Notes under the pieces: generated by a model
The model's database searches: none
What the model was told of the DNA's origin: nothing
What the model saw: the letters and a program-made list of their open reading frames with translations, nothing else
Shown here: positions 1 through 64,000 of the stretch, piece after piece
Layout of the letters: each line of letters starts with the position of its first letter
Position numbering within the stretch: position 1 is the stretch's first letter
From: Nereocystis luetkeana
Lineage: Eukaryota; Sar; Phaeophyceae; Laminariales; Laminariaceae
Assembly (NCBI GenBank): GCA_031213475.1
Contig: JARUPZ010000004.1
Location: 4,907,169-4,971,168 of the forward strand
Reading direction: 5' to 3'
DNA length: 64,000 nucleotides
Program-made: the position numbers and the translations under genes

Positions 1-60
1 AAATCCCTTGACGTTGCTGGCCGCTGGCGACTTCACGGATGAGAAATCATTGGAGGTGTT
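1..60 (+). CDS. Gene A LRR exon (3' part only)
   Basis: The first bases of the exon lie outside the window. The frame reads N-P-L-T-L-L-A-A-G-D-F, then ends with two bases of a Leu codon before a GTAAGT donor. By order it corresponds to the copy B exon at 28966, but it is one codon longer and not obviously the same unit. Confidence 0.7.
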
Positions 61-1169
61 GTAAGTACGGTGCATACTACTATAGAATCCACCCAGTTGA
101 ATGCTGAAAACGTTATGGGGCTTTAGCTCCATCTTGTAGGTCTCGGGTACTGCTGTAGGTGTAGTTCCGACCGGGTTTTCGCGGAGTCGAGAGTACCGGG
201 CAATTCAGAGGCTTTAGCCGGTTGACGGTATGCTCGCCACTTAGATGGGAAACCTGCAGCAGTCAAGGATCAGTGAACGTTTCGGTCGACGCACGAGTAA
301 ATGTAGGTATTGGAGCGCGCTCCGGAGTGGTAGTGACGAAGACAATTAAATGTGTGCTGTAAGGGTTCGCGATAAACAGCGGGTAGAATAAAGACCCAGG
401 CGCACGCTTCTAGTGATTATTCCACCAAACCCGGTCGCGGCAAAGTTTCAGCGCGACTGGTGCAATGCACCGACTCTTATTACTTCGCCCATCTCTTTCG
501 TTCCGTGGCCAACAACTTCATCAACCGCAAAAGGAGCCTGCGCGCTATCGACGCCGAGACCCTGCCGTCAGGTGTCTTCGAGGGGTTGGAGTCTTTACTC
601 GAGCTGTGAGTGAGCCATCGCGATATCGCATGTTGACCAGTGGTTGTAACAGCAACCACTGTCTTATCTTTTCACCGACATGTCTAGCACACTAGCACGT
701 ATCGCACGCAGCAAGGTTGATACGAGTGCCGAGTAAAGTCATGTCCCGCGGTGTTTGCGCAGCTCACATTTGCAGTCTTTCCTCTTACGCAATCAGCAGA
801 TGTTTCGCAGAACGAAGGAACAGTGGAGTCATGTTCCTCGTCACATTCAGCTCCGTGCTACGTTCGTAGAGTAGCACCTTGATATACATATTACAGCTAG
901 TGTTTGGGGGACGTTATCGCACACTGCGGGTTTCTATCCAAGCTGTCGGCGTACAACTCCACCGCACGATTAAGAGCTTGCTTTCGCTATCGTCGGTTTG
1001 CCGCGTCGTGCTCAACGGCTAATCAGGGATCTTTCGGGCAACGATTTCACCACCTTGCCAAGCGACATCTTCAACGATGTGCCATCGCTCCTCGAACTGT
1101 GAGTGACGTGTGAGATGACGACAGCTGGGCACTGCTCTGGATACACAAATAGCGAACAGCAAGTACCCG

Positions 1170-1205
<36 letters not shown>

Positions 1206-4200
1206 TACTGCAACGCTGACATAGCTGATTGTGTGCATGTAGCAAGCCAGAATGCCACGTACGAAGCGACGTCCCGCCTTCTCCTGCACGGCCGATCCCG
1301 AAACGTTTTGTGTACGCCAACGTGCGTCATGTTCGCAAGCCAACGGAGTACCACTGCGCTATGTACGTGATACACGGGTTTTCCTACTGCCCCCCACCGT
1401 TATACCGGCCTTGTCACGTATCCGGTACATCATACTGTCAAAGGGTTTTGAGTTCGTCGCCCATCACACGTGTCCGGAAGCGCCGTGTCGAATAATACGT
1501 TGTTATTGACTCTTACCCCTGTCTGGCTACGCCCGGAATTTACCGTATGCAGCAGAATAAAAGCGACCAACACATATTGTCGCATATTTCGGCATCGGAT
1601 GGTGAGGTCACATCCACCTCTGCGGCGAAATGAAAACACCACTACCTCCTCCCCCTCCGCTTGGTGCCTTCCGGTCGTCCCTTGCATTTGTAACCGGTCA
1701 GGGATATGACCTTCAACCGTTTCATCACCTTCCCAGCCGACGTTTTTGACGGTTTGTCGGCTCTACGAACGTTGTAAGTGGGCCCTGCATGGTGGAATGG
1801 GAGTTGAGCAGTAGACAAAATCAAGCAAATCGCTAAACGGCAACAGGCGTACGGGCACGCGACCTATGCCCTCACCATCCGCGAGCAGGCGAGCATTACC
1901 ATTTGCAGGATAATGCCCCACCATTGAGCCCTGCTTTCGAAGTCGGCTTGGCGGCTCCTTCTGCAGGGTGACGAGACGCGATTTGGGCACGTTGCAACCG
2001 GCTTCCTCCCAGTAAACACTCAGCCGTGGTATCGTGTGGTATAGCCTTTACAATGTTAGTGAGGGCTTCGAAGCTGTAAACGTCGGTACCGTGCTTTGGT
2101 CTCGTTGAAAGCTCTCTATTCCACGAGTTTTTCTCAGTATTTTATCACGATGGAAGCGACCCACTACCCGCATATCGTCGCAAATAGGTATTGGCCAATC
2201 CACTCTTGCAGCGTCTCGAAAGTGCATATAAACAACTTCCCTTTTTTTTTTTTTGGGGGGGGGGGGGGGGGGCGACTGTTCGTCACCTCGTGCAACGCGT
2301 CTTCGAAACAGGATCCTTGCGAGAACTGGGATGACCGTTCTGCCAACCGGCCTCCTGGATGGTTTGACGTCCCTGACATCGTTGTGAGTGCCCTTGAAAT
2401 GTACCAGGGTAATTCAACACAAGCATGGATGTTTGATCAATTACGGGGGAACATAGTTAATAGGACAAAATATTATTTGTATAAATTGTTAAGTATATTT
2501 TTTTTTTTGTGTACACCATAGGTCCTATTAACTGTGGTCCCCTGTAATAGTACGAGATAATGGCCTGTCATGAACCTGCACTGGTGGAGCTATGCGCACG
2601 CCGTAGAAGAGATAAGCTTTAGCCGTGCTTCGCCAAGAGAGGGTTTTACGTGCAACCCGGATGCGCCTTGGACAACCGGCAACATATCGGTACTAGTTGC
2701 GGCGGGTGCGAGCGGTTGTCTTCCACAGGCATCACCTTGAATCCAATGGTTGCGTCGTAGATACTGTTCACTGTCGGAACCGGACTACAGAGGGGTGACG
2801 TATGTGGTGCGGCGTTCGGTCCGACGTTCACCTGCGAGAACATGCATCGGACGTTTTCGTAGCTTGTCGTCGTAGAAGCCCCCCCCGACGACAGTTGTTT
2901 AAGCGGGGCTTGTGCTGGACGGGTGACCCCAGCATTGTCTAGGGAACCGCATGTTCTGCGCATGTATGGCATGGCACAGTCGCTGCTGCCGTGCCAGATG
3001 TGCTGTATGGGGTATACATACAGGTAGCGGTAGAAATTTGGTGAACTAATCAATCAGCTGTTGACATTTCTCGAGATTTCATCTTGCGAGGATCTGACAG
3101 AAATGCCATCGCTTGGTTTGGACCCCCATCACTCCTTGTAAAATAGGTCGCTGAACAGCAACGAGTTGACCACCCTGGACGAAGGGACCTTCCAAGGCAC
3201 ACCGGCGCTGGAATCATTGTGAGTGGCTACATTGAACCTTCCCAGTTAAGCACAGTAGTGGCATCGTCAAAGCTCGGCTGGCGTACGGCCGTCTTGAACA
3301 TTGTTGGATGCCGCCATTTAATCGTTTCGTTCGTCCATTCTCCCGATCCACGAGAAGAAGCGAGATGGGCAGGGATTAGCAGGGGTTCCCTTCTCGACAT
3401 TCAGTAGACCATGGGGATGACGGCACTGTCCAACAACCGGCCCACCGCCTTCTTGTGTTGAACATTGTGTAAATATCGCACACGCATACTGTCGCCGCTA
3501 CCTGCCGTCTTCGTGTTCCCCATCGCCATGGTTGACACAGGGACCTCGGCCTCAACGACTTGGGCACTCTTCCTGCAGGCACCTTTGCTGGCATAGACGG
3601 ATCTCTCATTGAGTTGTGAGTACAGCAACCATATTCCTTAACAAGCAGCTAAACGGAATACCGATACCACGTTTTAGTGTTTTGGAATGTATGCCAGCTT
3701 GTACTCGCGGGGACTTCCATCTCAGGTACTTGGTTACCCACACGCCGTGCCATATGATACGCACTCCCAAGGGCGCGGGTGTACGACATTATATGTGGAC
3801 GCGCGTACGGGGTGTGTCTTGGGTATTGTTGTGATTTACTCGTGGTGCTCCAACGATGGTGATGCGTTGCCAGCCGATTTCTTCGAGTGCTGTGCTCTAC
3901 ATCACCAAGTACGTAGACTTTGATTATAGCACAGGAAAATACGTTTTGTACGTAGCCCTTGGCCCATTCTACGATACAGGTAGCACATTTTCGCTATTTT
4001 TTTTGTTTCTGACAGGCGGGGTTCCTTCCCCCCAAATCGTGGGAATGTCAATCTTGATTTCGAAAATATACGTTTGGTAGACTTGGGCCAGACGGGATTA
4101 TTCGCCGCGATGCAGTTTGATATATGCTGAAGTCAGTTTTCGGGTGAGGTATGGAGCTCCTGAAGTGAGGAGCCTCAGGAAATTTAGGGTGAACCTCTAT

Positions 4201-7200
4201 CGTAGAACGCCTCCCCTGCTCGGGCAAGGAGTGAACACAAGGCGCCAAAAACCACTCTAACGCCAATGCGCCAAGCACCGCTCTAACGCGCATACCCAGA
4301 TACGTACATCTACGTGCCTGGGAGGACTGAACGCTCACGGCAGGAACTACATTCCTGAGCGCAAGGAACCACCCCCCAGTGCCAGTCGTGTAGTATATCC
4401 CACACAACAATGGCCAAGGTCGATGCGTCACATTCTTCCGTCAGAGAGATTGTTCGACTCTCACAGTTTTCAGTTTTCATCAGAACAGTATACATCAAGC
4501 ATGCCCCATATCTCAACATGTGACACAGATCAGGAGAATAACGTTGGTTAGTAAAAGTTGGCATCCTGTTTATGTGTTGATGGTGCGTTATTCCTATCAC
4601 GAGTTAGTGTAGAACCAGGGGTTGTGGTTGATGCATTCCTTTCCTGCAGTACACGGTGGCGAGAACGAAGGCAGAAACATGCGGTTACCTCGATTCAGTT
4701 ATGTGGTTCCTGGCATCCTAATGCTGTCGAGGGGAGGGTCTGCGGTATGCGCTTGTAAGGTGGTGTCCGTGTGCCGTTCGCAAACCAACCGTTTTGTCCC
4801 GTCTCTCTTCCCCCCCCCCCCCACATTGGTGCCACCCAGGAAGCTTGAATCTAACGAACTCTCCGAGCTGCCTGCCAACCTATTCGACGACTTCCCGTCC
4901 CTGCAGACTCTGTGAGCACTCTTTGGTTGCAAACGTAAAAGGTGGCTACTATGTCAATATCTTAGCGCGTATCGATTGGGGGGCAGACTGTTCGTGTATT
5001 GCCTTTATTTACGGGGCTAGAATCAGTTCCTGGTGAGATCCAGGTACATGCGTAGGCCCAACCCAACCCTCAATCCCAACCCTCGTCTTAACCTCAACCC
5101 TGATCGGAACCAAAACAGCCCCAAAACTGGGGAGAAACGCGGCTTCGCCGCATGCTCATCTGGCAAGAACATTGCAAGAGCATTCGAAACGCGGCCCACG
5201 ATTCCGAAGTGCGGAAACCGCCGAACATTGTTCGACACAAAATCCGCGCTAGCATATTGTATTACCTAGTGACAGCCGTGAATTCCACCAGGCGTTCTTT
5301 GCGGTTTCCTTTGCGGAAATCTTCGCCGCCCGTGACCTTCACGTGCAGGGATCGTGGTGATTGTTCGGCGTAAATCGTAGAATACAGTAGGAGACTTCGC
5401 ATATGGATACAGGGCGAACTGGAGCCTAGACTCGAGTCCGCTATATCGCGATGAGCGCAACACGTTCACCCTGCCCTCCTCGCTTATCGCCAACCTCGCC
5501 TCGACGATACAGGGACCTGGTCTTCAATGATATTAAGCCAGAGGCCGGGGACTTCGAGGGAGCCACCTCTTTGATTGAACTGTGAGCGAAGCAATGCCTT
5601 TCAGTCCTACACCTGTTTATCGGCGCGCGTTCTACGTCAGATTTGTTATCGTACGTAGCTGCAGCAGAACTGCAGACGACGATGGTCGTGTTCACAGTTG
5701 TAGCAAGTCGGTTCACGCGGTCATGAATGCTCTTGTCGCCAGGAGGCGTTACTGTAGTACCCGTTTCTTTCCGTTGTACGGATGGTGCTTTTGAGCGCGC
5801 TCGACGCCTTTGTGAAATAGAGCGACGAGTGCAGGCACGGTTAGCAGATAATCCTAGACACGCAAGAATATATACCAGGTACCAAGTAGGAGCTATCGCA
5901 TACCAAACGCTGAGGCATGCCTGGATCTTCACACCAACGTACCGCATCCTTCGTCCACTGCTGTCCCCTCGGTCGCCGCCTGCCGCCAACGTGGTGATCG
6001 ACCCTGGTAGAAACCTGAGAGGGAATGACATTGAGTCCTTGCCTCCTGGTGTCTTCGAGGGTTTGACGTCTCTTCGCGAACTGTGAGTCCGCCCTGACTA
6101 GGCAGAAGTTGCTAAGTACCTGCAAGCACGCTAGGCGACAGGACTCATTGTCTCGCCAACACTGCTTCTAAAACGGCGTACGTCTACTACCGAAGGCAAT
6201 CCCGCTCGAATTCCGTATAATATAATTCCTCTCGTTTCTTCAGGAGTTCCCACCTGGCAATGTTGTGTACCCAGCGAGATTGCCGCACATTTTCAGGCCT
6301 CACGTTTCTTAGGAACTCCCATCTGGCAATGTAGTGTTTATGTATGTACGCCGGGCTTTTTTGTTTTTTTGGGCGGGCGGGGGGGGGGGGGGGTGACACC
6401 TTGTTACGCCGGCTTCGAGATCTCCACATACAGGCTCCTGGTGCAACACGAACCCACCTTGGTGTTGGTGGCATCTTAGCGTATGTGTCCTCGTTCTGTA
6501 CGATGGGGGGGGGGGGCGTGGGCGTACGACGAAAAAATCCTCTCGCTGCTGTAAAGGTTCGTATCGCAAAAGGAATGGGCCGATTGCACGCCGCACATAC
6601 GCGACTACCTTTGTCTGCAAAACGCCGCAGTGCGCGGTCAAAATCACGTCTTTCACCGACCGACCAGTACGTAAACCAGCCAGCGTTCATCTATCAGACC
6701 CATGCTTTCGGTATTCTGTATGTTCTGAAGACTCTGATGCATTTGTACGTCAGGTCCCGGAATTTGCGTGGTCGGGTTGCGAATGTTTGGACCTGTTGTG
6801 CACTTGAAGCTACATAAGGCGGCATAGACTGCTAGACCGGATATCAAGCTCCGCCAGACATCGTATCGCTCTCGGCCGTTGTATTGCCCCCTGCCCCCCT
6901 CGGTTCAGGAACCTCGCTCAAAACGTCCTCGCGATGCTGTCTGCCGACACCTTCAAGGACGTTTCATCATTGGAAACACTGTGAGCAAAAACATACGACG
7001 ATATAGAGTCTGTGACTTGCGGCGCTCCCGCCTGCTCTCGCAAGTTGTACGTTTGGTATGTACTGGCAAGCTGTGCAGTGGATGTTGATATGAGCTACCA
7101 GGTACCCAGCAGCTCGGCAACAGGGGCCTTTTCTGCCGGCGAAGTCCCTACGTGTTGCCGCGCGACGGAGATACTTGCGTGTGCCACATATTTATTCCCT

Positions 7201-10200
7201 CGCTTCCAAAGCGTGTGATCGTTTGCCGATACCTCACAAGGACCACCTACGTACTGCATCGGGTTGGATTTCTCGAACAAAACGTTTCGGAGCAAACTCT
7301 TGCGGCCGTGTAGAATGACAAGGAAGACCACGGCACAGATACCCTCAAGACCTTGGAATCTGGAGCGCTCGACAGGGTTAACGCCCGGTGACGATGGGAG
7401 TTGCGATGGGGCCGACATAACGGGGCTAAGTCACGACACGAGCCGTCAGTATGATACCAACGAACCCAACGGCCCCGGCCATGAATATCACACTAGCCCC
7501 CCTGCGTTCAGGGGGGGCAGTTGGTACAATCTTGCTTTGGCTGCACACCGTTCTTTCACTCACCCAGCGATGTTGAAAACGGTCTACGATAAGTTCCGAC
7601 CTTTTGTGTGGGGGGAACGCCACCATCTGCCTAACGACATCTCCACAGCTCATCGCCCAACGTCGGCCTCCGTGTCGGCCGGTATTACGGTAGTCTACCT
7701 ACAAACAAAGGAACACTCCACTCTTACGGTAGCAAGCACTGACGACGAACTCATCCCGCGGTAGACGTTGCACGTTTGTAGGTGATTTCCCATGACTGGA
7801 TACGCCCCTCAAGCGAGCACTGTTACTCTTCCTATTATTATTATTTCTCTTGCCATCCGACAATGTGCAGCACAGATCTTCAACATGGATCACTCCTAAC
7901 TTTCCCGAAAGAAGAAAACCTCGGAAACAAAAGGAAACCCATGCACCAAGTCTACCTCCCTTCTGTGCCAACTTTCAGCTTGTCTACTCTATTTCCTGTA
8001 TTTGCTCCTTGTGTATTTGGTTTCGGACTGGCACATAGAAAACTCGGTCGGGGTGCGCAAACGAACTTCGTCGAAGTAATATTTCCGGTGAGATTCTGAG
8101 CTCCTCAGCTGAAGAGATCGCGAAGCAACGTACCACCCCGACCCCGTAGTATTGTTTGACGCCCGTTCAAGCCCAAGAGCTGCCAACCCTACTTATTACG
8201 GGGGAGCATACTAAATAGGACCTACGGTACACACAAAAACCTATATATTTCGGTCCTATTTACTTACAATATTCGGTCCTATTTACTAGCTAGACCCGCG
8301 AAAGATGCAACATCTTTCAACCCGATTATCTCCTTGAGGACTAAACGTCCCAGCTGAGGATGCCTTGCGTGGATATCAGATGTTCGTAATCGTACCTACT
8401 AAACTCAACTTCGTGTTTTCGATTGTCACCAAGTGCACATACTTTTAGGATTTGGTACATGTACAAATCGATCAGCGGAAAGCGCGGGAGCCTGAGCTTT
8501 CAATATTCGATGAACATCAACGAGCAGTGGGAATGCTGAAGTCTATGCGTGATGAAAAGGAATGCACGTTCGGGGGGGAGGGGGGGGGGGGCGACGGAAA
8601 GGCACCTGTGACCATGGCGTGTGCAGATGGTCGCTGAGGGTAAAACCTCCTACAAGTTGAGGTGGAGAGTACTAGTGATGGAAAGAAAAACAAACAAAAG
8701 GGCAGTTGTAGGAGTTCACGAGCGTTCTCATGACCACATCCACTGCCCGAGCTACTCTATTAGATACCGGTATGCTTCACTCCCTGCCCCAAGTTGACCA
8801 TGTTGCGCCTGTTCTGGATACTTCTGCGCCTCTTGATAGAGACCTGAACGGCAACGACCTCTCTACCCTGCCCGCCGGGCTGTTCGACGGACTTGCATCT
8901 CTTCAGAGCTTGTAAGTGGCATCCTGTTGCGTTTGACTCAATGGAGGGCCTGCAGTGCACGAGTTTCTCACTTGCATTGTCCCCACCTAGTCTGGGCCAG
9001 CCCGTATCTTCGCTACATTCCTCGATTAATTTCTTCGCCGAGCCATGCGCACAGCAGCAACCGATGCTATGGTCCCGTGGCTTACGCTCCTAGGCAGGAT
9101 GATGCATAGACCCTCGTATGTTCTACGACGGATGGGCAACGTTCCAATCTTCTCTACTCTGGCAAATTATATTTTGCCTTTCGGGGTCGTTTTCATCCTC
9201 ACCGGTGCTAGAGTAGGGCGGTAGTCTCTACGCCCCTTATTGTCAGCCGACCCGAACCACTAGGCCAATTGACAACATAAACAAATTCGATATTGAGAAT
9301 CAGGTGTATATGGCTTGTCGTTTCGCGATTTGCACGTCATGGAAGAATGTCCACTTTGAGTTTGTTGTAATGCGTTTTTCATGTGGTTCTGTAACCGCGA
9401 TGACACGAACACCGATGGTAGGGTAGCATCCGGTGAGCCCCTAACACGACTTTAGTTTCGTGAGCGATATTATAACGTTAGCGTCCTTCGATCGTCTGAG
9501 TCTACACAATGAAGCCGACTACGCCTGCCTAGTTTGTTTCGCTTCCATAACGAGTACATAAGCAAGGTCGTTTAACGGTTTGCGACGAAGGCTTCGAATG
9601 AGTTTCCCCCTCTTGGTAGGTTCGTTCAGGCCCGGGGAACATCAAGACTGTCTCGAGCGAAGCTATCAATCATCCTTCCGGGTGGCGCACGTTGGGTTGT
9701 TGACCATTATCCCGTCTTCGTGTCACGTTCGGGCGTCCGTCTTTTTGTGACAGGAATTTGGAGCGCCACGATAATCTTCAATGTGTACCTGACACGTGAG
9801 GGCGGTAGAAACTCGGGTTTGATTTATTTGTGAAAGGGGTACGACAACTTCCTGCACTCCAGGCCTAGCACATTACGTAGTGACATGGTGCCGAGCTGTG
9901 CACATCGTGCGTGGGGTAAACGACGATTTCGTCACCGCACTAACTCTGCATTCGACGCGTTTCTGTGATTCTTGATGTAGCGTGGACCACGCTGCCAGGC
10001 CTTTTGCACTGCCTGCTCGCGGTTGGGTAGGTTTGGGGTTTCATCTGATAGCACCCAGGCTCGAGGTTGTGATTGCCTCGTAGGGATAGAGTCATGTTTA
10101 CTCCGACCCTGAAGGCGCCAGCCTCATAAAAGAAGTAGACAGACTGCTACTAACCAGTGCGGTCAGCGCCTCTCCATTTTCCAGCGGCTACAAGTTCGGC

Positions 10201-13200
10201 GTGAAAAGTTTAGCAATCCAATCATTAGGTTTGAAATTGCCTGGTGAAGGCAGTAATATGCGCATCGTAACAAGGAACATGACGAGTTTGTCAAATATGC
10301 TACTATCCAGTGCACCTCCTGTGCCTCCCTGCTTTTTTGGGAACATGACGTAATCCACCTACTTGTATGGCGTCTATGACATCTAAAATGGCGTTCCCGC
10401 GTGTACCTCTGTGCTGCGCACCATCAGAGGGTCCGCGACGGTGGACCTTCCAGATACGTTCGACGAGTCAGGAATATGCGGTAAGCGATAAGACGGTTTT
10501 ACTCGAGATGCAAGAATGCACCCCGTCCAGGCGGCACGCCGCGAGCCAAAATTCTACGTGGGGGGGCGGAAACAAATAAAACTTCTTGTCCGCGACGGCT
10601 TGACGTGCGTAGACACTCAAAGTGATACATAATAGTCTTTATATTTTGAGCGAGAGAGTATGTTGGTCGTAGAACTCGAAGGAGACATATTTTTTCGCCT
10701 CGTTGGTGCAGCGTGTGTTCCTTTATTCGCGTACCTGGTACCTAGGAACCACAGGTGTTGTCGGTACATGGTAACCATGCGTAGGATAAAATAAGGGTTG
10801 AGTTTACGGATCCGGTTGACGTGGCACCCTCACTTACAATACCGGCATCACACTGTGGTTAATCGTGTGTGCTCCTGTGAAGGCCATAAGCCCATTCTAC
10901 ATAGAACCTTTCGGATATGTGCGCACGTATGTACTGTAGAGTTATCATGGTGCTTGGCGCTATGGTTTCTCGTACGAATCGCGCATCATTTGTCCAATGC
11001 AGAGCGGCATGGTATCCCTTTCGTACGTGATTGGTTTTTGGACTCACCGCCAGGTGGTCACCATTGAATATACCTGGCAATACTGTAGGTGTGCTCTACC
11101 AGTACGCACTTGACAGCAACGTCTTCGCGTTTCGTGCTCTCTGGCTCGGATCTATTAGTGTCGAAGGATGTGCCCAATCTCAGTGACCCGGCAGATGAGG
11201 TTAGCAGTACACAGGCGATATGTCATATTGCCCGGGTTAAACTGAGGTTCTGCTTCTGCAGCCCGTATCCAGCGAGCCAAGGCAACAAATGCCCCCCCTC
11301 TTTTTCTGAGAGATCGGACGACCCCGTATCACACTGCTGTGACGAGTCCTGTGTTAGCCATATCCAGTTCGGCATCTTGTCGTCTTTTCATACTTCCGCG
11401 CATAGATAGAACTCGCTTGCGTCGATTCTCCTCCTCACGTTTCGAGATTAGGGGCGGTGTTCGTCCGCGTACGCGCACGGGCGGCGCTATTCTTATGTTG
11501 GGGTTGAAATGGGGCTACCGTGTACGTTCGTCCAACCCTCATCTCCTCGCGTCAATCGCTTTCTATATGCATTAATATACACATGTAGTGATCACCCCAC
11601 TGTTTGTTTCTTTCTCTTGTTATGCAGAGTGCCCGGAAGACCCCGTATGCGACGAAGACGGTGTTGCTTGCGACTGTCAGCCTGGAACAAACGGCTACAG
11701 CTGCGGTGGGTAATAGAACGGGAACCCGCGACCTCTCATCCCTGCTGATTTTTCAGCATCCGAGAGTACACAATCTGACTCCGATTTTCAAGGCATCGAT
11801 AAAACCGCAGGGACTTTGAACCAGAAGACGGGCCTTGGTGTCATTTTCTAGGGCCTCTGCGCCATCTCTCGGAGAACCATCGATTCGGGCTACATGTCAA
11901 ACATACCTAGCTCCACCCCAACGGGGCTCCCAATATGTTTTCGTGAGGCGCTTGACGCGAAGGACATGTCGCGCGCCCGCGAACATTCGTTCCAACATCC
12001 AGTTTCGTATTTAAACCACCTACTGCGGATGCTCTAGCTCTGGAATTAGCCGGGGTCAGAGAAGCAGCAGTGGCATATTGTTAGGGGTTTGGGCAGTAAC
12101 GGGTGTCGTACCGTTTGAGAGGTAACAACCTCTCCTACGTGTACCAAGGGGGTCGACGCAACTGTCGCGTTTTCTTTGGGTGGTATACGTAGATGATAAC
12201 GCCACACCTCGCTTATCCTTTCTGACTATTGGGCATTTATCTCCGTCTCTCCTCTGTCACATTTCTGCAGGGGGGTCGTCTTCCTCGGTCATCGGGGCGT
12301 TTTCGTGCCCATCGTCTGGTGAGCGCTAGATTTCCTTGATCTGCCGAACTCCGTCGCCGACCCTTATGGCCTGAACCACTAACGGCCGGTACATACCAGT
12401 GTTTATTATGCCCAGAGGATTGTAACTGCGATATGTTTTCGTTCCTTAGTTAGGATATGACTGGACGACTTGCGATGCAGGCGACTCAATGCTAACCACG
12501 GGAAAAAATATTTGAGGGATAGCGAATGGCATAAAGACGCGTAAGGTGCACGGTTGATAAATCTCTGGTGGTATAGACGCAGCTGTCATCGGAACGCGCG
12601 GTGGTCATTCAAGCTAATAACACGGAAGTCTCGCTTCTATTATTCCCGAGCCGTCGAACAGACTCGGTCTCACAAGGAGCCAAACCGCCGAGTGACATCG
12701 GTAGGCTAGTAGTATATCCCGAGATATCAATATCCCGGAGTCCCTACCCGGCATGAAACTCCTGAGTATACGGTGCGATAGATGCTATGCGGCGTATTCC
12801 TGAGCACAATCAACATGTATTCTTAGGTTGGGTGCTCTGGAAAACAACACCCGGCATTTGCGGAGCTCTGCAACACGTGGGGGCCATGCTCACTTCACCA
12901 ACGCCTGTGCAATGAAGTATATTAAACTCGAAGCTCAATCAAAGAGCTACACACGACAAGTGGGAAACTCGATACCCTTCAAGATAGGGATCGTAAAAAA
13001 GCGGACACCCGTGTATTCTCGTTCGTTTTTGTCGCGCCCTATTAGTGTACGCTGTTTTTGGCAGAATGTCACGTCGGTCGTGTTGTGCGCAAGCTATTGG
13101 GAGTAATGATGGGGACGCCACAATACACATAATTTTAGGAGACTACGACGAATACAGTAGATGTCTTTATCTAGTACCGAGAGTGGTAGTGTCGGTTGCC

Positions 13201-14608
13201 CGCTATGGTGCCGGTAAAACCGCATGGCACATACGAAGTATGAGATTTAGCAGTGTGGGAGTGTTCGGAGTAGTGCCGGTCACCGCTATAGTGCCGGCAC
13301 TGTTATTTGGGGCATGACGGCGCCATGGAGGGGCTGCACCGACAGTCAGACTGCTGGGCGTATTTTCGGACCGCACAAGAACCGCAGGCGCGCTTCGGTT
13401 TTGAGACTTCACTCCCATGGGCCGATGCACGTATGCGCCGCGCTTCGGTTTGAGACTTCACTCCCATGGGCCGATGCACGTATGCGCATTGTCCGTGCGA
13501 TCGGTTTTACCCAATTTTCGTTCGATAGATGGTACTGGTGCAACAAGCAGGAGCTAATCGAAGACAAACACTAAATATCAATATTACTAGAGCGTTGCAG
13601 GCATGCTCAAGTGTGCACGTTCGTTTTTTTACCAGAGCGGGGAGGTTTCACGGCTTCCATTCCAAGCGGGGTTTGATTGGACCCTGACATCCGACGCTAC
13701 CCGCAACAGCCCGTGACGCACTCTAGCTGTTGTTCTCGGTGCCTGGGGTATGTCATCAGAAATATATAAGAACGGATCACTACATCGTCATGCAAGGGTG
13801 TTCCGTAGTGGTATTCCTATGCATACGTAAGGGGAGTCGTTCGACTGCACGGCAAACAACATCTACGTGACAATCATAATCGACGACACCCGCATTACTC
13901 AGCGGTTGATTTGTGAGCAATGCCGAATGCGGTTGATGATGGGTTTGAGTTTATTAATAGTGCGTGATGAATGTTGGGAGTGTCTGAACCCTCTCGGAAT
14001 GTTCGGCCATACCTAAACACCACGTGCAAGGGTAAACACAACACACTACACGCACAGCCAGCAATAGAACGTTCGACCGAATCCAAATACCACAAACATC
14101 TCCGTACGAGCTGATACCAATCCACTTGTCGTGCACCGCCGCCGTCTCAGACCTCGTCGACGCGAGGGAAAGGACCTCGGTCGGCGTGGATGCCACCGGG
14201 TACGACAAGCGGACGTCCGGAAGTGGCTGCAGCCCTGATGGCTGCGTTCCGTACAACACCCGGGACGACGACCTCTCGGCGAACTCTCGTTGGTCGTGCC
14301 AGGGAGGTATCCTCGACAGCTCTGATGACGACAAGGGTTGCTGCATCACGTATTCGTTCGAGGAGCCTCAGGACATTGTCAGGATGCAAATTGCCTTTCA
14401 CAAGGGAGACGAGAGGGTCCGGACGCTAGACGTGTTTGACAATGGTGACTATCACAGCACGATTGGGTCCAGTGGCTCGACACTTGGATACCAGAGCTTC
14501 GACCTTTCCACCGACGAAACGGAGGACATTAGGCTTTGCCTCGAAGACCCTCAGATGAACACTGACGTGTGGCTAAGCATCACCGAGGTACGTTGTAGGG
14601 ACACGTAA
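1..14608 (+). CDS. Gene A: LRR-EGF-F5/8C protein (5' end outside window)
   Basis: This is a multi-exon gene with 17 visible exons. There are 12 single-LRR exons (1-60 partial, 534-605, 1027-1098, 1702-1773, 2312-2383, 3147-3218, 3541-3615, 4840-4911, 5513-5581, 6011-6082, 6909-6980, 8840-8911), an LRR C-cap (9754-9795), two EGF-like exons (10428-10480, 11628-11705), a Ser-rich exon (12271-12318) and an F5/8C exon (14151-14608). All visible splice phases agree: LRR exons are 2-2, and exons after 10428 are 1-1. All visible exons are open. The 5' end lies outside, but copy B shows what is expected there: a signal peptide and an N-cap. LRR-EGF-discoidin architecture suggests a secreted or wall-facing protein that binds ligands or glycans; this role is inferred. 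The exon structure rests on paired splice sites and on the paralogue at 25.7-43.1 kb, not on transcripts. Confidence 0.8.
534..605 (+). CDS. Gene A LRR exon, 72 bp
   Basis: The acceptor is AAAAG and the donor GTGAGT; the exon is phase 2-2. It encodes SLRAIDAETLPSGVFEGL followed by a further Leu-rich end. The usual Asn of the LRR (LxxN) is replaced by Ile. The partner in copy B is 29583-29654, whose second half is almost the same. Confidence 0.75.
1027..1098 (+). CDS. Gene A LRR exon, 72 bp
   Basis: A CAG acceptor and GTGAGT donor flank a phase 2-2 exon reading DLSGNDFTTLPSDIFNDV, a textbook 24-residue extracellular-type LRR. The partner is 30579-30650. The upstream intron is also alignable between copies. 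Confidence 0.85.
1172..1204. repeat. (AT)n microsatellite
   Basis: About 16 AT steps in an intron of gene A; absent at the matching place in copy B (near 30,722). Confidence 0.9.
1702..1773 (+). CDS. Gene A LRR exon, 72 bp
   Basis: A TCAG acceptor and GTAAGT donor flank DMTFNRFITFPADVFDGL. The partner in copy B (31237-31312) carries four extra bases just after the acceptor, so this intact copy shows the original length. Confidence 0.85.
2242..2272. repeat. T13-G18 homopolymer block
   Basis: Thirteen T followed by eighteen G, 40 bp upstream of the LRR exon at 2312. Copy B has only a short TTTGGGGG there. Confidence 0.85.
2312..2383 (+). CDS. Gene A LRR exon, 72 bp
   Basis: An ACAG acceptor and GTGAGT donor flank ILARTGMTVLPTGLLDGL. 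Asn is replaced by Thr in the LxxN position, as in the copy B partner (31861-31932). A T13-G18 homopolymer block lies about 40 bp upstream in the intron. Confidence 0.8.
2441..2547. mobile_element. MITE copy 1, in a gene A intron
   Basis: The ends TTACGGGGGAACATAG and CTGTGGTCCCCTGTAA form a terminal inverted repeat of 26 bp with about three mismatches, around an A/T-rich middle. The same place in copy B (about 31,990) reads straight through, giving an empty site. No coding capacity. Confidence 0.75.
3147..3218 (+). CDS. Gene A LRR exon, 72 bp
   Basis: The acceptor is AATAG and the donor GTGAGT. It encodes SLNSNELTTLDEGTFQGT. LP is replaced by LD in both copies. The partner 32617-32688 differs at about 7 of the first 18 codon bases but only 4 of the remaining 52. 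Confidence 0.85.
3541..3615 (+). CDS. Gene A LRR exon, 75 bp variant
   Basis: An ACAG acceptor and GTGAGT donor flank DLGLNDLGTLPAGTFAGI. The exon is one codon longer than the standard unit, and so is its partner at 33011-33085, so the length change predates the duplication. The frame is kept. Confidence 0.85.
4840..4911 (+). CDS. Gene A LRR exon, 72 bp
   Basis: A CCCAG acceptor, preceded by a run of 13 C, and a GTGAGC donor flank KLESNELSELPANLFDDF. The partner at 33970-34041 reads NFDVNALSELPANLFDDF, so the change is confined to the front of the unit. Confidence 0.85.
5025..5290 (+). repeat. Dispersed element with telomere-like core, copy 1
   Basis: In a gene A intron. A CCCAACCCAACCCTCAATCC-type degenerate telomeric tract (5056-5103) is followed by AAACGCGGCTTCGCCGCATG and ACGATTCCGAAGTGCGG. 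The same modules recur at 34,150 and, inverted, at 62,215. Confidence 0.6.
5513..5581 (+). CDS. Gene A LRR exon, 69 bp variant
   Basis: An ACAG acceptor and GTGAGC donor flank DLVFNDIKPEAGDFEGAT. It is one codon shorter than standard, and so is its partner at 34717-34785. The LP motif is absent in both. Confidence 0.8.
6011..6082 (+). CDS. Gene A LRR exon, 72 bp
   Basis: A GTAG acceptor and GTGAGT donor flank NLRGNDIESLPPGVFEGL. The partner is 35212-35283. It is one of the closest matches to the 24-residue LRR consensus. Confidence 0.85.
6363..6392. repeat. T/G homopolymer block
   Basis: A T run, then GGGCGGGC and a long G run, in an intron of gene A; a second G run of about 12 lies near 6,505. 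Confidence 0.8.
6909..6980 (+). CDS. Gene A LRR exon, 72 bp
   Basis: A TTCAG acceptor and GTGAGC donor flank NLAQNVLAMLSADTFKDV. The partner at 35752-35823 differs at 10 of the first 24 codon bases and at none of the next 45, a very sharp boundary. Confidence 0.85.
8196..8300. mobile_element. MITE copy 2, degenerate, in a gene A intron
   Basis: The left end TTACGGGGGAGCATACTAAA matches the family. The right end has GGTCCTATTTACTAG but loses the outer bases. It sits where copies A and B stop aligning well. Confidence 0.55.
8840..8911 (+). CDS. Gene A last LRR exon, 72 bp
   Basis: A GATAG acceptor and GTAAGT donor flank DLNGNDLSTLPAGLFDGL, the best consensus unit of the gene. The partner is 37634-37705. 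The intron before it is long, about 1.9 kb. Confidence 0.87.
9754..9795 (+). CDS. Gene A LRR C-cap exon, 42 bp
   Basis: A GACAG acceptor and GTGAGG donor flank the short sequence NLERHDNLQCVPD. The N-L-Q-C-x-P signature is typical of the residues that close an LRR solenoid. The partner 38559-38600 is the same length and also ends in phase 2. Confidence 0.7.
10428..10480 (+). CDS. Gene A exon before the EGF exon, 53 bp
   Basis: A TCAG acceptor and GTAAGC donor flank the sequence TGSATVDLPDTFDESGIC. It enters in phase 2 and leaves in phase 1. Its final Cys appears to be the first of the six cysteines of the following EGF-like module. The partner is 39261-39313. Confidence 0.7.
11628..11705 (+). 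CDS. Gene A EGF-like exon, 78 bp
   Basis: A TGCAG acceptor and GTGGGT donor flank a symmetric phase 1-1 exon with five cysteines, beginning CPEDPVCDEDGVAC and ending in a C-x-C-x2-G-x4-Y-x-C pattern. With the Cys of the previous exon it gives the six-cysteine EGF spacing. The partner 40502-40579 differs by only a few silent bases. Confidence 0.8.
12271..12318 (+). CDS. Gene A Ser-rich linker exon, 48 bp
   Basis: A TGCAG acceptor and GTGAGC donor flank a phase 1-1 exon reading GGSSSSVIGAFSCPSS. It joins the EGF module to the F5/8C domain. The partner at 41155-41202 keeps length and phase but differs in several residues, as expected of a linker. Confidence 0.65.
13391..13487. repeat. Recent 50-bp tandem duplication
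   Basis: The unit starting CGCTTCGGTTTTGAGACTTC is followed at once by the same unit with one T fewer. It lies in the intron before the F5/8C exon of gene A and is not seen in copy B. Confidence 0.8.
14151..14608 (+). CDS. Gene A F5/8 type C (discoidin/CBM32-like) terminal exon
   Basis: The exon starts after CTCAG in phase 1, which fits the previous exon, and stays open to a TAA. It encodes about 152 residues. Key stretches are SGSGCSPDGCVPYNTRDDDL, SRWSCQGG, DIVRMQIAFHKGDERVRTLD and a closing WLSITEV strand. The N-x-R-W-S core, the I-x-I-A-F-x-K-G-D-x-R segment and the final I-T-E-V strand are those of galactose-binding-like F5/8C domains, such as those attached to algal-polysaccharide enzymes. 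A glycan-binding role is inferred. A consensus donor, GAG|GTACGT at 14587, lies near the end, so the last residues could instead come from 16382-16402. Confidence 0.8.
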
Positions 14609-14705
14609 CCATCTTGTATCGACTGCTTACGCAGGCAGCTGTACTCGCACATCTATACGCGGAATAGTACCTAACCATGATGGAAACTCGATCATGGGAT
14701 ACCCG
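14609..14705 (+). promoter_or_regulatory. Conserved 3' flank with hairpin downstream of gene A
   Basis: About 100 bp after the TAA are nearly identical to the flank of copy B, although the introns of the two genes have drifted far more. The block contains a perfect 7-bp inverted repeat, CCATGAT (14675-14681) and ATCATGG (14691-14697), around a 9-base loop. It may be a 3'UTR element or the edge of a gene-conversion tract. Confidence 0.35.
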
Positions 14706-17430
14706 AGTTACGTTTACTGCACATGTGCGTGTACACGGACGAGCCAATTCCATGTGGTAGCCAATCACCCCGTTCGGGAGGGGTCCTCGGTGCAACTTGC
14801 GGCTTTCTCAATCCTTATCGTACGTTCGCCACGTCAATATGCCACCCTACATAATGTTCAAAGTTGTTTCTTTCCCTTTCGCATGGCCCTTCTTATTTCT
14901 ATGCCTCCGACGTAGCCGTACCGCAGATGGGGGGTCATGTAGCAGGCTTCCCCCCTCCCCCCCGTCCCCACTACGGGTACCGCCATTGTATAGTTATGCC
15001 ACAGTAGTTGGGGTGTCTAGGCTTATCAACCACGAACGCTTGAACAGGAAAACACACCTTTGTTTGCCCATCGAACGTCCTTATAACAAAGACGTGGCGC
15101 TTCGCATGAGACCCACATAGCGCACCAGGGATGATGGGAAGATGGGTGTACTTTGCATGTACTCGATGAGCATTGGAAGTCTTAATATTCGGTAACGCCT
15201 TTGGTGAGGTCTAGAGTGTTTGCGTGCTTCCCAGTTACTCTCGCATATTCCGTCAATAGCACTCGTTTCAAAGCTGAGCATAACCATTTCCGCGGCCAAC
15301 AGGACTTCCTATTGTACACGAGTCCGTCTACGCAACGACATGTATCTTGTGGACGAACAGACTTACGCGGGTATCAGCCTTGGTGCACTAGGACGGCGTC
15401 CACAAACTTATTAATAGTACCTCGGGCTTGATGGTTGCCGCGAGTATAACCAGTGTCACCCACGCCGCACCGCTGGCCATGGGGTCATACCTGAGAGGAC
15501 CCTATTAAATGACCGCCGTGTACACAGCATGCTACTTAAATACGGCATCATCAATTGTCCACAGCATTACACTCGGAGCGACGCATTCACAGCTCTCTGT
15601 GAACGAACAAAATGCATCATATGAAGCAAAGCCGCCCGTATGGTTTGTTGGCGTGACGGTACACCCCAGGACCCATTGCGCACTGGGGCATGAAGCGAGC
15701 GTTTGTCAAGGACCAATCAGAATGATTCCGTTGAAACAGTTATCTCGGATGACGACATTACCTCTGGTGTCCGAGAATATTGAGCGAACACCGACGTTAC
15801 GTCTGTTTCTAGGAGCAACGAGCGGGCCTTGCGCACCAACGCATTCAGCGTGCTTCGGGTTAGGTCCATCTATACGTTGGGAAATGGATGATATCGCGGA
15901 GGCAGACCATGCTAGTTGGCGTATTTAAATCCGGCTCTTGCAAGAAAAACCGGACGGCCAGACCATCAAGTCCGACGCAAACTCATATTGATGCTGTTGA
16001 TTTCCATGCCGTATGCTCTATCTGACATCTTCGAGGTATTCGCCGGTTGGTCGACGTTGCGTCGCGCGCACGATTCTTTGGCTATGCGTCACAACACATG
16101 ACTGTTGTTTGTTCAAGTTTTATCATTCAAGCATTCGACCGTTGACACGTTTGCGTCGTACCATGGTTGGTCCACCCCGGGTTTTTACCTCTACTAAAAC
16201 TATAAACTTAGCCGAGGGCCCCCCGCCTAAACGGGGGGCTAGACAGACTACACCAACCCCACACTCCTTCCTATTTCAACACGGGAGCTACCTGTACCTG
16301 GTTTAACAGAGCTTGTCCGCGGGTGCGTTTACAACACGACGCTTTCTTCGTATCCCTCCGCAACCCTCGCAACTTTTGCAGGTGCAGTTCTTGGTGCTGT
16401 AACGCTTCCTTCCGTCATTTCATCCAGGGCCTGGTTGCCGCCAGACTGGCAAACAACCACCTGTCTTCTGTTCACACTTGTGTCCGACATCGAGTGTTGA
16501 AATCGTTAGGGGTCAGTTCGTCCTGGACCCGGCTCATTCCTCGCGAATCTCGCGGTCAAGGAAACACCTCGTGGCGGCGCACACAACAGGTTCCAGGAAA
16601 GGCATCACAGTTGTGTAAGGTCTGCGTTCTCGTGCGAGCCTCCCTTTGCGTGTTCTCGTCTGCAGGGTCATGCTTCCTCCTCCTTCTTCTACTTTGGGGT
16701 TTGTATGCCTTTGGTCCTCTTCGTCAAATGTGTCGAGCCTATCTTCGTGTGCGGTCCCTTCGCTTTTTTTGTCTGTAATGCGTAGTGTGTATATGTACCT
16801 GTTGCATTGGATATAGTTTCTTGTCTGACGCGTAGTGCTGGGTGTATCCTTGCTTGTGCTCCCCGAGGTTTTCTCCCGCTCCAGATATGCTGGGACGTGT
16901 CGTGTGACCGCGGACTGGGTTTTCGGGGAGGGATTACCTGTCAACAAGGGATTTTGGTCTGATTGGATGCGCCGTTCGAGTGGTTGGTACTGGTGTCAGT
17001 TGTATGACTCGGCCTTCGTCTGTTTTGTTCAGCGTTGAAAGGGAGGTTCGCCGCCGCTTTCGTACCGAGGTGCAATCATCTCACAATCTGAGGCACTATC
17101 ACGACGGTGTCGCCTCAACAACCTCAACCTTGTGAGTTGTAACTGATTATTTTAGATTGTAGTCCATGGTATCGGATACATATATTGCCTTTGCTGTTGC
17201 TATCGCATGTAGAGCAGGGCGTTAGGAAACGGAAAAGTTGTGACGCGTTCGGAAGGGTGATACTGGTGAGCGGGAGAGTTCGGGTGGTTACGGTACCGCA
17301 GAAGGGGCGGAGTGACCGGGCAATGCGCGGTCAGCCACCCCCCGGCGAGGGAGAGGTCGGCTGAACCGCGCCTTGCGCTCAGGACGACTCGAAGTAGCCC
17401 CACACGTAGCACGCGATGCGGAGGAAGGAC
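14706..17430 (+). other. Downstream part of the duplicated segment, copy A
   Basis: Non-coding as far as can be seen. It aligns in patches with 43,230-47,230, including 16,320-16,480 against 45,520-45,690 and 17,150-17,260 against 47,010-47,120. It contains the possible mini-exon at 16382. No other gene is supported. Confidence 0.5.
16382..16402 (+). CDS. Possible alternative last exon of gene A (6 codons)
   Basis: The acceptor TTTTGCAG is followed by GTG CAG TTC TTG GTG CTG TAA. Spliced from the phase-0 donor at 14587 it would give a C-terminus SITE-VQFLVL, a sensible last beta-strand for an F5/8C fold. About 35 bp around the site are identical in copy B (45578-45598). No transcript evidence; the plain TAA at 14606 is the simpler reading. 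Confidence 0.3.
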   Translation: MQFLVL

Positions 17431-17689
17431 AACTCAGATCGAGCGTACCCGACGCTGTAAAGCAACGGCGTTCGTGGTATATGTCAGAGCGGGGGGGTAA
17501 GGGGCGAATTATGTGTCGAGAAAAGTGACCCGGAATTCCCTGGCGGCCGAGGGTTAATGTAGCATTATATGCTCAGGCTGACTGCACGATATCCCACTCG
17601 GAGAAGCAAGGACAGTAAGTTGTTACAGTAAGTTGATGCCGAGTTAGCTCGACAGGAAATGTCCGGGGCTGTTCCTGGTTCATGACCCA

Positions 17690-18500
17690 ACCCGCGGGTT
17701 GGGTCAGAAAACGTTCAAAATCTCACGGGTAGGATCCGGTAGTGTCCAGAGGTTTGAAATCTCGAAGGGCCGGGTCAAGTTGGGTCACGACTGTTTCGAA
17801 TTTCACTGGTGGGTCGGGTCGGGTCTTGTCAGGTCGGGTAGGGTCGGGTCAAGAGTGTTTTAAATGTCACGGGTCAAGTCGGGTCGCATCGCGTCAAGAG
17901 GTGATGGAAAGGTCACAAATCGGGTCAGGTCATGAGTTGCGAGAAACGGGTCACTCACGGGGCGGGCCAACATGACCCGCGAGTTTTGGTTTTGCCCACC
18001 CGCGGGTCGGATCTGAGCATCCGGTCGCGGATCCGGTACTTCAGGAATTGACCGCTTTCTGTCCAAAGGACTCAGTGGTATATTCACCGAGTACTACTCC
18101 TTTGACATCATATTCGAATATTCAAGCACCGCTAAACCTTTACACCCATGCCCGCATCCACCATTACAGCCAGGCCACATATCATTGTGGCGTACAGAAG
18201 CGAATTTTAGACTGTTTTCGAGGTGTTAACCAAAGATCCGGATCGACGGGTTAAACATGCGGATCGAGTAAGTTGTCTCGCGGGTTGAGGTAGCCCGACC
18301 CGCGACAGACCAGCATCTCACGGACCGATCGGGATCTGGCGGAACGAGTCGGGTGGGACCAGGAGATGGACAAACTGTACCGGATCAGGTCGGGTAGGGT
18401 CAAGAGGTCTGAAAATCTCATGGGTCGGGTCGGCTGGAGGGTTATGAGGCTCCCAACCGCTTGTGGGTCGGGCCGGGTCACCTGACCTGGCCCGACTTCC
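17690..18500. repeat. Degenerate GGGTCGGGTC-rich repeat block
   Basis: Dozens of GGGTC, GGGTCGGGTC and GGGTCAAG steps occur, densest in 17,760-17,960 and 18,370-18,490. A palindrome, GACCCAACCCGCGGGTTGGGTC-like, opens the block near 17,685, and similar inverted GACCCGCGGG motifs lie inside. No coding signal. Confidence 0.6.
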
Positions 18501-19351
18501 ACCCTGAAAATATATATCTTCCACGACTAATGCAGAGGGTCAGTCTTGCAGCCAGTTTGGCCGTGTTTATTGTTCAGGTAAAAAAAGGAAGAGTCAGTGT
18601 CTTAGTTTATTCTGATTTCCTTCGTTAGGTGACACAATGCATACCTGGTTCAATTTTCCAGAACTATTAAACCGAAGCGAAGTGTAGGATTCGATACTTA
18701 CGGAATCTGTAGTCAGTAGAGGCGGTGTTGGATTCCGAGAGTGGGGGTCATATGGTCCAAGAGGTGAGGACATTCCACGAGGAGCAGGGAGAAGTCGGCA
18801 ACAAAAGGCCGGGTGCTGATATATGTGCTTGCTTTCTTATTGCTCCGGGGTATATATTTCCACTGCTTCGTTCTCTATTTTTTTCACGATTTTTCTCGCG
18901 CTCGAGGTATGTGAGTTTGCTGGCCTGTGTTCAAGATGGTATGTTGAGATTTTCGAATCTGGGATGACTGCAGCATGGCACAAAACTGTCTACGTTCCTC
19001 AGTTCAACATACTTTACAAGGGGCAATAACCAAAACCGGTTACACCCAGTCCGAGTTCTGTCAGATACGGGTGTACTCTCAAACCCATCGTACCAACTTA
19101 TGAGGGCTTCTAGTTCACAGACAAGCACACTCCCCGGCGGGTAGTTGAAGAGTTCGACCCACCGAGGTTCAGACTGCGTGAGGGCTCAACTCCTGATGGG
19201 GTTACGTCCGAGTGGGATCGGCGAGCCACAAGCGGGTCAAAGGTGTCCAGCACCATAAATCTGGGGGCCAGCGTGTCTATCGTACGTGGTTTCAGCGTTT
19301 ACCGGTGTTTCGTACCCTTTACAACTAGCTGTGTGACAGGAGGACAACATG

Positions 19352-19427
19352 CACTCGGTGAGACTCGAACCCACGAAATCGATTTTTGTAGGCACGGGGG
19401 CCACCTACCAAATTACACCAAGGGCTC
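19352..19427 (-). other. tRNA-like sequence (tRNA pseudogene or SINE head)
   Basis: The minus strand has a perfect T-arm, GTGGG-TTCGAGT-CTCAC (19,358-19,374), and an A-box-like TTGGTGTAATTTGGTAGGTG (19,402-19,421). The two ends do not pair into a 7-bp acceptor stem, so a working tRNA is unlikely. Confidence 0.45.
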
Positions 19428-20098
19428 CGTGGCCTCCGCAAAACTATCCTTAACTATGAATATTAATAGTATTAAAAGTAGTAACAGTACAGCGTAGCAG
19501 TCGTACGTGGTACCCGTACGATAAGGGCGTGACTTGTCGCATGAACGTGTAGGCGTACACTTGTAGTCTATGGTGTGATGCCCGCTTGATGGTTGAATGG
19601 GGTGAAATGCCCGCGGAAGATGAACGAGTTTGGAAGAAAACAATTGGGCAAAAGAGCAGCGGCAGCGGGAGTGGGCCGAGGCATGTAGGCAAGTGGTCAA
19701 AAAAAACCAGCAAACCAAAGCACGGTTGAACGTCAAGAATCGTAGTCATTTATGGGAGTGTGCTGTCTCCACGTCCCTTCTACCCGGCTTCATCAGTACC
19801 ACCAGATATGCTGATTCTGTGGTCACAGACCACTGTGTAAGACAGAGAAGACCCAAAAAAACAAAACGTACTCACTCGCAAATTCATGGGCAAAGCAAGT
19901 AAGATTCCAGCGTACCGGGTACGAGAACGCAACCACACAAGCAAAACCGGCAAATAAATGAGAATAATTCATTCAGACATGGAAAAAGGCCGCAGTGAAA
20001 CCGAAGACACATTATTGACGCGAAGAGATCTAAAAGGCGGCTAGAAGGAAAGCCTAGGTACTCAAAGAGGACATATTGCTGAGCGCGAAGGAGACGTG

Positions 20099-20100
20099 TA

Positions 20101-20133
<33 letters not shown>
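20099..20133. repeat. (AT)n microsatellite
   Basis: An uninterrupted TA run directly 5' of a CT-rich stretch and the R1 repeat. Confidence 0.85.
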
Positions 20134-20136
<3 letters not shown>

Positions 20137-20189
20137 TCTCATCCCATTTATTATCTTCGCACATCTTCTTCTCTCTCTCCTTCCAACTC

Positions 20190-20350
20190 GTAACTCAGAT
20201 CCGGGGTCACATAGCAGGCTCTTCTCCCCCCTTCCCGCTACGGTACGTGCCTTCATTTTTATCGCGAGAAGATTTCAGCCTTTTCTTCCCTCGTCGACTC
20301 GCATCGAATTGTGCCTACCCACGCTGCAAGGCGCTCTCAACAATTGAATC
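20190..20350 (+). repeat. Dispersed repeat family R1, direct copy
   Basis: Contains CCGGGGTCACATAGCAGGCT, TATCGCGAGAAGATTTCAGCC and CGTCGACTCGCATCGAATTG. The same order of motifs is found on the minus strand of 23,750-23,910. Confidence 0.55.
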
Positions 20351-21666
20351 CTTTTTATTTTTGCAAATAAATATATATATATAGGATAAACGACGGCGGG
20401 GAGGGGAAAGGAAACAAAAAGAGAAACAAAGAAAAACCACACGAAGGACGAGAAAAGGGAATTAAATGAGGAGACAAAAAACGCGCTGCAGACGGTTAAA
20501 GTAACATGGGTGCCCGGCTTTGCTACTAATAGACACCCGATTCGGGGACCTAGACACATTCTCTTACCGTCTCTTTTGACTCTCGTCAAAGCGAGGTGCC
20601 AAGTGTCTGTACTGACGCTGTCACGCCCCCCCGGATTGACCAACTCAGCAAGAACAGACAAAGACCGCTAGAAGTCAAGGGCTAGTCGAACCGACACCTA
20701 CTGTAGCCACGCAACCTATCATGTCGTCTCTACATTGGTGGACAGCTGTATCAATGCGGCTGCCCCCCCCCCCCTCCCCTTGTCTCCGCTATTGGCGTCG
20801 TCAGCTGCGTGGCACATCAGGCTTCTCTCCGCTTCGTCTCGGTTCCACCTCGCCGTGAAACATCCGGCCGCTTCGACGACTCTCACTTCCCGCTCTTCGC
20901 AGCCTTTGTCGGCTCACGCCCTTTTTCCGAACAGCAAAGGGGTGCTTTCTGTGGACCCCTCGGTGGCTTGAAAAACTCTGAGGTCGTCTGCTAGACGTTC
21001 GGCCCAGTTCCTTTGGGATCGACCTGGTTCCTGGTTCTCACCAACAGACATCGTTCCAAACATCACTCGACGGGTCAGCCGCTCATTGATCGCCCGCTAT
21101 ACGGCCCCCGCAAAGCAAATACGTCGTTTGTTTGCGGATGGTAGCCTCAACGCTCTCGTATTGTGCCTTTTTGAGGGCCTTGCCGTACGACCTGCGGTAG
21201 CCGGTGCGTTGCGGCGCTGGAAACCAATAATCAGTGGAAGGAGTGGGGTGCGCGTTCGACCTGACTTGAGAGCGCACCCATTTTTGACGAAAAAGAACCA
21301 GGTATATACCCGTTTTTGGTTGCACCCCAAGTACAAAGGATCGCTTTGTCGTAATTTTGTGGCCACAGAGCTTGTGCGAAAAAGTATCTCTCAATCAATA
21401 ATGGTACAAAGAAGACTCATCACGGAGACGGAGACCGGGTGTCCTGGATGCCGACGATAGGAAAAACAATATGTTTTCGTATGTAGGATGTGTGATACGT
21501 AATGGATTGTTGCTGGTACAACATTTTGTAGTACATATGTCGTGTGATACGTTGTTATGTTTTCATCGTTTGCGGACCAAGCATTCTTCCGCCAAAACGA
21601 AACCATGGCGTTGTTACCAATATATCATCACTGATACCTCGAAATAGTCCTCTTTTAATGGTGGTA

Positions 21667-21771
21667 TTACGGGGGACCATAGTTAATAGGACCAAATATT
21701 GTGAATAAAAATGGTCAAATATATTGATTTTTATGTGTACCATAGGTTCTGTTAACTGTGGTCCTCCGTAA
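21667..21771. mobile_element. MITE copy 3, intergenic
   Basis: 105 bp with ends TTACGGGGGACCATAGTTAA and TTAACTGTGGTCCTCCGTAA. It has the best preserved inverted repeats of the four copies. Confidence 0.75.
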
Positions 21772-21989
21772 TAGTAAGTATTAAGACCGATGAAATGCAA
21801 CCCACATACACTTTACTCTTTTCCTGCATACGTATGCTATACCTACTTACTACTACTGTTGTTACTGCGCTCACCTTAGGTGTAGCGTTAGGGTTATCAT
21901 ACCAGCAGCTGTGCTGCATCTACGTCAGACAGTCCGGAAAGGCATGGCTGTACCATTGCAATTTTTAGAATATGTTTTGGTCATATAGC

Positions 21990-22440
21990 TTCTTTTTCAC
22001 TGCATGTCTGCGAGTTGTCACTACGACAGCAACCCAGACAGCAGGCGTGTTCCTTTCTGTGTTAACCCCCCCCCGTGATTTTCGTACGGTGCAGTGCAGG
22101 CAGCACTCCAGACAGCAACCACTATTATTGCTAGGCATAGCAGTAGGCGCGACTATTAATAGATTAGTTCTGGAGGGAAAGGGGGCAACTGCACGTACGT
22201 ATGTATATATATGCTTAAAAACGTCAAGTGGATACCCGCGGCCATGTCAGTCAGTTCTCAGTTTCCATCTCGATTCCATTATATGTGCGCCTTCTCCGTC
22301 TCGTGTGTTTGCAGGTGGGACAAGTCGTACGTGCCAGCCGAAATTTGAGTCTTGAAGGTTTACGGATCTTCCTAGAGGGCTCCAGAACCTTTGTGTGACC
22401 ACGGACTCCTTTGTTTGACAGGCAATGCGAGAAAAACAGC
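21990..22440 (+). repeat. Dispersed repeat family R2, copy 1
   Basis: Holds CACTGCATGTCTGCGAGT, GCAGCACTCCAGACAGCAAC, ATACCCGCGGCCATGT and CGGATCTTCCTAG. Parts recur at 62,960-63,260 (direct) and 50,315-50,460 (inverted). The MITE copy 4 follows directly. Confidence 0.55.
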
Positions 22441-22454
22441 GTATCAATATTTTT

Positions 22455-22589
22455 TTACGGGGGCCCGTAGTAGATACTAGGTAGGACCGAATATAGTTAT
22501 TAAAATAGTCAAAATAGGAATTAATAAATGTATACCGTAAGTTGTTGTGTTTTACCAAAAACCCTATTCACTATTATTGTCCCCCCTAA
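22455..22589. mobile_element. MITE copy 4, diverged
   Basis: The left end TTACGGGGGCCCGTAG and right end ATTATTGTCCCCCCTAA keep the outer inverted repeat, but the interior is longer and diverged. Confidence 0.5.
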
Positions 22590-23749
22590 TATTCGACATT
22601 TCTCCATATTACATACACCAAGTAGAGGCCCTATTTTTACTCGTACAAAATACCCCATTTTTAGACGCAACGGCGTCAATCAGCCCATCAACGCGCCCAT
22701 ACATATTGTGTGGGGAACATTCTTTCGAGAAGCCCTTCCTGCTCAATCAATCTGCAACTCGCGGTGCCGCCCCTCCCCCTAGATCCCACAACGCTTTTGA
22801 GCTTTGAGAAGCTCTCGGCTGACTCTCGAGTATCAACCCGTCCTTGAAAACATAGGTACGTCGTCCGCGTTATTGGCCCTGCTTTCGGGTCGCGACGCCT
22901 CTATCCTGCGACTGCGACCTGACTGCTCCTTCCCGCGGAAGACAGCGCATGCTAGAGTTCCCGCCGCTCTCTCCCTCTGCATGGGGGAGCGGTGACCAGG
23001 CCACCACCAAAAGGTACACACACGCAGTGTAGCAACGCTTCCTCGTCCCCAGGAATTATCGGCGCCTATCAAAAACACCGGCAAACCATATTGTACGGGG
23101 CGCAGTTGCGGCATTGGGTTTTCGCGCGCCAGGTAGTAGGGTACTAAGCAAGCCTCAGCCAATATCACAATTCCCATTGCGTACTTGACGACAACTAGCT
23201 GTACCTATGACCGCACGGCAGGAACCAGATACCTGAGACTGTAGATTACGGCATCCATAAGTATGTGGGGTTGGTGTACCTCTCGTGTTTCACGTGTCGA
23301 CTGATCAGCAACCAGAAACAACGTCGTTCCCTCTGCATCATGGAGACAAGGTCAATATCGTTAGTCTGTCGGTGGTTTCGCTTTGAATGTTCCAGCAGTT
23401 ACATACTCGTACTGCCGTTGCGCAGACTAGTGTAGTGCCACAGCAGTAAAGCTTGCAGCAGCACTCGCAGTATCAACCCTCGCGAAAACAACACTCACCT
23501 ATTCAACGTATGTTTTGAGAGTATCAATATTCAAGAATTTAGTATCAATACTCGTACACACTAAGTCTTGCTAATACCTGGTACCTGGTACATACTTAGG
23601 CCGGCTGGCTAATGCGGTGGTGACCTCGACTGCTGCTGCTAAGAGTTGGATGCTGGAGTTATAATCCCACGTGGGTCGAAGGTTTGAGTTAATTTGGAAA
23701 GGTAACTCCAATCAAGCAAGCAAGGAAACGAGTGCTTTAAAATAGTCCG

Positions 23750-23910
23750 TATTATTGGTAGCCCTTGCGTGGTTCCGTCGCAATTGGACGCGAGTCGACA
23801 AAAAAAGTGAACATAGGACCGAAGCCTTCTCGCGATACAAACTACAAGGCGGGAGCAGTAGCGGGGAGGGCGAAGAAGAGCCTACTGCTTTGTGACCCCG
23901 CATCCGAGTT
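23750..23910 (-). repeat. Dispersed repeat family R1, inverted copy
   Basis: The minus strand reads GCGGGGTCACAAAGCAGTAG, then TATCGCGAGAAGGCTTCGG, then GTCGACTCGCGTCCAATTGC, parallel to 20,190-20,350. A third, weaker inverted relative lies at 24,770-24,930. Confidence 0.55.
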
Positions 23911-25690
23911 AGGACTGACTGTGTTAGCAGGGAGAAGATAGAAAGAAAAGCAAAAATAATAACAAATGAGTTGTACAACAAGAAGAAAAGTGCGGTATAA
24001 AACAATGAAAACACGAAAAAAACTGCGTGGCACAATAAAGAACTACTGTGTGTACATACACGAAGAAATCCGATACGTAAACAGGACCCATTTTTAATAA
24101 GACTGAATGAGGTAGACTAAACACCCCGAAAATACTGCGTGTTTTGGTTTTTCTATTATCTGGTCTTTTTTTGTTTTTTCTTCAAAGTACGTAATTTACG
24201 GTAGACATTCGGAAATGGTCACCCAGACGAAAAATGTACATGCCACACACTTAGAAAACCTCATTTATGACACGGTACGAGTGTTGTTTTTCAGAACGCA
24301 CCCTTTTGTTGTAGCTACCATCATCATCTCGTCCAAGTTGTTGTTGTACCGAATATTTTTATGAATACCAGGTACGTATGGATGGCGTCGAAAGTTTTCC
24401 CGCCTTTACGCTTTTCCCCGCCCACTACTTTCTACAATAGTCCGCAAAATACATTTACATATATCGATATTATTATCAGTAGAATGTGTTTCTTCTGCGT
24501 GGAATTCGTCACTCTCGAAACGGCTGTGTAGACGAATTCGGATGCCGTCGTTTTTGCAGGAAGTCAAAAAAACGTTTGTTGGTACACACATGTATGTATA
24601 AAACAAAATATTTGCTCAGGTAGTATATTAGTAGTAAGTAGTAGTAGTAGTAGTGCTGTGAATATCACCGATAGCTCCCATTCAGACTTCGTGACTTCAA
24701 AACTCACCGTGATGACAATATTGTGTTTTTTTTCAAACCACACATTCTAACGAATGCGTAGCGTTAGTAGGGAGGCGCGGCTCGACGCAAGTGGACGAAG
24801 GAAGAAAGGGTTGAACTATTGTCGCGATACATAAATGCAAGACACGAACCGTAGTCGGGAGAGGCGGGAGGGCAACCGGTTAGGTGACGCCGGGCCTGAA
24901 TGAACTACGTCTGTTTTTGGAGGGAGATATAAAACAAGGGCGACGAAATGTACAATTAATTAAATGAACAAAATGACGATGAAAACAAACGCGTCATCCT
25001 TCAACATGTAGATAATATATAAAGAAAGGCTAACTACCCGATTTAACGCAAGAACCGCGCAGACACGCCTATCTATCTATGCGGGGATTCCGCCAAGGCA
25101 GCAGGTACCAGCACGTACCCAAAAAAACATGTACCACTGCTCGCTTCCACTGCCAACTCAAGTATGGTCGAAAACAGCTCTGCCAGGAGTAATCTCGCTT
25201 CCCAGCTACAACTACCGCACCCACCACACCCCCACCGACGTAATGCCTATATATAGGCTCTCTCTGTTATCCATCTCGACATCAGCGTTTAAGATCTGCT
25301 CGCACTTCGGTGCCGTATCGGCCCACTCGCTCACTTACGGTGTGCAGGTGCGAGTGTATAGTCTGCGCAAGGAAGCTGAACACGGACACAATACGGTCAC
25401 GATATTCCAGCAAGGGCCCACGAGCAAGAAGAGGCAGTTCAGTACGGGGCCGGAACTCGCTTAATTTCGTGACCGTACGCATTGTGTAATACTGCAGAAC
25501 CACCATGCTCATTTTTGTGTGCTCGACCGACACTTCCACCAGGTACATATCAGGGCACAGGTATATACAATCGTCCATATTCATAGCTGGGTAACCGCAG
25601 GCTGGGCAACGCATGTAAACCAATACGTCTTTTTGTGCTGTCCTCCTCTCGATTTCAAAGGAAATCGTCGCGAAGGTTTCATCCCAGACC

Positions 25691-25742
25691 ATGCTTTTCG
25701 CCAGGGCGGTCGCATCCTTTCTTCTGGTCGCGGCCGCGAGCG
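25691..25742 (+). CDS. Gene B exon 1: signal peptide
   Basis: The ATG is followed by MLFARAVASFLLVAAASG: a short start with one Arg, a hydrophobic core and a small-residue A-A-A-S cleavage region. The exon ends at a consensus GTGAGT donor in phase 1, matching the phase of the next exon. It is a typical secretory leader, so the product should enter the secretory pathway. No clear promoter motif is seen upstream. Confidence 0.75.
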
Positions 25743-28693
25743 GTGAGTTACACGACGTCTCGACATCGTGTTAACATTTGTTTTTTAGCCGCTCAGAACA
25801 AATCAGCCGAATGGCTACTATTATTTATATTGCTAGTTTCCAGACACAAGCGTCTCTGCAACTTGGTTTCGCGAAACGCGCTGTTATCGGATTGTTTACT
25901 AGTAGGCGCCAACGAACTAGTTTTAAGTCCAATATTGAGCGAGACACAGAACAATGCATCCGAGGGTGGCATCCCGCAACCTGTGATTGACACTGTATTG
26001 GGGTTAGAATCGTCCAATACCTTAAGGGGGGGAGTTCCTTCTGTCCCAGGCTTAAGTAAACGGCCATCGTCCTAGGCTCAGGCCCTTCCTGAGATGGTAA
26101 TGTACCTTCTGTACACATGGATATGCTGGAACTTTATCCTCAGTGTACGCCGACGAGTCGTAAGCCTCGCATGCTGGCCTGGTCGATGTGCAAACCACCC
26201 CTCTGTTGGATTGCCGCAAAGGCGATGTTGCACTGGACGATCCTGTTGAGTCTCCGTGTCTTGTTCACATTTTGCATATTTTTCCGTCTCCTCGTGTTGC
26301 TTCAGGGGACACCCGATGCTTTTTAGATGACCGCTGCACCGCTGGCGCTACGTCCCTGTAAGTTTACGAGGTAGACGGAACGCGTTTGTCACAGCGTATA
26401 TAGCGCGTTGCGCGCGTGCGTGTAGTCGGTTGGGAGAAGGGATAAATATTTGCCGTGCTCTTGGGGGGCGGGGTGTCTTATGTACTGTTTTCCTCGAAGA
26501 GTCATAATATGCGAATCACCATCGGCCGGTGTCCAGTCAGGTTGTATGTGCAATTTTGAAGCCATCGATGGGTGCAACGAAATGTACATACGGACCCACG
26601 TGCGTCTCCTTTGTCTCAGGCCCAGATTATTGTTTTTGCATAGTTCCGAACCAAGCTCCGCGCAAACCGTGAAGTGCCCCGTGTGAATTACTAGAGGGCA
26701 GCACGAGCTTGGTGTGCCTTCATGCAGTGGGATAGACGGTTTAGTGTAGACCTGCCATGAGTATGTATGTATGTATGTATGTATGTATGTATGTATGTAT
26801 GTATGTATGTATGTTTGTATGTATGTATGTATGTATGTATGTATGTATGTATGTATGTATGTATGTATGTATGTATGCATGTGCTACACATGCGCTTTTT
26901 TGCGCTTGCGATATGCTATGATATATGTATACCATATAACCTCCTTGAGTTGAACTCTACGTTCGTACGAGCTCACAACCATGCGGCCACTATAGAGCCT
27001 AGGTTCGATCTCGATGTGTATTGGGTTCCATTCACCATGTATCGCTATGGTGCGGCCATCGTAAGGTTAAGGCTCTTGGACAGCGCGGCTTCCTCGGCCT
27101 TGTGAACGCATACAGAGCGAAGCAATCCCTACGAACGCCCCTCAGAACATATGTGTCATCGTGATGTCGAGCGACTGCTTAGCGGAAACGACCGAAGCGA
27201 CATCGAAGTCGAATTGATAGACTCAAGAACAACCAACCAAGCCTCGCACGTCACAGTATCCTTATCTCAGAACCCTCTAGCGTGTTGCTAGCAAATGTGT
27301 CGACCCACCATGTTGGACTGGAAATCTCAAACCAGCAACACAAGGCGTGTTGTATACGTTTTCTATTTTATTTTGCGCTGTGCTTACTGTGCGTCGCTTG
27401 ATAACTCGTACAAAGCCAAGACCCATTTTTTACCAAGGTGGTCTTGAACCTCATAGACAGTATTCCAAAATGTTGGAGACAGGCTGACCGTGTTATAGTT
27501 TGTTGTTGGTAGCTCGCCATGATGCACTCCAACATGAGGAAATGCCAACCCGAGTTATGTGCTTCGTTTGAAGGGACTTGGAGAGTTGTGACATCACAGA
27601 CGAAGATGCGGGGGAGCTCGCGACATGCCTAGACAACGTAGGACGGGGTAACATCGAGGACTTGTGAGTTGCCCCCATCCCGGGGGGAAAGGTTGCAGTC
27701 GCGGGTTCGTTCGTCGGCTTGAGACTTCCTGCCCGTTCAATACTTTTGGTGCAAGCTCTTCGTCCGACACGCTCGTCGATATTGTGATGTCGAACCAGCG
27801 AAGGCCAGTGTATGTCTTGTTTCGGTGTATACATTGCGTTTGAAGCTACCAGGCATGTCAACACCCACCCCAAAACTATATTGGTGGCGGAGCAAACAAG
27901 ATGGTCGGTCGCATGTTCATGTTGCTGGACTTTGTGGCTTCCTTGAAGAACGGCAAAATATTGGGTCGTGTGCTTGATTACGGCTCCTGCGGAACGATCT
28001 GACGTTTGACCACACGTCAGTTAAGTTGATCACGCTTATTGCTAGAATTGCTGGATGGGTTCGCGAAAACATTACCGATGCCACTGCCGAATAGATGCTA
28101 CATTCGACCACGCGCGAGTTGTCGGGTGTCTCACCCTACAACGGTTGTCCATCACGCGTCTCGGTTGGGTGGACGTGCTGTGGGCATAGTGCGGACCAGC
28201 CATAATATCGGCTCCACTGTACCAAACGTGTTCTGCTACGCATCCATTTTTTAGGACGCGCACACCAATTGACACTTGAGAAGCACATCATAGATTCCTC
28301 TTGTCCATGTTGGATTTTTTGTCTGACCTCGTTGTTGCGATTCGTCACGCTTCCCCAGGAACCTTCGCTTAAATGTTCTCACGGTTCTACCGCTTGATTT
28401 CTTCGAAGGGTTCGGCGCTCTAACAACCTTGTGAGTGAGAACGAGGCCGAGCGCTTGCCTTGCTAAACGCGTTGTTTATTTTTGTACGACTCCCAAGGGT
28501 ATGATATGCTCACATACTAGTCTGCCTGAACGTCGATCGCTCGCGTGCCAACGACGTCGATCTTTGTGGTTCGTCTCGTCGAGGTGTGTTTGCGTGGCGG
28601 AAAACGGTCCGCAAAGGAGACCTGATCGATGTATGAGCTACTCGGCTGATCTATCACTCGTGACCACCGTTCAACCTGTCCCGTCTGGCGGTG

Positions 28694-28734
<41 letters not shown>

Positions 28735-31700
28735 TATATATAGCAAGTAGGCGGCCGTCATATCGGTTTTGAAATACGAACGGTACGCCTCCGTTGGCAG
28801 TAATAGATATGTGCGACGTCTAAAATGTTGTGGCTGACAACATTTGCTACGGTAGCACACGGACAACGTAGCCCAGTCGGTGTCCTAGACAAGCCACGAA
28901 CCGTTTCTCCCATTGCACTACTAGCAATGCCACGTTTCTTCCTCTCCACCTCAACGTCGACACAGGGATCTGGATTCCAACGGGCTAACCCTGGTGGCCG
29001 GCAACTTCAAGGGTGCTACGGCTTTGGATATCCTGTGAGAAATACGATCTTAGCTTGCGGCGGTTCTTGCAGCAGGTGTCATAGGCGTAACACACAGCAG
29101 CGGGTATTAAATTCGAGTTAGCTTACATAGGTGACATAAGTGGGAATGCTGTCGTGCTGGAGGCCAGGTACAGTCAGGTATTTCCCTCGGATAATGATTT
29201 TGACGGAGGGCAGATTCAACGTTTTGTACGTTAGCCTTGGGCCAAATGCAGCGGGTCGCATAAACGTTCCGTTGCCCATTGCCAGTGGCGCCACTGGGAA
29301 ACCCGTTTTCGATAGGCTCTATTAATAGTATACGTTGGTACATGTCGGGGCCAACCTACTACTCGGCGTATATGTTGACCTATTATACTGGCGCCCTTAA
29401 GGCAACAATGCGACCTTGCCGATATCTGACCCTATCGTTCTCCTCGTTTCCCATGGTTCAGTCCCCATAGTTTCTGCACGTAGCTCTTGTTCATCATGGC
29501 GCCGGAGAATACTGCACTATATCGTACTAATGTCCGCCGTTTCGCTGTCTCTTGCCACCGATATGATGATTGGCCCTCACAGAAACCTCTCCGGGAACGA
29601 CATCGAGACCTTGCCGTCTGGTGCCTTCGAGGGGTTGCCGTCTCTACGTGAATTGTGAGTAAGCCCTACACGACGGGTTACCTTTTCGGGCAGTGGCTAG
29701 AGGTATCCATTTAGCATTACATCAGTATACTACTGGTCCGCGCTCGCAGGAAATGAGAGCGTGGAAAAATTAGTTATTACCTCGTGTATGCACATGAAAA
29801 TTTTGTGAGTTGATGGGACGACATTGTTTTTCCCTGTCGGTGTATCTACAACGGGCTCTTGCTTTGAAAGGAACCGGTCCTTACTTTACGGATGCCAGGG
29901 TTCTCGTCGATGACACTATTGCCGTGATGGCTCGTTGACCAATGCTAGAACTAACCCCGTGGTGGTCCGCACGACCCACGTTTCCACACTTTGCCGAGTA
30001 TCAAGCGCTAAGTTCGTGTATCTAGAGTAAAAGCATCGTGCTCGAAGGCTGCCTTTTGCGGGCACGTCCTGTTCACCGCGCGTGTATCCCGACGAATGAT
30101 GTCCACCTGATGCCGGAATACACGACTTTATTGTACAGCAGCATGTATTGTACGCAGGGAAGTTGACACGAGTCACGATCAAAGTCATATCCCGGGATGT
30201 TTGCGCAGACAAAATTTGCAATATTTTTGTTCCGCAACCAGCAGATGGTTTGGAGAACGACGGAACAGTTGCGTCATATTCCTCGTCGCGTTCAGCTCCC
30301 TGTGCGTTCGTAGAGTAGTACCTTGATACATATATTTCACCAGTGGGTTGGACAGAACCGCACACTGCGGTTTCTATCAAAGCGGTCGGAGTACGCAAGG
30401 GTATCTGTTTATGATATGCATCCCATATTCGCCACACGATAATCGCGACCCGTTTAACGACAACGGGTGCTGTTGACTCTTACTGTCACATTTTGTCTCA
30501 GGCGACAACTCCATCGCACGATTGAGAGTTCGCCTCCGCTATCCCCCGTTCTCCGCTTATTTCCTAATGCCCAATCAGGGATATTTCGAGCAATGGGTTG
30601 ATCACCTTGGCGAGCGACGTCTTCAACGACGTGCCATCGCTCCTCACACTGTGAGTAGTCCGTGAGATGATGCCAGCTTGGCACTGCTCAGGCTCCACAA
30701 TCCACGAACAACAAGTGCCCGGAGTATACCACTGATACGCTTGAAAACCTATTGCAATTGCGGGCCTGTAGCAAGTTGGAGTGCGAGGTACGAAGCGATG
30801 CCCCGCTTTCTTCTGCACGGCCGATCTCGAAACGTTCTGTGTACGCTAAGGTGCACCATGGTGGCAACTCAACGGACATACGACGTCGCTATGTGCATGA
30901 CACACGGGTCTTCCTACTGTCCCCTACCAGTATAACACCGGCCATATTATATAGGGTACATTTTTCTGTCGAGTTTCTTTGACTTCGTCGCCCATCACAA
31001 GTGCCCGGACGCGCTTTGTCGAAAAACGCGTTGTTGTTTCACTTGCACCTCTGTCTGGGTATGCGCGAAGAAACCGTATGGAGCAGAATGAAAGCGACCA
31101 ACAACATAGTGTCGCATGACTCAGCGTTGGATGGTGAAGGTATACCCACCTCTTCCGCGAGTTGGAGGCACACATAATAGCCCTTAGCCTTTTGCTCGAT
31201 GACTTCCGGTCTTCCCATGCATTTGTTGCTCATCAGGGATATATATGACCTTCAATACTGGCGTCACTTTTCCGGCCGACGTGTTCGACAGTTTGTCAGC
31301 TCTACGAACGTTGTAAGTGGGCCCTCTATGATAGACAACAAGCTGGGCAAGAACAAATAACCTGCTGAACGGCAACAGCAGTCGTGTGGATACGTGATCT
31401 ATGCCCTGGTCATCCGCGAGCAAGCGAGTCTTAATAGTTTTGAAGGATAGTGCCCCACTACAGCAAAGCTGACCCTTGATCGTGTTCTCGAAGTCGGCTG
31501 GACGGCTACTTCTGCAGGGGTGACGGGGTTCAAAGACGCGGTTTTGCTCGTCGCAGCCAACACTCTGTCATGATATGGTGTGGCCGGTGTAATGTTATAT
31601 TATCTGGATTCCTCTTTCACCAAGTAAAGGCGTCGAACCTGTGCGAGTAGCCACCGCGCTTTAGTTTCACCGAAAGCTCTTATTTATACGAGATATTGTT

Positions 31701-34700
31701 TGAACACCCATCACGATGGAAGCGGCTCACTACCCGCTTACGGACGCGATGTTTTCAAGGCCAATCTACTCTTGCAGCGTCTCGAAGGGACATATAAATA
31801 ACCGTTTTATGTTCTTTGGGGGCAACTGCCCGTCGCCTCTTGCGCCGCGTTCTAAAACAGGGTCCTTTCGATAACAAGGATGACCGCCCTACCAGTCGGC
31901 CTCCTGGATGGTTTGACATCACTGACATCGTTGTGAGTGGCCTCGAAAAGTACCATGTAAATTCGATATATACGTAGACGTTGATCAAGGAGGAGTAATG
32001 GCATGCCAGTTACCCGCACAGATGGAGATATGCATGCGCTGTAGAAGAAGTCAGCCCTACCTGTGCTTCGCCACGAGATGGCAAGTCGCTCCGTGCTTGC
32101 CATTGGTCGTTCAGAGCCAATGTGGTTCGAGTTAAACCTAGATGCGCCTTGGAAAGTCTGCCATAGATCGAAACCAGTTGTGACGGGTGCGAATGGTTTG
32201 GTTGATATAACTATATATCCCATGCTTGCGTCGAAAATACTGTTCGCCGTCGGACGCAGACCATAGAACGCTGGCTTACGTCAAGCGGCGTTCGATCAGA
32301 ACCCATCGGCGTGAACAGGGATCGGACCTTTTCGTAGCTTGCCATTGTAGCCCCCCCCGGTGCTCCTTCTTTCAGTGGTGTTCGTGCTGGGCGGGTAACA
32401 CCAATCAGATTCGCGGGAAACATATGTTGTGCGCATATATGGTATCGTACAGTCACTGCCGTAGTGCGAGGTGTGCTGCATAGGGTGTATACATGTAGGG
32501 GTAGGTAAGGGGGGAACTAACCAATTAGCTGTTGACATTCCACGATATGATATCTTGCGAGGACCCAACGGAAATACCATCGTTTGGTGTGGACCCCATC
32601 ACTCCTTGCAACATAGGTCTCTTGACCGAAATGGGTTGACCACCCTGGACGAAAGGACCTTCCGAGGAACACCGGCGCTGGAATCCTTGTGAGTGGCACC
32701 ATACAAACTTCCTAATTGAGCGTAGTAGTGACATCGTCAAAGCCCGGCAAGCATACGCCAGTCTTCAACATTGATGGATACCCTAGGCAAACTCCTTCAA
32801 TTCGTTCATTCTCCCAATCCGTGCCAAGAAGTGAAAGGGGCAGCAATTTGCGGCGGTTCCCTTCTCGGCACTCACTAAGCCATTTGGATCTCGTAGCCCT
32901 GCCACACACCCGACCCGCTGTCTTCTTGTGATGAACGTAGTGGAAATACCGCAAACCTTATATCGCTGACACCTGCCGACTCCGTGGCCCTACCGCCATG
33001 GCGGACACAGGGACCTCAGCATCAACGATTTGGACAGTCTTCCTGCTGGCATTTTTGATGGCATCAACGGATCTCTCATTGAATTGTGAGTACAGCAACC
33101 AGTATCCCAAGTCATGCGTTTAACCGTTGCCAGCTTGTACTCAAAGGATTCCCATCTCGGGTATTTAGTTTATCGTACGGCGTGTGTGATATGATACGCA
33201 CTTCCAAGGCGGCGAGTGTACGACTTCAGAGGTGGACGCACGTACTCTTTGTCCCATCTCCTGTCGTGAAATTGTCGTGGTGCTCCAACGATGGCGCTGG
33301 GTTTCCAGCGGATCTCTTTGTGCTGTGCTCAACACCACCAGTAAATACAACTTGACTGCAGCATAACAAACTGCCTATTGTGCGATGTTTTCGTTTGGGC
33401 AATGAATGAACACAAGGCGTCAAACACCGCGCTAGCGTACGTACCTACGTACGTTAGTTCACGCTCCAGGGAGGGCTGGACGCACACGGTAGGAACTCAT
33501 TTTTTTCTCTCATCGAACCCCTCCCTCCGTACCAGTGGTGCAGTATATCGCGCACAACAGTAGCCAAGGTAGATACGCCACCTTTTCGGCTACAAAGATT
33601 GGTCCACTCTCACAATTTTCACAGACACATATCACAAGAAGCATGCCTCAGACCCTGTCAAGTGCCATAGGTCAGGGGAAATGCATGGGTCCCTGCGGTC
33701 TGGCCATCAGTTAAATTATAGAGTGCATGATTTCTATCACAAGCTGGCGTAGAACCAGGGATAGAGATCGATGTATTTTTTTCCTGTAGTACGCTGTGGC
33801 GAGAACGAATGCAGTAACATGCTGTCACGTCGTTTTTGTTGTGTTGCTCCTATTCATAGCACCCTGATGATTTCCTGCAATATGGGTATGTAACACAGTG
33901 TCCACGAGTCTGTCTCAAGCCAACCATTCTGCTCGGTCTCTGTTCCCCCAACACATTCGTGCCACTCAGGAATTTTGACGTTAACGCACTCTCCGAGCTA
34001 CCTGCCAACTTATTCGACGATTTCCCGTCGCTGCAGATTCTGTAAGTATCTGTCGGTTGCGAGCGAGTATGGGAGCGCCTAGCACATACGATCTCTCACC
34101 GTCGGTTCCCAGAGGATAGGCTGTCCGTGTATTTCCCTACTTCGGGTCTAGAATCGTTACCTAGTTATGGCAATGTATGGGCGGAGACCCAACCCAACCC
34201 CTCACTAACCCTCGCCCAAACTCTAACGCTAATCCTAATCCCAGCCCGAACCCTAACACTGACCCTAACCTTACCCTAGCCCTGACCCAGATCTGACCAA
34301 AAACGGACGGGACGAGGGGGACAAACACGACTTTACTGCCTTCGCACATGGCGAGGATGTTAGGAGAGCATTGTGAACGCGGACCAATATTTCAATGGGC
34401 GGATAACGCCTACACATATTTACAAGACAAAACCGTCCCCTGAAAATCCTCGACAACATCTTGTATTACATATCGAGAGCCGTAAGGTGTACCAGGTGTT
34501 CTCAGAGGTGTTTCTTGCGGAACCTTTCGCGGCGATAGGTGCGTACGTGGAGGCATCATGGGGACTATCCTGCGTACTCGTAAACCACAATAAAAAACTT
34601 CGGACATAGATTCAGGGCGAATGGAGGGAAGGCTAGAGTGGAGTCCGTGATCCCGACACTCGCAACACCCTTACGTTGCCCCCTCGCTCGTTGCCAATCT

Positions 34701-37700
34701 CGCCTCGACGACACAGGAATCTGGTCTTCAATACTATCAAGCCACAGGCCGGCGACTTCGAAGGAGCCACCTCTTTGATTGAACTGTGAGCGACGAAGGC
34801 ACTTTTAGTTCCACGCCAAGTTATAAGCGAACATCGTTTGTCAGTACCTGTCGTTCTACGCACAGTAGCAATTGCGGGAGAGCGAACGACATTGGTCGTA
34901 TGGGCAGGGGTAGCCAGTCGGTGTATGTAGTCATTTACGCTGTTGTCGTTATAGGGTGATTAAGCAGTAGGCGTTGATATCCGTTGTACCGATCATGATA
35001 TTTATGCGCGCTCGATGCCTTTGTGACATAAAGTGTCGTACACAGGCATGATGAGCGGTTACTCCACGACGACCAATCAATATTGTTTTATGAGCTATCG
35101 TTTTCGAAAGGCTACGGCATGCCCGGATCTTCACACCAACGCACCGTATCATTCGTCCGCCGCTGTCACTCGGTCGCCGCCTGCCGCCAACGTGTTGATC
35201 GGTCCTTAAAGAAACCTGACAGGAAATGAAATCGAGTCCTTGCCCCCTGGTGTCTTCAAGGGTCTGACGTCTCTTCGCGTACTGTGAGTCAGCCCCGAAT
35301 AGGCAGCAGCTGCTAAGTAGTATGTTTGTTCTCGTACTCTACGGTCGGGGTTTTTCGAAACCGTGGACGTACCCGACGATTGCTTGTCCACGCTGTTGTG
35401 CATTGTCTTTGTTCAAACTAATTGCCGTCCTGCATGATGTATACACGGGACGGTACAAATACCGCTATGCGCGGTCATAATCGCGTTTTTCACGGACCGA
35501 CCACTACGTAGCCAGCCACCTTTGGTCCATCAGACTCCTTCTTTCCGTATTTCGCATACATACCCTGACGACTCAGATGCAGTTGTACATCAGGTTCGGA
35601 TAATATGTTGTCGGGTTACGGATGTTTGGACTTGATGTGCGCGTGAAGCTATCTAAGCTGGCGGAGACGCTTGGTCGAATATCAAGGTCCATCCGAGATT
35701 GTCTCGCTCTGTGACAAAATATTCTGCCCGCCCTCTGCCTCCTTGAATCAGGAACCTCGACGTTAATCTACTAACGATGCTGTCTGCCGACACCTTCAAG
35801 GACGTTTCATCATTGGAAACATTGTGAGCAAACACATCATGCAACGATAAACAGTCTGCGACTCGCGGGGCTCTCTATAGCTCTCGCAAGTTGTACATGG
35901 GTATCTACTGGCAAGCTATACAGTGCTCGCAAGATTGAACAACACGGCTGTTCAGTCATCTCGCAGCAGAGGCTTTTTTTGTCCGCGGCTATTCTACGTG
36001 CTCTCGCGCGAATGAAGTACTCAAGTATGCCACATACATTTGCCCTCGTTTCTAAAGCGGCCTCTCCCTCAGCGATACGTACTAAGGGCCACCTAACGCT
36101 CGGGTTGGATTCTTCAAACAGAACGTTACGGAGCGAAACCTGTAGGAGATTGGAACGCCAACGGAGACAACGACACAAATATCGGGGGTCGAACGCTCGA
36201 TGACAATGCGAGCTGCAGTAAGGCCGAAATGACGGGGCCAATCTATCTCGTTATGAGCCGTCGGAATGGTGCCAACGAACCCAAATGGTCCAATCACGGA
36301 CATATTTTTGTCCCCTCTCTTTTCAGAGACGGCACTCGGTGCGGTCTTGCTACGGCTACACACCGTTCTTTCACTTACCAAGCGATTTTGAAAATACCTC
36401 TACGACAAAGTTCAAGTTCGTTTGGAGGGGTGTACCACCATCCACCGAGCGACCTTCTCGACAGGTCCCCCAACGTCGGCCCCTTTGTCGGCTGGTACTA
36501 CAGTGGCTCACCTGCGAAGCATGACCCCGAGCGTACGGTAGTAAGCACTAACGACGAATTCATCCCGCGGCAGATATTGCACGTTCGGAGGCAATTTTAT
36601 TCTGACCTCCTCGAGCGAGCACTACTTATGATAATGTAAATCTTCGTTTCGAACCATTAATAGCACACATAAGCTTGGTCGGGCTGAGCCGACAACCTTC
36701 GTGGCATTACAGTTTTCGGTGAGATACTGAGCTTGTGCTCTGGAGAGCTCAGAACGCAAGGCACCACCCCGACTCCCATGTAGTTACTCGACGTCTGTTT
36801 ATGACCAGGAAATGCCAATCCCTACTAGCCGTTACATGTTTAGTCAGGTCTCCGCTGTCGAAGTCTGGCAGACGTTACCGGTCTGATCACAAGTGTTCAG
36901 GATGTTACGGATGGACCACGAATTCTTCCAGAAGCATTCTACCGCAGTTACGGCCAAACTTATACGTATTGCTCCTCATTACGCCGGTGAAACACGTAGC
37001 CCGTTCGGCGTCGTGCACTCGATGTTCACACGCACCATTATTCCTCTTTATTTTTTCTGTATATAAGTACCGATACTAAGTACATGCACACAGGACGCGA
37101 CGTCGTTCTACCCGGCCATCTCCTTGAGGACTGAGGTCCCGGTCTTGGGATTCCTTGTGTTGTTTTCAGATGTGTGTGTATACAGTGGCTTGGTGGATCG
37201 TCCTCGTACCTAGGTTTTGTGGGTGAGATTTATCACCGAGTGCACATACTCGTAGAATTTGGTACTTGCGTACAAGTCGGTTGCTGGTAGGCGTGAGAGC
37301 GTGAGCTAACAATAGTCGATTCACATCGACTAGCAGTGGGAATGCTGAACCATATGCGCGGTGAAAAAAGGGGCACTTGCCGGGGGGTGAAGGAAAAACA
37401 TCCGTGACCACGGCTTGTCGAGACGATTGCTTATGGCAAAACTTTATTCAAGTTGAGATGCAAAGTGCCCGTGATGGAAACACACATCACCCACCAAACC
37501 AAGAGGTTAGTTGTAAAGGCGTTGACGAGCGGTTTCTGGATCACAGCCACTGCTTGGTCTACGGTACGTCTCACGCACTCCCCCACATTGACCATGTTGT
37601 GCTCGTTCCGGATTTTTCTGCGCCTTTTCATAGAGACCTTGACAACAACGACCTCTCCACCCTGCCCGCCGGGCTGTTCGACGGACTTACCTCCCTGCAG

Positions 37701-40700
37701 ACCTTGTAAGTGGCATCTCGTTGTGTTTGACTTAACCATAGACCCGCAGCACACCACTTTAATACTCACATCGTCGCCACCCGGTCTGCGCCAGGCCGTA
37801 TCTCTGCTACATTTCTAGATTATTTTCTTCGCAGAAGCATGCCCACAGAACCCGATGCTATTGTCCTCTGACACACACTTCTAGGTAGGATGATACATGG
37901 ACCCTCGGGTGTTTTACGACGGATGGGCAATGTTCCAGTCTTCTCTACTCCGGTACCGGGGGTGTTTTCGCCCCACTGGTGTAACGCTAGGCGCGTAGTT
38001 TCTACGCCCCAGGTTGTTCAGCTGACCACAGCCACTCGGCCGTGTGACTATCGTATGTACTTGGGGTGTTAAGTATGCATACGTCTTCTGTCTCCGCGAT
38101 GTTCCCTCCCGTGTAAACGTCCATGTTGAGCTTGTCGCAGGCGCCAGGCAAGAATAACGCCGTATACGTTTTTTATGCCGTTGGTTGAACCGCATTGATA
38201 CGCACACCGACAGTGTTCGTGTCCAAGGTAGCATCCAGTAAAGCCGTACGCAACGGCGTTACTCTCGCGGGCAATACTATATTGTCAGTGTCCTTCGATC
38301 GTCCCAGTCTACACGACAAAGCCGACTATGCCTGCCTACTTTGTTTACTTCCTTATATCGAGTAGTCACGCGAGGTAGTGTCACGTTAGTGACGAAGGCT
38401 CCGGATGAGTTTCTCCCTCTTGGTAGGGTAGCTCAGGCCCGTTGAACATCAGGACGATCTCGAGAGAAGCTATCGACCATTGGTCTGGGCATACGTTAGA
38501 TCGTTGACTATTGTTTCGTCTTCGCGTCACGTTCGGGTGTTTCTGTCTCTTTGTCCAGGGTTTTGACGCGGAACGACAATCTTCAATGCCTACCTGACAC
38601 GTGAGGGCCATAGAAACTCGAGGATGGCTTTATTTGGGAAAGGGGTTCTACTACTTCCTGCACCTTGGAGCTAGGACATTCTTAGAGACATGGTGCTGAG
38701 CCGTACATATCGTGCGTAGGTGTGAAAGGGTTCACGGCGACTTCATCAACCCACTTAGTCTCCGGCCGTCTACTGTTTGGTTTTTGGTTCGCCTCGTTCC
38801 TATGGTACTTGAGTTTGCGTGGACCACGGTGTCAGGCCGTTCTCACGTCCTTCACGCGCTTGTGTGTTTTTCTCGTTTTATCTACAAGCACCCAGCCCTG
38901 CGGTTGGCATTTCTTCGTGGGGGCAGGTTTATGTCTCCCTCAAGGTCGATTTCGCCCGCCTGATACAATAGGTAGACAGACTGCTACTATCGAGTGCAGT
39001 GCATGCCTTCCCGTTTACTAGTGGAATCATGTTCGGCACAAACATTTCGCAATTTTAACCGTGAGGCTGACGTTGCCTCGCGATGGAAGTAAAATGCCTA
39101 CCTTAAAAGATGAGCATGTCGACTTTGCGTCCAATAAGTTACTACCCAGTGCAGTCCCTGCCTCCCTTCTTTCTGGGAACGTCCTGATGTGTCTACCTTG
39201 GTGCCCTCAACGATATCAAAATGGCTTTCCCGTTTGAACCTCTATGCTGCCCATCATCAGAGGGTCGGCGACAGTGGATCTTCCCGATGCTTTCGACGAG
39301 GCAGGAATATGCGGTGAGTGATTAGGCAGTATGGCTTTTGGCTAGCGAATGCACCAAGCCCAGGTAACATGCCGCAAGATCTGCCTCTACGTGGGGGAGC
39401 GGACTTTCATACAAGTGTACGAAATGTTTTGCAACGGCTCGAGATGCGGAAACACTCGACACGATACGCGTTAGCGTTGATATTCAGAGCAAATCTTTAT
39501 ATTGGGCGTTTTGACTCGCGGGAGAGATATATGTACGTTTCGCTGGTGAAGCATGTGTTCTATTTTCCGCGTATGTGGTAGCTAGGAACCAGAGCCGCTA
39601 GTGTCGAGATATGGCAATTGAGCCTAGGATATAACACACCATTGATGTACGCCTCTGGTCGACGTGGTGCTCTCGATAAGAACACGGGCGTCACACTGTG
39701 GTTGATCGTGTGTGCTTCAGTGAAGGTCACACACTCATTCTACATAGTACAAGTTGGAATTGTGCGCGCGTATGTACCGTAGGTATATCGTGATACGTGG
39801 TGCCATGGCTCTTCGTGTGAGTCGCGCATACCCTGTCCCTTGCACAACAGCATAGCGGGCGATTCGTACGTGGTTTGGCTTTGGGACTCGCCCGGAACTG
39901 GTCATCGACAGATCCATCTGGTAATACTGTATGGGTATTGTACCAGTACGCACTTCACACGCAATGTGCAATATGGCGTCCCTTGCTCCCTAGCTTGGAA
40001 CAATCAGCGTCGAGTGATACAAAATCACCTCGGAACCCCCGCAGACGAGGTTGGCAGTGCAAAGCGAATGTTCCAGTAGAATTGTGGTTCTGCTTCTGCA
40101 ACCCCTTATCCAGCCAGCCAAAGCACGGAATACCTCTCTCCTTTCTTTCTTTTTATTGTTAGGGTTCACGCCTGTGTGCGAAAAAGTGAACAGACGACCC
40201 CGTATCACACTGCAGCAATGCTGTGGAATGCTCTGAGATAGCCATATCTGGTTTGACGTCTTGCTGTTGTTTTGTACTCCGTAAATACGAGGAATATCTT
40301 TGAGTCGACTCTTGCACCCATTGTTGCGAGCCGGAGAGAAGGGCCCGATGGTATAAGTGCACGGGTGGTGTTTGGTTTTCGTTGGAGTTGAAATGAGGTA
40401 CGTTCGTCCAACTCTCCCCTCCTCGAGTCAATTGCTTTCTATACACATATATACATATGTATAAATCACCCCACTGTTTGTTTCTAACTCGTGTCACGCA
40501 GAGTGCCCGGAAGACCCCGTATGCGACGAAGACGGTGTTGCCTGCGACTGTCAGCCTGGAACAAATGGCTACAGCTGTGGTGCGTAATACAAGTGATACC
40601 CGCCTCGTTTTATCCCTACTGAAGTCTCAACATCAAAGAGTACACATCCTGGCATCGATGATTTTCAAGGCATCAGTATAAGCGCATGGGCTTGGAACCA

Positions 40701-43127
40701 GAACACGGGCCTTGGTGTCAGCACCTAGGCCTCTGGGCCACATCTCCGAGGGCCAGGGATTCGGGCTGCATGTAAAATATAACCAGCTTTATCACAACGG
40801 GTTTCGAATATGGTTTCGCGCGGGCACTAGGTGCGAGGAATGCGTCACGTTCCCGTGAACATTCATTCGTCCAATACATACTTTCATCTTCATGCCCCCT
40901 GCTTGGCATGCTCTCGTTTCGCAGGAGGGGAGGGGTCAGTGTAAGAGGGCAAGTGGCTTATGTGAGGGCTTTGCGCAGTATTGGTTGTTGTGATGTTTGA
41001 GAGGCAGCAACCTCTCCTACGTGTAACAATGGGATCCACGCAACTGCTGCAGTTTCTTCGCGTGGTGTTTAAAAACGAGAAGGCGACAAAAAACGCTTCT
41101 CTGTTCTGACTATTGGGCATGCGTCTTTGCCTGCCTCGTTGTACGTTTCTGCAGGGGGGTCGTCTCACGCGCTCAGGAGGGCGTTTCCGTGTCCATCGTC
41201 GGGTGAGCATTGGGTTGCCCTGAACAAAAGTGCTCCGTTGATGTCCCTCCTGACCTGCATTACTGTCCGCCGCAACACACCTATACCGGTTGTGGCCAGC
41301 GTATTCTATTTTCATTTTTCTTCTCGCGATTGGTACTGATTGGGGGACATGGTGTGCAGAGGACTCATGTACCCCTTGGAAAACGTCCTTGGCGGATAGC
41401 GAATGACCTAGAGACGCGCATGGTGCCCTGTTGGGCAATCTGTCAAGTGTCAGACGCCGCTGGGACGAAAACCCGTGATCACCGTCGCCAGTGACACGGC
41501 ACTGTCTCGCGCAATATTCCTGAGCCATCGAGTGACATCGATAGACTCGTAGATTCTCCCCATATCTCAATATCCAAATAGAAGAATCCCCATCCAGCGT
41601 GGAACTCCTTAATACACAGTAAGATATCTCCTTTGCGTCGTGCTCCTTGCCCCAATTCACCATGCAGACTAGGGTTTTGAGTTCTGGGAAATGGCTCATC
41701 CCACGGTAGGGGTGCAGCAGAAAATTCTGAGGCTCCTCACATCAGCTCAACATCTCACCCAAACCATCACCTCCAAGAACCTCGTTTCGTGCATGCCACC
41801 AGACCAACATTTCTATGCGCCCGTCCTGAAACAAACAATCCATAAAACCAAACATTCGAACCGGTAGTTCCTCACTTGAAGGGCTCAACCGGTCAGAAAC
41901 CTCTGGCCGAAAACGTGCAACCCCCTACCGTGGGATGAGTCAAACGTCACTTCGATCTTGCGACGTGGAAGGTATCGGTCGAAGCGACGGTGACGCCGCA
42001 ACACACATCTGGGTGAAGGAGACAATAACGGATAGAATAGCGTTCCCACTGCAGTACCGGTTGGGTAGTGACGATTGCATGTGCCGACGAAATCGCTTGG
42101 CAAAAGGGGCCACTAAGCGGTGCTAGGCAGAGTGTGAAGGAGTGCCGGTTTATGTATATATAAAGTTCTAGGAATTTTGTCTGGGGCATACCCGCGCTAT
42201 AGACGGGCTTTACGGATACTAAGCACGCGATGCGCAAGAAGAGCGGAACGAACCAAGTTAGCAGCAATGCTTCGTTAGAGACACCACCACAATATATAAA
42301 TGCACTTGTGAGTAATGTCTGTGTGGTGTTTAGCCCACCATTATTTAGACAGATGAGCGGGGCAGTGGTCGTTCGACTGCATGGCAAACAACAACTACGT
42401 TAGAATCACAACTGACGACACCTGCAGTACTAAGGTGTTGATTCAGTTGGCTGTAATAGCAAGATGACTGGTTTCATTGTACAAAACTTGAGTGGCGTTA
42501 CCGTGTCTGAACTCGGACTGTCCGGGAAAAACATATACACCGCTTGAAGGGGGAAACACACTACTGTACCCTCACCATCCGCAGTTAAGCGTTTGACCCA
42601 GAATCAATATCACAGGCGTTCCTGACGAGCTTACGCAAACCCATTTGTCGTTCAACGCCACCCTCTCAGACCTCGTTGACGTGAGGGAAAGGACCTCGGT
42701 CGAAGTGGATGCCACTGGGTACGACAAGCGGACGTCCGGAAGTGGCTGCAGCCCTGATGGCTGCGTTCCGTACAACACTCGGGACGACGACCTCTTGGCG
42801 AACTCTCGTTGGTCGTGCCAGGGAGGTATCCTCGACAGCTCTGAGGACGACGAGGGTTGCTGCATCACGTACTCGTTCGAGGAGCCTCAGGACATTGTCA
42901 GGATGCAAATTGCCTTTCACAAGGGAGATGAGAGGGTCCGGACGCTAGACGTGTTTGACAATGGTGATTATCACAGCACAATTGGGTCCAGTGGCTCGAC
43001 ACTTGGATACCAGAGCTTCGACATTTCCACCGACGAGACGGAGGACATCGAGCTTTGCCTAGAGGACCCCGAGATGAGCACTGACGTGTGGCTAAGCATC
43101 ACCGAGGTACGTTGGAGGGACACGTAA
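25691..43127 (+). CDS. Gene B: secreted LRR-EGF-F5/8C protein, one LRR exon frameshifted
   Basis: This is the tandem paralogue of gene A, with 21 exons: 25691-25742 (signal peptide), 26306-26357, 27574-27663, 28359-28430, 28966-29034, 29583-29654, 30579-30650, 31237-31312, 31861-31932, 32617-32688, 33011-33085, 33970-34041, 34717-34785, 35212-35283, 35752-35823, 37634-37705, 38559-38600, 39261-39313, 40502-40579, 41155-41202, 42670-43127. Phases match at every junction. Without the 76-bp exon at 31237 the exons total 1734 bp, or 577 codons plus a stop. If that exon had the family length of 72 bp the product would be 601 residues. Included as it is, it shifts the frame and gives a stop in the exon at 32617. 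The protein is expected to be exported; function is inferred from domains only. Confidence 0.75.
26306..26357 (+). CDS. Gene B exon 2: Cys-containing N-cap
   Basis: A TTCAG acceptor and GTAAGT donor flank DTRCFLDDRCTAGATSL. It enters in phase 1 and leaves in phase 2, so it adapts the leader exon to the phase 2 LRR cassettes. Two cysteines fit an N-terminal LRR cap. Confidence 0.65.
26760..26877. repeat. (GTAT)n microsatellite
   Basis: About 29 tetranucleotide steps, with one variant unit (TTTG) near 26,813, in the gene B intron between 26,357 and 27,574. Long open frames over it are artefacts. Confidence 0.95.
27574..27663 (+). CDS. Gene B first LRR-like exon, 90 bp
   Basis: A GAAG acceptor and GTGAGT donor flank a phase 2-2 exon starting DLESCDITDEDAGELATCL. 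It is six codons longer than the standard unit and has a ribonuclease-inhibitor-like pattern, L-x-L-x-x-C-x-I-T-x-x-x-x-x-L. It is the only unit of this kind seen. Confidence 0.6.
28359..28430 (+). CDS. Gene B LRR exon, 72 bp
   Basis: A CCCAG acceptor and GTGAGT donor flank NLRLNVLTVLPLDFFEGF. Phase 2-2. Its gene A partner would lie left of the window. Confidence 0.8.
28696..28741. repeat. (AT)n microsatellite
   Basis: An AT run with one CAT break, in the gene B intron between 28,430 and 28,966. Confidence 0.9.
28966..29034 (+). CDS. Gene B LRR exon, 69 bp
   Basis: An ACAG acceptor and GTGAGA donor flank DLDSNGLTLVAGNFKGAT. One codon short, frame kept. It resembles the 69-bp unit at 34717 (both have A-G-x-F-x-G-A-T), which suggests that the two descend from one cassette. 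Confidence 0.75.
29583..29654 (+). CDS. Gene B LRR exon, 72 bp
   Basis: A CACAG acceptor and GTGAGT donor flank NLSGNDIETLPSGAFEGL. Partner of 534-605. It also resembles the unit at 35212 within the same gene. Confidence 0.85.
30579..30650 (+). CDS. Gene B LRR exon, 72 bp
   Basis: A TCAG acceptor and GTGAGT donor flank DISSNGLITLASDVFNDV. Partner of 1027-1098; LP is changed to LA. Confidence 0.85.
31237..31312 (+). CDS. Gene B LRR exon with 4-bp insertion (frameshift), 76 bp
   Basis: Between the TCAG acceptor and the LRR codons, copy B has GGATATATATGACC where copy A has GGATATGACC. The two extra AT steps look like slippage. The last 69 bp still align with 1702-1773 and the GTAAGT donor is intact. 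Retained, the exon breaks the downstream frame. Skipped, the flanking phase 2 exons join in frame. Confidence 0.8.
31861..31932 (+). CDS. Gene B LRR exon, 72 bp
   Basis: An ACAG acceptor and GTGAGT donor flank VLSITRMTALPVGLLDGL. Partner of 2312-2383. The following intron lacks the MITE present in copy A. Confidence 0.82.
32617..32688 (+). CDS. Gene B LRR exon, 72 bp
   Basis: A CATAG acceptor and GTGAGT donor flank SLDRNGLTTLDERTFRGT. Partner of 3147-3218, same LD substitution. Confidence 0.85.
33011..33085 (+). CDS. Gene B LRR exon, 75 bp variant
   Basis: An ACAG acceptor and GTGAGT donor flank DLSINDLDSLPAGIFDGI. Same extra codon as the gene A partner at 3541-3615. Confidence 0.85.
33970..34041 (+). 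CDS. Gene B LRR exon, 72 bp
   Basis: A CTCAG acceptor and GTAAGT donor flank NFDVNALSELPANLFDDF. Compared with 4840-4911, changes after the front segment are mostly silent, while those in the front change residues. Confidence 0.85.
34150..34400 (+). repeat. Dispersed element with telomere-like core, copy 2
   Basis: In the matching intron of gene B. The telomere-like tract (34,187-34,290) is longer than in copy A, with many CCTAAC, CCCTAA and CCCTAG steps. The flanks are more diverged. Confidence 0.55.
34717..34785 (+). CDS. Gene B LRR exon, 69 bp variant
   Basis: An ACAG acceptor and GTGAGC donor flank NLVFNTIKPQAGDFEGAT. Partner of 5513-5581. Confidence 0.8.
35212..35283 (+). CDS. Gene B LRR exon, 72 bp
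   Basis: The acceptor is TAAAG, weaker than GGTAG in copy A, and the donor GTGAGT. It encodes NLTGNEIESLPPGVFKGL. Partner of 6011-6082. Confidence 0.82.
35752..35823 (+). CDS. Gene B LRR exon, 72 bp
   Basis: An ATCAG acceptor and GTGAGC donor flank NLDVNLLTMLSADTFKDV. Partner of 6909-6980; the back of the exon is identical in bases. Confidence 0.85.
37634..37705 (+). CDS. Gene B last LRR exon, 72 bp
   Basis: A CATAG acceptor and GTAAGT donor flank DLDNNDLSTLPAGLFDGL. Partner of 8840-8911. Confidence 0.87.
38559..38600 (+). CDS. Gene B LRR C-cap exon, 42 bp
   Basis: A TCCAG acceptor and GTGAGG donor flank VLTRNDNLQCLPD, with the N-L-Q-C-x-P capping signature. Partner of 9754-9795. Confidence 0.72.
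39261..39313 (+). CDS. Gene B exon before the EGF exon, 53 bp
   Basis: A TCAG acceptor and GTGAGT donor flank TGSATVDLPDAFDEAGIC. It converts phase 2 to phase 1 and supplies the first EGF Cys. Partner of 10428-10480. Confidence 0.72.
40502..40579 (+). CDS. Gene B EGF-like exon, 78 bp
   Basis: A CGCAG acceptor and GTGCGT donor flank a phase 1-1 exon with five Cys. The encoded residues match those of 11628-11705; only silent differences are seen, a sign of strong constraint or conversion. Confidence 0.8.
41155..41202 (+). CDS. Gene B Ser/Arg linker exon, 48 bp
   Basis: A TGCAG acceptor and GTGAGC donor flank GGSSHALRRAFPCPSSG. Partner of 12271-12318 with the same length and phase but a diverged middle. 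Confidence 0.65.
42670..43127 (+). CDS. Gene B F5/8 type C (discoidin/CBM32-like) terminal exon
   Basis: The exon opens after CTCAG in phase 1 and runs to a TAA, about 152 residues. It is about 93% identical to 14151-14608 by eye, with the same SRWSCQGG core, the same cysteines and the same WLSITEV final strand. About ten residues differ, several toward acidic (K to E, R to E, Q to E). A GAG|GTACGT donor is also conserved at 43107, so the end may be spliced to 45578. The family binds galactose-type sugars or other ligands through loops; the ligand here cannot be told. Confidence 0.8.
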
Positions 43128-43230
43128 CCATATTGCATCGACTGCTTACGCAGGCAGCTGTACTCGCACATCTGTACGCGGAATATAATAGTACCTAACC
43201 ATGATGGAAACTCGATCATGGGATACCCGA
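43128..43230 (+). promoter_or_regulatory. Conserved 3' flank with hairpin downstream of gene B
   Basis: This is the copy B version of 14609-14705, almost identical except for a few extra bases near 43184. The inverted repeat CCATGAT (43199-43205) / ATCATGG (43215-43221) is kept exactly. Confidence 0.35.
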
Positions 43231-45577
43231 GTTGAGCTTTCCGTGTGTGCTGTACACACCCAAGACCATTCCATGTGGCAGCGAAAACACTTTAGTTTCT
43301 TCTTCCACCGTCATCTCGCATCGGATTGCGTTATCGTAGAGATTACCATAACTGTGCTCGAAATGTTTTGAGGGCTAGAATCACAGAGGGAATGGGGCGT
43401 ACGAAGAATTCCCGCTGTGGCTCAGTGAAGGCGTCCCATAAATCTACAATTTAGCGATACTCGCTCTAAACAGTGAAGCACAGGCGCTATCCCCGGCGTT
43501 AGATGTTCACTTAAGTTAAGCCGTTGGTGCTTTGAGCAGAGAGTCAACAATCCGTTTTCAAGGGGTGGAACGTCGCGTGTGTACAGGTTCAGTCGCGCGG
43601 ACATCACGGAATCTACAGCTAGTTTTGTATGTGGTCCTTGTGAGTGTTAGATATATACATCATTTAGGAGACGGATTCGAAAGGGAAACGGCTGCTTTGG
43701 GCAAATACCAACCCCCCCGGCGGGGATAGTTGGCAAAAATCTCATATCACATCTTCCTGATCTTGTCTCGTTGTCGGGGCTGATGAATGTAACCGTGCTG
43801 AAAGCGTTTGCGAAGCGAAAAATTAAAGAACACGTGTTCCGTATCAGCTACATCCCTCGATAAGTCAGGTTGTCGACCCACTGGGTTTCTCCGATGGGAA
43901 TATATGGAACCTCTGCCCACCCAACGTTTGTCCTGGTCGCTAGCTCGTAATTTTGCACCTCCATCAAAGCGGCCAATCCAAGATAATCGGCGAGAAGTAA
44001 TGTGAGAAGCGAAGTCGGGAATGCGGTGATTTATGTTTTCAAACGACATCTGAAACGTGTTGTTATGGTACCGTTTTTCGAACGACGGGTTTGGAGGTTT
44101 TAGAACGATCCATAAAACATGTGTTGTGCTATTGTTTTGTTGTCAGGTGGGCCGAGATTTTAATACCAAAAACATAAGACCGGGAACCGTCCCTATGGGG
44201 TTTGTGGGCTTACTAAACACAAACGCTTAAAGATGCGAGTATATACATTTTTCACACGTCGAACGCCCTCACCACAAAGACGTGGCGTTTCGTATGGGAG
44301 GCATGTATGTATGGTATTAGAGATGGAGGGAATATGTATATACTTTGAATTGGCTCCACGAGCACTTTAAGCCTCAATGTTTGGCCAAGACTTTCATGAG
44401 GTAATAATAGGCGTTTATCTGCTTCCCAAACATCTTCATTAAAATGTCGCCAGCATTCTATTCAAAATTGGAAACAATTTGTTTCCGCGGCGAACAAGAA
44501 TATCCAATAATCTATATATATACGGGGGCATTTTCGCAACGACTTACATCCTACAGATGACAGGACTATGTGGGTATCGGCCTTCAGGCACTGTGTCTCC
44601 GCCGACCACTCACCACCTCGCTCTTGATGTTGCCGCAAGTACACTCAGTGACGCCCAAGACACATGTATTGCCTCAACTTAGAGTCATGCATGTTCGTGA
44701 CCCTACGAGGCTACACGACTACCGTGTACACAGCATGCTACCTATACCCGCAAGCATTGACTGTCAACATCACACTCGTAGCGACGCCTTTACAGCTCTC
44801 GGTGATCGTACAAACTACAACATAGAGATAAAATCCGTCTACATGGGTTGTGGACGTGACGATAGACCCCAGTAACCCATTGCGCACTGCGACATGAAGG
44901 GAGTGTTCGTTCACGCACAAGCTGAAGAATTTTTTGGTGGAGGCGGTTGTCCTGGATGAAGACTCACCTCTGGTGCCAGGGAGTACTAGACGAATACCGA
45001 GGTGTTACCTCCATACAGGAACAACGAGCAGGCCTTGCACACTTACGCATTTGGCGCGCTCTGAGCTAGGTACACCTATATGTACGAAACCGTTGCGAGA
45101 CGCATGATATCGCGGACAAACCATTCGGCCTGGCGTGTTTTGATCTGGCTGTTGCAGGAGAAATAGCAAGGGAAAACGATCCAGTAAAACGAATGTCTAT
45201 GTTAATCGTACCGTATGTTTTGTCTGCCATTGACGGGTTATTTGCTTGTCGGTCGACGGTGCGTCACGTGTACTACTGTGTATTTTTATATTTATCACAA
45301 AGAACAACTGTTGTCGAACTGAAACCTTCGAGTACTTGACCGTCGATACGTTGGCGTCGTACCCTGGCTGATCCACCCCAAATTCACCTACACAAGTATC
45401 TTACCCGAGTGATGCCCGCGTGAAGAGGGGGCCAGACCGACTACACCAACCCCACACTGCTTCTTTCTATTTTATAATAAGAAGCAGTAGAAAGTGGTTT
45501 GACTGAGCTTGTCCGCGGATGCGTCTACAACACGGTGCTTTCCTCGTATGCCTCCGCAACCCCCGCCACTTTTGCAG

Positions 45578-45598
45578 GTGCAGTTCTTGGTGCTGTAA
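45578..45598 (+). CDS. Possible alternative last exon of gene B (6 codons)
   Basis: Same acceptor and same 21 bases as 16382-16402 (VQFLVL then TAA). It would join in phase 0 to the donor at 43107. Conservation between diverged flanks supports it, but the sequence could equally belong to a longer conserved non-coding block. Confidence 0.3.
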   Translation: MQFLVL

Positions 45599-46419
45599 CG
45601 CTTCCTTCCATCGTTTCGATCTGGGCCTGTGGATACCGACAAGCTGGTATACAACCCCATGTTGCCTGTTCTCACGTACTGTTTAGTGTGCTCTTGTGCC
45701 CGACATTGTGTCCGACATGAAGTGTTGAAATCGTCAGGCGTCAGTTCGCCCTAGACCTGGGTCTGCCTCAGGAGCCTCCCGGCCAAGTTAATATCTACAG
45801 CAGTGGCGTCACACACAACAGCTTCCAGGAACCACATCACAGTCTTGTAAGGTCTGCGTTTTCTCACGTGACTCCCTGCGTAAGTCTCTTCTGTAGATTC
45901 ATGCCCCCTCCGCCGGCGTCATCGTCTGCTTTGCTATTTTTCTGCCTTTGGTCCTCTTCGTTAGATGATCGGCTTTCCTTTCGTATGTGGCCCCCTCGCT
46001 ACTAGGTTTGAGGCGTATGTACTCGAGTACATTTGTATGAACCTGGTGAATTGGGGATTTCGTGCATTATTTATTTGATGTGCTTGCTCCCTCTCTGGAA
46101 TCTCACACTGCAACTTTATCAGTTGTTGGTTGCAGCAGTACGATGCAATACAATCTGCGGGTAATACGATACACGCACAGCAGAGGGACCACACTCGGAG
46201 TATCGATTGTTTCATTCATGAATGTTGAGACTGTTAGGGTGCTTGCGGCCTCAACATTGCGAGTGACTGGGAGTTAGAGCAGTACTCAACTTTAAACCTC
46301 GAAACACGTTCTTGTCCGAGGCATGATACCAGGTATATCATTGGTTTTTGTTTCCTGTGGTGTTCGTCCACTCCAGAGATTCTGGAGCGTGTCCGGTGGC
46401 CATGGACTGGGTTGTTGGC

Positions 46420-46800
46420 GGGGAGTTCTGTGAAGGTGTTACCTACTGAGCTAAGAATACAGGGGTAAACGATCGATCGATTACCCAGCTCAAGGTAATC
46501 CTGAAAACACTCCCCCCCCTCTGTGAACGGCAAGATCTTTGGGGCGTTGGAACCGTATTCGTACATACGTCCGTACGCTGGCCTACCCGCTTCGTTTCAT
46601 ATCCTGGGGAACCAGGGAGATATGTTTTTTAGGTGTGCACGCGCAAGCGTTTTTTCTGTGAAAGAAACGTTCAAAGTGAGGTTCAAACCCGTGTCCTACC
46701 GACGACGCCAAATGTGCAGGCGTTACCGACAGAGCTATAGTTGTAAAATATCGATAGATTACCCAGCCCAAGGTAATCCGTATAACAGTTACCTTCAACA
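46420..46800 (-). mobile_element. SINE-like tRNA-derived repeat, two tandem units
   Basis: On the minus strand TAGCTCTGTCGGTAACGCC (A box type) and GGGTTTGAACCTC (B box type) lie 30-40 bases apart in the second unit. The first unit keeps TAGCTCAGTAGGTAAC. Units repeat at about 278 bp (TCGAT-GATT landmark at 46,473 and 46,751). Copy A has no such sequence at this point (about 16,930), so it is an insertion in the B flank. Confidence 0.65.
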
Positions 46801-47235
46801 AGGGTTTTGGGTTTGTACAGCAGTATGCGTCGTCTAAGTGATCGTTATTGATGTTCGTTTGTATGAATAGAATTCGGCCGTTCTGTTCAGCTTTGGAACG
46901 AAGGGTTGTCCCAGCTGTCTTACCCAGGTACACTCATCTCAAATCTTAGGGTTCCATCACAGCGGTGCCCTGGCAACAAGCGTAGCTTTGTGAGTCGTCG
47001 CTGGATAGTGTAGACCTTCAGTCCACGGTATCGGATACGTAGCCAAGATATCGCCATCACCTGCGGAGCAGGGCATTTCCAAACGGAAACGTTGTGGCGC
47101 TTACGGAACGATGATGTTGGTTGGCCGGAGGGTTTTACGATCTAATGTACAGTAGAGGGGACGGAGTCCCCCGACTACACGCGGGCTCCCGACCCCTCCG
47201 TGAGGGAAAAGGACCCAGTGAACATGCGGTCAAGA

Positions 47236-49245
47236 TCTACATAACACCGTCGAATTTTTGGGTTTGCAAATTCGGCGTAAACGAGAAATAATCGTTACTC
47301 ACGTATCTGTAACTACGTGTACCACGCGAGGTCGAGTGGGGGCGCATGTCTGGATTTGCCTTGACACTCCAGTTTCGAAGGCTCGACCTGTCTGTATGAC
47401 AAGCACTAGACTTCTTGCCGCCGGTGATAGCTTCTCCATGTGCAGAGACCAGCCTCAGAGATCGAGTTCGCTTAACATATGCTTCGTAGCCGGGAACCGG
47501 CTTTCCTTTGGAGGCGTTCAGCCACACGCAGCACCTGGACTGTTTGCGGGTCGACGTTCACTGCAGGAAACCTCATGCATTCGCCCTATCGGACCTGCTA
47601 TCCATACGCAAAGACTCAATAAAAAAAATGGATGACACCGATACCATATCGTACTACTGCAGGCTTCAGACCTTTCCCATACAATCGCCATTAAATGGGG
47701 TGAGAGGACGTGATTTTGTCTGCTGCGGTATTCCTTCCGTATCCACAGCAGCCATGATAAGCTTTGGATACGTTAGGATGAAGCCTATTCCATACGCCCC
47801 TTTCAATATAACGGTACTCATAAGTTGGTGCCCCGGGTCGGGTGTTTTAGGACTGTAAGAACTTCTCATTAAGACAGTGGCGACAAACGTTCAAGACGGG
47901 CACAACAACAACAACGCCGACTGGACGATGATATTTCACACATACCCTCACGCTGGAGAATAGCCTTACGCATTGCATGTCGATCAATTCATCCTATTGC
48001 CAGTACAAACTATGCCGAGGAGCGTGTCACAGGGGGTTAGCTCAACTATCCGACTGATGACGCGGTACCGGAGGGCGTCCCCGCGAGAAAGAGGAGGTAG
48101 CTGGTTGGCAGTGTCGGGGCGTCCACGTGGTCGCTGATGATCTACAGGCCAGTGCCGTCGACTGTCCGTCGATCAATTCCATCGCCGCCTCCCTCGTCTA
48201 CACGCTTGACTGCATCTGTCTGCATTCTGCTGTCCTTCGTTTTGTAAGTGCTGTTCGAGTCATGCTGGTATTGACCGAGAAAAAGGATTGACCCAGAGTA
48301 TAGTGTGTCGGCCCAGGGCGATCACATTACTGCTGTTTCCGTGGTGCGATGTTCGGGGTCGGAAACGACAACAATCGGAGAATGCCAACACCCCTCTACC
48401 CTTCAATACCCATTTCCCCCCGAAAGCCAGCGACACCCGGGACTCCCCGGACTACGGCCGCATCTCTGCAACATACACGCTTATTATGTGCACGTGCGCA
48501 ACACGGACAAGCAAAGGACAAAAATGACCCCCCACCGGGACTGTCCGGCCTCGCACGGTGTGAAGCCCTCAACCCCATCGACGGATTGGTAATATCTGAA
48601 ACAGCTGTGCCAATCTCGCGTACTGCCCATGGAGCACACAAGACGGTTTTGCGCCGAAGTAATTTTTCCATTGTAGCATGGTTAATGATGGCTCATGTAT
48701 GCTGAAGTTTGGTGGGTTTCATGCTCCAAGGTAGACGGGCAATCTGGTGTGCTCGATGTTTTCGTTGTCGGTGGGCTCAATGGTTCAGCAGTGTCTCCTG
48801 AAATATAGCTGATCACAACTTAGCCAGGGTTCGGGAGGATAGCTCGCTTCAAAGGTATATGCTATACGTATAACAATACTGTTAACGTCGTCACCAGGCG
48901 AGCGCCCGTTGTTCCCATTCCTAGAGAGCTGAATGTACGGGCAACAATGGTAAACAGTGAAGCCGTGCTAGAGCGCACAACGGTAATGATGGGATGATTC
49001 ACCTAACTCGAAAGACAGTGACTTATCGTGGGGGCCACGCGCCTATCTCATGGCAGGCAACCATCCTCCAAGTTTTTGCCCCGAATCAATGTGTACGTCA
49101 CATGAAAGCGAAACAGTATACCATTTTTTTCCCTTACGCCCCGACACGTACAATCAGGAATGAAACGTGTGACGCATCACAAAGAACCGAGCATATCCTT
49201 ACGGACTCATACCAACGCGCACGTCGCACGTCACCCACATCTCAG
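47236..49245. other. Spacer upstream of the broken F5/8C copy
   Basis: No LRR, EGF or cap exon like those of genes A and B could be found here, and no other gene is recognised. Short open frames at 47,260-47,860 and 48,290-48,700 have no clear domain. Confidence 0.5.
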
Positions 49246-49690
49246 GCCTCGTCGATGCTAGCGAAATTCCCCTGATAGACGTGAAGGCCACTCGGTCCGA
49301 CACGCGGGCATCTGGGAATGGCTGCGCCCGAAATGGTTGCGCATCCTGTAACGTCCGGGACGGCGGTCTCTCGGCAAACCTCTCGCTGGTCGGGTCAGGG
49401 AGGTGCCCTCGACCGCTCTGGTGGCGACGAGGGCTGGTGCAGCACATACTTCATTGAGAACCCCCCGAACATGGTTAGGAAGAAAATTGGCTTTTTCTAT
49501 GTGGCTGATATGACAAGGACGCTGAGCGTGTTCTTCATTGGTGATCACCACAGCACAACCATGTCTAGCGGCTCAACGCCTGTGTGCCAGAGAGCTTCGA
49601 CCTTTCCATCGGCGAGACCAAGGGCATCTCTATTTTTTTCGACGACCCCAAGGGGAACGTCGACTTGTGGCTGAGCATCCCCGATGGACG
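49246..49690 (+). pseudogene. Third F5/8C exon copy, broken
   Basis: After CTCAG the frame reads LVDASEIPLIDVKATRSDTR, aligning with the start of the F5/8C exons of genes A and B. The alignment continues through the SRWS, D-E-G-W-C and WLSIPD segments, but in more than one frame. Small indels near 49,380 and 49,590 shift it, and the final I-T-E-V strand and donor are altered. No LRR, EGF or linker exons are seen in front of it. It is a decayed third copy of the domain, left over from another member of the tandem family or an incomplete duplication. Confidence 0.75.
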
Positions 49691-51690
49691 TGCGACAAGC
49701 ATATGAACGCCATTTGTCGAACGCTGAAGTGGTAAGCTGGACTCCCACATTCCCAGGCCGAATAACATGCTCAATCGTGGTTGGAAACACCATAATAGTT
49801 TACTTGGTTACCTGGTATGTAAAAAAGTACCAGGTATACATATGCGGACTACTTGCAGATACGACCAACACAGAACAGTGAACGACTTTGGTCCAGATGC
49901 AGCCTGGATGCACCATATCCCCTTAGGACGTCCGCCATGTAATTCTCCCGAATCGCGTGTAGGTTACTACTGTGACTTTCCTGTTCCTATTTTGTGGGTT
50001 AAGCACTTGTTGACGCCATCGGACCTGCGGCGAAATCTTGGCTGCGTGTTGGTTAGTAAATGTGTTCCCGTGAAAAGCTGCGCACATGTAGGTACCTCGC
50101 GACATAAAACAATACGCTCAGAAACATTTTCGCTAGTGTATGGTACATGGGTGCCTAGGTCTACCAAGCGAGAACGCTTCAATAACTACGATTGATGTTT
50201 GGCGCGCATCGATCCCCTTCACACCAAACAAATAGTGCTTCAAGTGAAATCCGACACAGCGTAGCAGAAGTGAGGAACATATTGCATATATTTGACATTG
50301 ATTCAATGAGCATTGTTCACGTACAGCGGCTGCTGTCTGGAGTGCTGCCTGCACCGTACAAAACGCACAGTAGTCGTGAACACAGAGAGAAATACGCCTG
50401 ATGTCTGGGGTGCTGTCATAGTGACGGCTCGCGGACATGCAGTGAAAGAGGAGCAATCCAACCGAAAAAACACCACACGAATATCAACGGTCGACATCTC
50501 GTCCCGAACTGTCTTACACAAAAGGTGCAGCACAGCTATTAATAAGATACTGTGAGGAGGGTAGCCGGATATAAGCTGGTAAGGGGCACAGGGATGTCGG
50601 TGCTGGGCAGAGCACGCTGCTTGTAGTTCACGAACTTCTTATGATTGCTCCTCAAGTGAGTTGAGAGGAAGGGGGAGAACTCGAGTGAGCGGTAGGGGGG
50701 CTTCGCCAGGAACACGGCTCAGCCCAGACGTCAACCAATACTAGCCTGGTATGAAGATACGAGTATTCCCATACAGAAGATACCCAAAGCGCTACGTACG
50801 TGTAGTCATACAAGAACCGCATACGGGTATGTTCCCAAAACGCTACGCGAAGCCGTATAAGATTCGCAAACGGGTATGCTCCCAAAACGCTACGCTTGAT
50901 CCGTATAAGATCCTCAAACGGTAAATGTACGTTCCTATACGATAGATATGCTACTCCATCACATTGACCCACCCTGAATAGTCGTAGATGCAAATCACAC
51001 GACGATGAAATGTATGACCATATCATCCCATAAAGTCGGGAAGAGAGATTGAAGATGCGGCTATTCAACACAGAAATGAGGTGATAGATCTACCCCACAC
51101 CTCGTAGTGAGGCTTCGACGCCTAACTCAAGAAAAAACGGAAAGTGGAAGGAGAGGATAAAAACAAAACGCAACAAACCAGACAAGGCGCGCGGGCGCGA
51201 AGAAAAGCGAAGGCGAAATACGTTAGCGGGAAGAACGCCGCAAAGCTTGAAATAGAGAACATAACGTACACTCGAGGTCTACAACGTGGGGACTCGAGGC
51301 TGACGAGAACGTAGAGCCAAGGAACCGAGACGTGGGACCCGGGACGGCCAGCTGGTAAACACACTAGAACAACGTGGAAAGAGACAGGGTCTGTCGTCCG
51401 CACGGACATACGCTAAAGAAAACCGGGGCGATAAGGAATGCCTCATACCAGGTATGCTGCAACGCAGGCAGAAAATGTAGGTCGTGGTAAGGCTAGTCGC
51501 GGCAAAACAGGTATGCCGATAAGCGGGAGCCAAACGAAACGCCTGGAAACTTCAACAAGAGCAGGGAATCTAAAGCAAGTCTCGTACGCTGAAAACAAAT
51601 CAGGCAGTAGAAAGCACATGTATATCCGATACGCAGGACAGAACAAGGAGAAAAGGTAGGCAAAAAAATCGGAACGAAAAACAAGGTACA
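49691..51690. other. Spacer between the broken F5/8C copy and the retroelement
   Basis: Holds the inverted R2 repeat and, at 50,780-50,930, three imperfect units of 47-51 bp sharing CCCAAAACGCTACG and CCGTATAAGAT. No gene is supported. Minus-strand frames at 51,120-51,530 show no recognisable domain. Confidence 0.5.
50315..50460 (-). repeat. Dispersed repeat family R2, inverted copy
   Basis: The minus strand reads CACTGCATGTCCGCGAGC and GCAGCACTCCAGACAGCAGC at the same spacing as in 21,990-22,140. Confidence 0.55.
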
Positions 51691-52510
51691 AGTACTGTAG
51701 CACCACGATTCGGCGGCTTTCACGAAGAGCAGGCCGGTGAAAATGGTGGCAGAAAGTCGCTGGGAAAAAAACGCTAAAGCGTCCGTTGTACAACACCATG
51801 ATTTTCGAGTGGTAGTTTAACAGAAGGTAGAAAAAAAATAACCCAATCGCAAACAATCCCAAACGGACGATACCACGATAGTTCGGCAGCCTTCGATTGA
51901 AAAGGCAACCGAGACCGCCAGTGAAAGAAAAAACAACCGAAGTCCCCGTGAATAACCGAAGCCAAAGTGGGTAGCCGAAGACCCAGGGAATACCCGAAGT
52001 TGCAATACCACGACATTTCGGTCGTTGTCGCTGATAAAAGCGAACGAAACCGGTAGCGGTAGACTGAAGACACCAGACCCGCACACCAGAAAGGACAATA
52101 CCACGACAGTTCGGCTGCCTTCGCCAAAGAAAGCGAACGAAACCGGTAGCGGTAGAATGAAGACAGCAGACCCGCACACCAGAAAGGACAATACCACGAC
52201 AGTTCGGCTGCCTTCGCCAAAGAAAGCGAACGGAACCGGCAGTGGTAGATGAAAAACAGCGAACGAACACACCGGAGAAGACAATACCACGACAGTTCGG
52301 TTGCCTTCACCAGAGAAAGCGAACGGAACCGGCAGTGACAGAGTGAAAACGGCAGACCAACACTGCCGAACGTGCAACACTATTTTGTGAAGGAACAACC
52401 TTAAAACAAAAAGTAGATCAAGCAAACAAATCAATACGTCCGAACGTACAATACCACGAAAGTTCGGCGGCTTTATTGAAAGAGGCGAGCGGAACTGGCG
52501 GTGGTCAGAT
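51690..52510. repeat. 93-bp minisatellite at the 3' side of the retroelement
   Basis: The core ACAATACCACGACAGTTCGG, followed by CTGCCTTCGCCAAAGAAAGC and GAACCGGTAG, repeats at 93 bp (landmarks at 52,041, 52,134, 52,227, 52,320), with degenerate relatives on both sides. Since 93 is a multiple of three, minus-strand frames stay open through it. This explains their length and does not prove coding. Confidence 0.8.
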
Positions 52511-52682
52511 GGAAGGAGCAATACGAAACATTTGAGAGCGGAAGGAACGCAAACAAAAACGCACGCGTAGTGCTAGACCTGAGTTAGCCGAAAACTAGAC
52601 AAAAAAGGGCGACGTACTAGGATCGAAAAACGAAGGGGCACTCACCCAAACGGTCCAAAGAAATACACAATGGTAAAGGAGG

Positions 52683-53099
52683 CTACTCATGAGGGCCAAG
52701 AGGGGCAGTCAGAGGCCCACTGGGCCCGTCAAAACTGCGTACTACCCCGCGAGCAAGGCTTCCAGTCTTGTGGCGTTGTAAACACCACGATCCGTAGATG
52801 GCGACGCTGAAGGTTGTGTAGTTCGCCGGCCGGAGGTTGATCTTGACCGGTCCAGGGTCGTCGAGGAACCGGATGATGTAGGTGTTGTCCGAAGGAGAGT
52901 CAGAGGGAACGCGATTGGCAATCTTGCCCAGCCGAAATAGGCCATCGCGAGTCTTGTACCAAAGGTGTGCTCCTGGTGGAAGTACGGTGGAGCTGAAGGA
53001 GCCTAGCCAGACATCACGGGGAACGAGGGTGGAGCCGGAGGCGAGGAAGATTTGTCCTTCAGACCGTGATAGCTCGCGTTGCGCGGCACCGATGCGCAT
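52683..53099 (-). pseudogene. C-terminal domain after the chromodomain
   Basis: Same frame as integrase and chromodomain, just past the second TAA. It contains GAHLWYKTRDGLFRLGKIAN and IIRFLDDPGPVKINL, a small beta-rich pattern like SH3/Tudor-type barrels. No named family can be assigned by eye. Confidence 0.45.
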
Positions 53100-53105
53100 C
53101 TGTCG

Positions 53106-53414
53106 TTAGAGGCGGTTAGCCTGGCGGTGTTGTGTTGGGGTGCCGGACCAGTAGAGGAGGATGTGGCGTCTGGAGTGTTGTAGGTCGAGTTCCCTCTCCC
53201 AGGAAGGGCTAAGCAGTCCGACCCAATGAGTCTTATATAGGACCGCGATCACCCCGCCACGGCCGCGAACGAATTGATGGCCCGTGATCTGTTCAACCTC
53301 GAGGCGTTCCGGCGGTGGTGAGACGTCGTCGAAGGTGACGTGGAAGGGAGGGGGTTTGCTGGTGAAGGAGTTGAGCACATACTTGGTGAGGTCCGCTGGT
53401 AGGTACTTGGGCAT
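53106..53414 (-). pseudogene. Retroelement chromodomain
   Basis: In the integrase frame, after the TAA and about 25 codons, the sequence LEVEQITGHQFVRGRGG is followed by hydrophobic strands, then SPSWERELDLQHSRRHILLY. This is the V-E-x-I-x-x-H-R ... W-E-x-E-x-x-L pattern of chromodomains, which direct insertion toward particular chromatin. A second in-frame TAA (53,106-53,108) follows. Confidence 0.7.
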
Positions 53415-53489
53415 GTTGTTGGTGTCGTTGGGGCTCCGGCATGGCTTGCAGCGCTTGACGGAGACGCGGCGTTTGGAGTCCCGTCCAGG

Positions 53490-54821
53490 TTAATCCGAGG
53501 GTATGTCGAGGAAGAGGAGCTTGTCGTAGAGGGGTCGGTTGTCGGGGACGTCGGAGGCCGGCGCTGGGCCCACGGCGAGAATCTTCAACGGCCCAATCCA
53601 GTTGAGGGAAAGCTTGGTCTTGAGCACGGTGGTGTCGGTGTCTTTCTTGGCACCTTGGCGGATAGTGGCCGCGGAGTTGTAAACCCATGCACAGCCGCCG
53701 ACGGTGTACGGGGGTGAAAGACGAAGGGCGTCCATGATGAGGGTGTTGCGGCGGGCCAGAGGTATAGCGGTGACGGCGTGGTGTTCGCGGACGAGATGGT
53801 AGGCGTGTTGATGGCGCTCAGTGGCGAGGTTGCAGTAGACCAGGTGGTCTCGGTCCAGGCTCTGGTGGCCGCCAATGTTGGGGGAGTCCAAGACTGAGAG
53901 GGGCAGACGCGGAAGGTGGCCTATGTGAAATTCGTTAAGCGCCAGCCCAGTGGAGGCGTTGACCGAGTTGTTGTACGCGGATTCGACGTGCGGAAGCAGC
54001 TCGTCAACGTTGTCTTGTCGCTCGTTGCCGCCCATGGAGAGCATTTCGGCCACGGTGTGGTTGACGCGCTCGACACCACCATTGGTGCAGGGGTGGTACC
54101 AGCTGGTGTTGATCTTGTTAATGCCAAGGGGTTCGTAGATGGCGTTGGAGAGCTTCGAGGTGAAGTGTAGCGCGTTGTCGGAGATGAGGTTGACGGGGCA
54201 CCCCCACAGAAGGATGTACTGGTCGATTAGGATATCGGCTGTGCCGACGGCGGTGAACTGGGCTGCTGCCACTGCGTACATGTCGGCACGGCGGCTGAAG
54301 CGGTCGGCGAAGAGAAGGATGTAGACGTTGCCGTGTGGGGTAAGAGGCAGCGGCCCGAAGTAGTCAACGCTGACGGTGATATCTGGGCCGTTAGGTAGGG
54401 GCAGGGAAACGGTGGGCCAGCGGATGGTCTGGCGCAAGGTCTTACGCGCCTGGCACTTGAGACAGCGCCGGATCCACCAGCGGGCGGAGATGTCTAGACC
54501 GATCCACCAGAAAAAGCGCGCGAGCATGCTCACCGTGCGGGATGCTCCCAAGTGGCAGGAAGTGGTAGCGTGGCAGGTGTGCAGCACCCATTGGCGCATC
54601 AACATCGGAACGCAGATGCGCGGGGTTGGTGCGGTGGAGAATGTGCAGCTGGGTTCGGTGCGGTGAGGCTTAAGTGGTTGTCGAACCAGGAGGACGGTGT
54701 TGTCGTCGGTGCGGTGAAGTTGGATTTTCCCTGCAAGGGCAAGCATGTCTGGGAGCGACGGGCGCCGGGACGGCTGGAATGAATGCAGGAGGTCGGGCGG
54801 CGGGGTGGCCGGGGAGTGCAA
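53490..54821 (-). pseudogene. Retroelement integrase
   Basis: A 443-codon frame carries the H-H-C-C zinc finger (HTCHATTSCHLGASR, later CLKCQARK). The DDE core follows: SVDYFGPLP, NLISDNALHF and GGVERVNHTVAEML give D, D and E in order. The C-terminal part has a W-V-Y-N-x-A / L-x-x-x-W-I-G-P-L segment. A TAA at 53,490-53,492 ends it, but the same frame continues. Confidence 0.88.
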
Positions 54822-54829
54822 GGAAATGT

Positions 54830-55690
54830 AGTGTATGGTAGCGGCGCACAGGGCTCGGCGCTTTGTTCGCGCGCCCAGTCCGTGTGCGTGAAGTGCTCCA
54901 CACAGGAGAGAAGATGGCGGTCGTCGTCGGCAAACTCCGGCAGGACAAGTGAGGACGACACCGGAGATCGTGGAAGAGGTCGCGCTGAAGCCGATCTTGG
55001 GAGGCCGTTGTTGGGCGCGACGGCAGGCTCGGGGGTGTGGGGCCTAGGTGGGGAAGAGGACGGTGCCGAAGGAAATCTTGAGCTCATGGTCGCTCGCAGC
55101 GCGGGCTGCGCTGGTTGCGCGGGCGACACGGCCTGTGGGGTTGTTGGGTCGGAAGGACACGGTGGCCCTTTGTCTGTGGGCGCGGGTGCGCGAGGGCGGG
55201 AAGGCGCTGACCGTGGAGGTAGAGCCGCCGTTACTTGGCGGCCGAAACCATAGTCGGCGGTGGCGCGGGAAATGCCAGCGGCGGCTGTGGCGCGATGGCG
55301 GGTCCGCGAAGAGATCAGGTCCGTAGGAGCTGGCGATCTGGCGATAATGGTGGGCCGTGGAGAGACGAAGGGCGGCCTGAAAGCCAAGCCAGGACGAGCG
55401 CCAGCGTCCACGGCACAGTTCGCAGATCTGGAGAGGGACCCGGCGGCGTTGTCATGGGTCGAAATAGGCCCGACGAAGGTTTTGGGGGCCAAGGAAGGTC
55501 CGGAGGAACCCGTGGAGGGTCCAAGGCGGCGGAAGTAGCCGTAGTCGTCGTCAGTGAAGGGGATTGGTCGGATGACCGGGATGGGAAGGGAGGGAGTTGG
55601 TACGAGCCCACCCAAGCCGATGCCCGGCATGGAGGGTTCGCAAGGCGTGAAGACGCAGGGACGGACGAGGTAGATCCCCACGGTGTCGGG
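54830..55690 (-). pseudogene. Long Pro/Ser/Ala-rich linker between RNase H and integrase
   Basis: The RNase H frame stays open for about 290 further codons of low complexity with PSLAPKTFVGPISTHD-like composition and no domain. Ty3/Gypsy elements usually pass from RNase H to the integrase zinc finger with a much shorter link. The frame changes near its end. Confidence 0.6.
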
Positions 55691-56130
55691 GCTGGTCAGG
55701 TGGTTGGGTCCAGTGCGGTCGGCGTCGGTGGCTGGCTGGGGGAGGCGGGAGAGGAAGTCGGCGTTACCATTGGCCGTACCTTTCCGGTACTCCAGCGTGT
55801 ACGTGTACGCGGAGAGGAACTCCAACCGATGCTGCACACGGGCGTTGTGCTCGCCGACCTTTGCGATGCTCTCGAGCGCCTTATTGTCGGAGTAGATGAC
55901 GAAATTGGTTGACCAAAGGTGACCGTGTAGCCGCTTGATGGCCCAAACGAAGCTGCCGGCTTCGAGGTCAAGGGGGGTCCTAGAACGTTCCGAGTCCAGG
56001 GTGGCGCGGCTGATGAAGAGGATTGGTGGGGCGGAACCGTCTGGTTGTTCCTGCACGAGGGTGGCGCGAAGTTGTCGCGGCTGGCGTCACAGTACAAGCG
56101 GAAGGGGCGGGAGTTGTCGGCGACAGCGTC
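55690..56130 (-). pseudogene. Retroelement RNase H, frameshifted
   Basis: The sequence begins FRLYCDASRDNF in the RT frame and continues after a one-base loss near 56,066 with QEQPDGSAPPILFISRATL, then FVIYSDNKAL and NGNADFLSRLP. D-A-S, S-D-N-K-A-L and N-x-x-A-D-x-L-S-R are RNase H motifs. It passes directly into a long linker. Confidence 0.8.
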
Positions 56131-57000
56131 GTAGTCCAGGAAAACCAGGATCGGAGGGGCGGCGAGCTCGCGGAGAATCTCGCGGACGGTCGCTTCCATG
56201 GCCGGGGTGAAAAGGAGTTTGGCCCCTTGCTTGAGAAGGGCGGTGATGGGGCTTACGCCTGTGGAGAGGTTTCCGAGGAACTTGCGGTAGCAGCCAATTC
56301 CGCCAATGAGCGCACGGGGTTGCTTTACATTCGACGGCATCGGCACCTTTGTCAAGGCAGCGACCTTGTCGGCGTTAGGGCTCACGCCGGCGGGGGAGAT
56401 GGTATGCCCCAGGAAGTCAGCCTTGGTGAGGCCAATTCTGGCCTTGGCGGCGGAGAGCTTGAGGTTGTGGAGACGAAGGCGTTGGAAGAGGGATCGGATG
56501 TTGGCGGTGTGGGCGGGGGGGTCCGTATTGTAGACGATGATGTCGTCAAGTCAGCCGGCGACGCGTTCCAGGCCTTTGATGACCCTGTTGATTGCCTTGA
56601 CGAATCAACCGGGCGCGTCGCTACTGCCCTGCGGCATGACGAGCCACTCGAATAGCCTACCGGGGGTGCAGAAAGCCGTGAGGGAAACCGTGTCCTTATC
56701 GATGGTGATCTGGTGGAAGAAGGAGACGATGTCGAACAGGGAGAAGATGCGTCCTTTGCCCAAATAGTCCAGGATCTCGTCGACGCGGGGAATGGGGAGT
56801 TGTCCGAGGGAGCTGATGGCGTTGAGCTTCTTGTAGTTGATCGTGATGCGAACGCGTCCGTCTTTCTTAGGAATAGCTACCATGGGGCTGGAGCACGGCG
56901 AAGTGGAGTGCTGGATGAGCCCGACCGCAAGGTACTGGTCGATGAGGGCATCGGCCTTCTTGGCAATGATCGGGTTCGTCCGGTAAGGGCGGGGCCCTCG
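56070..57000 (-). pseudogene. Retroelement reverse transcriptase with two TGA stops
   Basis: The frame starts with TNPIIAKKADALIDQYL, continues through MVAIPKKDGRVRITINYKKL, FSLFDIVSFFHQI and FEWLVMPQG, and ends with L-D-D-I-I-V-Y. These are RT fingers and palm with the D-D catalytic pair. TGA codons interrupt at 56,605-56,607 (where Trp is usual) and 56,551-56,553 (just before L-D-D, where an aromatic is usual). The thumb continues with GYRKFLGNL-like residues. Confidence 0.85.
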
Positions 57001-57141
57001 TTAGCCACTGGAATGTTGCCGTGGAGGGCATGTACGTCGGGGGCGGGGTTGGGCGGAGAGGTCTCCAGGGAAAGGTCGGACAGGGTGGAAATTGGCACTT
57101 GCACCAATGGAGCAGAGGAGGTCCCAAGCAGTTCCCCCGGT

Positions 57142-57774
57142 TCAAGATCGGTGGAGCCGGCGAGCGGTATTGTGGTGCCCATCGAAGACAAAAATCGCCG
57201 TGTCCGCAAGGGGATCATCGCGGGGAAGCAGGTCGACCAAGTAGTGCCCGGTGAACGCTGGAGCGCCGGACTGGCGCACCAGGTTGACCTCGACAAGAGT
57301 CGGAGTGGTCCAAAGGGAGATTGGTCGGGTGCCGGCGTATTGAAGGTGGTAAACGTCGTCTGTGGAACGGTGCTCAGGAATGAACGCGGCGGCTCGGTTG
57401 GGGTCGTGGTGGAGAAGGGAAAGCTTACCAAAGAGGGGTCGGGGTGGCTGGTGGGGAAGCGTGGTATACGAGCGTTGCTCGAAGCGCATCCAGCTGTCCC
57501 GCCCAAGAAGGATAGGGTGCTGCATAGCACCCGGACGGACAATACATGCCCACACGGCTAGGGCGGCCGTTGGAGAGGTTCCTCTCAGGAACTGTACGCT
57601 AAGGCGGATGCAGTCGGAGGTGGTGAGGGTGGCGGAGGTGCCGAAGCCGTACGTCGTCGCCGGAACCAAACACGGCGCGTCCGCGGGCTTTCTGCTGAGC
57701 CGTGTCGGACGAGGCCATGATTTGATAGTGGCGCGTAGTGTCGCCAACAAGTGCGGCACTTCGCGCCAGGACAA
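57142..57774 (-). pseudogene. Retroelement protease remnant
   Basis: A minus-strand frame of 210 codons contains HPILLGRDSWMRF, which resembles the conserved I-L-G-x-D-x-L segment in the C-terminal half of retropepsins. The catalytic D-(S/T)-G is not seen in this frame; the preceding segment continues in another frame up to about 57,850. Hence it is broken. Confidence 0.5.
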
Positions 57775-57929
57775 ACTGGGAGTCGTAGGTCAAGTGGGTG
57801 CCTTCGGGTACGAAGTCCGAGATGTATCACTGTAAAAGGGCGGAGCCACGTTGCCAGAACAGGTAAAGTGGGTCAGGCGTAAGGCTCCGGATGTGTGCCG
57901 GCTGGTCCGGCAGTGGTGATGAGCGGCTG

Positions 57930-58390
57930 TCATGTAGACTGTCGCATGATGTCGTGGGGAGGGGAGCTGGATCCGACGTCCGGCTGCGCTCCAAGTGTTC
58001 GCGCAAGAAACGGCCTTGCCCAATCTTCAGAAGGGTCTCGGGCGTAGCCGGAGATGCCCTTCAATGGCGTCCACAGGAGGGAAAACGGGTCAAGAGGCCC
58101 GATTGCGCTCCCTGTCTTCCCGGGTGAAATGATCGGCATCACCGAACCTATAGGAGGTTCTCGGGCTTAGCCGAAGATACCCTGGGAGCCACTGTTCATT
58201 AGCGTCTTCGGGAGGGAAGCCGGATCAGAGGCCCGGCTGCGCGCCCGGCGTTCGCGGGGGAAATGGTCGGCATCACCGAGTTTCCCGGAGGGTCTCGAGC
58301 AAAGCCGGAGATACCCTGGGGGTCCCTGCTTGGGTCGGTCTTCGACTGGGAAGCTGGGGCCCACTCGCTAGGTGAAACGATTCCTGGTAT
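57930..58390. repeat. About 126-bp tandem repeat in the Gag-protease region
   Basis: Three to four units share GGGTCTCG-GC-AAGCCGGAGA-like starts (58,031, 58,152, 58,290), then GAGGCCCGGCTGCGC and AAATGGTCGGCATCACCGA. On the minus strand each unit encodes a G-I-S-G-(Y/F)-A-R-D-P motif. Confidence 0.7.
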
Positions 58391-58825
58391 CCGGGTCCTG
58401 CGGTGTCGTATCATATTGCACGGCACGGAGAAGGATGGCGGGACAGGTGGCTCTACGGATCTCCTGGTCGACGATGGTCGCGAGTCTTCCACCTTTCAAA
58501 GAGCGGGGCTACCCCTTAGGTCTAGGGGTAGTGGTGTAGTCAGCACCTGGCGGTCAGCGGAGGTTCCGGTTTTAAATGCATCCTGAGATCCAGCAGAAGC
58601 TTCCGCGGGGCTCGCGAACGTAGCGCGAGCAGAGCGGCCCAAACGGTTGAAAGCCAGCTCGGTCGATGGCCCGGTTGAAAAGGCGGCTAAGCCGTGTACA
58701 GTGCCGGAACCGCTGGTAGCCATGGTCGTCGAGGCGTCCGGCAGGTTAATTACTCCTGCGGGACACGCGGCAATGTTTGGCAAGTCCCACCGATGCTCAT
58801 CGAGAAGAGACGTCGAGGCGAGCAT
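58199..58825 (-). pseudogene. Gag-like N-terminal region of the retroelement
   Basis: One minus-strand frame starting MLASTSLLDEHRWDLPNIAA runs on for about 200 codons with a single in-frame TGA at 58,496. It is Ala/Ser/Pro-rich and merges into the 126-bp repeat units. No zinc knuckle was found, so Gag is proposed only from position. Confidence 0.35.
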
Positions 58826-58830
58826 CCTTG

Positions 58831-60610
58831 TAAGGCTCGACGTTTGAACCTCTTACCACCCACACCTCAAGATGATCACTTAAACAAGGGGATCAATACT
58901 TGGTCAAGCGATTACTGTTGGAGTGAGTGAAAAGGGGTGTTGGTGTTATTGGAGGGGAAGGTGGAAGAAGTTCATCCTGCTAAGGACGAAGCTGGTCCTG
59001 GGCCCTGAAGAATGACCGTTCCGCGTTAGGTGCGGTATCGGTAACGAGCGTGCAGAGTCGAACGTAGTGGTACCATTGGAGCGGAGGGAGGAGGAAGCTC
59101 ATCCCGAGAAAGGCGAAGCTGGTCTTGGGCCCCCAAGAAATACCGTCTCGCTGAATGCGCGGTGTGGGTAACAAGCGTGCAGCGTCGAAAGCAGTGCCGC
59201 CGAAGTCGTGATCGGCCGCCTATGCTGCCGTTGGTACTACGCCTGTCGGTGCGGTAGCTGCTGCCCATCGTCGGACTTGTCCCAAGTTGCACAAAACAAA
59301 GTTGCCTACAGGCCTTCACGCTGCAGTCTACCAGGTAGGCTGCTACAGCTTGGGCAGAGTTCATCTTGAGCACGTAAAGTTTCTGCGCGCGCGGAGCTGA
59401 CGAGCAGAGGCGAAAATAGAGGTGGTGCTGCTGTGCAAATATGTCATTAGCACGCCATACACGTCGAACAAAACCACCGAGGGTACTCGATGAAGATATA
59501 GTCGGCGTTCTTCATGTCCAGATGGTTTTTGGCAGTCTAGCACGGGTGGTGTCGGTTGTGTACTCCCGTCGTAGGCCCGGAGTAGCGTCAACACGGATGA
59601 TGTGCAGGCTTCAGGGGCAGTGGCTAATGTGTGCCGGTTGCAGGCCGCCACGATGGTGAGAACACCGGGAGACCGATGTAGGCGCCAGGGGCGTCACAAG
59701 TTTGGGGCGAGCGTGACGGTCGTCGCGGCCACCCCAGTTACGGTAGCGTCTGCATGGTGAGTCGACGTCGCTGTCGCTGCTGCTGGTCGGAGATGTAGCC
59801 GGAAGACGTGGAAACACGGCGTTAGCAGTGGGTGGTGTTGCGGTGTTTGCGTGCGGCGTTGTTTGGCGTGGTAGGTGGTGGACGCGGTCTCCATACGGGC
59901 GCGGAACCGGCGTCGGGTAGAAGGGCATTGGTTGTGGCGATGGATGGCCCTGTGGAAGCCGGGGGTGGAGGTATTCACCAGGATAGGAGCACAGCGAGCC
60001 CCAGAAATGGTGCAGGATGTGGAGTGCGGTGATTGGGCGCGGCCGTCGTCGCGGCGCCATACTCTGTGGTAGCCGTCGCGGTTTTCACCTGCTGAGGTCG
60101 GAATTTCACAGAAATACCCTCAAGAGGGGTGTCGCCGCAGGCCAACTGTGGTTGGGCGCTGGCCAATCGAGGCCGTGGGCGCGCCGTGTACACAGCAGCC
60201 GGAATGGTGAGAGCTATAGGCTCGAAAAATGAGGGGATTGGGCGCAAGGGGATGAACGCGGTGGTCGCGGGCGGGAGCGTCTGAACCTTGGTAGGTACAG
60301 GCGCAGTCGTGGCCGCATATGTCGGGGCTTGGAAGCCCGGGGTTGGAGTGCGCACCGTTGAAGGGATACATGGTGGTCCGGAATCAGGTTGGGGTGTAGA
60401 GGAAACGCACGCACTGGAGCAGAGAATGCAGTACAAGTAGTATACGAACGTCACCAACAGGGCCAGAATGTGAAGATTGTTGATAGACCCGGAATGGGCT
60501 TGGGTGCTCGGGAGGCGATTAAAATCACCGAGAAATCCCTCTACAAAAAGAAAGCAAAATAAAACAAACAAACCAGTAAAAACAAAACACTTACGGTACA
60601 CTTATCTGAG
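58831..60610. other. Region upstream of the retroelement frames
   Basis: May hold the 5' LTR and leader, but no matching LTR was found at the other end. It has a duplicated unit of about 127 bp (58,961-59,075 and 59,088-59,200; shared GAAGCTGGTC-TGGGCCC and GTAAC-AGCGTGCAG). A minus-strand frame at 59,975-60,601 begins with a hydrophobic stretch and then becomes Pro/Thr-rich; no family is recognised. Confidence 0.4.
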
Positions 60611-62214
60611 CTACCGCTTAAGTACCCGTCTGGTACGTAAAATATAGGTCCTCCGAAGAAATAGCGGGCTCTTTAAGGATGGTAGCCTTCCAGCGTTCAT
60701 TTACCCGTGCCATGTATTTCTCCCGGCATAAGGTACGTTTGGTACATATGGGGACGAGGTAAGTATCCCTATTTTGGTTCCGAGACAGGTAGTCCGGATG
60801 CATCCATGAAGGGCGCAAATGATGCGAGAGCATGTCTTGTTTTAGGCATACGGGGTTGTAACATGAGCAAAAGCCAATGTTACCCTAAAATGCGCCATAT
60901 CCCTAAAATGGTTTGCAACCTGAGCTAAATCCCGATACGTAGTACGCGTTGATGGCGGGCGCATATATATAAAACGAAAACAAGAAAACAAAACAGAGAT
61001 ATGGAGGACGGGGAGGGGTGCGTGCGCTACCTCTCAGAACCCGACGAGTGAATAATTGCGCCGTGTTGTTGGCTCGTCTAGACTCGCTACATTGTAGAAC
61101 CCGACGAGTAACTCGTAGGCTGGGCCAAATTAGAGTCTAATTATGAATAGTGGTATACACGCATGGCCCGGCGTGTGTTATCAGACCAGTTTGGGCAGCA
61201 CTTGGTCTGTGTTTGCCTAAATTTGTAGGCACGCAACCAGGTCGAAACATAGGTACAGAGTGTGGTATCTGTATCTAAGAGACGAGGGATGAAGCAGGTG
61301 CTACCAACGCACTCAAAAGTAAAAACAAATACTACTGCACGTGGGAGAAAAAAAACCTGCAACGTGTGAGTACATTGTCGGGAAATGTTGCGTATCTACT
61401 ATGATGTCGGTACGGTCTCATAGTACTCTGAATATAAGGCACAAGAGAGAAAGCAAGGAGTCAAACATCCTACGTAGCATCAACGAAAAAAATCACAAAT
61501 ACAAATATATGGCAGGTGACGGTAAATTTTGCGACATTTGTGCAGCATACCGGCACCAAATTGTTTTCGCGCGGGTACATTTTTGTAGCATTAAATAGAT
61601 TTGTGCAGCATGCCGATACGAAATGAACAGTTGTACCGCACGCCGATACAAAATCAGCGTTTGCACAGCGCGCCGATACAAAGTCATATCGTGCGGGACA
61701 GTTTTCACCGGTTTGCGCAACCTATACTCGAGGCTGAGAGTTGGATCTGGTTTTAACAGGTTCCAACTCATTTCTTTTTGCAGCATGCGTGTACGTGGGT
61801 AGGGGCACACAGCGATCGATCATGCATACAAAACTGATCCGTTTAGAGAACAACGGAAAAATTACCAAACGAGCAGCATGCCGTTCAATTTTGCAAAAGG
61901 TACTGTATTTTTTCAAAATGAGCATCATGCCAGTTCCTTTTACGGAAACAACAACGAGTTTTCAAAATGGGCAGCATGCCGGGACATGATACAAAAAACA
62001 ACTCAACCGAGTTTTCAAAACGGGCAGCATGTCGGCATATTTTACAAAAGACGCAACGATTTTTCCGAACGAGCATGCCGGGTCTTTTTGCGAAAAACTC
62101 ATCGATTATTTGAAACGAACAGTATGCGGGTTCATTTTGCAAAAGGTAGAGTAGGTTTAGCAGTTTGGGAGAAGGGATCTTTAGGGATGTTTTTTGCTTG
62201 AAAAATGTGTAGCG

Positions 62215-62425
62215 TGGTCTGCACTTCGGAATCGTCGTCCGCAACTGAGAAATTTCCTGGTTCGATGCAAACTCGGCGCAGCCGCGTTTATGGCGAGTTT
62301 TCGCCCGTTTTGGCTGCGGTTTGGGGTCTGGGTTAGGGTTAGGGTTAGTGTTAGGGTTAGAGTCAGGGGTGGGGTTTGGTCTTTGCCCGTACCTTGATCC
62401 CAACAGGAACCAAAACACCCGAACA
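62215..62425 (-). repeat. Dispersed element with telomere-like core, copy 3 (inverted)
   Basis: Contains GGGTTAGGGTTAGGGTTAGT (62,331-62,350) and further TTAGGG-like units up to about 62,362. On the minus strand the order of modules (GGTTCCTG..GGATC, CCCTAA tract, AAACGCGGCTGCGCCG, ACGATTCCGAAGTGC) matches copy 1. It is the best preserved telomere-type tract. Confidence 0.6.
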
Positions 62426-62959
62426 GCCTACCAACCTCAAGATCCCTTCTCCCAGGTTGTTAAATGTCCTCAAAAGGTAATACAAGTTTTCGAAACGGGC
62501 AGCAAGCCAGTCCATTTTACAAAAGGTGAGGCAAGTGCAATGTGTACGAGGCGCCAGACGCAAAACGGGGCGGGGATGTGCGGTCATATATCTCAGATAC
62601 ATGGTACATTTATTTCCGAGTATAAATTGATGCCGGCAGTGCTCAATTGTTCGCGCAGAAGTAGGAGCACGTGCGGCAAATTGTTTCGTTGTCTCCGTAC
62701 GAACACCAAAACAAGGGTGCCCAACGACGGGAGCAGGCACCGTGCTATTAATATAATACACGAGTACGAGTATAGCATCTACCCTACGATTATTATAGTA
62801 TGTATCATGCCGAGGCACGACACATGATTGCAATTAATCATGTTCCAGTATTTCTGCGGTATGTACTTGAAATCCCGTTCAATCGAGCAAAGGTTCCCAC
62901 GAACGACAGAGAAAGAAAGAGGTGCGTACCACTGACTCTAACTACTCGTATTATATACT

Positions 62960-63260
62960 ACTAACACTTAGTAGACTACTTGGCAGCACTTCAGACAGCA
63001 TCCGCTGTAGTCAGCAGCCACGAGTTGGTTAGTGGTGGGAACGGGGGTACTCTTCTATGTTATAGTTGAGAGGATATACCCGCGGCCATGTTAGTTAAGT
63101 TTTGCACATTGGTTTTATCTTGTGTGCGCTTTTTCCGTCTCGTGTATTTTGAGGCAGCCGAATTTTCGTTTTTTTTTTTTTTTTTTTTTTCGGATCTTCC
63201 TAGGGCTCCAGCACCTTTGTGTGACCACGGACTCCTTCGTCAGAGAGTTAATGTGAGAAC
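62960..63260 (+). repeat. Dispersed repeat family R2, 3' part
   Basis: Holds GCAGCACTTCAGACAGCATC, ATACCCGCGGCCATGTTAGT and CGGATCTTCCTAGGGCTCCA in the order of 22,110-22,400, with a long T run (about 63,168-63,190) inserted or expanded. Confidence 0.55.
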
Positions 63261-63540
63261 AACAACAAACAATAGGAGATACATAAGGCTCTCATCTAGC
63301 TACTGTAAAAAGTAGGCCTTTCTTGGATCATCGTCAGAAATCGACTTTGTCAGGAGGGCGATCGCACCGGCGGAAACAAACGGAAAGAGAGGGTGCAGCC
63401 CAAAAAGTAGTACATGTAAAAAAATAATATTGACTCGGAACTAAAAACAAATAGAAAGCCTCTCACGATGATGCTCACAGGATAACAAGATAGAAGAAGC
63501 CTGTTTGAAGCAGGTCAGGTGCGTCTCGCTCAGCTGTGAC

Positions 63541-64000
63541 CAGTGTTGCTGACGACGCCAAATGTGAAGGGGTTACCTACAGTACTGAGCTATACGGGTA
63601 AAAAATCGATCGATTACCCAGCCCAAGGTATTCCTTATAACACTTTCCCCCTCTCTCTGTGAACGGCGGGGTCTTTGGGGCGTCGGATGTGTATACGCCC
63701 GTACGCTGGCCTACCCTCTTCGTTTCATTATCAGGGGATCCAGTGAGATGTGTTTTTTTGTAGGTATGGACGCGCAAGCCTTTCTGTAGAAGAAAGGTTC
63801 GAAGTGAGGTTCGAACTCGTGACCTGGACGACGTCAAATAAATGTGAAGGTGTTACCTACTGAGCTATAAAGGTAAAAGGTCGATCGATTACCCAGCCCA
63901 AGATAATCTTTATAACACTCTCCCCCCCTCAAACGGCGGGGTCTTTGGGGCGTCGGAACCGTATACATCCGTACGCTGATCTACCCGCTTCGTTTCATTA
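63541..64000 (-). mobile_element. SINE-like tRNA-derived repeat, two tandem units
   Basis: Same family as 46,420-46,800, repeating at 275 bp (landmarks at 63,606 and 63,881). The second unit carries TAGCTCAGTAGGTAACACC and GAGTTCGAACCTC on the minus strand. The first unit lacks the B box. It continues past the right edge. Confidence 0.65.

Follow-up and report, generated by a model that had tools for sequence, protein, structure and literature searches.

Two tandem paralogues, copies A and B, lie on the plus strand of a 64,000-nt stretch of the Nereocystis luetkeana genome (GCA_031213475.1, JARUPZ010000004.1, positions 4,907,169-4,971,168, forward strand; hereafter the window). In both copies a likely signal peptide and an N-cap are followed by an array of LRRs with one repeat per phase-symmetric exon, a C-cap, a laminin-EGF-like exon and a C-terminal exon of discoidin fold. 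By sequence and model comparison, the C-terminal exon appears to be CBM32-like and of the uronate-binding type, its closest match being the module of the alginate lyase AlyQ for cleaved alginate. We propose, with a probability of about 0.5, that A and B belong to a family of secreted recognition or decoy LRR proteins anchored to wall uronates.

Exon anatomy of copies A and B

The 64-kb window was scanned for exons of the form AG-[57-90 bp, phase 2-2]-GTRAG with LRR spacing. This gave 20 matches, 10 per copy, all on the plus strand within the two loci, and none on the minus strand or elsewhere in the window. Further LRR exons (534-605, 28966-29034, 31237-31312, 35212-35283 and a 90-bp exon) were recovered from looser splice sites and homology. 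The signal-peptide exon of copy B was picked among several hydrophobic ATG frames by its donor, its phase and its conservation in copy A.

Copy A
1..60, +, LRR exon at the window edge (full exon -11..60), cassette exon absent in B; SLEQNPLTLLAAGDFTDEKSLEVL
534..605, +, LRR exon, 72 bp, phase 2-2, second cassette exon absent in B
1027..1098, +, LRR exon, 72 bp (exon scan)
1702..1773, +, LRR exon, 72 bp (exon scan)
2312..2383, +, LRR exon, 72 bp (exon scan)
3147..3218, +, LRR exon, 72 bp (exon scan)
3541..3615, +, LRR exon, 75 bp (exon scan)
4840..4911, +, LRR exon, 72 bp (exon scan)
5513..5581, +, LRR exon, 69 bp (exon scan)
6011..6082, +, LRR exon, 72 bp (exon scan)
6909..6980, +, LRR exon, 72 bp (exon scan)
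8840..8911, +, LRR exon, 72 bp (exon scan)
9754..9795, +, 42-bp C-terminal repeat exon, phase 2-2, prompted by homologue P0002 and then located; NLERHDNLQCVPD
10428..10480, +, C-cap exon, phase 2-1, with the first Cys of the EGF-like module
11628..11705, +, laminin-EGF-like exon, phase 1-1
14058..14608, +, CBM32-like C-terminal exon including the stop codon

Copy B
25691..25742, +, likely signal-peptide exon, ends in phase 1; MLFARAVASFLLVAAAS
26306..26357, +, N-cap exon, phase 1-2; GDTRCFLDDRCTAGATS
27574..27663, +, first LRR exon, 90 bp, RNase-inhibitor-like repeat
28359..28430, +, LRR exon, 72 bp (exon scan)
28966..29034, +, LRR exon, 69 bp (looser splice sites/homology)
29583..29654, +, LRR exon, 72 bp (exon scan)
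30140..30141, +, site matching the extra ~1.03 kb of A with two LRR exons
30579..30650, +, LRR exon, 72 bp (exon scan)
31237..31312, +, damaged LRR exon, 76 bp, frameshift in an AT repeat
31861..31932, +, LRR exon, 72 bp (exon scan)
32617..32688, +, LRR exon, 72 bp (exon scan)
33011..33085, +, LRR exon, 75 bp (exon scan)
33970..34041, +, LRR exon, 72 bp (exon scan)
34717..34785, +, LRR exon, 69 bp (exon scan)
35212..35283, +, LRR exon, 72 bp (looser splice sites/homology)
35752..35823, +, LRR exon, 72 bp (exon scan)
37634..37705, +, LRR exon, 72 bp (exon scan)
38559..38600, +, 42-bp C-terminal repeat exon
39261..39313, +, C-cap exon, phase 2-1
40502..40579, +, laminin-EGF-like exon, phase 1-1
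42616..43127, +, CBM32-like C-terminal exon including the stop codon

Copy A starts 5.1 kb upstream of the window edge and, completed with the upstream sequence, has an intact frame of 664 aa with 16 LRR units. Inside the window there are 12 units in copy A (the first truncated by the window edge) and 14 in copy B (one frameshifted), the same counts as in a first-pass annotation of this DNA. Its proposal that LRR genes stand here in tandem, probably with a signal peptide, and have one LRR per phase-symmetric exon was borne out by the 20 scan matches, by the exons found through homology and by an N-terminal hydrophobic exon, seen in a hydropathy scan of copy B and conserved in copy A. The proteins are likely secreted, the signal peptide having been judged from hydropathy and by eye. 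The standard length of 72 bp in phase 2-2 holds for most LRR exons, but lengths of 69, 75 and 90 bp (the RNase-inhibitor-like first repeat) and the damaged 76 bp also occur. The order of cap, EGF and C-terminal exons after the repeats was likewise correctly anticipated, but only the LRR exons and the 42-bp repeat exon, which had gone unnamed, are in phase 2-2; the N-cap is 1-2, the C-cap 2-1 and the EGF-like exon 1-1. Pfam LRR_8 was matched above its curated cut-off (E 4.3e-55 in B, 1.1e-55 in A) by assemblies scored without the 42-bp exon, the B exon at 28966 and the upstream exons of A.

The EGF-like and C-terminal modules

The split EGF module of the first-pass annotation was recovered in part: the C-cap exon bears its first Cys, and six cysteines are spaced C-x-C-x5-C-x6-C-x-C-x8-C, but the matches to Pfam EGF_laminin are weak and below the cut-off of 21 bits (E 0.072, 13.7 bits in B; E 0.32, 11.6 bits in A). 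The last exon, previously called F5/8C, does have the discoidin beta-sandwich fold, which is backed by structure prediction and a profile search. There was, however, no match to Pfam F5_F8_type_C at E<=0.01 nor at E<=10, and the module is therefore referred to here as CBM32-like. In the profile search of PDB sequences, all six matches at E<=1 belonged to the uronate-binding CBM32 (AlyQ/YeCBM32) subgroup, five at E<=0.0033 and YeCBM32 at 0.11; phmmer with the single C-terminal sequence returned no matches. The domain model has a pLDDT of 73 with three stretches below 50, and other CBM32s fall within about 2 Z. Two AlyQ residues, the carboxylate-binding arginine R248 and the ligand tryptophan W303, correspond to R106 and W158 in both copies, and D209 and T307 of the AlyQ Ca site to D56 and T162; the position of T214 adjoins an insertion. 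Residue correspondence and modelled fold suggest that the module may bind uronates.

The same modules are joined in the same order in P0002, an intron-free homologue with Phe at the ligand-Trp position. Named homologues point to brown algae as the host group. Two other relatives, P0041 and P0043 (N-terminally incomplete), have LRRs, an LQCxP repeat and EGF-like cysteines in common with A and B, P0041 additionally sharing the N-cap and first repeat; their C-terminal part is rich in Cys and carries a hydrophobic tail, whereas A and B end in the CBM32-like module. Elsewhere in the genome there are eight more EGF-exon matches, with LRR exons of the same kind upstream in all three examined, and the CBM32-like module was seen as the end of one of six short EGF loci. 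The nearest C-terminal exon copies elsewhere (11 in 200 kb of contig C3) are without LRR exons, so the module has no fixed link to recognition. Within the window, a third C-terminal exon copy at 49155-49691 is frameshifted.

Divergence of the copies and competing explanations

Amino acid differences between A and B affect 30 of 48 residues on the expected ligand-binding LRR face versus 28 of 227 elsewhere, in a single gene pair and with the four face positions fixed after the A/B pairs had been viewed. Omega on this exposed face is near 1, a value that relaxed constraint could also explain.

The CBM32-like end suggests a wall-bound defence or recognition family. The module would dock the protein on wall uronate polymers, preferring cleaved alginate ends, and the LRR concave face would capture a partner that varies, most likely a protein that is non-self or degrades the wall. 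Anchored in the wall, the protein would serve in recognition or as a decoy, in the manner of plant PGIPs or extracellular LRR receptors. The laminin-EGF-like module may serve as a short spacer and the N-cap is probably of the disulfide type, while phase-symmetric exons would permit repeats to be gained, lost or skipped with the frame intact. We infer the nature of the LRR ligand, the defence role and the use of exon skipping. A broader picture, offered tentatively and rather doubtful, is that brown algae possess a secreted LRR family varied by gain or loss, and possibly skipping, of single-repeat exons; targeted to cut alginate by the CBM32-like module, it would detect or neutralise enzymes or microbes at a wound. 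Such damage-addressed, combinatorial pattern recognition would be the extracellular counterpart of intracellular exon-shuffling receptors.

The same anatomy also fits a structural or adhesive wall protein without a defence role, in which the module binds alginate, the LRRs bind another of the alga's own wall or membrane proteins, and the concave-face differences reflect divergence in the partners of the duplicates. The frame ends directly behind the module and includes neither a kinase nor a transmembrane segment, and amplification of the LRR-less C-terminal exon in a large array suggests a bulk wall role for the module. We nevertheless consider this explanation somewhat unlikely, as change so strongly concentrated on the ligand face, and arrays of differing sequence at other loci, are features seen more typically in recognition proteins. 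A role in gamete or self-recognition, with secretion onto egg or sperm walls and diversification by sexual rather than pathogen pressure, would also fit the extracellular LRR class and the diversified concave face. A paper on Ectocarpus gametes notes that these express ROCO and further LRR-domain proteins, for which its authors suggest an immune role; nothing in the A/B data specifically indicates a gamete function, which we regard as improbable.

One or both copies might instead be decaying duplicates whose exons persist only through recent duplication. Besides the frameshifted third C-terminal exon, copy B contains an LRR exon (31237-31312) that, compared with A, has been lengthened to 76 bp by an insertion in an AT repeat and that, if included, breaks the frame with a stop at residue 211. 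As read from sequence, copy B would need either to skip this exon, which is possible without loss of frame, or to be decaying. Decay is improbable, however, given the intact frame of copy A, the higher identity of exons (84%, 1287/1532 aligned bases) than introns (68%, 7559/11109), and A-B omega values of 0.35 for the pooled LRRs (final pair set, NG86 alone; the value varies with method, the first pair set giving 0.41 with NG86 and 0.68 with YN00) and 0.33 for the C-terminal exon (NG86).

The predicted frame-preserving exon gain or loss is seen as a two-exon cassette of ~1 kb (~1.03 kb), present in A and absent from B. Rapid exon shuffling, cited earlier for other brown-algal families, is only partly borne out: the comparison covered 13 pairs shared by A and B (the damaged LRR exon and 12 intact standard ones, not the 90-bp first repeat), and their order is identical, with every exon best matched by its counterpart. 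A VLR-like adaptive receptor with cassettes recombined somatically in one alga is far-fetched. Phase-symmetric single-repeat exons and an extracellular LRR fold of the same class as VLR-based scaffolds might suggest it, but the exons sit in complete genes that have splice sites and whose introns are conserved between the copies, so that germline splicing suffices, and the shared pairs compared are collinear.

Comparison with known systems

In 2012 Zambounis reportedly described LRR-ROCO GTPases of brown algae in which each LRR has its own 72-bp exon. The one-exon-per-LRR logic itself is not new, because a 72-bp exon per LRR and its shuffling have already been published for brown-algal ROCO genes. 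Teng 2024 (PMC11378527) describes one LRR per 72-bp phase-symmetric ROCO exon and a concave face that varies and is under selection; such exons and concave-face variation are likewise found in A and B. The register differs, at least as that text gives it for ROCO: nucleotides 3-71 form one LRR there, with the whole LxxLxxLxxLxLxxNxL inside, whereas in A and B the whole codons span nucleotides 2-70 and the LxL strand is interrupted by the exon junction. Brown-algal ROCO proteins carry a ROC-COR GTPase tandem, whereas the repeats of A and B lead to EGF-like and CBM32-like modules, and neither Roc nor COR was among the Pfam matches of the assembled A and B proteins. The same study mentions 15 non-ROCO Saccharina sequences with such exons, most with LRR motifs only; we found no description of an LRR-EGF-CBM32 chain in the literature searched. 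Brown-algal receptor kinases with extracellular LRR domains are already known, and whether they interact with wall components is not known, according to a 2021 review. These kinases are membrane-localised and by description differ from A and B, in which kinase and membrane segments are absent and the CBM32-like module forms the end.

The C-terminal module matches AlyQ, AlyB and pectin-binding YeCBM32 in profile and fold, with the Arg, the Trp and two Ca-site residues corresponding. In those records the CBM32 is lyase-attached or stands alone, whereas in A and B it ends an LRR protein and has extra cysteines and the insertion adjoining the Ca site. Plant PGIPs are secreted cell-wall LRR inhibitors of polygalacturonase that defend against wall-degrading enzymes; they are not known to carry a CBM, and their LRR class differs from that of A and B. 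Their proposed likeness, as wall LRR defence proteins, is by role alone.

The extracellular LRR class (Toll/Slit/VLR type) noted in the first pass held up in a Foldseek search with the P0002 model, which lists the Nogo receptor, netrin-G ligand, VLR-based scaffolds, Slit2 and TLRs. Animal Nogo receptor, Slit, TLR and lamprey VLRs share with A and B the LPxGxFDxLxxLxxL repeat class with caps, but the C-terminal modules of animal LRR proteins and VLRs differ; the likeness is one of class and does not imply descent, because LRR proteins from records named as bacterial also match the repeats.

Kupper is said to have reported in 2001 that oligoguluronates trigger an oxidative burst in kelp, and we know of no brown-algal protein that recognises alginate fragments. 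An LRR protein whose end module lies near binders of cleaved alginate and pectate is a concrete candidate for such recognition, and it would carry the published one-exon-per-LRR logic beyond ROCO GTPases into a likely extracellular family whose module chain is different.

Exon structure of the two LRR genes

The first-pass annotation had described two tandem LRR genes, and this observation proved sound, with both copies (A and B) on the + strand of the window. A blind scan of both strands of the 64 kb for an acceptor, a phase 2-2 exon with LRR spacing and a donor returned 20 matches, split evenly between the copies; every one lay on the + strand within the A or B locus, and none was found outside these loci or on the minus strand. 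When looser splice sites and homology were added to the scan, copy A had 12 LRR units within the window and copy B 14, in agreement with the counts made earlier from the sequence. Copy A was completed by the 10 kb immediately upstream of the window (L030), where the following features were located (negative coordinates lie upstream of the window start):

Upstream features of copy A, from the L030 sequence
-5111 to -5060, + strand, likely signal peptide
-4365 to -4314, + strand, N-cap
-2902 to -2813, + strand, 90-bp RNase-inhibitor-like repeat

Four further LRR exons of copy A lie upstream, the last of them crossing into the window, bringing the total to 16 units with the 90-bp repeat included, and the translation of 664 residues has no internal stops. 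The signal peptide exon ends in phase 1, followed by the N-cap (1-2), the LRRs and a 42-bp repeat exon (2-2), the C-cap (2-1), the EGF-like exon (1-1) and a C-terminal exon that starts from phase 1. Copy B has an AT-repeat insertion in exon 31237-31312; including this exon would bring a stop at residue 211, and the frame is kept when it is skipped. Simple repeats elsewhere in the window include a (GTAT)n repeat of 30 copies within an intron of copy B (26761-26882) and AT repeats at 1172-1204, 20099-20133 and 28697-28742.

The same module order was observed in the homologue P0002, a 393-residue frame without introns on a 1,610-base contig (source 'lgn'), which we infer to be a spliced transcript. 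It consists of an N-cap, a 30-residue first repeat, five 23- or 24-residue repeats, an LQCLP repeat, a cap, an EGF-like module and a CBM32-like module. This layout led to the search for the additional 42-bp exon, which was then located in both A and B. In the predicted structure of P0002 the LRR repeats form a regular solenoid (pLDDT block means of 84-96, residues 21-180), and each of the six strands at the repeat ends spans the position at which homology places an exon junction.

Divergence between copies A and B

Exons of A and B were 84% identical and introns 68%, values that precede the re-pairing of exons and the addition of the 42-bp exon. Exon 534 of copy A proved not to be the counterpart of exon 29583 of copy B, whose true partner, according to the upstream sequence, is A -920. 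The initial dN/dS was therefore superseded by a value of 0.35 (NG86) from 13 LRR exon pairs, namely the 90-bp repeat plus 12 more, with 304 codons in all. The ratio is method-dependent: for the earlier, partly mispaired ten-exon set, NG86 returned 0.41 and YN00 0.68. For the final 160 codons of the C-terminal exon dN/dS was 0.33. DNA identity of this exon between the copies is 94%, above that of the LRR exons, and may reflect homogenisation.

Differences in the LRRs were concentrated at the exposed strand positions of xLxxNx (residues 0, 2, 3 and 5 of each exon). Across 12 exons, 30/48 residues differed between A and B at these positions versus 28/227 elsewhere, with an omega of 0.96 versus 0.24 (Fisher p 2e-12). 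As the four positions had been chosen after the A/B pairs were inspected, controls with shifted position sets and with non-consensus positions were added. None of 21 circularly shifted sets reached 30/48, the maximum being 22/48 for a set with two positions in common, and non-consensus positions elsewhere differed in only 17/108. The residue just before the junction, on the same face, also often differs (36/60 in total when it is counted in).

A and B do differ in exon content, contrary to an initial impression: a stretch of ~1.03 kb in copy A (-335 to 693) holding two LRR exons has no counterpart in B, where the flanks join at 30140/30141. This is the clean in-frame exon change that the modular phases had been predicted to allow. 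Exon order was the same across the other 13 shared pairs that were compared, of which 12 are intact and one includes the damaged exon, and each exon was nearest its counterpart; shuffling since the duplication has thus been modest rather than rampant. The initial interpretation was right in outline, but it was too bold as regards rapid shuffling.

The C-terminal module and the family in the genome

An ordinary F5/8C reading of the C-terminal exon, here described as CBM32-like, was rejected on finding no Pfam match, and phmmer of this exon directly against PDB gave 0 matches. Named homologues of the module came from Choristocarpus, Laminaria and the record 'Undpi1', which we take to be Undaria; on this basis the window probably comes from a brown alga. 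The exon is also found without LRRs: among 67 candidates, 40 matches were scored, of which 38 fall within 5.96-6.85 Mb of contig C3, on both strands. In 200 kb of this array (L010-L029, 6.29-6.49 Mb) the exon occurs 11 times and the scan detected no LRR exon; one unit examined has a signal-peptide-like exon ahead of the CBM32-like exon, and the main blocks of two adjacent units compared were 90-95% identical. Viral contigs yielded 2 pattern stretches and 0 confirmed relatives; the 20 such stretches in prokaryote genome contigs included a single relative. This sole prokaryotic relative is a Saprospiraceae protein of 865 aa (L001, 1660-4257) with F5/8C (PF00754, E 4.5e-12) and CBM96. In another subfamily of the algal module (P0010-P0015), six predicted frames lose similarity just past a GDERTRKIKV-like stretch; the pattern suggests an intron inside the domain, in contrast to the single-exon module of the window.

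Downstream of copy B, a third copy of the C-terminal exon (49155-49691) is frameshifted and 69% identical, with seven small gaps; no LRR exon or EGF match was found next to it. A 93-bp tandem repeat (52037-52358; 3.5 copies, 87% matches) and LTR-retrotransposon-like polyprotein pieces on the minus strand (53490-57000; reverse transcriptase, RNase H and integrase by Pfam) follow, and G+C and skew shift across 52-60 kb around these pieces.

The EGF exon had 10 matches across the window's own 465-Mb genome: two in the window, five more on the same contig, C4 (5.17-5.56 Mb), two on C23 (one partial) and one on C39. The 10 kb upstream was examined for three of the eight other matches, and all three regions hold same-register 72-bp LRR exons (3, 4 and 6) together with a 42-bp repeat exon, and no antisense LRR exons. 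The start of the C-terminal exon was seen downstream of the EGF exon in one of six 3.1-kb loci (L036). In another protein, P0041, the N-cap, LRRs and C-terminal repeat are retained, but the sequence closes with a Cys-rich hydrophobic tail; the incomplete P0043 has the same kind of ending. The C-terminal module thus seems to be exchangeable.

Proposed working and comparison with brown-algal ROCO genes

Most likely, A and B encode secreted proteins docked on wall uronates with a variable LRR face toward a protein ligand, probably in defence. After secretion the protein would dock chiefly on cleaved alginate, and the variable face would be presented to the ligand. A literature search, drawn mostly from papers outside subscription, found no LRR-EGF-CBM32 chain in print. 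Extracellular LRR domains are already known from brown-algal receptor kinases, according to extracts of a review.

The Roc domain gave 47 exon matches in the window's own genome and the COR domain 0; the 4 kb upstream of one Roc match held no LRR exon by scan. The exon logic is already known, since the extracts of Teng 2024 (PMC11378527) report 72-bp single-LRR exons in brown-algal ROCO genes, with shuffling, alternative splicing and concave-face selection, as well as 15 non-ROCO sequences in Saccharina with such exons, most with only LRR motifs. In the ROCO exon described there, the whole LxxLxxLxxLxLxxNxL lies within nucleotides 3-71, whereas in the window's LRR exon the whole codons are nucleotides 2-70 and the junction cuts the strand. 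This difference in register suggests that the window exons are a cassette separate from that of the ROCO genes, but it may also be a matter of counting convention.
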